From Physcomitrium patens (Eukaryota > Streptophyta > Bryopsida > Funariales > Funariaceae), in NCBI RefSeq assembly GCF_000002425.4, contig NC_037254.1:23903244-23967243 (forward strand): a DNA stretch of 64,000 nt, given 5' to 3'. The translations under genes were made by a program, and so were the position numbers. This document shows, piece by piece, positions 1 through 64,000 of the stretch. Below the pieces are notes generated by a model. The model did no database searches. It saw nothing but the letters and a program-made list of their open reading frames with translations, and was not told the origin of the DNA. Every line of letters starts with the position of its first letter. Position 1 is the first letter of the stretch.

Positions 1-152
1 ATGGAGAATTATTGGATATTTGTCATGACTTGAATACCTTGACTAAGTAGTGGAATTGGTCTACAGAAAAATTCAAACAAATAAGAAAAAAAGCATATGG
101 ATTTTTACTTCGAGATGGATTCTTATGGAAGAGACCGAAAAAAGGAATTGGA

Positions 153-1388
153 ATGCCACAACGAGTGACAGGCAAAAGGGAAGAAAAACTAGAATTATTA
201 AAGGAATTTCATCATAGTTTATGGGCAGGGCATAGAGGAATCTGGGCTACTTTTGCTAAACTCAAGGAACGATATTGGTGGAAAAATATGTATCGAGATG
301 TGCTCTCATTTGTAGAGTCATGTGAAATCTGTCAATCGTATTCTAATATCCGACATCGAGATGGTCTTCATCCTACTTATCCTCTGGCTATTCATTTTAA
401 ATGGGTTGTTGATTTGGTTATTATGCCAGTTGGGTTATGGCAGATGAGATATTTGGTTTTAGCTCGTGAATATTTATCAAATCTAGTAGAAGGAAGAGCA
501 TTGAGGACAAAATCTACAGAGGGGATTTGTAGGTTTTTGCTTGAAGATGTCATTTGCCGTTACGGATGCGTAGGAAAAATCACTGCAGATCGTGGAGAAT
601 TAAATGCACAAGAAGCTTGTAAGTTCTTTAAAAGATGTAGAGTTAAACTATCACTGACTACTGCTTATAATCCGGAAGGGAATGCAAAAAGCGAACGCGG
701 TCACCCATCGATTGTGAAAGCATTGGTTAAAGCTTGTAATGGGAAAGTTAAAGAGTGGCCACGACTTTTGTCATTTGTATTATGGGCTGATCGAACAACA
801 CATAGTTCGATGACAGGATATATGCCAGTAGAACTTATGACAGGTCGAAAACCAATTATGTCGATTGAAGAAAAGCTACTTACTTAGAGTATGCTACCAT
901 GGGAAGATGGATTGACAAGAGAAGAACTTGTGGCTATTAGGATTCGACAATTGGAGCAAAGAACGGAAGATGTGCAAATAGCATTAAAAAGGTTAAAAAG
1001 TGCAAGGTTACAAAATAAGGCGCGATTCGATAAGCAACATCGATTGAGACCAAAAGCAATCGAGGAAGGTGACTGGGTACTTGTTTATGACAATAGTCTG
1101 GATAATCAACATAGTACTTTGCGGAAATTTTCAAAATGTTGGTTTGGACCATATGTAGTAACAACTGTTCATGATAATGCGACTTACTCATTACGGGAGT
1201 TAGGTGGTACAAAAGTGAAAATACCAATTGCAGGGAAGCGAGTAAAAATATTTAAACGAAGACATGCGGAGATGAATATGGAAGACCTTAATGAAGGTAC
1301 AGAGATTCCGCAGCAAGAAGATGAAAGTGATATGGATAATGAAGGTGACGAAGACGAACTGGACAAAGACGTAGGGGATATATTCTGA
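153..1388 (+). pseudogene. gypsy A1 integrase (zinc, core and C-terminal parts)
   Basis: Integrase inserts the cDNA copy into the genome. The visible parts in order are an H2C2 zinc-binding region (histidines near residues 20-30, CEICQ near residue 57), an RNase H-like core with the D, D, E acidic residues (in KWVVDL, TADRGEL and KSERGHP), and a C-terminal SH3-like stretch around 1030-1260 (WFGPYVV, AGKRVKIF). An acidic tail follows. The core motif style, including LWADRTTHSS and the RLRPKAIEEGDW stretch, recalls fungal gypsy integrases more than the usual plant clades; this is from memory. It is a fossil with few breaks. Confidence 0.88.
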
Positions 1389-1450
1389 ATCAAAGAGCAA
1401 TTGGATAAATTGGTACATACCGGAGGATGCACAGATTCACAGGGGGTAGA

Positions 1451-2711
1451 TGTCGTGTTGTAACACGAGTATACCATGAAAATATAAAGAAAGGGGAATT
1501 TTATTAATGTTCAGTTACCTCGAATATTGGGAGCAACGACCAACTCCAGTGCAAATACTGAGTGGTCAGGTTTAGTCACCCCGTTACAGTCAACCGGGGC
1601 ATACTGAAATGCTCCGTTTGATTCTTATAACGGGAGTCAGCAGGAAGAGAAAGGACCAATTCACACGACGGGTGAGCCTGGTTCGAAGAGCCAATTGGAT
1701 CCAATTTCAAGAATCCAATCCAGGTCCTCTTATCCAATATGAGACCTGCATTGGTCGGGCAACCCAATGCAGTCTAATTACGAGAAAATCCAGGTCTTAC
1801 TATGGGCCTCAGCCAGTCTGACGCGAAGGACCAATTTGATCCAATTACGCAAACATCCAGGTTACTACGGGCATCTTATCCAATATGAGACCTGAATTGG
1901 TCGGGCGACTCAACGTGGATCCGAGTACGGGGTTTCAATTCTGTTTGAGGCTGTTCTATTCTCTCTGCCATTTCAGGGAACGTTGTTTTCGGTAAATGGA
2001 TCTCTTAAAGGTAAAAACGGAGGAGAAAGCTCTGATGGTGGGAGCCAATTTTGGATCTAAGCTCTGACAGTGGGAGCCAATTCTGGATCCAAGACGGAAG
2101 ATTGAAGAAATTCAGAGGATAAGGTAAGGGGGAGAATAAGTTTTGGAGAGAGGTTTTGAAGGATGCGGGGAGAGATAGTTTCATGCTTCAGGTGGGGAAA
2201 GAAGATAGAGAATTGGGCTTTTTTTTTCTTCATAGGATTTTGGGAAGACTATGGCAATCGTTGCTGAAGTCAGTGTTGTAATGGTGAATCGAGATTTTTA
2301 ATGAAGTGGGTTTGATTACTCTTGACTGTTTTTGTGAAATCGAGTTACGTCTGTGATGAAGAATTAAAAGGGTGTCTATAGGATTGAGTATGCGGAGTGA
2401 ATAAAATTTATTGGGTTAATCTAACGAGACAGTCAGTGGATACAAGATCGTGAGTATAAAGCGGTATCAAAGATTAGCAGTTTGGGTTGTTCGGGGTTCT
2501 TTGTAACGTCTAGAGACCTACCGACTGGGATAAAAAGGACTTCGGCAAGTAGTCGAAGGGCATCCATATAGATTTACGGTATATTTTTGTAGTCGTTTAT
2601 ATTCCAACAGTCAAAAACTGATAGACTGCTTGACTATCGGTGAATCTCCATACTACTTTCTACAGCCAGATGCCCGACGCATTCTCGAGCAGGAAAGCAC
2701 GTAATATGACA
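1451..2711 (+). repeat. 3' LTR of gypsy A1
   Basis: It begins TGTCGTGTTGTAACAC and ends with the shared U5 motif (ACAGCCAGATGCCC) and TATGACA. It matches the LTRs at 39240-40416 and 48247-49411 along its length but is longer, partly because a GAGACCTG/GGTCGGGC-bearing segment is present twice (about 1690-1760 and 1830-1910). A conserved GAGTATAAAGCG near 2452 is a plausible TATA box. About 1605-2000 resembles gag-protease coding DNA of family B (see findings). Confidence 0.92.
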
Positions 2712-2889
2712 ACGGATACTAAATTTATGACACGGATCAATGAAAATCGGCTTAAACTTTATTATGCATAAACTCGGGATGGATTTGTTGTTACAAAAAG
2801 GAGAGTCAATCCAATTGATTGGACCATAGTAAGAAGTAGGAGGGGGACTCTTGACAAGAATTGTATTTTCTTTTGTGGTTAAGTAGAAG

Positions 2890-3306
2890 ATGAAAAACAT
2901 GGAGTCTGAGAAAATAAGAATGAAGACCGATTGGAAGAAACGACAAGAATGGCTACAGGTAGAGGTTGCGATATTACAGACTAAACTAGCCGCATTAGCA
3001 AAGGAGGCCAATAATTTAATATGGACCAATACGCCAGTTTCAGCGACAACACCTTCGAAGATACCTTTGAAATTGATAGAAGAATGGCAAAAGATGTTGG
3101 ACGAGCATGACAATCAAATTACCCGACGTGAGTCTCAGGTACGAAAATTGGATTTGTTGAATGAAGATTTGACGGCACGTTTGGATGGAGAACTATCGAA
3201 TATTGAGGCATACGACGAAGATGTAGTAGAAAAGAAGGTCAAGAATTCAAAGGGTGGTAAGCCAATGCCATTAACTAAAGAAGCCAATGCTGCTACGTCT
3301 TTATAA
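2890..3306 (+). CDS. extra 3' ORF of gypsy B1, coiled-coil protein
   Basis: This is an open frame of 138 codons between integrase and the 3' LTR. The product is highly charged, rich in K/E/L heptads (for example near residues 8-42 and 66-105), with no hydrophobic membrane segment or signal peptide. Related coiled-coil frames occupy the same place in the copies at 16194-17560 and 34436-35560. I do not recognise a named family. It is not envelope-like. It may be the 3' part of a longer protein whose globular N-terminal region is seen better in the other copies. Function unknown. Confidence 0.55.
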   Translation: MKNMESEKIRMKTDWKKRQEWLQVEVAILQTKLAALAKEANNLIWTNTPVSATTPSKIPLKLIEEWQKMLDEHDNQITRRESQVRKLDLLNEDLTARLDGELSNIEAYDEDVVEKKVKNSKGGKPMPLTKEANAATSL

Positions 3307-3358
3307 GTTGAGACTAAATAATGTTTGCAAAGATGCTGCACAATTAGGAGTGGGGCTA

Positions 3359-3924
3359 TGTAGAATAGGTAAATAAACTTTGTGGTAATTTACTGATTGG
3401 TTATTGACAACTTTGAGAATTAGACTGATGATTAAGTAGTTTAGTTGATAACAGTAGGTTGTTAGTGGAATAAATAATTAAGAATTCAAAGGATCATAAC
3501 CTTTGAAATCCGTTGGCTGACGGATCATCTTTTTGGTAGGATAAATAGGTTGAGGAAAGTAAGCCAAGAGCCAGACTATGAGAGTTGTAAGCCGAGAGCT
3601 AGACTATGAGAGTCGTAAGTCAACGTAAGCTTAGTGCTACTTCTTTATTTTCTTTGTTTTTATTATTTACTTATGAAGAATTATGATTGAGAGAAGTATT
3701 GTTGAATTGATAGTCGTAGAATGGATTATCTATTGAATCAAGATAGAAGTAGTAAGCCTTGATATTTTGTAGTTTGATAATTGATTTCAGATAGCCAGAG
3801 TATAGTCAATTGTGACACTAACAGATCTAATTCATATAACCAGTCTTTCCTATGTTTGAACCCACGTCTATTAGTTCAATTGCTTTGGTATATCGAAGCT
3901 TGAATGCAACGAGAACAACAAAGG
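3359..3924 (+). repeat. 3' LTR of gypsy B1
   Basis: It starts TGTAGAATAG directly after a purine tract, as at 17611 and (reverse strand) 34360. It carries the shared CTTGGTGCTA-like stretch (here CTTAGTGCTACTTC) and ends near AACGAGAACAACA. The right edge is uncertain by some tens of bases. It is more diverged than the 741-bp copies at 33620 and 62916. Confidence 0.7.
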
Positions 3925-4144
3925 GTCATCAATGTCTAATAAAGATGATTCTAAATATTTAAAAGTTATTACTAATAAGATCAATTTCAAAAGTCACTAT
4001 TAAAAGAAAATCAAGTTCTATAAATTCTAATAGAATCATTTTTTAAACAACATTTTTTCAAGGTAGTAATCTATCTACATCTTATAACCAATAAAAAACC
4101 ACTAACATAGTTGTCACCATATTGTCTGGTGTATTGTGTATTAA

Positions 4145-5345
4145 ATATATAAATACATTATTTTCATATGGTAGTCAAAGCTAAATATGACATTGCTTTG
4201 TATAAGCAAGGATGTGATGGAATTTCATATTGGTGTAACTTTGAAAATAAAATGCATAATATATTTGAAGGCTGTTATTTGGATAATTATGGTGGATATT
4301 TTTCTAATGATAGTACCACTTGTAAAGCTTTAATGGCTGGATATTGGTGGCCAACAATGTTTTCGGATGCACACAAATATGTCTGACATTATGATCTTTG
4401 TCAATGAATTAGTTGACCTACTGGAACTTCTGCCATGCTGTTGATACTAGTTATGGTACAAAAACCATTTGAAAAATGGAATATTAATTTTATAAGATCA
4501 ATTTCTCCAACTTCACATAATGGACAGAAAAGATATATTTTGGTAGCGATTGATTATATAACAAAATGGATTGAGGTAGACACAACAAAAATTGATAATA
4601 TTAATATAGTAGTCATATTTTTATATGAGAATATTATCACTTGGTTAAGGGGTCTCAAAGAATAGGTTAGTGATTGATAAATTCAATTTATTAATTCTAC
4701 AATAGTAGCCTCAAAAAATAAATATGAGATCAAACATCAAAAAATAATCCTATATCACGCTCGGGCCAATAGGCAGATTGAAAAGATTAGCAGTATTCTG
4801 TGAGAAGTTTTAATTAAGACAGTGTCTGGTGTAAGAATAGATTGGGATACTAAATTTTTTGCAACTTTGTAGGTTATCATACTATATATAAAGTTACTAC
4901 CAATTCTATACCATTTCAATTAGTGTACAAAAAAGAGGCAATATTACTAATTGAATTGAAAGTTCAAAGTTTAAAAATTAAGTTGGATGAATATCTTAGT
5001 AAGAAAAAAGCCCTCTAATATTGATTAGTAGAATTAAAATAATTAGATGAAGTTTGGACTACAATTCTTCAAACTATGGAAGCTACATAGTGTTGACACA
5101 AGAGTTATTATAATAATAAATTACATCCCAAATTGTTTTTGTCCAATGATCTAGAACTTCTTTATGATAGCCGATTTATCAATTTTTTGGAAAAATTTCA
5201 AGTCCATTGGCATGGACCGTATTGTGTAGTGGAAGATTTTTCTAATGGTTCAATTCAATTAGAAGTTTTTATGGATACTCAATTTACGACATGTATCAAT
5301 AAAAATTGATAACAACTTTCTTATACATAAATTCAAGACGAATTT
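4145..5345 (+). pseudogene. gypsy B2 integrase remnant
   Basis: A decayed B-family integrase. The zinc-finger region has the YWWPTMF stretch near 4340, the core start is near 4470-4580 (WNINFIRSI, LVAIDYITKWIEV), and the C-terminal part near 4930-5345 has LLYDSRFINF and WHGPYCVVE. The C-terminal part matches the minus-strand copy at 36044-36298. No LTRs of its own were found in place. Many breaks, so it is an old fossil. Confidence 0.8.
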
Positions 5346-6130
5346 CAAAAATTAGAAAGAAGAAGGCTTATTTATTTATGATAGATTTCCTATATTCATA
5401 GGTATATGATGGATATTAAAGATGATTGGTGATTGGTTGTAGATCCGTAATATTGATTAATTAAGAAAATTAGAAGTGAAATTATGGTTAATAAGATTAG
5501 GGATTCTTGATCCATACCCCGAATAAAAAGTTAGGAGCAGGGTATTTAGTGAAAGTTTTCTTCACCATTTTGAACATTGTTATTTGGGATGTAATTATAG
5601 CATATAGAATTTACTTCAATAAGCAAGAAAGTATTATTAGTGCAAGCAAGGAGTGAAAAGTAAGTATTCTACAATGTCGATGGAAAGAGTGAAGAGAACT
5701 ATGGATAAAGAAAAAAACTACAGAAATGTGAGAGCTAAGAGTGTGAGCTTTAGATTATGTTCCAAGATTAAATTTTATATTTTTTTTCATATTTAATAGT
5801 AATTAAACAATTTAGATCATGATTTATATAAGTAAAATCTAATTTTGTAGAATTTTGAGGATTATAACCTTTGATGGTACAAATCTTAACCTAATTCTTT
5901 AAATTGGAGTAATTAGGACCAAAATCATAAACTTTAGAAAATTAGAATAGCAAGTTAATTAGTTTTAGTAATTTAGAAATTATAGTCATTGCTATAAAAA
6001 TTGATTGAGAGCCTATGAATTCACTTACAATCATTTCATATAATTTAGAGTGAATTAAAATCATAAGCTTCTAAAAAGGATTCTAGTGAAAATTAGCAAG
6101 GGCAATTTGAAGTTTTTCTCCTAATTCAAC
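5346..6130. other. AT-rich stretch without recognisable gene
   Basis: It follows the B2 integrase and may include its degraded 3' region, but I see no LTR edge, open frame or repeat that supports this. Short TTAG/AATT-rich runs only. Confidence 0.4.
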
Positions 6131-6562
6131 AAATTCAAGCAACAAGGTGGCTTTTCTAATTAATGGAAGCCTTCCAAATGCAATGGCGGCATTGGATTTG
6201 CCTCATGGAGTGAAGAAAACAAGATCAGCACCTCTCCACCAAATTACAAGTGGAGCCATGAAGATGTCATTTTTGAAAAAAATTTCAATAATTGCCAAAA
6301 CTCTTAGAGGTAAAAAGTTCATAAAAATTTCATATGAATGTAGATTGGAACAGATGAGTAGTCAATCTTAGCATAAAAAGGTGTTTTAAATACAATGGTG
6401 AAGTTAGATTTACAATTTGTTTTTTTTTTACCACTTCCAAGAGCCATCAGTCTTAGTGACGGAATTAGATCTTGGATGAATGAAGACCATAGATCTACAT
6501 TAGGAATCTTAGTGATTAAGGATGGAGATGTGGCCACCCTCCCAAAAGCCACCACTCAATAG

Positions 6563-6569
6563 TATAAAA
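6563..6569 (+). promoter_or_regulatory. TATA-box-like element
   Basis: TATAAAA in the context CAATAGTATAAAAGTGGC, followed about 25-35 bases later by a pyrimidine-rich CCCTCTCTTTCTC tract, as in many plant LTR promoters. Inference from sequence only. Confidence 0.4.
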
Positions 6570-6849
6570 GTGGCTTGGTTTTTCAAGCCCTCTCTTTCTC
6601 TTTTTTTTTGATGAACGACGAAGCCATGCTAAAACTTGGCCTAAAACACTAATTCTAATTTCATTTTAGATCCTAATGCTCATTGTGCACTTTTTTAATT
6701 TGTGAGCATTGATTTTGTGCTGTAGGTGGTACTTATTGTGGTTTAGAAGGCACACCCTTAGAATTAGTGGTTTCCAAATACTTCCATGGTTAAGTGGGTT
6801 TAAAGGGCCTCGGATTTTTCCCAATCAAACTTTGGACTTTTTAATTTTT

Positions 6850-7340
6850 GTAGTGAATTTTTTTGAGCACATACCTCTTACTATCAGCTTTCCAACAAGC
6901 TTAGGCTTGCTTAATTTGGAGCTAAAACAAATGTTTTGACAATTTTTGAGTGCGAGGGGGTCGGCTGCCTTGGCAGTTTGGGTCACTAGTCTTTGAAAAG
7001 ACATTCCTCAGTGTTGCTTGATTCAAACATTCTGAAATATTTAGAATAAAAGCACATACAAGTTTAGCTTCCAATGGCGCAATTTTGATTACGTTTGAAG
7101 CAGATCCGAATTTTTGGTGCATTTTGGAGTGATGGGTGGTAAGCTGCCATGGCAGTCTCGATTATTCAACTTTGAAGGAGCATTGCGCATGCCTCAGGTA
7201 TTGGATTGCCACATAATATCTTGGAGCAGGAGTGTTTTCAAGTTAGGTTTCCAACCAAGCAAAAATCATTAGAATTAAAACTGATACGAATGGTTGGCGA
7301 ATTTTGGGGTAGAAGGGAGTTGCTGCCCTAAATTCTTGGT
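6850..7340 (+). repeat. three diverged ~180-bp tandem units
   Basis: Two landmarks recur at even spacing. One is ATTTTTGAGTG / ATTTTGGAGTG / ATTTTGGGGTA near 6942, 7122 and 7300. The other is AGCTTTCCAACAAGC / AGCTTCCAATGGCGC / AGGTTTCCAACCAAGC near 6880, 7063 and 7245. The period is about 180 bases and the units are well diverged. Possibly subrepeats of an LTR or untranslated region. Confidence 0.6.
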
Positions 7341-7380
7341 CGTTATTTAGGTGCCTTCTCTTCATCCCTTTTAGTTTTTA

Positions 7381-7704
7381 ATTTCTCTTTTATTTTTACA
7401 GTAACTTGTAACTTCCATATGTAAACTTTGAACTTTAACTTTTTCTTATTACTTTTAACTTTTATTTTTATTTTTACTTTTTACTTAATGAATAACATTA
7501 TTTTTTTTATTTTCAATTTGTTAAAACTTTAATTTTTACTTAAGATTTTACCTTTACTATGGATTAATAATAACAACTTAATTAATTACTCTTACCACCA
7601 ATTATTTAAGACATAATAATTTATATATCTATAAAAATAATAATAATAATAATAATAAATAAAATAAAAAAATAAAATAAAAATAAAATAAAATAAACCT
7701 AATA

Positions 7705-7740
<36 letters not shown>
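7381..7740. repeat. AT-rich low-complexity and microsatellite DNA
   Basis: T-rich and A-rich runs, then (ATA)n from about 7637, A/T pentamer repeats, and a (TA)n tract near 7711-7739. No gene seen. Confidence 0.85.
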
Positions 7741-7744
<4 letters not shown>

Positions 7745-7821
7745 AAACTAAATTATATAATTAGAATTAAAAGAAAGAATTATTTTGATGGATGTTGAAG
7801 TATCCAATGATTTTAGACCGG
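7741..7821 (+). mobile_element. left fragment of gypsy B3 3' ORF
   Basis: The bases just left of the E element read as the same kind of protein as the bases just right of it (from 16194), and both correspond to the B-family extra 3' ORF at 35175-35411 (reverse). This places the E element inside a third B copy. The left edge is not defined. Confidence 0.65.
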
Positions 7822-8869
7822 TGTCGGGGTAGAGAGAGTTTGCCTCAAAAAAATATTGGGCTTCTAGCTATCACTAATTATTCAATGAAGTACTGATGTA
7901 TTCTTATTAACTTCTACAACAAATTTCAACTACAAATTCGTTGCAGATCTTGAGATATCTTGAAAACCCTAATAGTCACTTCAAACCCTTGTCTTTATAC
8001 ATCCACGTGCAATTTTCTTCATATCTCACAAAATATAAGCTCAAATACCACGAAATTTATATGTATAGCTTCTCAACACAAAAACTTATATTCTTCAAAA
8101 GTTTGAGCCAAAATTTCATCCCAATTCTCAAGTTATGGCTCCAACCATTACTACAAACAAAACCGCTTACTTATTGCCTTTGATTTGAAAGCGCCGCCTT
8201 CAACTCCTTACAACTCCTTCATATGAACTCCAAAAGCAATAATTCTTTCGTAAAAGATGTAGGCCTTGAAATTGCCGTTCCAATTGCACCTTCCGATCTT
8301 CAAAAGCTACTGTAAAACTCCTCGTACTCTCAAAAGAGTAACAGTATATCTTAAATAAACACCTTAACTTCAAATGGCTATAACTTTTTCACCTTAACTC
8401 CAAATCCTCTAATTTTTGCACACAAATTGTACCCGAAATCCTAAAATTTACAATCTTAGCTTATAATCTCCAAATGCCTCCGAAAGAGGAATCCTAATCC
8501 CTAGTAAGGCCTTGGGCAACGTCCTTGAAGCCCATTGGATATGGTATTCGACCAATAGGAATGAAGTTTTCCATTCCTTGCCTTCATCCAACCATGCTTT
8601 GCTTTTATTCCTCCGAATTAGCCTCCTATTAGTTTAGATTTTCATCCTTAGGCTTCTACCTTCTTCCAAGGCTTCATATTAAACAGTTAGGTCTTATATA
8701 TATATATTTTTTAATATCAAAATCAAAACAAGTAAAGAAACAAAGTAAAGTTTCTTAAACCAACTCTTTTTAATTTAATCTATTAGCCACTCTAACACAC
8801 ATCTAGATTTATTAATATATAATATATTCTAACTTATTTTTACACACTATAAGCATTTACTGTACGACA
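7822..8869 (-). repeat. 3' LTR of gypsy E1
   Basis: On the plus strand it reads TGTCGGGGTAGAGAG to GTACGACA, and it matches 14932-16193 over nearly all its length but is about 0.2 kb shorter. On the minus strand it starts TGTCGTACAG, following the family-A style of LTR start. Confidence 0.92.
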
Positions 8870-8959
8870 TCCACCTCCCTCCAAACCTGCACATCCTCTG
8901 ATATGTGCCACATGTTACTCTTCTTCATCTTCTTGAAATTTCTTTGAATTACTCATAGG

Positions 8960-10300
8960 CTCTTCTTCTTCATCTTCTTAGTCTAAATATTGAGGTAAGA
9001 ATTATTGAAGGTCTTCTATTTGAAATAACCTATCTCTTTTCTTGAAAGTTTTCACCCTCTTTCCTACTATTGGATTCCTTATGATAGATCCATCTAACTC
9101 ACGTAAAGTATATGTGGCATTATCATGTACTATAACCTCCACATATGGTCCAAACTATTTTTTTGTAAATTTCTTTATAGTACTTTGTTGATGCTCAAGG
9201 CTGCTATCATAAACTAGAATCCAGTCTCCAATCTCTATAGGCTTAGGCCTCAACCTATGAGTCTTATCAAATCTTTCTTTATTTTTCAATCTTACTTTCT
9301 TTAACCTCTCAGCTGTAATTTGTAGGTCTTTAGGTAACCTATCCAATTGTTGGATTTGAAGCTCCAATAATCTTTCTCTATTTATATCATCTTTTTAAGA
9401 TAAAAACATCCATGTAGGATAGGTTTCTTCAATTGGCATCATAGATTTTTGTCCTCACATTAATTCCATGGGCATAGAACCAGTGACAATACTGTGAGTA
9501 GTTCTATGAGCCCATAAAGCAAATGGAAGCAGTTTAGGCCATTGAATTGACTTACCTTTACATGCCTTAATCAATGCATAAATGATAGGAGGATGACCCC
9601 TCTCACTCTTTCCGTTGGCTTCAAGATTATAAGAAGTAATCAACTTCAATTGAATTCCATACCTGTTGAAAAATTCTCTTGCTTCAACAGCATCCAATTC
9701 TCTTCTATCAGCTCTCATCCTCCCAATGCTACCATATCTACTCAAGATGTCTTCCAATATAAATCTGCATATTACTTTTGTAGTCTTGGTTCTCAAAATC
9801 CGTCCTTTAACATAATTTGATAGCTCTTCTCTTACCAAAACCAAATATTTCATATCCCAAAGTCCTAATGGCATAGCTACCAAATCAATCACCCATTGAA
9901 AATGTATTGAAGGTGGATAAATAGGATGTAATCCATCTCTATACCTAACTTTAGATTGTAGTTGACACTCTGTGTAAGAGCTCACAAAGTCTTCTACATC
10001 CTTGAATAAATCCTTCTATCAATACCTTTCCTTGATCTTGATATATGTAGCCCAAACTCCTCTGTGCCCTGCCCAAAGTGTATCATGATATTCTCTTAAA
10101 ACCTTAAACTTAGTTTCAAGATCTCCTACTATCCTCAATGAGATTTTATCTCCTCATTTTGGCCTTTTTTATAGGAATCCATCTCTAAGCAAATAACCAT
10201 AGGATTGATGTCTAATATCTTTGAAGGTTTTATCCATCCATCCTTCTTGTTTCTTCATTGTACTTAAATAAATTCCAATATCCTTTAATCTACCTTTATA
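8960..10300 (-). pseudogene. gypsy E1 integrase
   Basis: Minus-strand frames carry an A-like integrase: a zinc-binding region near 9990-10100, a core with HFQWVIDLV, ADRRELDAVEA and GKSERGHPP (9455-9985), and a C-terminal stretch (9155-9367) with RLRPKPIEIGDW. The same order and wording occur at 153-1388, showing E and A are sister families. Fossil. Confidence 0.85.
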
Positions 10301-10318
10301 CAAACCTTCATAGAATTT

Positions 10319-10870
10319 TTAAACCTTATCACCAAAATTTATTCCACAAATAGCAAATAAATTTCCATAACTCTTCTCTTCTTGATCTTCACCTCCTTCG
10401 TGTGCCATCATTTCCTCTTTGAAGATATATCTAGCTCTAGACAACATAACTGCCACCAAGTTTTCTTTGCCAATGATATCTTCTAAAACAGGATTCAATG
10501 TTCTTATGTAGGTTATCCATCTTAACATGGCAATGTCTGGAGTAGTACAATTAATTATCATTCCAAGTAATGGTAAACAATCTATTTTCAAAACCATACT
10601 TGCTCCAATCAAATAATTCCTCTCAACCTTTAAAGTGGTGAGTGCTCCCAAAAGCTCTCTTTTAACTTGTGGATAAGCCCTTTGCCTCTTTGTAAGAGTC
10701 CTAGCTCCAAACCTTATAGCAAATCTTCTCCCTTCTACATCATCTAGTCTAATAGCCCATCTAATTGCTATAGGACTTGGATCTAGTGTTACAACCACTA
10801 GTCTTTCACATTGATAATCCAGTTGTCTAAGTAAAGGTGGTGAACTCAACATCTTTTTTAGGTTTTCCAT
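10319..10870 (-). pseudogene. gypsy E1 RNase H
   Basis: It removes the RNA strand during cDNA synthesis. The frame shows the family motifs VTLDPSPIAIRWAIR, QVKRELLGALTTLK, KIDCLPLLGMI and NLVAVMLSRARY, matching the copy at 46256-46690. It lies just downstream of RT on the same strand. Confidence 0.85.
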
Positions 10871-10899
10871 AGCTATTTTTTATTCTTCTTCCCAAACAA

Positions 10900-12310
10900 A
10901 TTCTTTATCCTTCTTTAATAATTTATATAGTGGCTCTGAGATATAGGGCAAAGTGAGGCACCCAAATGTGTTAGAATACACATGCTCCTAAAAACCTTTT
11001 GGCTTCAGTAAATATTTTTATAAGCCTTGATTCTAGATATAGCATCAATTTTATCAGGGTTTGGTTTCCTACCATACCTGCCACTCATGTGTCCCACCAC
11101 TAGAATCTCATCTACTCCAAAGCTTGATTTCTCTAAAGATAACGTGAGATTAACTGATTCCAATCTCTCCAATATTCGAGCCACATCTTCAATATGCCTC
11201 TTAACAAACTTTCTACAACCTTCAACCTCCATAGTCTCATCTTTGTCTTCTTCTTTATTTCCCTTTATAGGTATATCATCCAAAAACGGTATAGTTTTTT
11301 CAGGATTAAATTCTTTCAATATTTGGTTCATAGCATTTTACATATGAGCCATTGAGTTGGTTGCACCTTGAGGTAAGGTATACATCCTCATTAAACCCAA
11401 AGGAGTCTTAATGGTAGTTAAGTCCCTACTCTCTTTAGCCAATTAAAATTGGTCATATCCCGAATATAAGTCTCCAATAGAATACATGGCATGACTTGTA
11501 AATTGTTCAACCACTTCATCTACTATAGGACCTGATCTCATATTTCAAATAGTTATTCTATTTGCAGGTTGCATATCCTGAATAAACCTTAATGCCCTTG
11601 ACTTCTTGGGTACTGTGAACCATCTATTAGAATAGGGAGCAATTGAAGGTTCTAAAATACCCATCTTCACCTTCTCTTTTAATAGTTCTATCAACTTTGG
11701 AAGTAAAGCTCTGGGCACAGGTATAGGCTTTAAATCCCATGGAACATACGACATAGTAAAGATTACCATAGGTACTACAATATTAGGATCTCCACATCGA
11801 AATTCATCAGCAGTTGAGGCAAATGCCTTACCATGCCTAATAAGCATTTTTTGAAATATGATTTTTTCCGTTGATGTCAAGAAATCATCCCCTCTAATCT
11901 TCAATTTAATTAATGATTCTTGAATAAATTGATGCCCAATTCCATGTCCTTCCCTTAGATTTGGCTCCTTAATTGCTTAGTTGATATGATCCAATGTATC
12001 AACTAGAAATTGAGTAGCTATAGGCTTTATCTTTCTTACTACAGTTTTATATTTAGTTTGTACTCTAGCTTTATATTTCAATCTATAGCTTGTAGCAAGT
12101 CCACCAATTACGACTATCTTTTCTAATTCTTCATAAGTCTCTCTTGAATATATTTCTACTATAGTATTTCCATCTATGTTTATAGCTAAATTTTCAAGAA
12201 CCTTTATCAAATCATCTTCTAAACCTATTTCTTCTGTTACTCCAACTATGGCTTCATCACTTGAAACTAAATCCACTCTTTTTAAGTTTTTTTCTTGTTT
12301 CTTCACCCTT
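10900..12310 (-). pseudogene. gypsy E1 reverse transcriptase region
   Basis: The RT palm is spread over several minus-strand frames: VPRALLPKLIELLKEKVKMG and WFTVPKKS near 11600-11720, and the catalytic FLDD motif near 11270-11290. The upstream part (11977-12306) is the linker between protease and RT. It agrees with 43085-46190 of element A2. Fossil with several breaks. Confidence 0.83.
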
Positions 12311-12459
12311 ATTCTATGTACAGAATCTAAATCTTTAATCTTTCAAATATTCACAAATCCATTATTAGTCAAGTTTAAAAATCCAAAATTTATATTATCT
12401 ACAATGAGGTTTGTAGATGACTTATTTGTACCCATCTGTCCCTATTCTATAAGGGTGCC

Positions 12460-12880
12460 TTCTAGAAATCCACAAAATTATTTCTTGGCTCCAAAGGCAT
12501 CCCTCTTAATTGTTCTCTATGCCTTTCATGAATAGGTTTCACAATAAACAACTGCACAGCTTTTCTTCCATCCCAACTATGAATCCTGGCATAATATAAA
12601 CCATCATCCAAGACTCTAGTTTTCATTCTAGCAGTTGTAATATAAGGTTGACCAAGTATTATTGGGTATGTAGCAGAGTTTTGCATGAAGAAATTTTGCT
12701 CCACTTCCAAATCTCCAATTCTAGTCATTACAACTGGGTAAGCTCCGTATAAATCACCTTGTTGGTTGTTTGCAGCTCTAATTATCCAACCATGATTGGT
12801 ATCAATTGGCCACTTATTTTTCTCATATATTTACCTTGACATGATATTGATTTTTGATCCATGATTAACTAAAGCCAAAA
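12460..12880 (-). pseudogene. gypsy E1 protease region
   Basis: The retropepsin active-site neighbourhood (LVNHGSKINIMSR) ends the frame at 12831-13352. The downstream ILGQPYITTARM stretch lies in 12462-12728, as in A2 near 42420-42690. It processes the Gag-Pol polyprotein in live relatives. Fossil. Confidence 0.75.
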
Positions 12881-14877
12881 TTGGATCTTTAGAATCTCTC
12901 AACCTTACATATGTCTCCGTAGCAGCTCTAGCGCAATAAAAAATTGAATAGCTACTACTTCCCATTCCATTATTATCACATTTAGAAAAAGTATTCATAC
13001 ATGCTTCTTGTGCATTCTTCTTTATCTCAATAATTTTCATAGATGCATATTTCATTTGATGCTCATCTATAGCTTCTTCATATTTATTAAAAGCCTCATT
13101 CTCCATATCAACCTTAATTCCAGATTTTGGTATTGCAAATTGTGCAAATACTTGCCCTATCTCTTCTTCCTCATCGATAGTTACTTGAGTATCCAATGCC
13201 TCTATCATAATAGCTTCAACTGTCATTTGCCTCTTCTTCTTTATTACATTGATGATCAGCTCATGGAAATCCTTTTTAGCTATACCAAGAGTCTCTCTCA
13301 GAGTGAATTCAATTTTTGCATCTAAGATCTTTTCCTCCAAATTGCTCTTCATATCTGTAGATGTTTCAATGTCAGATTGAAGCTTATAAGCAAGATTTTT
13401 ATCTTTAGATTTGTTTGCATCATCTTTTTTTTTCTCTTTGCTCTTCTCTCACCACTCTTTTGGTAATGTTGCACTACCAGGATGAATAAAAGAAGGTATT
13501 TTCTCCGATTTTTACTCCTTAAAAGCTTCTTTGTTTCTTGGAGATCTCTTCTTATTTTTAGGCTCAATAACATCTTCTTCATGAATAAATCTACTTCTTT
13601 TTTCTTCAACCATGGCATCGTGTAAATCATCATCATATTTATTTCCGCATAAATATGCTTTAATACTAATAGCATCAACTGGATCATTCCACCCAGTCAT
13701 TTTTCTGATAGCTTCAGCTCCCCTGATCATGACTTCTGTAGTTGGTAGGAAAATAGCCTTAAGTACTTATTGTTCAATTGTAACAAAGTAAGACTCAGCT
13801 CTTTTTCCTTGTATGGTATTATTTCTTCATATTTGCTCCTCTACCAATTTTTTCATGCCACCCTTCCCAAAATTTGTCTTTAAATGCTCATCTGACCCTG
13901 TGAGTCTTATCCTGCCCTCTTTGAAGTATATAATACCATCCTTGATAGCACCTTTGTAGCTGTCACATTCACCACGCTAGTGGTTTGGATTGTCACACCA
14001 CATATATTTCTCTACAAATCCTTTTGAACCTTCAACTACCTTTGATGAGCTTACTATCTGGGATTTCTTCAACTCAGTCATTTCTACCTTCAAATCTTGT
14101 ATGCCTTTGATCAATTCTTCAAGAGTACCATCATTAATAATCTTGATCATCCTTTGAGGTGGTCCTTTATTCTGACATGTAGGCACTGGTTCCAATCTTA
14201 ATATTAAACCACGAGTCTTAATCTTCTGTTGTTTAGCCAAAAGTCCCACAATTTCTTTTACTAGCTTCCAATTATTTGTAAAACCACTCTCAAATGTCTT
14301 ATCTGCTAAATAAAAGAGAAGCTTATCTTCCAAATATTCATCAGCTGCTTATAAAAATAATCTAGTTTTTTTTATTTCCAAGAGCTGCCTCTCTTGTTGT
14401 GATAATTGTCCAAACTTGGTCTCAAATTCCCTAATTAATTCATTTGAAGCCAATTGATTCCTTGGCCTTTGCTCAATCCACTCCAAAAAAAGTCTGTCTT
14501 GTCATTCCTTCTGAATCTTCTTCAAAAAATTCATCTTTCAAGAGTTCTTCAAATTTCTTCTATGATATAGTCTCAGAATGTAACTCTTGCACCATTTCTC
14601 TGATTTCTAGTACCACTACCAAATCAAAGGTGGTAATCATCTTCATCTCTGAAACTTGATGCACCTCTATTTCACATGTGTAAATCCTTAAGAACTTGGT
14701 GATATTCCTTCCATCAAACCTCTCAACTTTGTCTACTACTACTTGTAAGGCCTTAGTAGTATTTCTATCCTATCCATGCACCTGTTGCCTTTCTTCGATA
14801 AATTGAGCAAATATCCTAAATAAATCATGGACACCCAATCCTCTTGATAATCCAAACCCTAGATTTTGATCCCCCAT
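12880..14877 (-). pseudogene. gypsy E1 gag
   Basis: A minus-strand gag that starts close to the 5' LTR. A start codon lies at 14875-14877, about 55 bases inside the LTR. The first part is the capsid-like gag domain. A C-X2-C zinc-knuckle start (YMWCDNPNH) lies near 13977-14010, and a charged K/E-rich linker runs toward protease. It aligns with 40521-42170 of A2. Fossil with several breaks. Confidence 0.8.
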
Positions 14878-14931
14878 TTTAACTTGATGAAAAATCAGTG
14901 CCTTAAGGCTCTCTCAGTGGAAGCACTAATA

Positions 14932-16193
14932 TGTCAGGGTAGAGAGAGTTTGCCTCAAGAAAACTCTAGGCTTCTGGCTGTCACTAATTATTCAATCAAG
15001 CTTGAAAATAAGAGAAGCCCTAATTTTATATATAATTTTTTTCTTTTGAGTAATTACACCAAATACACAATCCTCAAGTAACCCACAACTTCCAAAATAT
15101 GATAAAAACTTCTAAAACCTTGTTTATTCTTATGTGGAGATTTTTTAGAACTTCAACACTTCATATCTCCTAATCCGACCATCCAAACAAACTCAAATTT
15201 TACATGAAGTACTAATGTATTCTTATTAACTTCTACAACAAATTTCAATTGCAAATTCGTTGCAAATCTTGAGATATCTTGAAAACCCTAATAGTCACTT
15301 CAAACCCTTGTCTTTATACATCCACGTGCAATTTTCTTCATATCTCACAAAATATAAGCTCAAATGCCACGAAATTTGTATGTATAGCTTTTTAACACAA
15401 AAACTTATATTCTTCAAAATTTTGAGCCAAAATTTCATTCCAATTCTCAAGTTATGGCTCCAACCATTACTACAAACAAAACCGCTTACTTATTGCCTTT
15501 GATTTGAAAGCGCCGCCTTCAACTCCTTACAACTCCTTCATATGAATTCCAAAAGCAATAATTCTTTCATAAAAGATGTAGGCCTTGAAATTGCCATTCC
15601 AGTCGCACCTTCCGATCTTCAAAAGCTACTGTAAAACTCCTCGTACTCTCAAAAGAGTAACAGTATATCTTAAATAAACACCTTAACTTCAAATGGCTAT
15701 AACTTTTTCACCTTAACTCCAAATCCTCTAATTTTTACACACATATTGTACCCGAAACCCTAAAATTTATAATCTTAGCTTGTAATCTCCAAATGCCTCC
15801 GAAAAAGGAACCCTAATCCCTAGTAAGGCCTTGGGCAACCTCCTTGAAGCCCATTGAGCATGGTATTCGACCAATAGGGATGAAGTTTTCCATTCCTTGC
15901 CTTCATCCAACTATGCTTTGCTTTTATTCTTCCGAATTAGCCTCCTATTAGTTTAGTTTAGATTTTCATCTTTAGGCTTCTACCTTCTTCCAAGGCTTCA
16001 TATTAAATATTTAGGTCTTATATATATATTTTTTTTAATATCAAAATCAAAACAAATAAAGAAACAAAGTAAAGTTTCTTAAACCAACTCTTTTTAATTT
16101 AATCTATTAGCCACTCTAACACACATCTAGATTTATTAATATATAATATATTCTAACTAATTTTTATATATTATAAGCATTTACTGTACGACA
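14932..16193 (-). repeat. 5' LTR of gypsy E1
   Basis: TGTCAGGGTAGAGAG to GTACGACA on the plus strand, 1262 bp, the full-length version of the E LTR. It is the partner of 7822-8869 and is close in length to the solo E LTRs at 30173-31424 and 36669-37920 (both 1252 bp). Confidence 0.92.
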
Positions 16194-17560
16194 CCGGGAA
16201 GTTATTTCAAAGGTAGCATGTTGTCATTTGAGAAGGGTCAAAATTGGCGAATGGAGGAAGCACTTACATCAAAGCTTATGGAATAGATGTGTTTTATTCA
16301 AAAGTGGTTAGGTTTGAATTGACACAGCATGTACATGTCCAAACGGCTATTATTTGCTGTAATAAGAATGCTTAGATGTATGATGTTTAATTAGAAAACT
16401 TTTGTAGCAACTAGAATCCATGGAGAAATGAAAGCCAAGCAAAAGAGGAAAAAATTTGCATCTTAGCTGTGCTCCAATTATGTGACTTTGTGATTGCATA
16501 TATGTTGAGTCAAATACTATCAGTAAGAGAGAAAAATATATCCTCTCCAATGCTTCTACAAAGTGTTTGGAATTTAATGGTACTTACAACTAGTCTAGGA
16601 GTCGTGGTGTACGAAATTAGAGAATCAAGTAAGTCATTGGAATAGGAGGCTATACAACAGATTACACCAAAATAGGTTCTAATTCATTCAGCGATGGAGG
16701 CGGGGGCTGAAGTTTTAGTTTTGATGGACATAAATTAATTAGCGTTTCTATAGGATAGAACAATGGAAAGAATGAATCTCAAGGATATCATATTCGCTCA
16801 AATTTTTCAATTATAGCTCACGGTGAGTAAACTAGATGGAGAGAGAAATTTAAAGCAGCAATTAGAGATAAGCAAGAAAGTAATATTGGAGCAAAGCTGC
16901 CAAATTAAGGAATAAGATCAAATTATCTAAAAAAATATAAAATCTAAGTTGCTATTAGAGCATAAATTTGAAAAAAAATATGAAGCTTAGAAAAAAGAAA
17001 AAGAATACATTCAACGTATCATAGAAGGCCAAATACAAGATCTAATCTAGATTCGTAATATATTAATATTGGAAAGAAAAAGACTAAGTATCAATTAAAA
17101 ATTAAAAATAAAAAAATATCATTATTAGAACAAGAAAAGCAAACATCAGATGTCCAGTATAGATTTGATACAAAAAAATTATGGATAGAAATTAAAATCT
17201 TAAAAGCTATAGTAACAAAATTGGAAGGTGATTTAGTCAGTATTGGTTAATCATAGATGTCTATTCCTTTTGTTTCAATAATTTATGAATTAAAGGAAAA
17301 AGTGAGGCAACAACAACACTATTTGGAAGCAAAAGATGTTAGAATTCTACAGTTGGAGGCTTAAGTTTGTGAATTGGAAGCATATAATGAGGGTTTATCA
17401 GTCCAATTGAAGAAAGAACTAATAGAAGTATCGAAGGAGGATGAAGACTTATTATTAGAACCGAAATTAATAGAACCACCTATGGAGAATGTTGAAATTG
17501 ATCAATCTAGTGAGCTAAAGGGTTACAAACTTTGTAAGGATTTTATTGAATAAGTTTATT
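16194..17560 (+). pseudogene. gypsy B3 extra 3' ORF, right part
   Basis: It continues the B-family 3' ORF to the right of the E1 insertion. The first third reads as a globular region (SYFKGSM, then a W/F-rich stretch). From about 16780 the reading is K/E/Q-rich coiled coil (for example EYIQRIIEGQIQDLI near 17005-17050). The same two-part organisation is seen on the reverse strand at 34436-35560. Heavily broken fossil. Function unknown. Confidence 0.65.
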
Positions 17561-17610
17561 TTTAGCAATTCCATATTTGTAAAGATACTGCATAATTAGG
17601 AGTGTGACTA

Positions 17611-18395
17611 TGTAGAATGGATAGGATTTTTTTTGTTTTACAATACATAGTATGTAGGATTAAGAGAAGCTAATAAACTGATGGATAGATAGTTTGGAAG
17701 GTGAGATGGATGATGTAGTTAGAAAAAATAATTATCATTAGTTGTCTAGTAGTTGACATTTTGAAAAAAATATAAGTAGTTTGAAAAAGAAATAGATAGG
17801 GCTAAATTGTGATAGTCATGAGCTAGGGTAAGTTTGGTGCTACCTCTTTATTTCTTTGTTTTCTTTATAGAAAAAGAAAAATGGATAGAATTTGAATAAT
17901 GTGAAGTAAAATTTTGGAATGAAAGAAAGATTTGATTTATATGATGTCAAATGAAAAATTGAATTTATTTTGTATTGAATTATAAATGGAAGATTGAAAA
18001 GTTGATAATGGAAGATGTTTGTGAAGTATAGATATAACTAGAAGAATTATAATACATTGATTTTTAATAATTGAGAGTGTGCCAAGAAAAAATTTGTGTA
18101 ATCTAAAATTATGTAAAGAAGATTATTGGGAATGAAAATTAATTTTGAAGAATTCCAATGATTGGATTATCGAATGTTTTATGCAATCTTTTATAATAAT
18201 GCAATATTATCCATTGTTGTCATAAGTGTGGAGAAAAGAAGAGACAATGAATGCATAAGATAGAATTAACAATTATAATATTTTATTTGATAGAATGTGG
18301 AAGGCATTGTAGCTTTTTTGGATATTTTAGTTGATCAAGACAAAGTTAATTGTGTGACCATAATAAGAAAATTCATGCAGATAGTCTTCTTCTAT
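17611..18395 (+). repeat. 3' LTR of gypsy B3, left part
   Basis: It starts TGTAGAATGG after AGGAGTGTGACTA, the same junction as at 3359. It contains the AGTCATGAGCTAGGGTAAG and TTTGGTGCTACC stretches shared with other B LTRs. It is interrupted by solo LTR G and resumes at 21188. Confidence 0.8.
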
Positions 18396-19413
18396 TGTCT
18401 TGATGTAATACGACTATATAGTGAAATTATAATCAAAATTGAATTTCTACTTAATATCTAATTATCTTAGTTCAGTTATAATTTGAGGTATCTAAATGTG
18501 GCTTCTATAAAAGCTTCTTAGGTTATTTTCTTATCTTAATAGTTAGTAGGTTGAAGGTTAGTTAATAATTTTACCTTCTAGATTGTAGAGACTCTTCTAC
18601 TACCTTAGATAGACTATAAATTGATAAAATGAGAATAGAAGAGGTAAATGGTTGATATGGTTGATACTAAGGTCAAGTAAAGGATAGAATTGGGCTAAAA
18701 AATCCTTAGAATAAGTTAGATTGGTACCCGGGGATTGACCATTTGTAAGACATGGTCGAAATCAAACCTCTACTCATTAAAACGACCGCCAAGGACAAGT
18801 TAAGGAATCATTTGAAGATCAGAGGATAAGATTTGAGATTTAGCTTTAAGTTCTTTCTTAAGGCATAAGGATTGTTTTTGGAGGGTTTTTGAAGACTTAG
18901 CAATTTTTTTTTGAAGTCAAGGTTTGTATTAGTGATTTGGATTTTATATTATATAATTAGGGCTAGTAATTTTGGCTAGTTTATGCAATTGGTGTAACAT
19001 CTACAGTTGAAAATTTGATACTATTTGGATTATTAGATGTGCTAAGCGTATAAAAAATTTTATAATAATCTAATGGTGAGGTTTAGAGATATCTAATTTT
19101 TAGTATAAGAGGATTTTGAAAGAAGGCAGTTTGAGGTTGGATAGGGTTTTTATGATATCCAAAGATCTATCAATCAGATTAAGGTGAAAATTGGCATGAT
19201 ATTGAAAGACTTGAAGATCAAGCTATACACCAATTTTGAAACAAAGTTAATGGTTGAAAATGGAGAAATCACTGTTGGCGACTGAGTGACATTAGTACAA
19301 ACAATTTTTGGAGGTTTTCTCACAATATGTAAGTTGGATTGGACTAAAAGTTCTTGAGCATATAAAAGAGTTATATTGACTTTTGCATGTAAAATTCTGC
19401 ATCAAGTGGACGG

Positions 19414-20897
19414 TGTCGTCTTGTAAGACAATCATATGATAAAAGATAATAATATGGATCTTATTATAGAAGAGCCAAGTGAAAAAAAAAAAAAATATAT
19501 ATGAATAAAAGATAAGAAGGTAGTAAAACTTTTACTAGTAATACTACCTTTTTAGAAAAAATAGCTTTTACTTACTTGGTAGGGCCAAATAAGGCAAAAT
19601 AAGATAGATAAGAAAAATAAATGATATAGACATCTTTAGGACGAAGTTAAGAGTAAATTCTAGTAAAATTTACCTAGAAAAACTAGATATTTATACCCAA
19701 GGAAGGCCAGTTATCAACCTGGGTCGAAATCAGACCCTGAGGCACAAAACTGAGTATCTATGGCAATTTGGAGACTCTTTTGCAGATCAAAGAATAGGGG
19801 TTAGAGAAAAAATTAATAGAATTTCAATGAGCATTGGTTTTGGGTGATTTAGATCTGTATTGACTTTGTAAGAGCTTTACAAAGTCAATGTTTGTTTTGG
19901 ATGACTTGGATTTTGTGAAATAAAATAGGATTTATATTTTGGATGATTTTAAGAGTTTTGTAATAGATCTATAGATGAAATTTTTTGGGTTAATGGTTAT
20001 ATTTGTGTTCAATATGTTTTGTAAATTTGAGCTCAATCTAATGGTTGAATTAAAGATTATTGAAGTTTAGATGAGTCAAGGTCTCAGAAAGTAGAACTTT
20101 AGGTCCAATGAGGGTTTTTAAGATTTCTTACAATCTACTAGTTGTATTGAAGTGAAATTTATGTGAGAGGATATTAGAATTATTTTTCTATGTATATGAG
20201 AATTTTGAGATCAATCAAATGGTAAAAAGGAGAGATAGGCTTTAGGAGATCGACATTAAGGTTGGAGAAGGAGGCCGGCCAATACCCGAGCATGTTTTTG
20301 AGGTTATTGATTATTTGATAATTTCGATCTTTTTCAAAAATTTTGTACGTATTTTCAACTTAGTTTTTAAGAAGTGTCGAAAATTTGAATTAAGATCAAT
20401 AATTTAATCATTAGTTATTGAGGTTTAATTTTGTTATAGAAATGACTAGGATTTGATTAGGATTTGATTAAGAGTTAGGATTTGGTTAGGATTTGATTTA
20501 GGATTAAGTTAGGATTTGATTTAGGATTAAGATTTGGTTAGGATTTGATTTAGGATTTACTTTAGGATTTAGGGTTTTATTTAGGGTTTAAGATTTATTT
20601 AGTTTTTGGCCTAAAATTTGAATGAAGTCCAATAGGATTTTAACTAGGATTAAATTAAGATGTATTTGAGATATATTTTTGATTATTCTAATATTTCTTT
20701 AAGATTTCTTATTGTTTCTTTGAAATTCCTTTGAATTTTCTTTGAATTTGATTAAAGCTTACTTAACATTATTATGGTCTAATTAGAGTTTAATTAGTAT
20801 TCTATTAGAATTAGGATTTTTTTGTTGCAATTTTTATTCTATCTTTGACAGCTAGGTGCCCGGAGCATTCTCAAGCAAGACTTCATATATTACGACA
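19414..20897 (+). repeat. solo LTR F
   Basis: TGTCGTCTTGTAAGAC to ATTACGACA, 1484 bp, with a perfect ACGG duplication (19410-19413 and 20898-20901). A second copy starts at 55112. The U5 end carries ACAGCTAGGTGCCCGG and CATTCTCAAGCA. Only the LTR is present, so this is a recombined fossil. Confidence 0.88.
20440..20610 (+). repeat. GATTTGATTTAGGA-type short tandem repeat
   Basis: About a dozen imperfect 10-18-bp units built on TTAGGATTTG and TTAGGGTTT inside solo LTR F. Telomere-like words occur, but the array is irregular. Confidence 0.75.
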
Positions 20898-21187
20898 ACG
20901 GTTGAATTGGATGTTACAGCTTGTTAAAGTTCACTGATTAGGATTGGAGTTTCCAAGAAAAATCTAAATTGCTTAAATATGAAAGTAACAAGGTAATTGG
21001 GATTTGTGTATGATAAAGACTACTAAGAAGAGTATGTTTGATACTTTTTAATTGAAATTCAAATTATATTCTTCTTATTTGGATAAAACCTATTTGGATT
21101 TCTTGACTACTTATGAAACACAATCTCACCTTCTACAGCTAGATGCCCAATGTATTCCTAAGCAAACAACATGTAATATGAGACTAA

Positions 21188-21243
21188 ATTTGAATCTCCT
21201 TATATAGGTTTATATAGATTAGTTTAGATTAAATAAAACAACA
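21188..21243 (+). repeat. 3' LTR of gypsy B3, right end
   Basis: TGAATCTCCTTATATAGG to AAAACAACA matches the last ~55 bases of the B LTRs at 33620-34360 (reverse) and 62916-63656, completing the LTR split by G. Confidence 0.7.
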
Positions 21244-22239
21244 ATCACAATATGGCAACTATGAGTGTAAATTTCACTCCTCAATCTCAATTACAAGATG
21301 TCCTTAATTAAGAGTTGCTTGTTAATGGTGGTATGAAGGAAAGTAAGAAATTAACAAAAAAAAAAGATGAACAACCACAAAACAATTGAAATGAATGATA
21401 TGAAGCAAGTACACAATCAAAAACTAAGTCACAGTCTATTCACTGTATTTTCACCTAATAAAAAGTAAAAGTAAAAAATAAAAAATAAATTTTTACATAG
21501 ATAATTTTATTATCTTTTCAATGACATAAGAAAAATATAAATCCGAATTACTATGAGTAAGTTATGAAGTTTTTAAAAAATAAGAAGTAAATAATTAAAA
21601 AATGAAGTGAAAATATTTTACCTCAAGGATAACTTGCTTATAGATCAAGGATTCGAGCCTCACCAAGGCTCACATGTAGTGTATATCGGTTGCCTCAAGA
21701 GGCCTTGAAGCCTTAGTCTTATCTTTCTATCTACATTTAAGGTGCTACAACCCATATGGGACTTGTGCACCTCCCTTCTTACAAGGACTATACTAGTTGC
21801 TGATCCTCATATTTTCTACTAGTAGAATTAATATTTTTATATTTTTGACTTCATCATGGTGTTCAAAAACATCCAATTAGCCTATAAACATTGTATGGCC
21901 TTCAAACCTTGCTCCATTTCTTCATAATGGCTCTCCAAGTAGTAAAACTCTATAATGCTAATAGCAATTTAAGGATATAATTTCCTATATTATTGATTTT
22001 TTTATAGTAATAGAATTAATTTAAATCTACTACAAATTCTACTTTTTATATAAATAAATAAAAAGACATGAGGTTCTTTTTCATGCTTCTTTTAACTATT
22101 AACTAACATTTATAGTTTTTGTATAAGTAATATATATAGATATAAGATCAATATAAATATTGATTTTAGTAACTACTCCTTATTCCTCAATAATAAGTAA
22201 AAATACTAAACGAAGTAAAATAATTGCCTCCAAGACTTA
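21244..22239. other. no recognisable gene; possible tRNA-like box
   Basis: AT-rich DNA. On the minus strand GGCTCGAATCC (about 21649-21659) differs by one base from the pol III B-box consensus and lies in a locally GC-richer block (21640-21790), as in a tRNA-derived SINE. I could not define an A box, tail or target duplication. The first bases could encode a short peptide (SVNFTPQSQLQDVLN) that I cannot place. Confidence 0.25.
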
Positions 22240-22349
22240 CTAAGACTCTATTTCTTCTCTACTAATACTATTCTTCTTTCTTAAACATCTTCCAAGCACA
22301 TCTTTATCTAATAATTGTAATTTTGGCACTCTACATGCATTCTTTTGTC

Positions 22350-23026
22350 CTAAAACAACTAGTGAGTCAATTTGATGACTCACAATAACCATAAGTGTGC
22401 TATTTGTTACAATGAATACATAATCTTATCTTCCAAAGTTATCTTGCATACTATTTGTATTCTTCCTTTCCATCTTTTTACTTTTGTAGCAATTTCAAAT
22501 AAAATGACTTACTTTGCCACAAATGAATCAAATTTTGATATTATCTCATTGATCTAAATAGTTGCCTTTGTCTTATTATAAGTAAAGTGCTGAATCTTCA
22601 CTTTGAAGGTGTTATTTTTTCTTCTTAGTTGCTTCATGATTAAGTCTTGCTATGACGTAATCCATTATAAGTTTTTATATCTTCATAGTTTCCAAAGCCA
22701 TAATAAGATAGTTGTAGGATTTGAGCCAACTCATAAGTAGAGTTAGGACAATATTTGCTTCTTCTAAGGACTTGTCTATAATTGTAAGTTGATTTGTAAG
22801 TACCTTCACTTAATTGATGTATGCTATGAGGTCTTCACCCTCTTCCATCTTATAAGTGAAGAATTTTTTTCTTATATAGATGATGTTAGATAAGTTCTTC
22901 CTCTCATAGATATTACAAAGAATATTCTATGCTTTTGCTAGTCTTTTACAAAAGATAACATGGGAGAAGTTAGCTTCATCAATATTGCATGCAATCTATC
23001 CAAATGCCTTCTTTTTACAAAGTTTG

Positions 23027-23057
<31 letters not shown>

Positions 23058-23216
23058 ATCAACATGCATGCTTAGGAGCTCTTTACTTTCATCTATAATA
23101 TTCCATAGGTCCAAAGAAGCCAACAAAAGCTACATTTTGACCTTCCAATGGTAGAAATTCTTACCTTTGAATTTTTCAATTACTTTTAAGCCTTTATTTT
23201 TATTTGAAACCATGTT
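22350..23216 (-). pseudogene. copia D4 gag
   Basis: Copia gag of the UBN2 type. The N-terminus near 23214 reads GLKVIEKFKGKNFYHW, then LLASLDLWNIIDES. The zinc-knuckle area lies near 22440-22530. It aligns with 60250-61066 and 61989-62747. A poly(T) tract (23033-23058) lies inside and another homopolymer (23240-23270) lies in the leader. Fossil, several breaks. Confidence 0.8.
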
Positions 23217-23238
23217 TAAAGAAGAGATTTATCAAAAG

Positions 23239-23272
<34 letters not shown>

Positions 23273-23798
23273 GTCTTAAAGCTCTCAAAATCAGGAAAAA
23301 TATGTTGCTGCTTTGCAAGCACATAATGCCTTTTTTGATAATAAACTATTATTTTTATTATCAAAACACTCTCAACTTCACTTTTAAAACATTTCATAAG
23401 TTCAATAAATAATATAAACATTTCAAATCAGATTTTTCTCTCTTTTATTACTTTTATGCTCACAAATCACTTCTAAGCACCATAATAAATCTTTTAAGGA
23501 CTTTAAGCTCTTTTAACACATGAAACTACAAAGTTAGTCTACCAAACTCTATCTCAATAAGAAAATACAACACTAGTGTTCTATAACATCACTATAAGGT
23601 GCAAATCAAATCCTAAATCTAAGATGCACTTTATGACAAATAAGAACAAATAAAGATCTAGATTTAGATATGAATTTAAAAGTTAGGAGTTTCAAAATCC
23701 TAACATCAGCAACAAAAATATGATCTACTCTACACAATAATAAAGAATTTATATAATTTTAAAGAAATTCACAAGAAAATATGTGTGAGTTCATAACT

Positions 23799-24112
23799 TA
23801 TTGAAGAAAAAAAAGTTAGAAGCCACAATACTTAACATCAGTAAGGTTGTACCGAAGAAAACTATGGGGTAAGATAACTCTCACTTCCAAAATTCTCTAC
23901 TTGTGGTTGGAAACTTCATCCACAATCATATTCATTCTTCTTTGCTATATCTAATTAAATGCTAGATTCCTCTTAATCTAGCAGCTACCTAAAATCTTAG
24001 CCTCTTTCATAATAATTTCTTTTAATTATTTTTTATCTTTTGATTATTAACAACTTACTATGGTTTAATTCTATGTAGTGGTAATTATAGAAGATTTTGT
24101 TGATCTTCAACA
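23799..24112 (-). repeat. 5' LTR of copia D4
   Basis: TATTGAAG to GATCTTCAACA on the plus strand, 314 bp. It matches the 326-bp LTRs at 55892-56217 and 61621-61946 (CTTCATCCACA, TTTTGATTATTA and similar words). The minus-strand start is TGTTGAAGATC. Confidence 0.82.
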
Positions 24113-25830
24113 AGTTTTATATATGAGTGTAATATTGTTAACTTATACCACAAGCTATTTACATGTATAATATATGGCTAACTTATTGGCCAAGTTTTTA
24201 ACTACCAATCAATTATAAACATACATAAAGTCAAATATGTATCCATGAAGCTTCTAAGAAGCTATTTGATAAGATAAAATCAAATCTATCTATATTTATT
24301 TTCTATCTAGTACTTCTTATTTAAATAAATATATATGTTTGTGACATTATCCTTCCTTTTAGAGACGAGTTCTATGAAGAATAATTATTTTATATTGAGA
24401 AAGTCTAAGATGTGGTGAATTATATTTTTCATATACTTTGATATTTATTTCCTTCAAAGGTAGTTGATAGGTTTTATCAACTATCTATAATATTTTATAT
24501 CATGATAAGAGAACCACTCTATTATTTGATCATTGTTGAAGACTTCATTACTCTTTTTAAATACAATATTTGAAGAGATTTATTATTGTCTTATTTGATT
24601 TTAAAACAAATACATAGAATATAAGATGAATCTTTATAGACTTCAATAGATGTAATTGATAAGCAATTAGATTGATTTTTTTACAAATAAAAAATAATCC
24701 AAGCCTACAATAATCCAACTTATCTCAAGGATGATGAAGCTTGATATTACAACAAAATAATAATACCTTATTGCCAATATAAAATTAAGGTTATTCCTTA
24801 CAATAAGCATCTATGTTGGTCTTTTTTCATTCTTGAGCTTCTTTTAATTATACCTTTAGTATTGTATGTAGCTCAAATAAATGATTTGTTAAATCTTTCA
24901 TTCTAAGATTATCAATTTTTTTAAAGTCAAAAGCATGAAGTTATGGATATTAATCATAATTAGCAAATAAAGGTGTTTATTATGTAGAAGAATATATCAT
25001 GTTATTATAAGCAAATTTTAGTAATGGCAAAAGAATTGTCTTATTATCTTGTTGATAACTGATGGTACACCTCAAATATTGCTCCAAAACTTAGTTTAAG
25101 CACTTTTTTTGGCTATTAATTTGAAGATGAAAAATCAAAGATAATTTTATATTTATCTTCAATATCTTGAAAAAAAAAATCTAAAAACTTGATACAAACT
25201 AGATTCTTTTATTGGATATAATATCTTTTAGTATTTAATGATGGCAATAGATATTGTTAAAAAAAAGCTTAGTTATTTATTTTCTTTATTTATCAAAAGG
25301 TACATCTCATTCTTTTGATAAAGATAAGAATATCTAAAAAAGACATCTAATAAATCTTATTATTTTTTAGATTAATAAGTGATCTTAAAATCAAATCTTA
25401 ATAAAGGCATGCTCTAATGAGCTTGGTAATGATTCAAAATATAAGGTGATGTCAAATACTCAAGATTCTTGTAATTCATGATAGTTTGGACTTTCTCAAG
25501 TTCCATTATAAGACCATTGTTTGAAACAATATAACTTTGGAAGTCAATTTAAGTAATTTAAAATAAATACTTTTCTATCTTGGTGTATAATCTTGCATCT
25601 TTTAGTTTTTATAATATACAATAAATATGAAGTTTATATTATTTTATATTCTTATAATAGATTAAAATTTTGTCTTCATAATAGATAACAAAATCATCAA
25701 GAAATTCACAAAAAACATCATTCATTAAATTTAAAAAAAAAACTAGTATATTTGTGAGTCCAAAAGTAATGAAATTTTATTCAAAATGTCTATATTTGAT
25801 TTGAAACATAATTTTTTGTTCATGAATAAC
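24113..25830 (-). mobile_element. decayed Ty3/gypsy H (integrase, RT, part of LTR)
   Basis: On the minus strand the RT palm is readable near 25400-25830 (EFLDDFVI, then a YIVSNNGL-like stretch). An integrase C-terminal half lies near 25000-25130. A purine tract is followed by TGTCACAAAC, the start of an LTR, of which 24113-24346 remains. TGTCAC starts are common in plant chromoviruses. Very old fossil with many breaks. Confidence 0.65.
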
Positions 25831-25899
25831 ATCTCTAATGGACAAAAAATAATATGCTAAAAAATAGAATAATATATAAAAATATAATAAAATATTGTG

Positions 25900-26900
25900 T
25901 GAATTTAAATTTGAGATTTTGAAGAATTATTCTTTTATTTATAAGCTTTCCAAAAAGTTTTCACTTATTCTAAGAGGAATTAGTATAAACAAGCCATATC
26001 TTTTTGAAAAAAAGAAAGAACCAACTCATCTTTAGAATTTTTTTTTTGGAGGTTTTTTTAGAGTATATTTGAAATTTGAATTTTATATTTTTAGAAATTA
26101 TTCTTATTTTTATAATTTTTTCAAAAAGCTTTCACCAGCTTCAAAAAGAATTAGTATAAATTATCGGTGTTTTTTTAGAAACAACAAAGAATCAGCTACA
26201 TTTAAAGATTCTTCTTTGAAAGTTTTTTTAGAGTTTATTTAAAAATTAGATTTAAAATTTTGAAGAGTTTTTCTCTCTTTAGAGGCTTTTTAGAAAGCTC
26301 TCAATTTTTTTAAGAAGAATTAGTTTGAATTAGTGGTGTTGTTTTGGAAAATAGAGAGAGCTAGCTACTCTTTAGGATTTTTTTTTGGAGGTTTTTTTTT
26401 TAATATATTTTAAATTTAGATTTTCAAATCTGAGCAATTTTTTCTCTGATTTTTGCTTTCTATATTTCTCTTACTTGCTTTAAGAAGAGTTAATAAGAAG
26501 AAATAGTATATTTTTGAATAAAAAAAGAACTAACAACTTTTTAAGATTATTCTTTGAGATTTTCCTTTAGGATTTTTTTAGAGATTTTTTTAGAGATTTT
26601 TTCGTATTATTTTTAGTATTTTTTTGAGATTTTAAAAGAATATTCTTTTTTTTTTTATAGCTTTTCAAAAAGCCTTCAATTACTCTAAGAAAAATTAATA
26701 TTTTTGAAGAAAGAAAAAACCAACTACTCCTTAGGATTTTTCTTTAGAGATTTTCTTATAGTGTGTTTTGAATTTTGGATTGATATATTGAGGACTTAAT
26801 TCTTTTTTTATAAGCTTTTTAGAAAGCTCTTAGTTCTTCCAAGAAGAATTAGTATGAAACTGTAGTATCTTTTTGAATAAAGAAGAGACAATTGCCTTAT
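25900..26900 (+). repeat. six-unit ~170-bp tandem array
   Basis: The landmark ATTCTTTT..ATAAGCTTT..AAAAAG recurs near 25925, 26097, 26267, 26435, 26640 and 26798. It is followed each time by an (A)AGAATTAGTATAAA-like word, a GAAAGAACCAACT-like word and a TTTAGGATTTTT..GAGGTTTTTTTAGAG stretch. Spacing is about 160-205 bases. Units are diverged. No coding potential is seen. Confidence 0.75.
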
Positions 26901-27169
26901 TTTAATGTAAATAATAGTTTTGTTTACTCATAAAATATGTTGTTGAAAATTTTAGGAAAAGAAAATTTGATGTATATGTGTATAGGTTGATTAGTTCTTT
27001 AAATAACTATTACATACTCAAATCTAGTAAGTATGGAGCTCTAGCAATTAGTTCAATAAAGAAAAGGTGACAACTCTCACATAGTATCATAAGTATGAGA
27101 TAGTCGAATTCATTTGAATAAAAGATATTATTTTATCATATCTAATTACAACCTTAAACCATGTATTTT
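26901..27169. other. AT-rich spacer
   Basis: Lies between the tandem array and the A-type gag fragment. No motif or frame recognised. Confidence 0.5.
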
Positions 27170-28125
27170 TTTAAAGCAAGTGCTCTTACTCCAAAGTTTG
27201 GTGCTTCTATTGAGGGAAGTTTTAGGACTACTAGATTGATTAAGAAAAATTAAGAATATAGAAGAAAGAGGCTCAAAGAGAGAAAATGGTCAAAATCTTG
27301 TAGAAGTATTTATAAAGACTTTGCAAATATTCATGTAATAACAAATTGCCAATGCAAATAGATAAGAGGCCATCAAAGCATTAATAGATGTTATTAGCAA
27401 AGTAAAGAGATTTAATAGAAAGAATATCATTAGATTTTTAAAGGCCTATATTATAAAATAGAAATCTATTAAATTATCAAAGATAAGATGATTAAGACAT
27501 TTGATCTAATAATTATTCCTATAATCAAAGAAATAGTGAGATAACTATATAAAAGCAATCATATAAATATATGAAAAAGATTTGAAGAAAAATTAAAAAA
27601 TGAATACTTTGATGAAGATACTAAAAAAATATCTAAAAGAAGTTTTTTAGATTAGATGGAAAAACAACAAAGTAAACATATAGAACTAAATGAGCTAGTA
27701 AAAGAATTCGAGAAGAAATTTAAATAACTTCTATTATCTGAAAAGTGCCTTTAAGAAGTGAGAAAATGAAAGTTATTTTTATAAGCTATAGAGGAGGCAT
27801 TAAAAGATAGATTTCTTTTCTTTCTTCAAGATGAGATGACAAAAGATGATTTTACCATCAATTGAAGAAGGTTAGAAGAAGTGATTAGCCTCATTACCAA
27901 ACAACATTGTGTGAAGGTTAAGAAATTAGAAGCAAGAATAGAAAGAATATCAATTATAGCTTTGAAGGCTTCTACAACAACTTTATATGCTTTTATTCCA
28001 TCAAGCTCTTCAAAAGATAAGACTATAGATGAAGACATCATTGAAGAGTTAATGAGAGATATGAAAGAATTGAAAGTAGAAATGAATTCTTTGAAAAATA
28101 ATACAAAATTAGTTGTAAACTAAAA
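27170..28125 (+). pseudogene. A/E-type gypsy gag fragment (A4)
   Basis: Plus-strand frames resemble the gag of E1 and A2: a KALIDVISKVKRFNRKN-like start near 27375, and at 27881-28123 a frame ending EELMRDMKELKVEMNSLK, the counterpart of EELIKGIQDLKVEMTELK in E1. No LTRs of its own were found. Old fossil with many breaks. Confidence 0.7.
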
Positions 28126-28246
28126 TAAATCTCCACTACTTGGAAGTTTATTCTAGTTGGCAATAAGTAAATTAATTTAGTTTTAAATTTTTTTTAAAAA
28201 AATAAAAAAATAAAAACTAAATTAATTATAAATTAAAAATTCATAG

Positions 28247-28373
28247 AACTTTTAGACATGTCTAAAAGTTGTATGAGTTAAAAATAAGGAGCATGTCCAA
28301 AAGTTAAATACATGAAAACTACAAGTATTATAAAAGTTAAAATTAACTTTTGGACATGCTCCTTGTTTTTAAC
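28247..28373. repeat. foldback cluster of inverted repeats
   Basis: A perfect 24-base palindrome (AACTTTTAGACA and its complement, 28247-28270) is followed by two 31-base arms, 28277-28307 and 28343-28373. The arms are complementary except for one base and flank a 35-base loop. The core word AACTTTTRGACATG appears in all arms. It may be the end structure of a small DNA transposon or MITE, but no target duplication was identified. Confidence 0.75.
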
Positions 28374-28812
28374 TTTTATAACTTATAACAAGCTACAAGT
28401 GTCGCTCCCAAATTCCTTCTATTCTATTTATCTAAGACTTTTGCCAATACTACGCATCTTATATGAAATTCATTGTCCTATAATCCTTCAACTAATTGAT
28501 TCTTTGAACCATACTAATTCACTAAATCTATCAAAACCTCTTGAAGGTCATAATATGCAAACAAAATTGTTCAAAATCAATGATGATCGAGCCTGTCCAC
28601 CACCACTCTGTCTACAAAATAAGGCTCGTTTGATCTCATAATTATGATGCCCAAGTGAGGTAAGTAAAGACAAATGATTATCTCAATGGCTCGGCCAACA
28701 TGTCCTAAAAATGATGAAAGTCAAGAAGACAATAGAAGAAAATAGAGCACAAAATTGACACTTTGATTATTGTCTTTATCATCAAAGACATGCCATAGCA
28801 ATACTATGCAAT
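28374..28812. other. spacer with no recognised gene
   Basis: A 109-codon frame (28312-28641) overlaps the foldback and has no recognisable motif. I treat it as chance. The stretch ends at the target site of solo LTR C1. Confidence 0.4.
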
Positions 28813-28816
28813 ACGC

Positions 28817-30168
28817 TCTCGTGTTGTGGTTTGGCTACTATATAAAAATAAAGTAATTATACACTTAATATATAATTTATTAAGTAACATGGTGAAAGCC
28901 ATGTTAATAGATTTTAATTGGTTGTAGAATATAATTTGATTATTATCTTAAAAAGAGGTTGTTTAAAAAGATTACTATAGAATTTTTATAACTTTAATTT
29001 CTTTTGATAGTGGCTTTTAAGATTGGTTTTGATTGATAGTAACTTCTAAATATTTAGAATCACCTTTGTTAGACATTGGTGACTTTTGAAAACTCATTTT
29101 CGTTCTTTTATTTGATATTTAGAGCATAAATTATGTAAATCTTATAAGAAAAAAGGTTTGAAGAAGGATTTTAGTAGCAAAGGGAGTAATAAGGGCATCA
29201 ATATAGATGAATGGAGATGGATGATGAAAATCTCTATTCCTATTGATCAAAAATCATGACTAATAGGCTTCAAGGAGGTCGTTCGAGGCCATATTAGAGA
29301 TTAGGATTAGTTTTTCCATGCTACTCAAGCTTTGAAGGCTAGAGTCAGTAAGTTTAGAAATTTGGCTTTGGTTTTGGTAAAAATATTGTGTGATTTGGAA
29401 TTTATATGAAAGAGATATAAGCAGTCAAAGTTAAAGTGTTGATTTGGGAGCTATTGTCACTATTTTTGATATAACGCACTCGTACAAAGGGCAATTGAAG
29501 ATCGGTGATCGCAACTAGAGAGAGTACTTTCGCAACTAGAGAGAGTACTTTCACAACTAGACTTTTTGTATATTGCTTGCTAGATTTCAAGTTATTGTGA
29601 AAAGATATTAGATTTTGAAGTCAGCACATGGAACCTAACGGATAGTAAATGATCTGATTTACTAGTGGTTGTGTCTTGAGCTATATCTTCAGTAATTTGA
29701 CAAAGTTTTGGCTCAAAATTTCAGAAAATGTGTATATTCATGCTAATAAACTTTGTACATAAGTTTGATGGCATTTGAGTATTGGACTCTTGAGATATTA
29801 AGAAAATAGTACTCAAGTGTTTGTAAATTAGGGTTTAGAGCATCTGCTAGGGTTTTTTAGATGCGAAAAGATTGGGAGTGAATTTGTAGTTGGTTTTTTT
29901 GTGGTATAATTTAAGTGTGAATTCTACCTATTCTATAAATTTGAGAATAACTAAATAGTTAAATCAAGAGTTATGAATTTTTAAAATTTTTAAAGAAAAA
30001 ATTCTTTGTGGAAAAAATATGTTTTGAAGAAATTTTGCTTTATTTTGAATTTTATATGAAATAATAGAGTTTTAGAAGCTAAGACAAGATACACATAAAA
30101 GTTTAAGCTAAACTCTCTATATCTAGATATCCAGTATATTCATAGATACCAAATCACGTAATAAGATA
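28817..30168 (+). repeat. solo LTR C1
   Basis: 1352 bp, start TCTCGTGTTGTGGTTTGG (the TGTCG-type start), end ATCACGTAATAAGATA. It matches C2 at 58913-60245 along its length and C3 at 32545-33619 in reverse. Flanks ACGC (28813-28816) and ATGC (30169-30172) form a 4-bp duplication with one CpG change. Confidence 0.88.
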
Positions 30169-30172
30169 ATGC

Positions 30173-31424
30173 CGTCGTATTATATTTGCTTATAGTATGT
30201 AAAAATTAGTTAGGACATATAATATGTTTATAAGTCTTAATTTATGTTAGAATGGTTAATAGATTAATTTAAAGAGAGTGGATATAAGAAAATTTATTTT
30301 GACTTTTATCTTTTTTTATTATAGTATTTCAAAAAGATTATAGGACCTAAATATTTAGTATGAAGCCTTGAGAGGAGATTAGATCCTAAAGAAGAAAATC
30401 TTAACTAGTAAGAAGCTTATTTAGAGGAATGAAAGCAAGGAATAGTTGGATGAAGGCAAGGAATAGGAAACTTTATTTCTAATGGTCAAAGGCCATGCCC
30501 AATGGACTTTAAGGAGGCTACCCAAGACCTTATTAGGATTTAAGATTTCTCTTTTGAAGTCATTCAAGCTTTCGAGGCTAGGATCAGCAAGTTCAGGATT
30601 TTGGATATAATTTGAATGAAGAGTTTATATGATTTGGAATTTTTGTGAAGGAGATAGAGGTGTTCAAAGTTAAGGTGTCAAATTCATACCTACTGTCACT
30701 CTTTGAAGTATAACATATGCATATGGAGAGCAATGAAAGATCGGCGATGGAGTTGGAAAAAAAACTTTCTTGACTACACTTTACATATATTATTTGATAA
30801 ATTTCAAGTCTAGATGAAGGAGTTATAGGTCATTGAAGACAACACAAGTAATTCAAAGGTAGTAAATAAGTCATTTTGTTGAAAGTAATGATTGGAGCCA
30901 TATCGTAAGTTTTTGGATGAATTTTTGGCTCAAAATTTCTATAAATATGAGTTATTAGGTTAAAAAGATATAAATCAAAGTTTCATAGTATTTTATTACT
31001 TATTTTTTGAGATATGAAGAAAATAGCATGTAGATATATATAAGTTAGGATTTAAAGTTATTATTAGGATTTTGATAATATCTCAAGATCCATAACAAAT
31101 TTACGATTAATATTTTTGTAATAGCTTTTGAATATATATCAGTACTTCATGTAAAATTTTAGGTTGTTTGGACAGTCCAATTGTAAGATATGAATTTTTG
31201 AAATTCAGAAAATATTTCTCATAAGGATATATAAGGTTTTAAGATACTTTATCATATATTTGGATGTTTTTTTGGTATTTAAGCTTATGTATTGATGTAA
31301 TTGTCCTAAAAGAAAAAATATTATATATATAAACTTGGTACTTTTATATCTTAGACTTGATTGAACATTTATTGGCAGCAAGAAGCCCAACGCTTTCTTG
31401 AGGCAAATTCTCTCTACTCCAATA
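30173..31424 (+). repeat. solo LTR E4
   Basis: 1252 bp, start CGTCGTATTATATTTGC, end TTGAGGCAAATTCTCTCTAC..AATA. It matches the E1 LTRs read on their sense strand. Flanks ATGC (30169-30172) and ACGC (31425-31428). The left flank is shared with C1. Confidence 0.85.
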
Positions 31425-31535
31425 ACGCACTGTGCTCAGTACTCAACAATGATGTTGAGCCATTCATTGTAGCACACCAATCAGGGGAAGAATGAAGAAA
31501 GAACTAAGAAGACATTGATCAATTGCCTCAGCAAC

Positions 31536-32544
31536 TATTGAAGAAACACAATAAGCAAGACACAAGTAAGTAGAAATCAGTAAGATTAGACACAAAAAAA
31601 GTGTAGAATGAGATATCTCTCAATTCTAACATCCTTTACTTATAGATAGAGTTTATATCCATTGTGGCTCAACTTTATTTTCATTCATCTTTGCTTCATC
31701 AAAATGAACCTTAGATTCTACTTCACGTAGCCGCAACTCCAAATCCTAGCTACTACCTCATAACTTTTTTATTACCTTTTGCTACTCTTTAACCATTAGT
31801 AACTTATGTTAGGTAATATCTTTTATTTATCCAATATTTACTTTATCACTCCCACTTTGCTATTAGTTAAAGGCTTTTAAATCTAATACCTTTATCAATT
31901 AATAATTTCTATTATTTATCGATGTTTTTCTAAGCAAATTAGCAAGTATGTCTTCTATTGCACAATACTTCATGTCAATCACTTCCATTTCATTCTTTTT
32001 TCATGTAAAGTGTTGTTGAATGTTAATGCGTTTTTTTCTTGAATGTTTCTTTGGATTTTTTACATAGATAAGGCATCCTTGATAATTATACTTCATTGGC
32101 ATTGCTTCTAATTGCACAAGTCCAATGTCTTCTAAAATTTGTCTTACTCATATTGTCTCTATTGCACTAACATCTTTTCTAAGGTGTTGGTCAAGATGAT
32201 TAAATCATCAACATAAAAAATAACAATCAGCAAGAAGTCTTTTGATTGCATTACATATATGGAATGATAAGCTTTGCTTCTCACAAATCCCTCATTCACA
32301 AAGAATGTGTCTATGCATTGGTACTATGTCCTTGGTGATTTTTCAAGCCCATACAATAATTTCTTCAATTTACAAACAAGGTGTTGCTAACCTTTTCCAA
32401 CAAATCCTTGAGGTTGATCTAAGTAAATGTCTTCTTCTAAATCTCTATTTAAGAAAGCTATCTTCACATCTATTCAGTGCATCTCCAAGTCAATTATTGC
32501 CTCAATTACCACTATAGTTCTAATGGTGGTGAATTTGGCCATGG
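31536..32544 (-). mobile_element. copia D1, 3' part (3' LTR and end of pol)
   Basis: The 3' LTR is 31536-31848, with a purine tract (AGTGGGAG) on its inner side. The end of pol follows on the minus strand: RNase H near 31860-32100 and RT with YVDD-type DDLII near 32190-32215. The same order is seen in D2 at 55892-57530. D1 resumes at 54355, 61989 and 63657, so it spans the right half of the window. Old fossil, many breaks. Confidence 0.8.
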
Positions 32545-33619
32545 TGTTATATCACGTGATTTGCTATCTGGGAATACACTGGATATCTAGCTATAGAGAG
32601 TTTAGCTTAAACTTTTATGTGTATCTTGTCTTAGCTTCTAAAACTCTATTATTTCATATAAAATTCAAAATAAAGCAAAATTTCTTCAAAACATATTTTT
32701 TCCGCAAAGAATTTTTTCTTCAAAAATTTTAAAAATTCATAACTCTTGATTTAACTATTTAGTTATTCTCAAATTTATAGAATAGGTAGAATTCACACTT
32801 AAGTTATACCACAAAAAAACCAACTGCAAATTCACTCCCAATCTTTTTGCATCTAAGAAATCCTAGCAGATGCTCTAAACTCTAATTTACAAACACTTGA
32901 GCACTATTTTCTTAATATCTCAAGAGTCCAATACTCAAATGCCATCAAACTTAGGTACAAAGTTTACTAGCATGAATATACATATTTTCTGAAATTTTGA
33001 GCCAAAACCTTGTCAAATTGCTGAAGATATAGCTCAAGACACAACCACTAGTAAATCAGATCATTTACTATCCTTAGGTTACATGTGCTGACTTCAAAAT
33101 CTAATATCTCCTTCACCATAACTTGGAATCTAATAAGCAATATACAAAAAGTCTAGTTGCAAAAGTACTCTCTCTAGTTGCAATCACCAATCTTCAATTG
33201 CCCTTTGTACGAGTGCGTTATATCAAAAATAGTGACAATAACTCCAAAATCAACACTTTAACTTTGACTGCTTATATCTCCTTCATATAAATTCCAAATC
33301 ACACAAGATTTTCACCAAAACCAAAGCCAAATTTCTAAACTTGCTGATCTTAGCCTTCAAAGCTTGAATAGCATCGAAAAACTAATCCTAATCTCTAATA
33401 TGGCCTCGAACAACCTCCTCGAAGCCTATTGGTCATGATTTTTGATCAATAGGAATAGAGATTTTTATCATCCATCTCCATTCACCTATATTGATGCCCT
33501 TATTACTCTCTTTGCTACTAAAATCCTTCTTCAAACCTTTTTTCTTGTAAGATTTACATATTTTAAGCTCTAAATACCAAATAAGAGAACTAAAATAAGT
33601 TTTCAAAGGTCATTAAGAT
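32545..33619 (-). repeat. LTR C3, partial
   Basis: Reverse-orientation copy of the C LTR, from TGTTATATCACG, cut at 33619 where the B LTR begins. It is inserted in copia D1 RT. The flank is ATGG, and the matching uninterrupted site in D2 (57530-57533) reads ACGG. The rest of C3 is not found at the other end of the B element. Confidence 0.82.
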
Positions 33620-34360
33620 TGTCGTTTTACTTATTCTTCAATTTCTTTCAAAATAAACTTGTATAGGAGAATTTGAACATAGGAAAAGACTAAGTGCATG
33701 AATTTTATTTATTAGGGTCATATAATTAACTGTATGCTAAACCACTAAAATATCAAGAAATATTACAATGCTTTCTCCTAGTAATAATACTCCTTCATCA
33801 ATTGATAACAATAATATGCAACCCTGCACTCTCAAAAGATCGCTCAAAATACATAATTTCCATTCAATACTAGAAATAACAGACTTTATTTCAACCAATC
33901 AGAATTCATATAATTTTTGTAATCACCAACTTTCTTTGTGCAAAATACACATAGCTCTCAATAAACAATAATCATAATCTTTCAATAACTCCTCATTTAA
34001 TTTAATCACTCAATACTTTAATTACATAATCAATAATTCATAAATTAATCTTTGATTTATTCGAGAGATTCACTTCTTAGTATTTAGAAACTATTCAATA
34101 CTCTTCAATAACAAAAAAAACAAAGAGACAAAAAGGTAGTACCAAGCTTACCCCGGCTCATGACTATCAGAATTTGGCACTCAGACTAAGTTCTACAACT
34201 CCTATATACTTACTTCTTATTCCTAGATTCTAACCATAATCTTGTAATTAATTGCTTTTAATAACTAAATTAATCATCCATCTTCTTAAACTGACTATTT
34301 TATAAAATATTAATCTATTTTACCAATATCTTACAGAATCGAACTAATATCTATTCTACA
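33620..34360 (-). repeat. 3' LTR of gypsy B
   Basis: 741 bp. Minus strand TGTAGAATAG to AAAACGACA. It matches 62916-63656 (also 741 bp, opposite orientation) and 53622-54350. A purine-rich AGAGTGAGGCTA adjoins the inner edge. Confidence 0.88.
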
Positions 34361-34435
34361 TAGCCTCACTCTTATCTATATGGCGTCTTTGCAAACATAC
34401 AATTGTTACCTATTTAAAAACTACTTAACAAAATC

Positions 34436-35560
34436 CTACAAAGTTATTATTTCCTCTAGCCCATCTAATTGATTATTTGCTGCATTATCTAATGTAGATT
34501 CTACCAATTCTAGTTCTAAATTCAAATCTTCTTCCTCCTCTAATCTGTCCATCGACTCCTTTCTCAACTGGTTAGAGAGATCTTCATTATATTCTCCCAA
34601 TTCACGGATTTGAATCTTCAATTTCAAGATTTGGGCATCACAAAGTTCTAACTAATGTTTTTACTAATTCATCTATTTTGGAACATCTTCAATTGACGCT
34701 AATGACCGGCTCCTCACTGTTAATTCTTATGTCAATTTTGCCACCTCAGCTTATAAAACTTTGATTTCAGACCTCAACTTCTCCAGTTTGCATTTGGATT
34801 GGTCACTCAATGTCGCTTCCTCTTTTGTCAATAACTCTACTTTATCTCCTTCTGCTTGCAACTGGCATTTGAGTTTCTCATGTTCTAAATCCTATGTCTT
34901 GCAATTTTAGATCAATTTGTCTTGTTGTCCTTCTATAATCCGTAAGATGTGTTCTTTTTCTTTCATCTAAGACTTATTTTGGTGAACCAATTTTAGCTTT
35001 AATACTAGCTTGGATTTCCTAATTTCTTTTATAGTCCGTTCTTGCTCTTCAATTCTTTGGTTTTGCTCTGATATTACTTTTTTGCTGTCTTCTAAATCTC
35101 GTTTGCTACTGCCTTCTACATCCAATGCTCGCACCATACAATATATTTATGAAATCGGCTTCAATAAAGCATTCTTAAGAGATATTCCTTTGAATAATCA
35201 ATCCTCTCTTGAAATATCTTTTTGGATTGAAGTCGCTTGAATCATCAGCCTCTATCGCAATCTCTCCAATGGAAAGAAACAACATCTTTTCTAAGATTGA
35301 TCCATCAATTTGCCTTTGTACGACACTCAATCCATCCTTCGGGTTATAATTTGTGATATATTCCTCCATGAATGATATATTAATTGATGGTAAGCGATCT
35401 GACTGGTGCAAAATATGGAATAACTATTCATTCCAAAAGTCTTTTATTCTTCTTGGTGTCCAGCAGATATCTAATTTCATCGGCTCCATATTGGTAACAA
35501 TTATCACAGAAGGTGGTTTTGATGTGCATCTAGCTCTCACATTCTAGCCACTGTCCTCTT
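34436..35560 (-). pseudogene. extra 3' ORF of gypsy B, globular head plus coiled coil
   Basis: It lies between integrase and the 3' LTR. The frame at 35175-35411 is a folded-looking region (GEIAIEADDSSDFNPK, RYFKRG). From about 35110 down to 34436 the reading is nearly continuous coiled coil, ending in the E/L-rich frame 34436-34627 (ELGEYNEDLSNQLRKE). No signal peptide or membrane segment is seen, so it is not an env-like gene. Counterparts occur at 2890-3306 and 16194-17560. Some plant gypsy lineages carry extra ORFs with coiled coils; I cannot assign this one. Confidence 0.65.
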
Positions 35561-36029
35561 TGTCTGTAGGTCGCTTTACACTTTCAATTGCCATGACGCT
35601 TCCTCATTCAAACTCTTAACTGAAATTATTACTCTCGAATACATAAGAAATACAAGAAATGGCAATCTTAAAAAAAACAACCCAAAATGATACCACAGAA
35701 TGACCTCTAACTAGTGTCCAATTCCTAATCTCTTATTACTTGGTGATAATGACAACATACTACCCATACTTTCCGTTTCTCACCTCCGTCCCATCTGACA
35801 CATTAGTAATTACTAACTATCCTTTCAGCCACTTCTACACCCTAACACACTTATACCATACGTAGATCTATACTAAATCCATTCAAAGTCACCTCCTTTC
35901 AAAAAATAAAAACTTGTCTCGAGTATTACATATTAAATAATTGTAATCGGTTCTCGTTAATGTTGATACTGAATCCATGGTCCATGAAATCCTAAAATTA
36001 AATAGACCCATTAAAAAAATCTTCAATCA

Positions 36030-38250
36030 CCCAATACGGTATACTAGCAAACTTGAAATTTGCCCAAAAAATGATTAAATCGGCTATCATACAATAATAC
36101 CAAATTATTGGGCATAAAAAACTTCAAACGTAATTTACTATCATAGTAACTCTTCCTCCATTTTTGAGTTGCTTCCATGTTGAAAAGAGCTGTAGCCCAT
36201 ATTTCATCCAATTCCTCTAATTTTATCAACCAAGAGTGTAATGACTCGTTGTCACTAAGACATTCATTCAAGACAATCCGTAAGCTTTGAACCTTCAACT
36301 CGATAAGTAAAATTACCTATTGGTCGTAAACTACTTGAAAGGGAGTAGTGTTGATAGTTACTTTATATATGATACGATATGCCCACAAAGTCCTAAAGAG
36401 TTTGGTCTCCCAATCGGTACCTGCCTCCAAAATTATCTTAGTCAAAACCTTGCACAAAATTCTGTTGGTCTTTTTTGTTTGTCCATTTGCGCAAGGATGA
36501 TATGGAATAGTTTTTCAATGCTTAATCTCATATGTGTTCATCAAGGCAGCTATAGTAACATTTATAAAATGGGTGTCGTGATCACTAATCAATTCTTTCA
36601 AATATCCAAATCGAGTTATAATATTCTCATAAAGAAAAGAGGCCACCATACTGGCATTATCATAGCAGTGTCATTGTAGAGAGAATTTGCCTCAAGAAAA
36701 TGTTGGGCTTCTGGTTGTCACTAATCATTCAATCAAGCTTCAAAATAAAGAAAGTCCTAAGTTTATATATAAATTTTTCCTTTTGAGCAATTACACCAAA
36801 TACACAAGCCTCAAGTAACCAACAACACTCAAAATATGATAAATCTTTTAAAACCTTATATATCCTTATGTGGAAATTTTCTTGAACTTCAACAGCTCAT
36901 ATCTTCTAATCCGACTGTCCAAACAAACTCAAATTTTATATGAAGTATTGATGTATTTTTATTAACTTCTACAACAAATTTCAATGGAAAATTTATTGCA
37001 GATCTTGAGATATCTTGTAAACTCTAATAGTCACTTCAAACCCTTGGCTTTGTACACCCACGTACAATTTTCTTTATATCTCACAAAATATAAGCTCAAA
37101 TGCTACGAAATTTATATGTATAGCTTTTCAACACAAAATGTTACATTCTTCAAAAATTTTGAGCTAAAAATTCGTCCGAAACCTCATGTCATGGCTCCAA
37201 CCATTTTTATAAATAAAATCGCTCACTTATTGCCTTTGATTTGGAAGTGCCGCCTTCAACTCCTCATAACTCCTTCACATAAACTCCAAAAGTAATAATT
37301 GCTTTATCAAAAATATAGACTTTAAAATCGCCGTTCCATTTACACCTTCTAATCTTCAAAAGCTACTGTAAAACTCTTCGTATCCTCAAAAGAGTAACAA
37401 TATGTCTTAAATTAACACCTTAACTTCAAATGGCTATAACTTCTTCACCCTAACTCCAAATCCTCTAATTTTTATATACAAATTGTACCCCAAATCCTAA
37501 ATTTTATAATCCTAGCTTTTAATCTCCAAATGCTATCTTTGAAGTCACCGAAGCCCTTGTTAAGGTCGCAGGCAGCCTCCTCAAAGCCCATTGGGCATGG
37601 TATTCGACCAATAGGGATGAAGTTCTCCATTTCTTGCCTTCATCTGACTATGCCTTGCTTTCAATCCTCTCAATTAGCCTCCTACTAGTTTAGATTTTCA
37701 TCCTTAGGCTTCTACCTTCTCTAAAGGCTTCATACTAAATATTTAGGTCTTATATTTTTTTTTAATGTCAAAATCAAAACAAGTAAAGAAACAAAGTTAA
37801 ATTACTTATACCAACTCCTTTTAATTTAATCGACTAGCCAATCTAACATACATCTAGATTTATTAACATATAATATGTTTAAACTAATTTTTATATAATA
37901 TAAATATTTTTAATATGACAGCGGATAGCAATAGCCTTGGCCTATTTAGTTACATAGTCCGTGGCAACTAAAATATACTGCTTCTAGCCAAGTTTTGATG
38001 CTCGTGCAATGAGACCAAAAAAATCAATACTCCATTTTTTAAATAGTGTCTGTGCCAAGATTGGTACTAACGGCATGGCTGAAGTGCCAGTGGGTTGACC
38101 AATTTGTTGACAGGGATCACAATGACAAACAAATTGGTGTGCATTAGAAAACATTGTGGGCCATCAATATCCTACGATTAAAACCTTGCGATCAATGCTA
38201 TTGCTCAAAAAATGACCACCACAACTATCCAAATAACAATCCTCTTATAT
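36030..38250 (-). pseudogene. gypsy B integrase (interrupted by LTR E3)
   Basis: The C-terminal part is at 36044-36298 (LVLLYDSRFNHF and GKFQVC, preceded by KVQSLRIVLNE). The core runs through 36300-36668 and 37921-38110, and the zinc-binding part lies near 38110-38250. Solo LTR E3 lies in the core. It matches the plus-strand B2 integrase at 4145-5345. Fossil. Confidence 0.8.
36669..37920 (-). repeat. solo LTR E3
   Basis: 1252 bp, plus-strand TGTCATTGTAGAGAG to TAATATGACA, matching the E1 LTRs and E4. Flanks GCAG (36665-36668) and GCGG (37921-37924) give a 4-bp duplication with one CpG change. Confidence 0.9.
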
Positions 38251-38379
38251 CGACTGTACTTCACTTGGAAAGATACAGCATCTTAAAATGCCATCTTTGC
38301 CTTATTTATACAAAGCATCGCAAATCATCGTGTACAGGGCACTCTTCAAAATGAGTCACTTCTTAAGCTTCTCGGTGAA

Positions 38380-39239
38380 AGTCGGCAGAAAAGTGTGGAA
38401 GGTCAAAAATTGAATGATTTTACTATATTCGGGAGAAATCACATCTACCACAAATAATTCGGCATCAAAAAGAGCATCAAAGATAGGCTCGTTGTCAAGA
38501 ATATTAGACAACAGGGATAAATGATCAATATTTTCATGTTTTTTTCCAGGTCGTACAAAAATCGTAAAATTAAACTCTTATAGAAGTAATACCTATTGGA
38601 TAATTTGTCCACTCAATTGAGGCTTATTAATCATGTATTTGAGGGCATCATGATCCACATTAAATATAAACAGATATCCAAGCAAATAGTGTTGAAATTT
38701 TTGAATCGAGTATATTATATCCAATGCTTCGCGTTCAATAGTACTATAATTACGTTCGATAGCCACCAATTATTGATTAGCATAATAGATAGGATGATCT
38801 AGACTCTGAACATTCTTTTGACTTAGCACCGATCCAATAGCCACATTAGATGTATTAATGTACATATGGAAATGCTTTGTCCAACAAGGTGCCACCAATA
38901 TTGGTATAGAGACTAATTTTGACTTTAATGTCTCAAAGGCCATGGTACACTTCATGGTCTAAAAGAGACTAGTCTCATCTGACAGAGGTTTCTTTAGTAA
39001 GTTCATTTAAAGTTGACAAATAATTGCAAACGAACGAATAAAGTAACTATAATAATTAACATGGTCGACAAACCCTCAAACATCGAAGATCGTCTCTAGT
39101 CTAGGCAAGTTCATTATATATTGTACTTTGTCAAGATCCGTAGCAATACCATGGCTGGAGACAATATGTCCCAATAATTTTCCAGATAGAACTCCAAATT
39201 GATACTTCTTCGAGTTCAACGATATTCCAAACTTAGCGC
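38380..39239 (-). pseudogene. gypsy B RNase H and C-terminal RT
   Basis: The frame 38770-38955 reads AFETLKSKLVSIPIL, then the RNase H start (NTSNVAIGSVLSQ) and PIYYANQ, typical for Ty3/gypsy. Upstream of it lies the thumb/connection of RT, cut at 39239 by A2 and continuing at 49416. Fossil. Confidence 0.8.
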
Positions 39240-39897
39240 TGTCGTGTTGTAATACCAGTATATCGTGAAAATATAAAGAACGGGGACTTTTATTAATGTT
39301 CAGTTACCTCGAATATTAGAAGCAATGACCAATTCCAGTGCCAATATTCAGGGGTCAGTTCATACACCCCGTCACAGTCGGTCAGGGCATACTTACTAGT
39401 AACGAAATGCTCCGTTCGAGTCCAATAGTGGGAGTCAACAGAATCGAAAGGACTAAATTGATGACTAAGTGAGCCTGACGCGAAGGACCAATTTGACCCA
39501 ATTACGGGAACATCCAGGTCTTACTACGGGCCTCTTAGCCAATATGAGACCTGATTTGGTCGTGCGACTCAATGTGGTCCTGATTACGGAGGTTTTGATT
39601 CCGTTTCAGGCTGTCCTATTCTCTGTGCCATTTCAGGGAATGTTGTTTCTGGAAAAAAAAACCTTTTAAAAGAAAAAAAATGGAGAAAAGCTCTGACAGC
39701 GGAGCCAATTCCGGATCCAAGACAAAAGATTGAAGAAATTCAATGGCTAGGGTTTGAAAGAGGGGAGAATTAAGATTAAAGAGGAAAATAGGTTAAGAAA
39801 TAAAGGAGGGGGGAGAATTAGGGTTTTAAGGGTCGGAGAGCTAGCTTCATACTTCGAGAGAGGAGAGGGGGGGGAGAGGAGGAAAAAGACAGAGAAT

Positions 39898-39930
<33 letters not shown>

Positions 39931-40416
39931 CTTCATAGGGTTTTGGAGAAGACGGAAGCAATCATTGCTGAAAATCAGTGTTGTACTGGTGAATTGGGAT
40001 TTTAATGAAGTAGGTGTGATTATTCTTGATTGTTTTGTGAAATCAAAGTTACGTCTATGATTGAAGAATTAAAAGGGTGTCTATAGGATTGAGTATGCGG
40101 AGTGAATGAAATTTTTTGGATTAATCTAACAAGACAGTCAGTGGATACAAGGTTGTGAGTATAAAGCGGTATCGGAGATTAGCAGATTGGGTTGTTCAGA
40201 GTTCTCTGTAACATCTAGAGACCTATCGACTGGGACAAAAAGGATTTAGGCCAGCAGTCAAAGGACATTCGAATAGATTTACAGTATATTCTTGTAATTA
40301 TTTATATTCCAACAGTGAAAAACCGATAGACTACTTGAATATTAGTAAATCTCCATACTACCTTCTACAACCAGATGCCTAGTGCGTTCTCGAGCAGGAA
40401 AGCACGTAATATGATA
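39240..40416 (+). repeat. 5' LTR of gypsy A2
   Basis: TGTCGTGTTGTAATACC to CACGTAATATGATA, 1177 bp. It holds a conserved GAGTATAAAGCG near 40157 (possible TATA) and a long T run near 39903-39930. About 39425-39680 resembles family-B gag-protease DNA. A possible primer-binding region (TGGTGAATCCGAC) lies just inside at about 40421; I could not name the tRNA. Confidence 0.93.
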
Positions 40417-40520
40417 TAAGTGGTGAATCCGACGTGAAAGCTTGAGGTAGAAGATATTGGATTTCATTTGATTTTATTTTTATTTTTATAGAGAATGAAA
40501 ATAAAAATTTTGAAGGATCT

Positions 40521-42170
40521 TTGGGAGGAGTTTCTGATGGGGGTTCTTTTAAAGGACAAGGTATGCACATGGATCCGTCTATTGCTAGTATGTTTCAAGC
40601 CTTCTCATTATCAATGCAGCAACAGCAAAGCAATGATCGAAAAGAAGCTTTGGTAACCAAAGCATTGCAAGCAGTGGTCAATAAAATTGATCAATTTGAT
40701 GGAAGGAATATTTCAAGGTATTTAAGATGTTATGTTCGTGAAATGGAATTAAATTGGATTTCGGAGAAGAAAATGGTTGAATTATTTGGACTTGCCATGA
40801 TACTAGAGATAAGAGACCATATTACATTGATTACGGATCGTTATGGGAATTCATGGGAGGTTTTTTCACATACACTGAAACACGAATATTTCTTCGAAGA
40901 TACTGATCGTATTACTAAGAAGCTGTTTCTGGAATGGATTGAACGGCCTAATAAGAATTTGCAAGCAACAGAGCTACTAAGAGAATTTGAGAGGCAGTAC
41001 TCTCAATTATCAAAGGTAGAAAAATTGACATTGGAGCCGAACAAAGTTGATCTATTTCTTCAAGCTACTGATGGAGAATTGCTAGGGAAATTAGAACTCC
41101 TTCTTCAAGACAAAGAAGAAGATGAAGGATTGACAACAAAGTGGAAGAACATTGAAGATGCGGTGGAGTTGCTTATAAAAAGAAAAAAGAGGAAGGATAG
41201 GAGCAATATTCCAAAAACAATACAAGCACCCAAAGCTCCAGTACGTACAACACCACCAACAATGCCTACATTTCAACCTTTGACATCCTTATCAAAGAAA
41301 GCAGCTATGGGGATGGAAGAAATTATACGAGGAATGCGAGATCTTCAAATCAAATTGGCAAGACTTAAAGAGAATACTTCTACAAATAATTTGAAGAATG
41401 TTTCAAAACAAGGATATGTACAAAGTTGCATTTGGTGTGATGATGCTTCACACACTAGGAAAGATTGCAATGAATTTAATAATATGATACGGTAAGGAAT
41501 TATTTCCTAGAAAGATGAAAAGATAGTATTAAAAGATAAGGAGGATCTTTTTTAAACCAATTTTGGCAAGAAAAGAATGAGAGCATTGGTTCAAGATTAC
41601 TTAAAAGAGTATGAAACAGTAGCACGAGAAAGTGCAAATTATGGTGCTAGAGTAGATGATGACCTTGGTGGAAGTGAATTTTGGACTTTTGCCATTTCTA
41701 CAATGCAAGAAGGGAAATTACCTCGAGAAGCGTTATTGAGGACTGCAGCTACAATACGAGGTGCAACAGGTTGGGAGGATCCTGTTGAGTCTCTTTCAGT
41801 TCATGCATATATTGCTAAGAGCCAACATGAAGCTTTGATGGAAGAAAAGAGACGAGGAAATTTTGATGATACGAGAGAAGGAAATTCTTCTGAGAAGCAA
41901 ACTCGAGGAGACAAGGCTCGGGAGGCACCTTCACAAGAATTGCATGTAAAGGATACCTCAGCATCATTGGAAGAAAAAACAAGGGAGATAAAAGATAAGG
42001 ACAAATCAATTGCTTATAAGCTACTTTCTGACATTGAAGCGGCAACAAATTTGAAAGGGGTGTTGGAAGAACGTATATTAACCGCTAAGGTAGAATTCAC
42101 ATTGAAAGAAGTTTTGGGAATTGCAAAGAAGGAGTTTCATGATGTTATCATTGACAGCATTAAGTGAAAG
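40521..42170 (+). pseudogene. gypsy A2 gag
   Basis: The first frame (40521-41495, 324 codons) has a Q-rich start, a capsid-like region and, at its end, a zinc knuckle CIWCDDASHTRKDC (C-X2-C-X4-H-X4-C, about 41427-41470). The next frame (41577-42167) is a charged linker toward protease. In live relatives Gag forms the particle and binds element RNA. Fossil, few breaks. Confidence 0.88.
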
Positions 42171-42179
42171 AGGCAATTA

Positions 42180-42850
42180 ATGGGTAGAACTGGAATGAGT
42201 CATGCTATTAATGCAAGAATATATAAAGATGAAGAAGATGTTGATATTGGTTACAAGCAACCAACAAATGAAAAGAATGGGAATAATCAACGAGTACATT
42301 TCGAAGATTATAGTGATAAAGAAATAGAAACTTTGAGCCATTATACTCGAAAGCATTGGGCAAGCGCAACTACTGAGGTATTGGTGAAAGTAGGAGATAT
42401 AGAAGAAACAATTGTTGCTTTAGTTGACCATGGTTCTGAAATAAATCTTATGTCTAAAAATCTTTATAAGAAGCAAAAATGGCCAATTGATATGAAACAT
42501 GGATGGGGAATACAAGCAGCTAATAACACATGACGCGAATTATATAAAGCTTGTCCAGATGTCAAAATTCGGATTGAGGATGTTGCGACGGAGCAATATT
42601 TTTTTGTTCAAGATACAACGTCTTATCCGTTGATTTTAGGACAACCTTATATTATGGCAACACGGATGGAAACAAAAGTACTTGACGATGGTTCTGCTTA
42701 TACAAGGATACATAGCGAAGATGGGAGGAAAGCTGTATAATTTCTAACAGTACCTCCTAACTATGAATGGAATCGAGATAGGTTGAGGGAGAAACCATTG
42801 CCAAAGATTGTTGAAGGATTTAAGGATTTTGGAGAGGTACCACTATAAAG
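42180..42850 (+). pseudogene. gypsy A2 protease region
   Basis: The aspartic protease active site is seen as ALVDHGSEINLMSKNLY near 42416-42470, with LILGQPYIMATRMETK further on near 42630. D-H-G instead of D-S/T-G is the form I remember from fungal gypsy elements. Fossil. Confidence 0.82.
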
Positions 42851-43084
42851 CGAGATTATGGAGGTACAAAAGAGGAGGTACTCTCGCGAGATGAAGGTGT
42901 CTTTGATGTAAGTTTTATTGGTATTTTGGAGAATGGAAATATTATGTATAAGAAAGTTGATGATTTTAAAAGAAAAGAAAAAAAAAGATTATATAATATT
43001 GAAGGAGAATTATGCAAGTTAGGTACATTGTAAGATGATGAGAAGATTTTAGGTGTTTATGAAGAAAATGGACTAAAAGATTCA

Positions 43085-43630
43085 TTGGAATTGATTACAT
43101 CTATTGGGTTAGGGGATAATGATAAGATTGTTGAGATTCTTTCAAGAGAGTTTTATACCATACTTGAATCTTTTCAAGCACCAGAAGTCACTGTAGAGAT
43201 GAGATATAAAACGGCAGATAAGAAGGTAAAGCCTGTTGTCGGACCATTACCAAAAGATTCTAAGGAACAAATGGAAGAAGCATCAAAAAAAGCAAGTTTA
43301 AGAGATCCAATGAGAATTGAACATCAGTTTACTAAAGAGACTTTTGAAGAAATGAAGATTGATTCTAATGGTTGTTTATTGCTGGAGGAAATTACTTGCT
43401 TCAAAAAGATGTTGGCTAAACAAGATAGATCGTTTGCCTTCAAATCTTATGAAATTGGGTGTGTGGATCCGAATATTATAACAACTATGGTTATCTTCAC
43501 TATACTGCATGTACCTTGGAATCTAAGACCGATTCCAGTACCAAGGGCATATTTACCTAAATTGGTGGAACTATTGAAAGAAAAGATAAAGATGAAAATA
43601 TTAGAACCCTCATTTGTGTTGTATTCTAGT
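43085..43630 (+). pseudogene. gypsy A2 RT, N-terminal part
   Basis: The frame reads through the protease-RT linker into the RT fingers (VPWNLRPIPVPRAYLPKL, then KMKILEPS), matching 11545-11904 of E1. It stops at solo LTR X; RT resumes at 45486. Confidence 0.85.
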
Positions 43631-45485
43631 TGTGAGCTAAATTCCTCCACCCTTAATTGCGTTTAGTAGTCAAGTGGATTAACTTCACTCACACGCAATT
43701 TTTATAAACCCTAAGTTCATTCATAAACCTTAAGTTCATCCATAAATCCAAAGTTCATCCATAAATCCGAAGTTCATCCATAACCCTAAGTTCATCCATA
43801 AATCCTAAGTTCATCCATAAACCCTAAGTTCATCCATAATCCTAAGTTCATTCATCCTAAATTTCCATTCATCAATCATCCATCCCTTAATTCTCATTCA
43901 TCTCATAACATTCATTCATTCAAAGTTTGTTCATCCAATTTTCATCTAAAGATTCATTCATCCAACTATAAGTCAACTTATCATCCAACTAACAATTCGT
44001 GCAATTGACCTAATTCATCCAAGATTCATCCTAAAAATTAAAGAAAATTGGAAGTCGCCTCCTTCCAGTCATGGTATCGACCCCCTTGCACGAATTCCAC
44101 TACAATGGTTGCATCACTAACTTGTTTATAACAAGCTTTACTATTTTAGAAAGAAGACTTACAAGCGCTTGTCCTCCAACAAAATTCAATGCAAAACAAC
44201 AATTAAGCTAAAAGAAATCTTGCCTCAAAGTTTCCTGACTTTCTCGGTCTAGTCAGAGTACCCCTGGCTACAAAAACCCTTGTCCTTGCTCCATTCCAGT
44301 TGTGCAACGCATATGCTTTAGCATTCCAGAAACTAGAATTGAAGCCGCATCACCTCCAACAATTTTTTCTTGAAAATCTTGAGTGAATTCCAAGATATGA
44401 CCTTCCAAAGTAGCTTGAGTTGGCGGAGTGCTACATCTTCACCACGGCCGACTCCTCTTCACTCCAACCACCAGAACTTCCTTGGCCTTTACTCAATCTA
44501 AGCGTGCAAATAGTTCTTGCAAAGCTGACAACAAGAACCATCCACCACAAAAGTTTCAGCTCCAAATTCAATACTGTCCGCCAACAATCGCCTTCCAAAG
44601 TCGGACCTCCAGATCTGGCCGGCAGCTGACCTCCTTGTCACTAAAACACCACAACTTTCTTGTTTTCTCCCAAACAAAGCGTGCCTACTGTCCCGAGGAA
44701 GCTAACGACAAGATCTAACTATTGGTAAAGTTTGACGTTCTATTTCCAAATAACTAATACACTACAGCTGCACAATTGCAGCTCTATAGAAACAAGGATA
44801 CGTGGGGAAGCAATTTGGCATGGCTTCGCCCGAAAGAAAAAAAAAAAAAAAAAAAAAAAGAAAAAAAAGAGAGGGAGTGTGGCCACCCCCACCCTCTTAT
44901 CTAAGTAGGAAGAGACCAAAGGGTGGCGGCCACATCTCCACCATCCGAATCCACCAACCTTAATCAAGATCAAGGGCCCACATTAATCCTAAGTCCTAAA
45001 TCCGATTTTAGGGCTGGGCATGCCCAAAACCTTCAATTCGAAGCATTTTTTTGACAAAACTAACTCCACCAATGTGTTTAAAACATATTTAAATATCAAG
45101 TTTGACTGTTCATACACCCAAATCTAAGTTCTAGATCATTAAGAACCAACAATTTGACAACCCCATCACAATCAATTTACTTCTAATTATTTTCTTCTCC
45201 TTTTTCTTCTTCTTCTCCTTGTCCCTCTTCATCTTCTTCCTTCTTTCTTCTTGGCCTTTTTGTTTTTTTATTTTTTTTTTATTTTTCTTTTTTTCTTTTG
45301 GCTCTTTTTTTTATCTTTTCCACCACTCTCTTCTCCCTTGATTTTTCTTTCCACTACTAATCATCAATAAGCCACTAACATTAATGTCTATAACTAACTT
45401 ATTATAACAAAACATAGTCAAAATCCTCATTTTTTTTAGATTTTTTTAGTTTAACCAACAATGTGAACCAACTTTTGGGCTCACA
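43631..45485 (-). repeat. solo LTR X inside A2 RT
   Basis: 1855 bp between TGTGAGCTAAATTCC and TTTTGGGCTCACA, with 5-bp flanks CTAGT (43626-43630) and TTAGT (45486-45490). TG..CA ends, a 5-bp duplication and lack of coding fit a solo LTR of an unrelated family. The minus strand is probably sense, because its GGAGATGTGGCC block, T-rich tract and CGAAGCCATGCC resemble 6520-6625. A DNA transposon with short inverted ends is a less likely alternative. Short frames inside are not convincing genes. Confidence 0.75.
43690..43862 (+). repeat. ~20-bp minisatellite in LTR X
   Basis: About eight to nine units of CCTAAGTTCATCCATAAAT with small changes. It is the main difference from an ordinary LTR. Confidence 0.85.
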
Positions 45486-46190
45486 TTAGTCAATGGTTTA
45501 CGGTACCTAAGAAGAATGGGTCACTATGGTTTATTCAAGATATGCAATCGATGAATGCAGTAACTGTCAGGAATACAAGAATTAGACCTATTGTGGATGA
45601 ATTTACTGAGACGTTTGCTGGAAGGGCGATCTATTCAATGGGTGACTTGTATTCAGGTTATGATCAATTTCAACTTGCCGAAGGAAGTAGAGATATGACA
45701 ACGATGAAGACACTACTTGGATTGGTTAGAATGTGCACTCTTCCTCAAGGCGCGACCAACTCAGTTGCGCATATGATGAATGGGATGAATAAGGTATTGA
45801 GAGATTTTATTCCGGAAAAGACTATGCCTTTTCTGGATGATGTTCCTATAAAAGGGTGCAGAGAAGGAGACAAGGATGAAACTTTAGATAAGAGGGGGTG
45901 TCATAAATATGTTGTTGATCATATACAAGATTGTGAAAAGATTTTAACTCGACTTGGAGAAGTTCATCTTACATTATCGAGTATGAAGTCCGTATTTGGA
46001 ATACAAGAGGTTGTGATTGTTGGACATTTATGTGGATCTTACGAAAGAAAACCAGATCCGACTAAAGTTGATGCAATTGGAAGGATGAAAGAGGATTGTG
46101 ATTCTTTAATAGAGGTTCGTAGGTTTTTAGGTGCATGTATATTTTATCGAATCTGGATCCCTCATTATGCTCACATAGCGGATCCATAAT
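45486..46190 (+). pseudogene. gypsy A2 RT, palm part
   Basis: The frame 45542-46189 carries the RT palm: AIYSMGDLYSGYDQFQLAEG (first aspartate region), LPQGATNSVAHMMNGM, and the catalytic FLDD (near 45830-45842), then VGHLCGSYERKPDPTKVDAI. It matches E1 10950-11560 in reverse. Confidence 0.9.
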
Positions 46191-46255
46191 ATGAACTGTT
46201 ACGTAAAGGCTACCGATTTAAATAGAAAGAAAGGCATATTCAAGCAACGCAAAGA

Positions 46256-46690
46256 TTGAAGAAATTATTCATGTCACCTCCAATATTGAAGAAGGTTGAT
46301 TATAAGTGCAATAGACCAGTGATTTTTACTGTGGACGCTAGTCCAATTGCCATTGGATGGGCTATGGGTCAAGATGATTTAAGTGGGAATAGATTTGCAG
46401 TTCGATTTGGAACTAAAGTTTTAAGTATTCGTCAGCATGCATATTCGGAAGTCAAAAGAGAACTTTGGAGAGTTGTTTTGGCTATGAAAGCTGAAAAGGA
46501 CTATTTGATTGGGGGAGTAGTAGTAATTGAAACAGATTGCTTGCCATTTCTTGGAATGATTACTAACTGTTCAATGCTAGATATTGCAATGTTGAGATGG
46601 ATTTTTTATATTAAGTCACTAAATCCAGAATTTAAGCATGTTACTGGGAAGAAAAATTTAGTAGCAGACATGCTATCTCAAGCAAGATAC
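46256..46690 (+). pseudogene. gypsy A2 RNase H
   Basis: Four acidic positions are readable: VIFTVDASPIAIGWAMGQ, EVKRELWRVVLAMK, IETDCLPFLGMI and NLVADMLSQARY. The spacing is typical for Ty3/gypsy RNase H. It continues in frame into the integrase linker. Confidence 0.9.
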
Positions 46691-46699
46691 GAGAGGGAG

Positions 46700-48060
46700 G
46701 ACGAAATGGTTGAAGACATTGATGACGTCGGATTGAAATTCTATTCAATATCAAATCTCAACAGAGAAGACAAGCTATTTCTTGAAGAATCTTATGAAAG
46801 AGAATTATTGGATATTGGTCATTACTTGAAAACCTTGACTAAGCAGGGGAATTGGTCTACAGAAAAATTCAAACAAATAAGAAAAAAAGCATATGGATTT
46901 TTACTTCGAGATGGATTCTTATGGAAGAGACTGAAGAAAGGAATTGGGATGCCACAACGAGTGACAGGCAAAAAGGAAGAAAAACTAAAATTATTAAAGG
47001 AGTTTCATGATAGTTTATGGACAGGGCATAGAGGAATCTGGGCTACTTTTGCTAAACTCAAGGAACGATATTGGTAGAAAAATATGTATCGAGATGTACT
47101 CTCATTTGTAGAGTCATGTGAAATTTATCAATCGTATTCTAATATCCAACATCGAGATGGTCTTTATCCTACGTATCCTCTAGCTATTCATTTTAAATGG
47201 GTTGTTGATTTGGTTATTATGCCAGTTGGGTTATGGCAGATGAGATATTTAGTCTTAGCTCGTGAAGATTTATCAAATCAAGTAGAAGGAAGAGCATTGA
47301 GGACAAAATCTACAGAGGAGATTTGTAGGTTTTTGCTTGAAGATGTCATTTGCCGCTACGGATGCGTAGGAAAAATCACTGCAGATCATGGAGAATTAAA
47401 TGCATAAGAAGCTCGTAAGTTCTTTGAAAGATGTGGAGTTGAACTATCATTGACTATTGCTTATAATCCAGAAGGGAATGCAAAAAGTAAACATGGTCAC
47501 CAACCGATTATAAAAGCATTAGTTAAAGCTTGTAATAGGAAAGTTAGAGAGTGGCCACGGCTTTTGTCATTTGCATTATGGGTTGATCGAACAACACATA
47601 GTTCAGTGAGAAGATAAATGCCAGTAGAACTTATGACAGGTCAAAAATCAATTATACCGATTGAAGAAAAGGTACTTACTTGGAGTATGCTACCATGGGA
47701 AGATGGATTGACAAGAGAAGAACTTCTGGCTATTAGGATTCGATAATTGGAGCAAAGAATAGAAGATGTGTAAATAGCATTAAAAAGGTTAAAAAGAGCA
47801 AGGTTACAAAACAAGGCGCGATTCGATAAGCAACATCGATTGAGACCTAAAGCAATCGAGGAAGGTGACTGGGTACTTGTTTATGACAATAGTCTGGATA
47901 AGCAACATAAAACTTTGTGGAAATTTTCAAAACGTTGGTTTAGACCATATGTAGTAACAACTATTCATGATAATGCAACTTACTCATTACGGGAGTTAGA
48001 TGGTACAAAATTGAAAATATCAATTGCAGGAAAGTGAATAAAAATATTTAAACGAAGATA
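46700..48060 (+). pseudogene. gypsy A2 integrase
   Basis: Linker, zinc-binding region (HDSLWTGHRGIW, then CEIYQ), core (KWVVDLVIMP, ITADHGEL, then a K/E-rich stretch near 47480) and C-terminal part (RLRPKAIEEGDW equivalent, RPYVVTTIHDNATYSL near 47940-47990). It is nearly the same as 1-1388. Fossil. Confidence 0.88.
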
Positions 48061-48246
48061 CGCGGAGATGAATATGGAAGACCTTAATGAAGGTATAGAG
48101 ATTCCGCAGCAAGAAGATGAAAGTGATTTGGATAATGAAGGTGACGAAGATGAACTGAACAAAGACGTAGAGAATATATTATAAATCAAAGAGCAATTGG
48201 GTAAATTGGTGTATATCGGAGGATGCACAGGTTCAGAGAGGGTGGA

Positions 48247-49411
48247 TGTTGTGTTGTAACACAAATATACTGTGAAAATATAAAGAAAGGGGACTTTTAT
48301 TAATGTTCAGTTACCTCGAATATTGGGAGCAACGACCGATTCCAGTGCCAATATTCAAGGGCCAATTCAGACACCCCGTCACAGTCGGTCATGGCATATT
48401 TACCAATAACAAAATGCTCCGTTCGAGTCCAATAGTGGGAGTCAACAGAATCGAAAGGACTAAATTGATGATTGAGCAAACCTAACGCGAAGCACCAATT
48501 TGACCCAATTACAGGAACATCAAGATTTTACTACAGGCCTCTTAGCCAATATGAGATCTTATTTGGTCGGACGACTCAATGTGGTTCTGATTACGAGGGT
48601 TTTGATTCTGTTTCAGGCTATCCTGTTCTCTGTGCCATTTCAAGGAACGTTGTTTCTGGAAAAAAAAACCTTTTAAAAGGTAAAAAATGGAGGAAAAAGC
48701 TCTGACGGCGGAGCCAATTCCGGATCTAAGACAAAAGATTGAAGAAATTCAGAGGCTAGGATTTGAAAGAGGAGAGAATTAAGATTAAAGAGGAGGATAG
48801 ATTAAGAAACAAAGCGAGGGAGAGAATTAGGGTTTTAAGGGTTGGAGAGCTAGCTTCATGCTTCGGGGAGGGGAGGGGGGGGGAGAGAAGACAGAGAATT
48901 GGGGTTTTTTTTTTTTTTTTTTTTTCTTCATAGGATTTTTGGGAAGACGGAGGCAATTGTCGCTGAAAGTCAGTGTTATACTGGTGAATCGGGGTTTTAA
49001 TGAGGTAGGTGTGATTATTCTTGACTATTTTGTGAAATCAAAATTACGTCTATGATTGAAGAATTAAAAAGGTATCTATAGAATTGAGTATGCGGAGTGA
49101 ATGAAAACTTTTGGGTTAATCTAACAAGACAGTCAGTGAATACAAGGTCGTGAGTATAAAGCAGTATCGGAGATTAACAGATTGGGTTGTTCGGGGTTCT
49201 CTGTAACGTCTAGAGACCTACCGGCTGGGGCAAAAAGGATTTCGACGAGCAGTCGAAGGACATCTCTATAGATTTATGATATATTTTTATAATTATTTAT
49301 ATTCCAATAGTCAAGAACCGATAGACTGCTTGAATATTAACGAATCTCCATACTACCTTCTACAGCCAGACGCCCGGTGCGTTCTCAAGCAAGAAAGTAC
49401 GTAATATGACA
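48247..49411 (+). repeat. 3' LTR of gypsy A2
   Basis: TGTTGTGTTGTAACAC to GTAATATGACA, 1165 bp, after a purine-rich AGAGAGGGTGGA. Partner of 39240-40416. A T run lies near 48905-48925 and the GAGTATAAAGCA word near 49153. It carries the same B-like gag-protease segment (about 48430-48700). Confidence 0.93.
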
Positions 49412-49415
49412 GCAC

Positions 49416-50060
49416 GCTGAGCCAAATATTTGCCTAAATAACTAAGATGATCTTATTTTGTACTGAATGCACAAAAGTCATCTAAATAGATCTCCATAAA
49501 CAGCCAGAGATAGTCTTAGAAGGCCTAAATCATCACTCTCTAAAATATGGCTAGGCCATTGAATAACCCAAAAGGCATCACGAGATAAGCAAATGTGCTC
49601 CAATCCGTAGTAAAGGTTGTCTTGAGTTGGTCTTCCGGTGCAGTTTGAACTTGATTATATCCAGAAAATCCATCGAGGAACGAATAATATTTGTGATATG
49701 CTATAGCTTCCAATATACTATTCGTGAAAGGTAAAGGAAAGTAATCTTTCTTAAAAGCCGCATTAAGTTTCCAAAAATCTTGACAAATTCAGATTTTTCT
49801 ATTTTTTTTTGGCACCATCATGATTAGAGAAATCCACTCACTATTTGATACCAGGTAAATAAAATCAATTGCAAGAAGCTTATCCAATTCCTCCTTCATC
49901 CTGAAGAAATATTTAGGATTGAGTTGATGTTGTCTTTGTCGTACCGATTTAGTGTTCTTCTCTAAAATGATATGATACTCATAGACTTTAGTGGAGTGTC
50001 TTTTAGATCATCATAAGTCCAAACCAAAGTGGATTTATGAAACAAGAAATTTTTTGTCAA
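49416..50060 (-). pseudogene. gypsy B RT, N-terminal part
   Basis: On the minus strand the RT reads YSFLDGFSGYNQVQTAPEDQ and LKTTF near 49620-49700, then a VMPFGL-like stretch near 49560-49590, as in plant gypsy RT. It is separated from its C-terminal half (38380-39239) by element A2. Confidence 0.85.
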
Positions 50061-51120
50061 GTAGGTCAACTCCTATTCTTTAATATCTTTGTGGACTTTA
50101 ATTGTCCGATGCTCTACTGTGGTCGCCAAGTTGATAGTTTGACATAAAGGTGCAGTGGCAATATTCTGTTTCAACCCTCGCGTAGATTTAAAATCAGTCG
50201 GTAAGTTTGACGTGTGTAAAGTACTGAATCCTGTGTCCAAGGTACTCACATAGTGCACATCAAACTTGGTCATCTAATCAATATTAACTTTAGCAAAGAT
50301 TTCCAAATCCAATGGATATATCAAGTACTCCCTCGAGCCTCCATATTGGTACACCAGTCCAAGGTGTTGGACTGCTTCTACGAGCACCTCTGTAATCGAT
50401 GCTACTACGTCATCATCGGAGCTAAGCTGATTGTCTGACATTAATTCAAATTTTGGCAATTAAGACTCCCTGTGATAGTGTACAGGGTACATTTGTAACA
50501 CCATTTTATCTCCGCCCTTGCCAATTACCAAAGTACCCTGACTCCAATCGTTCTTAGCCTTCGATTGATAAAGCTAGGATCATTCTAATAAAATTAGATA
50601 CGATAAAGTCAAACATTGAAACTGAAAGTTGATATAGTCGATTTCATACATAATATCTGTAATTATAGTTTGAACACTCCATAAAATACCTATTCGTTTA
50701 ACTTGGCTATGATCTGATATCCTTATCACCAATGTTGCAGATACTAAGTGTTCTAAATCTAAAGCATCCATTGTATCAACATTCATTAAATTGATGCTGG
50801 AACCACCATCTACCTAAACACCCAAGATCATAACACCGTCAATCAAAACATTGATGGTTGGTGCACTTAAATCAGGATTCAAACTGACTTCACAAACTTT
50901 CTTATTGCGGTGCCTATACCATATTAACAATGAATTCAATGTAGAATGGCACTCTGGTGCGACCACTATAAGTTGCTTCTTAGAAATAGAAGGTCAAATA
51001 GTATCTAAATCCTTCAAAATATCATAGGATTCCATATTTAAGGTAATTCTCAATACCCTCTTTCTTTTCATTGGGTTGAATTTAACTCCGAGAGGTAAGA
51101 TATTCTTCCATCATGGACTT
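50061..51120 (-). pseudogene. gypsy B protease and linker
   Basis: A retropepsin-like core (VDGGSSINLMNVDTMDAL) is read near 50745-50815, with the surrounding frame at 50580-50786. The rest is linker between protease and RT. Fossil with many breaks. Confidence 0.7.
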
Positions 51121-53070
51121 GGAATTGAAACAGTAGCTAGAGCTTCCGTGGAATTTGCGCCTCCAAAAGGATCTTTCAATGGATAAGACGTTTCTTGAAA
51201 CTGCATAGAGAGTGGAACCGCTTAGAAGAAAACTGAAGCCTCCGTAATCGAGACCTCATTGGGTTGTCCAACCAAGTCGGGTCTCATACTAGGTAAAAAG
51301 TCCGTAACATGACCTGGATTGGATGTCCTCGTAATTGGATCAAATTGGCCCTTTGCATCAAGCTCATCCAAATATTGAATTGGTCCTTTCTCTTTTTGCT
51401 GACTCTTGGTAAGAACGGCTTGGACTCATTTCACCTGACTTACTAGAGAATCTTAAGAACCTTGATTTATTTCCTCCATTTTTCCTTGGTTTTGGATCTG
51501 CTGATCTTGATTATTGAAATTAAATGGAGCATTACATTGCTAATAAGTATGCCCCAATTGCTTACAATTTCCACACACTGGTGCATAATTGTCACTAGTT
51601 CTGGGATTAGGACATTCACTAGCATAATGACCAATCTATCTGCAATAGAAATAACAAAGTGATCTTCTTGCACCCCCATCAGGCATATTGGATATATCCA
51701 CCAGTATATTCCTGCTAAGTTTATTCCATGTAGGATTAGAAAATGATCTTAGTTGTCTTGTTGGTATAGAAAGTATTTGGTTTAATGATGTCATTGGAAC
51801 ATATTGCTGATACCTCTATTGCTCCTTCCCGTAATTTTAGGGATTTGATATAGACCCATGATTAAAATTGAAACTTTGAAAGTTATTTAATGCTTGATTT
51901 TGTCGATTAGATTGATTTCTATTCCATCCAAACGTATTTTCCATTTGAACTTGATTGATGCCCCAGTGAGTCGGTGGGATCATGGTCTAATTATTGAATT
52001 GTTATTGCTTTTGCCAATTCCAACAATTAGCTATTAAGTGCTTTTCTCTGCACAATGTACATTGATCCATCATTTGTGAGGGTGAAGGATATTCTGTTAC
52101 CAAATGACTGTGGTCCTTACAATTACTGCACCATATATTGGTCCTATTATTGGTAGGCTTGTGCCTCTTCTCCTTATCTTTGGCATATTAATGGCCATTT
52201 CTTCCATTTTCTTTGTCTGGTTCAATAACAAGGCTTCATTGAAATCTTTTGGGGCTGGTATTATTGATAACTCTGCCACTTGTTGTTGATATAGAAAATA
52301 TGGAGTATATGCTATTGTCATGTTCGATGGTATAGCTTTCAATGGGGTGACATTAACTGGCCCTTGAATATTGGTATTGAAATTGGCCACTATTTCTAAC
52401 ATTCGTGGATAACTACCTATTGATCCGTTCCAAGTCGGATTTTGATAGCTACCTTGAATTGAAATCATCGTAGCACCCGTAGTTAAAAATTGACTATAAT
52501 GGCATTCCTCTCAAACCTTGGCTTTATTAAGAGATGTAGTTATCGTATTTAGTTGAGCCTCTTTTACAAACATTTTTAGTTCGGATGGGTGCAATCCGTT
52601 GATTAATATAGATAATACAAAAGCCTCTAGTATTTGGTGATTTGGCCACTTGCGGAATATATCTGCCACATGACCATAATATGATTCCACTTCCTCTTCT
52701 GGACCCATTTTACTAGTTATTAATCTTTCTTGAAGTCGATCCTCAAATCAATTGAGTAAAAATGGATTAAAAATACATTCTTCAATGTTTCACAATTGAA
52801 AAATTGATCCACTAGTTGATAGTTGTACCATTCAAATACCGTGTCTTTTAAGGTTGCTGGCAACTATCGTAACCAAATATCTTCAATTCTTCCATTATTG
52901 GCTACAAATGCTGTTAAAAACTGAGACAAATGTTGATCGAGATCTGCACCCAAAAAATCCCTGAAAGTAGATAATGGAGCCATGCTCGTTGTGCGATTGC
53001 TCACGTCACCCATTTGTACTGCTATTAGAACCGTTGGACCACTCGTTGTCATTGAAGAGAACAATGTTCT
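51121..53070 (-). pseudogene. gypsy B gag
   Basis: The N-terminal part is at 52864-53064. The capsid-like gag domain follows (52511-52708, ESYYGHVADIFRKWPNH), then a P/N/Q-rich linker. A zinc knuckle VCGNCKQLGHTY (C-X2-C-X4-H) lies near 51530-51580, with a second cysteine-rich stretch near 52000-52140. The gag-protease junction (51130-51430) is the part that resembles family-A LTRs. Fossil. Confidence 0.78.
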
Positions 53071-53621
53071 ACTTAATCTTTTATTAAAACAAATGATGCC
53101 TTCCTCAATTGATTATTTTGAATTTTCAAGTTTCCTCAATTTGCTATTACTGTCCCTTACTAAGTTATTTGGTTGAATTAGAGGTAAAAATGATGGATTT
53201 TGAAATACAATGAATTAGCCTTTATTGATTAGTAATTTATGCCACTCTACAAAACTAGTTTTGACAAAATTGGAAGCTTTTGTTATTGGAAATGTATCCA
53301 ATGGAGTATCCAATTTTTATGTGATTCTCCCACTTGCATTTAATGGCCTCAAAAAAAATACTGGTCTATTGACCAAATTTTTTAAAAGTACTCTAGTCAA
53401 TTTCTTTAACAATATATACTTCTGAAATATTTGATGTCAATCAGCTTCTAGGTATATTTGGATATGTCGACAGACATGCAACCATGGTTTAATCCAACTT
53501 TATCGATGATTCCTTTTTAACTTCTATTCTTGCTTATTACGCAACAAATTTCTTGCTTGCAATCTCTCTATTTTTTCTTTTGACTGTCCTATTTTCTTTA
53601 TTGTTAAGTTCTCATTGTTAT
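53071..53621 (-). other. gypsy B leader region
   Basis: Between the start of gag and the 5' LTR on the minus strand. Short K/R/E-rich frames (for example GQSKEKIERLQARN near 53550-53600) are seen but no known domain. Confidence 0.4.
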
Positions 53622-54350
53622 GTTTCTTAGTATATTTCAGTGGTTCACAATACGATTAATTGTGTGATCATAACAAATAAAACTCATGCACTTAGTCTTT
53701 TTCTATGTTGGAATTCTCCTTTACAGCTTTATTCTGAAGTAAGAAATATTTCGTATACTAAGAAATATTACAATGCTTTCTCCCTATAATAATACTCCTT
53801 CATCAACTAATAACAACAGTGTGTAATCCTGCACTCTCAAAAGACCGCTCAAAATATAATAATTTCCATCCAACACCAAGAATAATAGACTTCATTCCAA
53901 CAATCTGAATTCACATAATACATGTAATCACCAACTTTTTTTGTCAAAACATACACAAATCTCAATAAACAACAATCATAATCTTCCAATAACTCTTCAT
54001 ATAATTCAATCACTCAGTGCTCCAATTACATAATCAATAATTCATAAATCAATCTCTGATTTATTCCACAAACTCACTTCTCAGTATTTAGAAACTATCC
54101 ATTACTCTTCAACAACAAAAAAACAAAGAGACAAAGAGGTAGTACCAAGCTTATCCCAGCTCATGACTATTACAATTTAGTACTAAGACTAATTTCTACA
54201 ATTCTTATATACTTACTTCCTATTCCCTGATTTTGACCATAATCTTAAAATTAATCACTTTTAATAACTAAATTAATCATTTGTCCTCCTGAATTGACTG
54301 TTCTATGGACTATTAGTCTATTTTATCAATATTTTATTAATATCTTACAG
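53622..54350 (-). repeat. 5' LTR of gypsy B
   Basis: It matches 33620-34360 over most of its length (for example CTGCACTCTCAAAAGA and GTAGTACCAAGCTTA). It is internally rearranged, with a small segment in the opposite orientation, and its outer edge does not preserve the usual TGTAGAATAG start. The right flank is copia D1 integrase. Confidence 0.78.
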
Positions 54351-55111
54351 ATTAGTAAGAAGTGCAATATTAACATGTTCTTTACTGACTTGAGAAAAGA
54401 TGTGATTTATTCTTTTGCTCCAAAAACTCAACATCACGGCTTTTGATGATCTTTTTGGTCTCCAAAAACATGAACCTATAAGCCTTTGTACCTTCACAAT
54501 ATCCAACAAACACACATTTTGTACCTTTTGCATCAAATTTTGATCTCATATAATATGGTGTCTTTCTATATGCTATGCATCCACAGGTCTTTATGTGGAA
54601 AACACAAGGTTTTTTTTTTACTCTAAGCTTCTTTCAGAGTCATTGATGTATAAGTACGTCTAAGATACCTATTTTTTGTATAAACTGCATTTATGACTAC
54701 TTCTGTCTAAACTCATGTCATAAGTATTGGGCATGAAGCATACTCCTTGTCCTCTCCACAATAGTTTAATTTTCTCTTTCAGCAACTCTATTTTATTGTG
54801 GAGTGTAAGGAGTAGAGGTTTATTTTGCAATACCATACATCTTCAAGAAATCATTGAATTGCTTTGACATATACTCACTTCTATTGTCTATATGTAATAT
54901 TTTGATTTTGCTCTCTCATTACTTCTCCACAAGTGCCTTAAACTACTTAAACCTTGTGAAATACTCCCTCTTTACTTTGAAGATGAAAATCTATACCTTC
55001 TTTGAAAAATCATCAATAAATGTGACAAACTACCTTATACCTCCTATTGATGGCATCCTCATAGGTCAACAAACATCAGAATGGACTATCTCCAACAACT
55101 TGGTTGCACGT
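54351..55111 (-). pseudogene. copia D1 integrase piece
   Basis: It corresponds to D2 at about 57815-58912: a hinge part and an integrase core (the IYSLLLSICN-side frames are shadows; the real frame is on the minus strand with KRINHIF and a DDFSKK-like stretch). It is the continuation of D1 from 32544, with C3 and gypsy B in between. It ends at LTR F' after ACGT. Confidence 0.7.
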
Positions 55112-55891
55112 TGTTGTCTTGTAACATGACTATATGATAAAAGAAGATAATATGGATCTTATTATAGAAGAGCCAAGTTAAAATATGAAGTAAAAAAATA
55201 TGGATAAAAGATAGGAAGGTAGTAAAACTTTTAGAAGTAATGCTATCTTTTAAGAAAGGTGACTTTTACTTACTTTGTTGGACCATAAATAAGAAAAAAT
55301 AAAGTAAATTAAAAAAATAAAGGATATGAATATTTAAAGGAGAATGTTAGGAGTTTATTTTTACAAAAATTAATTCAAAAAGTTAAAATTTGATATTTGA
55401 GGAGGACTAGTTATCAACTTGGATCAAAATCAGACCCAAGGCACAAAACTGAGTACCTATGATAACTCGGCGGTTCTTTTATAAATCAAAGAATGGAATT
55501 TGATAGCAGATCAGATAAGATTTTTAAAAAATTATTTTTGTATGATTTGGATTTATAATGACTTTGTAAGAGCTTTATAAAGTTAAGTTTGTTTTTGGAT
55601 GACTTGTGTTTTATGAAATAAAATAGAGTTAACGTTTTGAGCAATATCAAGAGTTTTGTAATAAATCTACAAATAAAATTTTGTAGGTAAATGGTTATAG
55701 TTGTGCTTAATATGTATTGTAAATTTTAGCTTTGATCTATTTGTTCAATTGAGGGTTATTGAGGTTTAAGTGGGTTAAGATCTCAAAAAATAGAATTTTA
55801 GGTCTAGTGAGGGTTTTTAAGATTTCTTGCAATCTACTAGTTGCATTAGAATAAAATTTAGTTGTGAGGATATTAGACTTGTTTTCCTACG

Positions 55892-56217
55892 TATTGAAGA
55901 AAAGAAGTCTAAAAACTACAAATACTTAGCATTAGCAAGGATTTTACTTTAAGAAAAGTGTGGAGAAAGATGTCTCTTATTTCTAATACCTTTAACTTAT
56001 AGGTAGAATTTACATTCCAACTACATGGACTTCATCCACAGTCACCTTCATTCTTTTAACTAAATCTAAATTCATCTTAACCTAGCTGCCACCATAAAAT
56101 TCTAGTTGCCGCTATAGTAACTTCTTTTAATTCTTTGCTAGCTTTTGACTATTAGCAACTTACGATGATGAATCTTCATGTGGTGGTAACTAAGTAAGAA
56201 CTTACTGATCTTCAACA
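55892..56217 (-). repeat. 3' LTR of copia D2
   Basis: TATTGAAG to CTTCAACA on the plus strand, 326 bp. A purine tract (AAAGTAGGAG on the minus strand) adjoins it, and the end of RNase H lies 19 bases away. Confidence 0.9.
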
Positions 56218-56235
56218 CTCCTACTTTATTAATTT

Positions 56236-58912
56236 TCAAAAGGTTTTTAATCCTAATCTCTGAATCAAGTCATGATGTCTATCCTTTACTAATGCCTCAG
56301 TAAGCACATCAACAAGCATATCATTTGAAGTAAAATACTTCATACTTATTATTCCATCTTCAATCTTCTCACATATGAAATGATGTTGAACATCAATGTC
56401 TTTAGTCTCTGAGTGGTGTTTTGAATTCTTAACAAATATAAGACATCTTTGATTATCACACATAATTAGAGTTACTTCTTATTACATTAGACTAATGTCT
56501 TCTTAGAGTTGTCTTATCCAACATGCCTCCATTGCACAATGATTTGCTGCCATATACTCTAATTCTATCGTTGATCTTGCAATGGTAGGTTGTCTCTTAC
56601 AATTCCATGAAATGGCTCTTACTCCAATGAAGAAGATATATCTTATTGTGGATCTTCTATTATTTGCATCTTCAATCCAATCTGCATCACAATAACCTTG
56701 CAAATCAATGTTCTTACCACCAAGGCACAATTTGAAGTCTTTTGTACCTTTTAAGTACCTCAATATCCTTTGTACCATTGTCCAATGCATTCGTCCAACT
56801 TTAGACATGTATTGACTTACAACACTTACCACATATGCAAGATCCACTTTTGTGGCTACCATTGCATACATGAGTGAGCTTACTGCTTAATTGTATGGAA
56901 CACTTTGCATCTCACCTTCAACTTGTACAAACTCCTCATCCGTGAGCTTCATCAACTTCTAATTTATCTCCAAGGATGTTCGAATGGACTTGCACTCCTC
57001 CATGTTGAATCGTTTCAACACTTCTTCAATGTACTTGGTTTGGCTCATTGTAATAGTCTTATTACTGTGATTTCTTATAAATTCCACTCCCAAGTAATAG
57101 TATAATTCTTCCAAATCACTCATCTCATATTCTTTCTCTAATTTGGCCTTCATCCAATCTATCTTTTCCATATTCTTAGCAAAGATGATCAAATCATCAA
57201 CATAAAGGATTACAATCAACAAGAACTCTCTAGATTACATGACATACAATGAATGATGAGCCTCACTCCTCACAAACCCTTCATTGACAAAGAAGGTGGT
57301 AATTCGTTGGTACCATGCCCTTGATGATTGTTTCAATCCATACAAAGATTTCTTCAATTTGCACACAAGATGTTCTTTGTATTATTGTACAAATCCTTGA
57401 GGTTGGTCTATGGAGATGTCTTCTTACAATTTTCTATTGAAAAAGACCGTCTTCATATCTATTTGGTGTATTTTCAAATCCATTGATGCTCCAATTGCTA
57501 CAATGATTCTAATAGTGGTGAATTTAGCAACGGGTACTTGAGTCTAATTGAAATCAATTCGAGCAACTTGTGAATATCCTTTGGCAACTAATCTTACTTT
57601 GTGCTTCACCACCACACCCATTACATCTCTTTTAGTCTTAAACACCCACTTACAACCAACACTAGATCAATTTGCTGGAAGAGGTGCCAATCCCCATGTA
57701 CCATTATCCATAACAGATTGGTTCTCTTCTTCCATAGTCTTTTTTCACTTAAGTGCATCTTCACACTTCATAGCATCACACAAAGACAATGGATCAGTAA
57801 AAAGAACAACATTTACATGTTCTCCACTTACTTGAACAAAGATGTGATCCTTTCATTATTTGCCATGTTGCCTTCTTTCTTTCAAAGGATATTTCCTTTC
57901 ACTTGTAGAAGAACATTCATATTATTGCATTTTATGTTCTTTTCCAACCTTCTTTCATCTTAAACTTTGTTGTTTCTCACTCAATGGTTGGTACTCTTCA
58001 TCATTATCATCATCCCAATCTTCAACACCTTCATTTCTTTCATTGCTGCTCCTCGCAATTGTAGGAGCCTTCATCTTTTCAACTTTCTTTGGCTTTTCAT
58101 CTTCATTATCTTCATTATCTTTATCTTCTTGTTTCTTTGGTGAAACCAAAGATGTATCTATAAACACACCATTACTCCCACTTAGATACATCTCCAAGTA
58201 CTCACAAGCACTCTTGTACTCCAAAAACTCAATATCACGACTTTTGATGATCTTCTTGGTTTTCAAGCACATTAGCCTATATGCCTTAGTACCTTCACAA
58301 TAACCAAGAAACATACAATTTATACCTTTTGCATCAAGTTTGGATCTCATACAATCTAGTATTTTTGCATATGCAATGCAATCAAAGGTCTTCATATAAG
58401 AAATGCAAGGTCGCATCCCACTCTAACCTTCTTGTAGTGTCATTGATGTAAGAGCACTTGTTGGATACCTATTTCTTGTATACACCGCATCCACCACAGC
58501 TTCTGCCTAAAATTCATAGCCAAGGTTTTGAGCATGTAGAATGCTCCTTGTCATCTCTATAATGGATTGATTTTTCCTTTCAGCAATACTATTTTATTGT
58601 GGAGTGTATGGACTTGTGGTTTGTTTAGGAATTCTTTCATTCTTCAAATAAACATCAAATTGCTTAGTCATATACTCACCTCTATTGTTCATATGCAGCA
58701 CCTTGAACTTGCATTCACTTTGTTTCTTAACAAGTGCTTTAAACTCTTTAAACCTTCAAAAGCATTCACTCTTGGCTTTAAGAATGTAGATCCAAATCTT
58801 TCTTGAATAATCATCAATGAAAGTAAGAAAATACCTTGATCCTCCAATACTTGTGTTCTTCATAGGTTCACATACATCTGAATGGACAATCTCCAGTAAC
58901 TTGATAGCACGT
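56236..58912 (-). pseudogene. copia D2 pol (integrase, RT, RNase H)
   Basis: Minus-strand order: integrase near 58998-57950, including the frames flanking C2 (AIKLLEIVHSDVCEPM, YFLTFIDDYSRK); RT near 57650-56900 with the catalytic YVDD (ILYVDDLIIF near 57190-57220); RNase H near 56871-56236 (GYCDADWIEDANNRRST, MCDNQRCLIF, HIDVQHHF-like end). Typical Ty1/copia domain order with integrase before RT. Fossil. Confidence 0.88.
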
Positions 58913-60245
58913 TGTTGTATTGTGGTTCGGCTACTATATGAAAATAATATAATTATGTATTTAATATATAATTCATTAAGTAACATGATGAGAGCCATAT
59001 TAATAGATTTTAGTTGGTTGTAGAATATAATTTGATTATTACCTTGAGAAGAGGTTGTCTAAAAAGATTACTATAGAATTTGTAAAATTTTAATTTCTTT
59101 TTGATAGTGGCTTTTAAGATTGGTTTTGGTTGACAGTAACTTCTAAATATTTAGAATCACCTTTATTAGACATTGGTGACCTTTGAATACTTCTTTTGGT
59201 TCTTTTATTTGGTGTTTAGAGCATAAATTATATAAATTGTATAAGAAAAAGGATTGAAGAAGGATTTTGGTAGCAAAGGGAGTAATTAGGGCACCAATAT
59301 AGATGAATGGAGATGAATAATGAAAATCTCCATTCCTATTGGTCAAAAACCATGACCAATAGGCTTTGAAGAGGCTGCCCGAGGCCATATTAGGAATTAG
59401 GATTAGTATCTCGAAGAAATTCGAGCTTTGAAGGCTAGGGTCAGTAAGTTTAGGTTTTTGGTTATGGTTTTGGTATAAGTTTTGTATGGTTTGGAGTTTA
59501 TATGAAGGAGATACAAGCACTCAAAGTTAAGGTATTGATATGGGAGCTACTGTCCTTCTTTTTGGCATAACGCATGCATACGGATAGCAATTGAGGATCG
59601 GCGATTGCGACTAGAGAAAGAACTTTTGCGGCTACACTTTTCACATACTGCTTACTAGATTTCAAGTTGAAGTAAAGGAACTATTAGATTTTGAAGTCAG
59701 CACTTACAATCTAAGAATAGTAAGTAATCCGATTTGCTAGTGGTTGTCTCTTAAGCTATATTTTAAGCAATTTGACAAGGTGTTGGCTCAAAATTTCAAA
59801 GAATGTGTAATTTTATGTAAGTAAATTTTGTGCATAAGTCTTATGACATTTGAGTATTAGGTTCCTGAGATATTAAGAGAATAGTGTTCAGATGCTTATA
59901 AATTAGGATTTAAAACATCTGCTAGGATTTCTTACATGCCAAAAGATTAGGAGTGAATTTGCAATTGGTTTTTTTTGTGATAAAATTGAAAGGTAAATTC
60001 TACCTATCTTGTAAATTTGAAACAAACTGAATGGTTAGATCAAGAGTCATGATTTTCTAAAGTTCGGGACAAAAAAACCCTTCATCCGAAAAATATGTTT
60101 TGAAGGGATTTTGTTATATTTTGAGTTTTATGCAAAATAAAGGAGTTTTGGGAGGCTAAGACAAGATTCATATAAAGATTTAAGCTACACTCTCTACAGC
60201 TAGATACTTAATATATTCACAGATAACAAATCATGCTATACAACA
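58913..60245 (+). repeat. solo LTR C2
   Basis: TGTTGTATTGTGGTTCGG to ATGCTATACAACA, 1333 bp, matching C1. Flanks ACGT (58909-58912) and ATGT (60246-60249) are a 4-bp duplication with one CpG change. It is inserted in copia D2 next to the start of integrase. Confidence 0.9.
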
Positions 60246-60249
60246 ATGT

Positions 60250-61066
60250 ATTGCTACACTCTTTGGAAATGAGGCCCTTTGCATAATCTTGTCTTCCAAA
60301 TTCATCTTGCATACTATTTGTATTCTCCTTCTCCATCTTTTTGCCTTTGTAGCAATTTCAAGCAAAATGGATTACTTTGCTACAAATGAAGCAAGATTTG
60401 ACATTACCTTATTGATTTGGATAGTTGCCCTTGCCTTGACGTGAGTAGAGTGCTAAATCTTTACTTTAAGGCTCTTTTTCTTTCTTCTTGGTTACTTCAT
60501 GGACAAGTCTTGCTGTTTTGTAGTCCATTGTAAGTTCTTTTAGCTTAATAGACTCTAATGTCACAATAAGATAGTTGTAGGATTGGAAAAGGCTTATCAG
60601 CAAGGTCATGATAATATCACTTTCTTCTAAAGACTTGTCAACAATTGCTAGTTAGTTTGCAAGAGCCTTTACCTTATTGACATAAGCCATGACGTATTCA
60701 CCTTCTTCTATCTTGCAAGTGAAGAACTTCTTCTTTATATAGATGATGTTGGATAAGTTTTTGTTCTTATAGATGTTGCAAAGAGTCTTCTATTCTTTCG
60801 CTTGTCCTTTGCAAGAAATAATGTGGGAGAAGTTGGTTTCATCTACATTGGTTGCAATCAATCTAAAAGCCTTCTTTTCAAGATGTTTGAACTCCTTCTT
60901 TTCCTTCATATCAGCATCTTTGCTTGGAGCCTCTTCGCTTTCATTTACAATATCCAAAAGATCCAAAGATGCCAACAAAAGCTCCATTTTTTCCTTCCAA
61001 TGGTAGAAATTTTTACCTCTAAACTTCTCAATAACTTTCAATCCTTCACCCTCACTTGAAGCCATG
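60250..61066 (-). pseudogene. copia D2 gag
   Basis: It starts at a methionine near 61065 (MASSEGEGLKVIEKF), followed by GKNFYHWKEKMELLL, SLDLLDIVNESEEAP and FSHIISCKG, a UBN2-type copia gag. The zinc-knuckle area (CFIC..H..NC) lies near 60330-60390. The leader 61067-61620 separates it from the 5' LTR. Confidence 0.85.
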
Positions 61067-61620
61067 TCTAACAAAGAGTTGTATCAAAAAAGATTGTAAG
61101 AAGAAGTCCTAATGCTCTCAAAATCAGCAAGAAGGTTTTGCTGCCTTAGAATCATAGAATTCTTCTTTGTGAACAAACTAGTGTTTTTACTCTCAAAAAC
61201 ACTCTCAACTTCACTTTTAAGACTTCTTTCAAGTCTCATGCCTATCTAAGTATCTCAAATCTGATTTGCCACTCTAATATCACTTTTATGCTCACAAATC
61301 ACCTCTATACACCATAAGATGCCTTATAAGTACAATTGGGAACTTTAGGACATGAAATTATAAATTTAGATCACCAAGGATCTATCTCAACAATAGCATA
61401 ATGCAAACTTTGTCTTTAGGTGAAAAAACAAAACACCAATACCAAAATGCTCTTAACCACAAGTAAGAACAAACGAAGATCTAGATCTAGATCTCAATCT
61501 GAAAGTTAGGTACTTCTAAAGCCTAACATCAGCAACAACAACTTAATCTACTCCACACTTACAAAACTACTTCAAAGAACTTCAAAAAATATTCAAGCAA
61601 ATGTGAGTGGATCCATAACC

Positions 61621-61946
61621 TATTGAAGAAAAGAAGTCTAAAAGCTACAAACACTTAGCATTAGCAAAGATTGTACTCTAAGAGAAGTGTGGAGAAAGAT
61701 GTCTCTTACTTCTAACATCCTTTACTTAAAGGTGGAGATAACATCCCAAGTACATGGACTTCATCCAGAGTCACCTTCATCCTTTCAACTAAATCTAGAT
61801 TCATCTTAACCTAGCCGCTACTTTAAAATCCTAGCTGCCTCCATAGTAACTTTTTTTAATTCTTTGCTATCTTTTGACTATTAGCAATTTACTATGATGA
61901 ATCTTTATATGGTGGTAACTAAATAAGAACTTCTTGATCTTCAATA
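61621..61946 (-). repeat. 5' LTR of copia D2
   Basis: 326 bp, partner of 55892-56217. On the minus strand it is followed directly by GGTTATGGATCCACTC, the likely primer-binding region, also seen next to the D4 and D1 LTRs in slightly changed form. Confidence 0.88.
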
Positions 61947-61988
61947 CTATGTATATGAGAATTTTAAAATCAATCGAATGGTGAAAAA

Positions 61989-62747
61989 ATCATCACCTCT
62001 ATATTCATCATGAGTATTATTTATACTTTCTCTTTCTCCTTTCTTAGTCTTATAGCAATTTCTAGCAAAATAACATGGTTTTCTACAAATAAAATAAGTT
62101 CTTCTATTGCCACGTTGATTAGAATATCTTTTCTCGTCTTGTCTTGAAAAAAGAGCCGAATCCTCACTTTAAGGCTCTTTTTCTTTCCTCTTGGTCACTT
62201 CATCAGCAAGTCTAGCCATCACATAATCTATTATGAGCTCTTTTAGTTTGATGGACTCCAATACGACAATGAGGTAGTTGTAAGTAAGATCATGATAATA
62301 CCACTCTCTTCTAAAGACTTGTCAATAATTGCAAGTTGATTAGCAAAGGCCTTTACCTTATTGACATGAGTCATGAGGTCATTAGCTTTTTTTATCTTAC
62401 AAGTGAAGAATTTCTTCTTTGTGAAGATAATATTGGATAAGTTCTTGCTTTTATATATTTTGCAAAGGATCTTCCATACTACTACTGGTCTTTTGCAAGA
62501 GATGATGTGAGAAAAATTAGGTCCATTCAAACTAATGGCAATCATGTAAAAAGCCTTCTTTTCATATCTTTTAAAGTCCTTCCTTTTCTTAGCATCAGCA
62601 TGCATGCTTCGAGGTTCTTTACTTTCATCTACAATATCTCAAAGGTCCAAAGATGCCAATAAAAGTTTAATTTTTACCTTCCAATGGTAGAAATTATTAC
62701 CTTTAAACTTTTCAATCACTCTCAAATCTCTACCCTCACAAAAAGCC
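61989..62747 (-). pseudogene. copia D1 gag
   Basis: Aligns with D2 gag: start near 62745 (MAFCEG-like, then VIEKFKG), FKRYEKKAFYMIAISLN and FSHIISCKRP (frame 62243-62605), and the zinc-knuckle area near 62060-62110. Directly after LTR F' on the left. Fossil. Confidence 0.8.
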
Positions 62748-62915
62748 ATGTCTAAAAATAGGTCTATCAAAAAATATCAAGAAAAGGAGTCTCTATGTGT
62801 TTAAAATCATCAAAACAATTTTGCACTAGCAAAATCTTAAAATACCTTCTTATGAAAAAATGAGTGTTTCTTCATTCTAACAATCCCAATTCAACTTTCA
62901 AAGCTTCTAATAAGT

Positions 62916-63656
62916 TGTAGAATAGATATTAGTTTGTTTCTGTAAGATATTGATAAAATAGTCTAATATTCCTTAGAATAGTTAGTTCAGGAAGACGGAT
63001 GATTGATTTAGTTATTAAAAGTAATTAATTACAAGATTATAGTTAGAATCTGAAAATTAAAAGTAATTATATACGAGTTGTAGAAGTTTGTTGGAGGACC
63101 AGACTGTGATAGTCATGAGCTGGGATAAGCTTGGTGCTATGTCTTTATCTCTTTGTTTTTCTTTGTTGTTGAAGAGTAATGGATAGTTTTTAAATATTAA
63201 GAAGTGAATATGTGGAATAAAACAAAGATTGGTTTCTGAGTTATTGATTACATAATTGGAGCACTGAGTGATTGAATTATATGAAGAATTATTGAAAGAT
63301 TATGATTGTTGTTTATTGAGAGCTGTGTGTATTTTGGACAAAGAAAGTTGGTGATTACAAAAATTATGTGAATCCAGATTGGTTAGAGTGAAGTCTGTTA
63401 TTCCTCGTGTTGGATAGAAATTATTGTGTTTTGAGCGGTCTTTTGAGAGTGCAGGATTGCACACTGTTGTTATCAATTGATGAAGGAGTATTGTTACTGA
63501 AAGAAAGCATTGTAGTATTTCTTAGTATTTTAGTAGTTTGGAATACGATTGATTGTGTGACCCTAACAAGTAAAATTCATGCACTTAGTCTTTTCCTGTG
63601 TTCAAATTCTCCTATACAGGTTTATAGAAAGGATTTGTAGAATAAGTAAAATGACA
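62916..63656 (+). repeat. solo LTR of gypsy B (B4)
   Basis: 741 bp, TGTAGAATAG to GTAAAATGACA, the plus-orientation counterpart of 33620-34360. It lies in the leader of copia D1. I could not find a convincing target duplication. The three bases ATC follow the end here, at 33619 (reverse) and at 21243, so the true edge may be a few bases further. Confidence 0.82.
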
Positions 63657-64000
63657 ATCATAGAAATATGTAGACTCTAATCAGCCTCACCATCAAGTTT
63701 TCTAACTCATAAAACTTACTTTTTCACTAAAACTTCCACAACACCAAAGACACTATCAAGGTCTTTGTATAAAGTCTTAATCACTCAATCTTAGGAATTA
63801 AGAACCTTCAAATAGATGTTAGGGATCTATAAGGTCCAAATCAAAAACTCTATAAGCTAAAATATAAGATGAGATCATACAAATCCTAACATCAGCAAAT
63901 ACCATAAGATCTATTCTACACAAGGGTAAAAACCAATAAATAATTTCAACTTACTTGAGAATCACAATCAAGTGTATGTAGGTCCATAACCTATTGAAAA
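63657..64000 (-). mobile_element. copia D1 leader and first bases of its 5' LTR
   Basis: CCTAACATCAGCAA, the CACAAGGGTAAAA-like stretch and GGTCCATAACC|TATTGAAAA match the D2 and D4 leaders and LTR junction. The D1 5' LTR begins at 63992 and runs out of the window. Confidence 0.75.

Follow-up and report, generated by a model that had tools for sequence, protein, structure and literature searches.

Does a group of LTR retrotransposons in the moss Physcomitrium patens place its insertions directly across the CpG dinucleotide, and if so, which part of the insertion machinery or of the target dictates this choice? The question arises from a 64,000-nucleotide stretch of the genome (the window), for which the initial annotation had listed seven insertions of LTR families A, C, E and F with paired 4-bp flanks, CG being central in at least one copy of each pair, together with CG-centred half-sites at A1 and F'. 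All nine sets of flanks were found in the window exactly as described. The elements concerned, including a copia control, are as follows.

51..887, plus strand: A1 integrase, zinc-binding domain and catalytic core, with a stop at 885-887 (Pfam Integrase_H2C2; PDB relatives PFV and Ty3 integrase; lineage alignment)
888..1388, plus strand: C-terminal part of the A1 integrase with a GPY motif (reading frame)
1451..2711, plus strand: 3' LTR of A1, a family A Ty3/gypsy element that enters from the left window edge (self-BLAST, LTR ends)
7818..16197, minus strand: E1, family E element at 7822-16193, LTRs 7822-8869 and 14932-16193, flanks CCGG/CCGG (self-BLAST)
19410..20901, plus strand: F, solo LTR at 19414-20897, flanks ACGG/ACGG
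28813..30172, plus strand: C1, solo LTR at 28817-30168, flanks ACGC/ATGC
30169..31428, plus strand: E4, solo LTR at 30173-31424, flanks ATGC/ACGC, strand opposite to E1 (self-BLAST)
36665..37924, minus strand: E3, solo LTR at 36669-37920, flanks GCAG/GCGG, strand from comparison with E1 (self-BLAST)
39236..49415, plus strand: A2, family A element at 39240-49411, flanks GCGC (39236-39239) and GCAC (49412-49415) (self-BLAST)
55108..55891, plus strand: F', LTR beginning after ACGT (55108-55111), broken by copia D2
55887..61951, minus strand: copia D2, control element at 55892-61946 inserted in F', with an SH3_retrovirus domain (self-BLAST)
58909..60249, plus strand: C2, solo LTR at 58913-60245, flanks ACGT/ATGT, lying in copia-like sequence

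The A1 LTR is preceded by the polypurine side and followed by the half-site ACGG (2712-2715), whereas E1 is coded on the minus strand, with its integrase at 9455-10015. The initial annotation considered such flanks improbable in CpG-poor DNA; CG is central in 1.1% of the 4-mers in the window. It had also correctly recognized a 5-bp duplication around copia D2 (CTACG/CTATG). The terminal letters of C1 are mutated. E4 is a weaker case, with a changed first letter and a right boundary that is ambiguous because the right end of the LTR is degraded; its ATGC flank coincides base for base with the 4-mer on the 3' side of C1, and E4 appears to sit within the 3' duplication of C1. Furthermore, the same ACGT was hit by two different families in two paralogous copia copies.

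The check that had been proposed, a genome-wide collection of flanks, was performed using sequence patterns for the LTR ends and short fetched stretches. For family A, the LTR-start pattern yielded 3186 matches across the whole genome, 1226 of which fall on the internal polypurine side. Among the remaining 1960 LTR starts, 1609 (82%) are preceded by CGN and 1923 (98%) by a pyrimidine-purine step (YRN), leaving 37 with a center that is not even pyrimidine-purine. Smaller samples were also printed, each consisting of 100 rows per family that were not random, being either the closest to the pattern or the first in contig order. From the family A sample, 43 polypurine rows were removed by expression, one more by eye, and 3 as duplicates; the resulting 53 unique host flanks comprise 45 with CG, 7 with TG/CA and one with TA. 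The 3' ends of family A at the fetched loci gave 45 CG and 9 TG/CA among 54 unique flanks. In family E (5 polypurine-side rows and 9 duplicates removed), CG accounts for 52 and TG/CA for 27, or 79 of 86 flanks; in family C (3 duplicates removed) the numbers are 40 and 48, or 88 of 97; and in family F (after 3 duplicates and 3 rows assigned to the primer-site side were removed) they are 44 and 39, or 83 of 94. TA or other centers make up the rest (1/53 in A, 7/86 in E, 9/97 in C and 11/94 in F). At every other offset in these four samples, CG occurs at most three times. The copia D2 control at the same offset has CG in 0 and TG/CA in 6 of 76 flanks, after removal of one duplicate and of 23 rows assigned to the internal side; among these 23, ATTATATCTAA and TTCTTATCAAT resemble host flanks, with CG at the tested place in neither. 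It is therefore evident that the CG preference is real, very strong and genome-wide across several families; rare direct insertion at TG/CA sites may also occur.

The target duplication is 4 bp in length and has the form NCGN. For family A, 22 pairs with both sides readable were drawn from loci L009–L088; loci were left out when both ends had not been shown to the expressions, when they represented an internal side, or when they repeated a counted copy, and L052 (itself CCGT/CCAT) and L058 were merged with L059 and L054. In 12 of these pairs (L070–L075 and L077–L082), the 5' flank is a same-strand row 7.1–7.4 kb away that was assumed to belong to the same element. CG is present on at least one side in 22/22 pairs; the two 4-mers are identical in 13, a CpG transition apart in 4, and mismatched outside the CpG in 5. 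In one of these five, L072 (ACGT/CCGG), the differences go beyond C/T and G/A substitutions, for which recombination may be responsible. Among 181 intact targets, 15 different NCGN forms occur, the commonest being ACGT (44), ACGG (32) and CCGT (22), followed by GCGG (13) and CCGG (12), and the first target base is preferred in the order A, C, G, T. No longer motif beyond the 4 bp was seen in the flanks examined; G seems depleted at the fifth outer position, but only because the search patterns carry H there.

As for the machinery, the coding domains of family A match RVT_1, RT_RNaseH and Integrase_H2C2 in Pfam, i.e. a Ty3/gypsy reverse transcriptase, RNase H and integrase. The C-terminal integrase reading frame, whose end lies 62 bases short of the LTR, has no chromodomain match at E 0.1 and only a sub-threshold match to SH3_Tf2-1; five relatives, some of which stop short of the C-terminus, likewise gave no chromodomain match at E 0.1. 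Relatives were also found in the liverworts Riccia and Calypogeia. On alignment, the integrases of A and E1 group as one lineage. Since the examination of C and F was limited to their LTRs, it is the similarity of the LTR ends that suggests a place for both in this lineage. In the PDB comparison, PFV integrase is the solved protein with the best sequence match to the A integrase (E 2e-14); the alignment spans query residues 14–265, and the catalytic residues D, D and E match at what we take to be their places. An AlphaFold model of a relative's integrase (P0002, from a 29-row alignment) was poor, with a mean pLDDT of 60 and a pTM of 0.30. The Glu of the motif ADRGEL, found in 20 of the 29 aligned rows, was considered as a candidate reader of the target center. 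This Glu, however, aligns with the PFV alanine after the second catalytic Asp, presumably Ala188, and Ala188 contacts bases three positions away from the joining points (PMC4422553); the idea was dropped for this reason.

Taken together, A, C, E and F probably belong to a single Ty3/gypsy lineage lacking a chromodomain, which is most likely the moss Phygy clade. A CG insertion preference is already known for such elements. In the accessible parts of the two relevant papers, Neumann et al. 2019 (PMC6317226) describe Phygy as a Ty3/gypsy non-chromovirus of Physcomitrella patens that prefers NCGN for insertion, with duplications being highly variable in other plant LTR retrotransposons, and Jedlicka et al. 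2019 (PMC6911290) report mostly 4-bp duplications for Phygy. Compared with this published description, the families studied here share the Ty3/gypsy type without a chromodomain (family A), the NCGN preference and the 4-bp duplication, and no difference was found. Phygy elements are characteristically short with a polyprotein filling the internal part; here, the two LTR starts of family A copies are approximately 7.1–7.4 kb apart, and A2 measures 10.2 kb with broken frames. For a host GRAS gene, the best match to a named moss was with Sphagnum (79–80%), and P. patens did not appear among the 120 matches listed. Among literature on NCGN and retrotransposons, only Neumann et al. 2019 was relevant; the text available from that paper gives the motif in one sentence, and a whole-genome count, the TG/CA decay and the first-base order were not seen in it. 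A study of transposition and methylation in Cryptococcus (PMC12810828) was, in its accessible portion, not relevant.

Several inferences can be made regarding the mechanism. We favor, at a probability of roughly 0.8, a single lineage whose intasome cuts with a 4-bp stagger and bends the target at a central CpG, the CG being lost later by deamination. A foamy-virus-like intasome would join both LTR ends to opposite strands at a spacing of 4 bp, and would have to kink the target at the two central base pairs, presumably requiring a flexible pyrimidine-purine step there, as for retroviral integrases. Base contacts of the integrase would then restrict the center to C-G, with a preference for A or C on its 5' side and for T or G on its 3' side. 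Once silenced and methylated, inserted copies would lose the CG of the duplication through deamination; many E, C and F flanks now have TG/CA in its place. PFV integrase, which similarly makes 4-bp duplications and favors a central YR step (PMC4422553, in the part available), offers a parallel in a sequence relative of the A integrase, although PFV prefers flexible YR steps generally, whereas family A has CG at 82% of its sites. In its core, the initial proposal of an integrase lineage that uses a 4-bp stagger to join across CpG is supported by the genome-wide counts with their copia control, the membership of C and F being probable from their LTR ends.

Could the CG belong to the element itself, its ends having been misplaced? 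The LTR ends do have similar letters (ACGACA at the 3' ends), but the 4-mers vary among copies, recur on both sides in most of the pairs given above, and are replaced by polypurine or primer-site letters on the internal sides of the LTRs. The paired flanks refute this explanation, to which we give virtually no credence. It is also very unlikely that only CG-landed copies survive or are recognized. Exact patterns favor young copies and the printed rows were either those nearest the pattern or the earliest along the contigs; nevertheless, copia flanks obtained by the same method have no CG, the family A count spans the whole genome, and the LTR patterns leave the flank letters free, except for G barred at one outer place.

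A more serious alternative, albeit still an improbable one, takes up the methylation reading that the initial annotation had suggested and holds that the integrase or a tethered host partner reads methylated CpG, which would aim the elements at silenced repeats. Repeats in moss are CG-methylated. The upstream host flanks of family A copies count as repeats: each of the 16 examined has matches in five or more of the other fetched records, although some of the 16 are duplicates of one another. The decay of target copies from CG to TG/CA further implies that the sites were probably methylated at some time. However, this decay follows insertion and is consequently silent on methylation at the moment of insertion, while the host flanks of family A have a mean CpG observed/expected ratio of 0.65, higher than the 0.42 of the window. 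Moreover, a chromatin tether would put insertions near a CG, not exactly across one, and thus the exact centring together with the 4-mer preference indicates the intasome over a tether. The narrower notion that the integrase directly reads 5-methyl-CpG in the target seems to us slightly more doubtful still; if true, it would constitute an LTR retrotransposon landing on its host's own silencing mark.

Beyond the retrotransposons, a close parallel to the CG-centred target is found among Ginger1 DNA transposons, which encode a Gypsy-like integrase and duplicate CCGG in 75% and CCGT/ACGG in 24% of cases (Bao et al. 2010, PMC2836005). Ginger1 shares the Gypsy-type integrase with a GPY/F motif, TGTNR ends and 4-bp duplications (PMC2836005), but consists of inverted-repeat DNA transposons, whereas the families described here have LTRs and reverse transcriptase. 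Ginger1 is also stricter for CCGG, which accounts for 12 of the 181 intact targets here, compared to 54 for CCGT or ACGG, and the commonest target here, ACGT, lies outside the Ginger1 forms. The CG center common to both offers a clue to the relationship between Ginger transposases and the integrases of Gypsy elements. This lineage has thousands of LTR copies in a laboratory moss and, in family A, a nearly invariant pyrimidine-purine center, which makes it well suited to studying the recognition of target bases by an intasome and a possible role of methylation.

LTR retrotransposon families A, C, E and F insert at 4-bp targets centred on CG, and this preference extends well beyond the window. 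The seven paired flanks and two half-sites described in the initial annotation were all recovered exactly where they had been placed, and every mismatch among the seven pairs is a C/T or G/A difference at a CpG. The LTR ends are clear for the window copies A2, E1, E3, F and C2. The terminal letters of the C1 LTR are mutated (TC...TA), and E4 is a weaker case, with one end eroded and with the closing ATGC of C1 doubling as its left 4-mer. C1 and E4 adjoin (window 28813-31428) on an apparently single original ACGC site; on the simplest reading, E4 would have inserted into the 3' duplication that C1 had made, giving the order ACGC-C1-ATGC-E4-ACGC.

The 470.4 Mb assembly contains 3186 exact matches to a 19-base pattern taken from where the family A LTR begins. 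In 1226 of them the pattern directly follows purine-purine-A, the polypurine side of a 3' LTR, a set that may include a few host flanks. Among the remaining 1960 starts, the adjoining 4-mer has a pyrimidine-purine step at its middle in 1923 (98.1%) and CG in 1609 (82.1%), versus 1.1% of 4-mer centres in the window, so the proposed CG enrichment at the target centre holds genome-wide. Printed flank samples give the same picture for all four families (see table); the control element copia D2 (354 copies) has 0 CG and 6 TG/CA at the same offset in a sample of 76.

Table. Centre of the adjoining 4-mer in printed flank samples. Family A: 5' sample of unique host flanks, one polypurine row removed by eye. 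The patterns behind the copy numbers of E, C, F and the copia control allowed two or three mismatches and barred G at one outer place.
Family A (n=53): 45 CG, 7 TG/CA, 1 TA
Family E (363 copies, n=86): 52 CG, 27 TG/CA, 4 TA, 3 other
Family F (1844 copies, n=94): 44 CG, 39 TG/CA, 4 TA, 7 other
Family C (880 copies, n=97): 40 CG, 48 TG/CA, 4 TA, 5 other

At each of the other ten offsets in the family A sample, the CG count is 0-3. The 3' ends of family A agree: 9 of 30 pattern-fetched loci run on into the primer site, the other 21 have 17 CG and 4 TG/CA, and the 54 unique flanks from all fetched loci have 45 CG and 9 TG/CA.

Both flanks could be read for 22 family A copies, with segmental duplicates merged, and the duplication is 4 bp, as had been claimed, not 5 (at locus L054, for example, CACCGG precedes the element and CCGGTA follows it). 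Identical 4-mers flank 13 copies, four pairs differ solely by CG to TG/CA, and five differ otherwise (L009 TCGT/CCGT, L071 CCGG/CCGA, L077 GCAT/GCGC, L082 ACGT/ACGC and L072 ACGT/CCGG); C/T or G/A changes can explain four of these five, the exception being L072. The TG/CA share climbs from family A through E and F to C, which we read as loss of CG from older families via deamination of methylated cytosine, with the order of ages assumed. All 22 pairs retain CG on one side or both, which would hardly be expected if elements often inserted directly at TG or CA. Among 181 intact targets, the commonest are ACGT (44), ACGG (32), CCGT (22), GCGG (13) and CCGG (12); the first target base, counted on both strands, is A in 181, C in 104, G in 46 and T in 31, and the four bases further out show no motif in addition to NCGN.

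Certain sites appear to have been used repeatedly. F' and C2, which belong to different LTR families, each start after ACGT at the equivalent position of two paralogous copia-like copies, whose 131 aligned bases leading up to the site are 77% alike:
window 55108-55111, ACGT target of F'
window 58909-58912, ACGT target of C2

In the samples, two family A flanks equal family E flanks across 12 bases (CCGGGAAGTTAT and ACGGTCCCTATT). The former is the site of both E1 in the window and the family A copy at locus L070, and judging from these flanks a single repeat site seems to have been used twice. From CCGG onward, 14 bases are identical after E1 (window 16194-16207) and L070 (1153-1166). Taken together, the sites common to F'/C2 and to A/E suggest that different families hit paralogous repeats at the same CG. 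Eleven more 7-base cores are common to different families, some of which are accounted for by chance. On contig C1 of the assembly, at 1.97-2.41 Mb, many family E and several family A ends have identical flanks on both strands, suggesting a large repeated or inverted block.

Elsewhere in the window, another repeat family with TGTC...CTACA-like ends occurs three times:
window 33614-34360
window 53755-54336
window 62916-63662
In the flanks of the two copies inspected, neither a clear duplication nor NCGN is present. At window 25902-26884, AT-rich DNA contains degenerate internal repeats with an offset of ~170 bp.

The internal part of family A encodes reverse transcriptase, RNase H and integrase, and has no match to a chromodomain. 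Its integrase aligns with that of E1 as one lineage with related proteins, whose named sources, among the 120 matches listed, are the liverworts Riccia and Calypogeia. C and F are known only from their LTRs, whose similar ends (TGTCGT or TGTTGT) suggest membership of the same lineage. ADRGEL follows the second catalytic aspartate in 20 of 29 aligned integrases (compare window 51-887 and 9455-10015); E1 has the variant ADRREL, and prototype foamy virus (PFV) has GAA in place of GEL. The integrases of PFV and Ty3 are the nearest solved structures by sequence, and available passages describe a 4-bp duplication and a central pyrimidine-purine rule for PFV (PMC4422553). The 4-bp duplication, CG centre and TG/CA variants are direct observations. 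The target would be kinked at its centre, as in PFV, base contacts in addition to the kink would select C-G, and deamination would yield the TG/CA variants. All 16 upstream host flanks tested are repeats, some duplicates of one another, with a mean CpG observed/expected ratio of 0.65; this fits insertion into repeat DNA and is compatible with both an intrinsic preference and the reading of methylation.

Passages of earlier work already outline this behavior. Phygy, a Ty3/gypsy clade of Physcomitrella patens, is described as preferring NCGN, a trait said to set it apart from the remaining plant LTR retrotransposons (Neumann et al. 2019, PMC6317226), and as making mostly 4-bp duplications, with 4-bp duplications having GC-rich centres (Jedlicka et al. 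2019, PMC6911290); an account of a liverwort genome mentions the clade as well (PMC12885004). For the host of the present elements, a GRAS gene has its best named moss relatives in Sphagnum (79-80%), with unnamed relatives reaching 88% and most of the listed flowering plants near 66-69%, suggesting a moss outside Sphagnum. The listing included no protein from P. patens, the probable host; were it a different moss, the known preference would gain a new host. The available portions of accounts of P. patens elements (PMC7466625) and the Ty3 intasome (PMC8632968) contain nothing on NCGN. Ginger1 DNA transposons, which have a Gypsy-like integrase, are reported to target CCGG or CCGT/ACGG (Bao et al. 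2010, PMC2836005). CG-centred targeting is real and strong, and its outline is already published; what the current analysis contributes is a count over the whole genome, a copia control, flanks read in pairs, the series of decay to TG/CA and a comparison with Ginger1.
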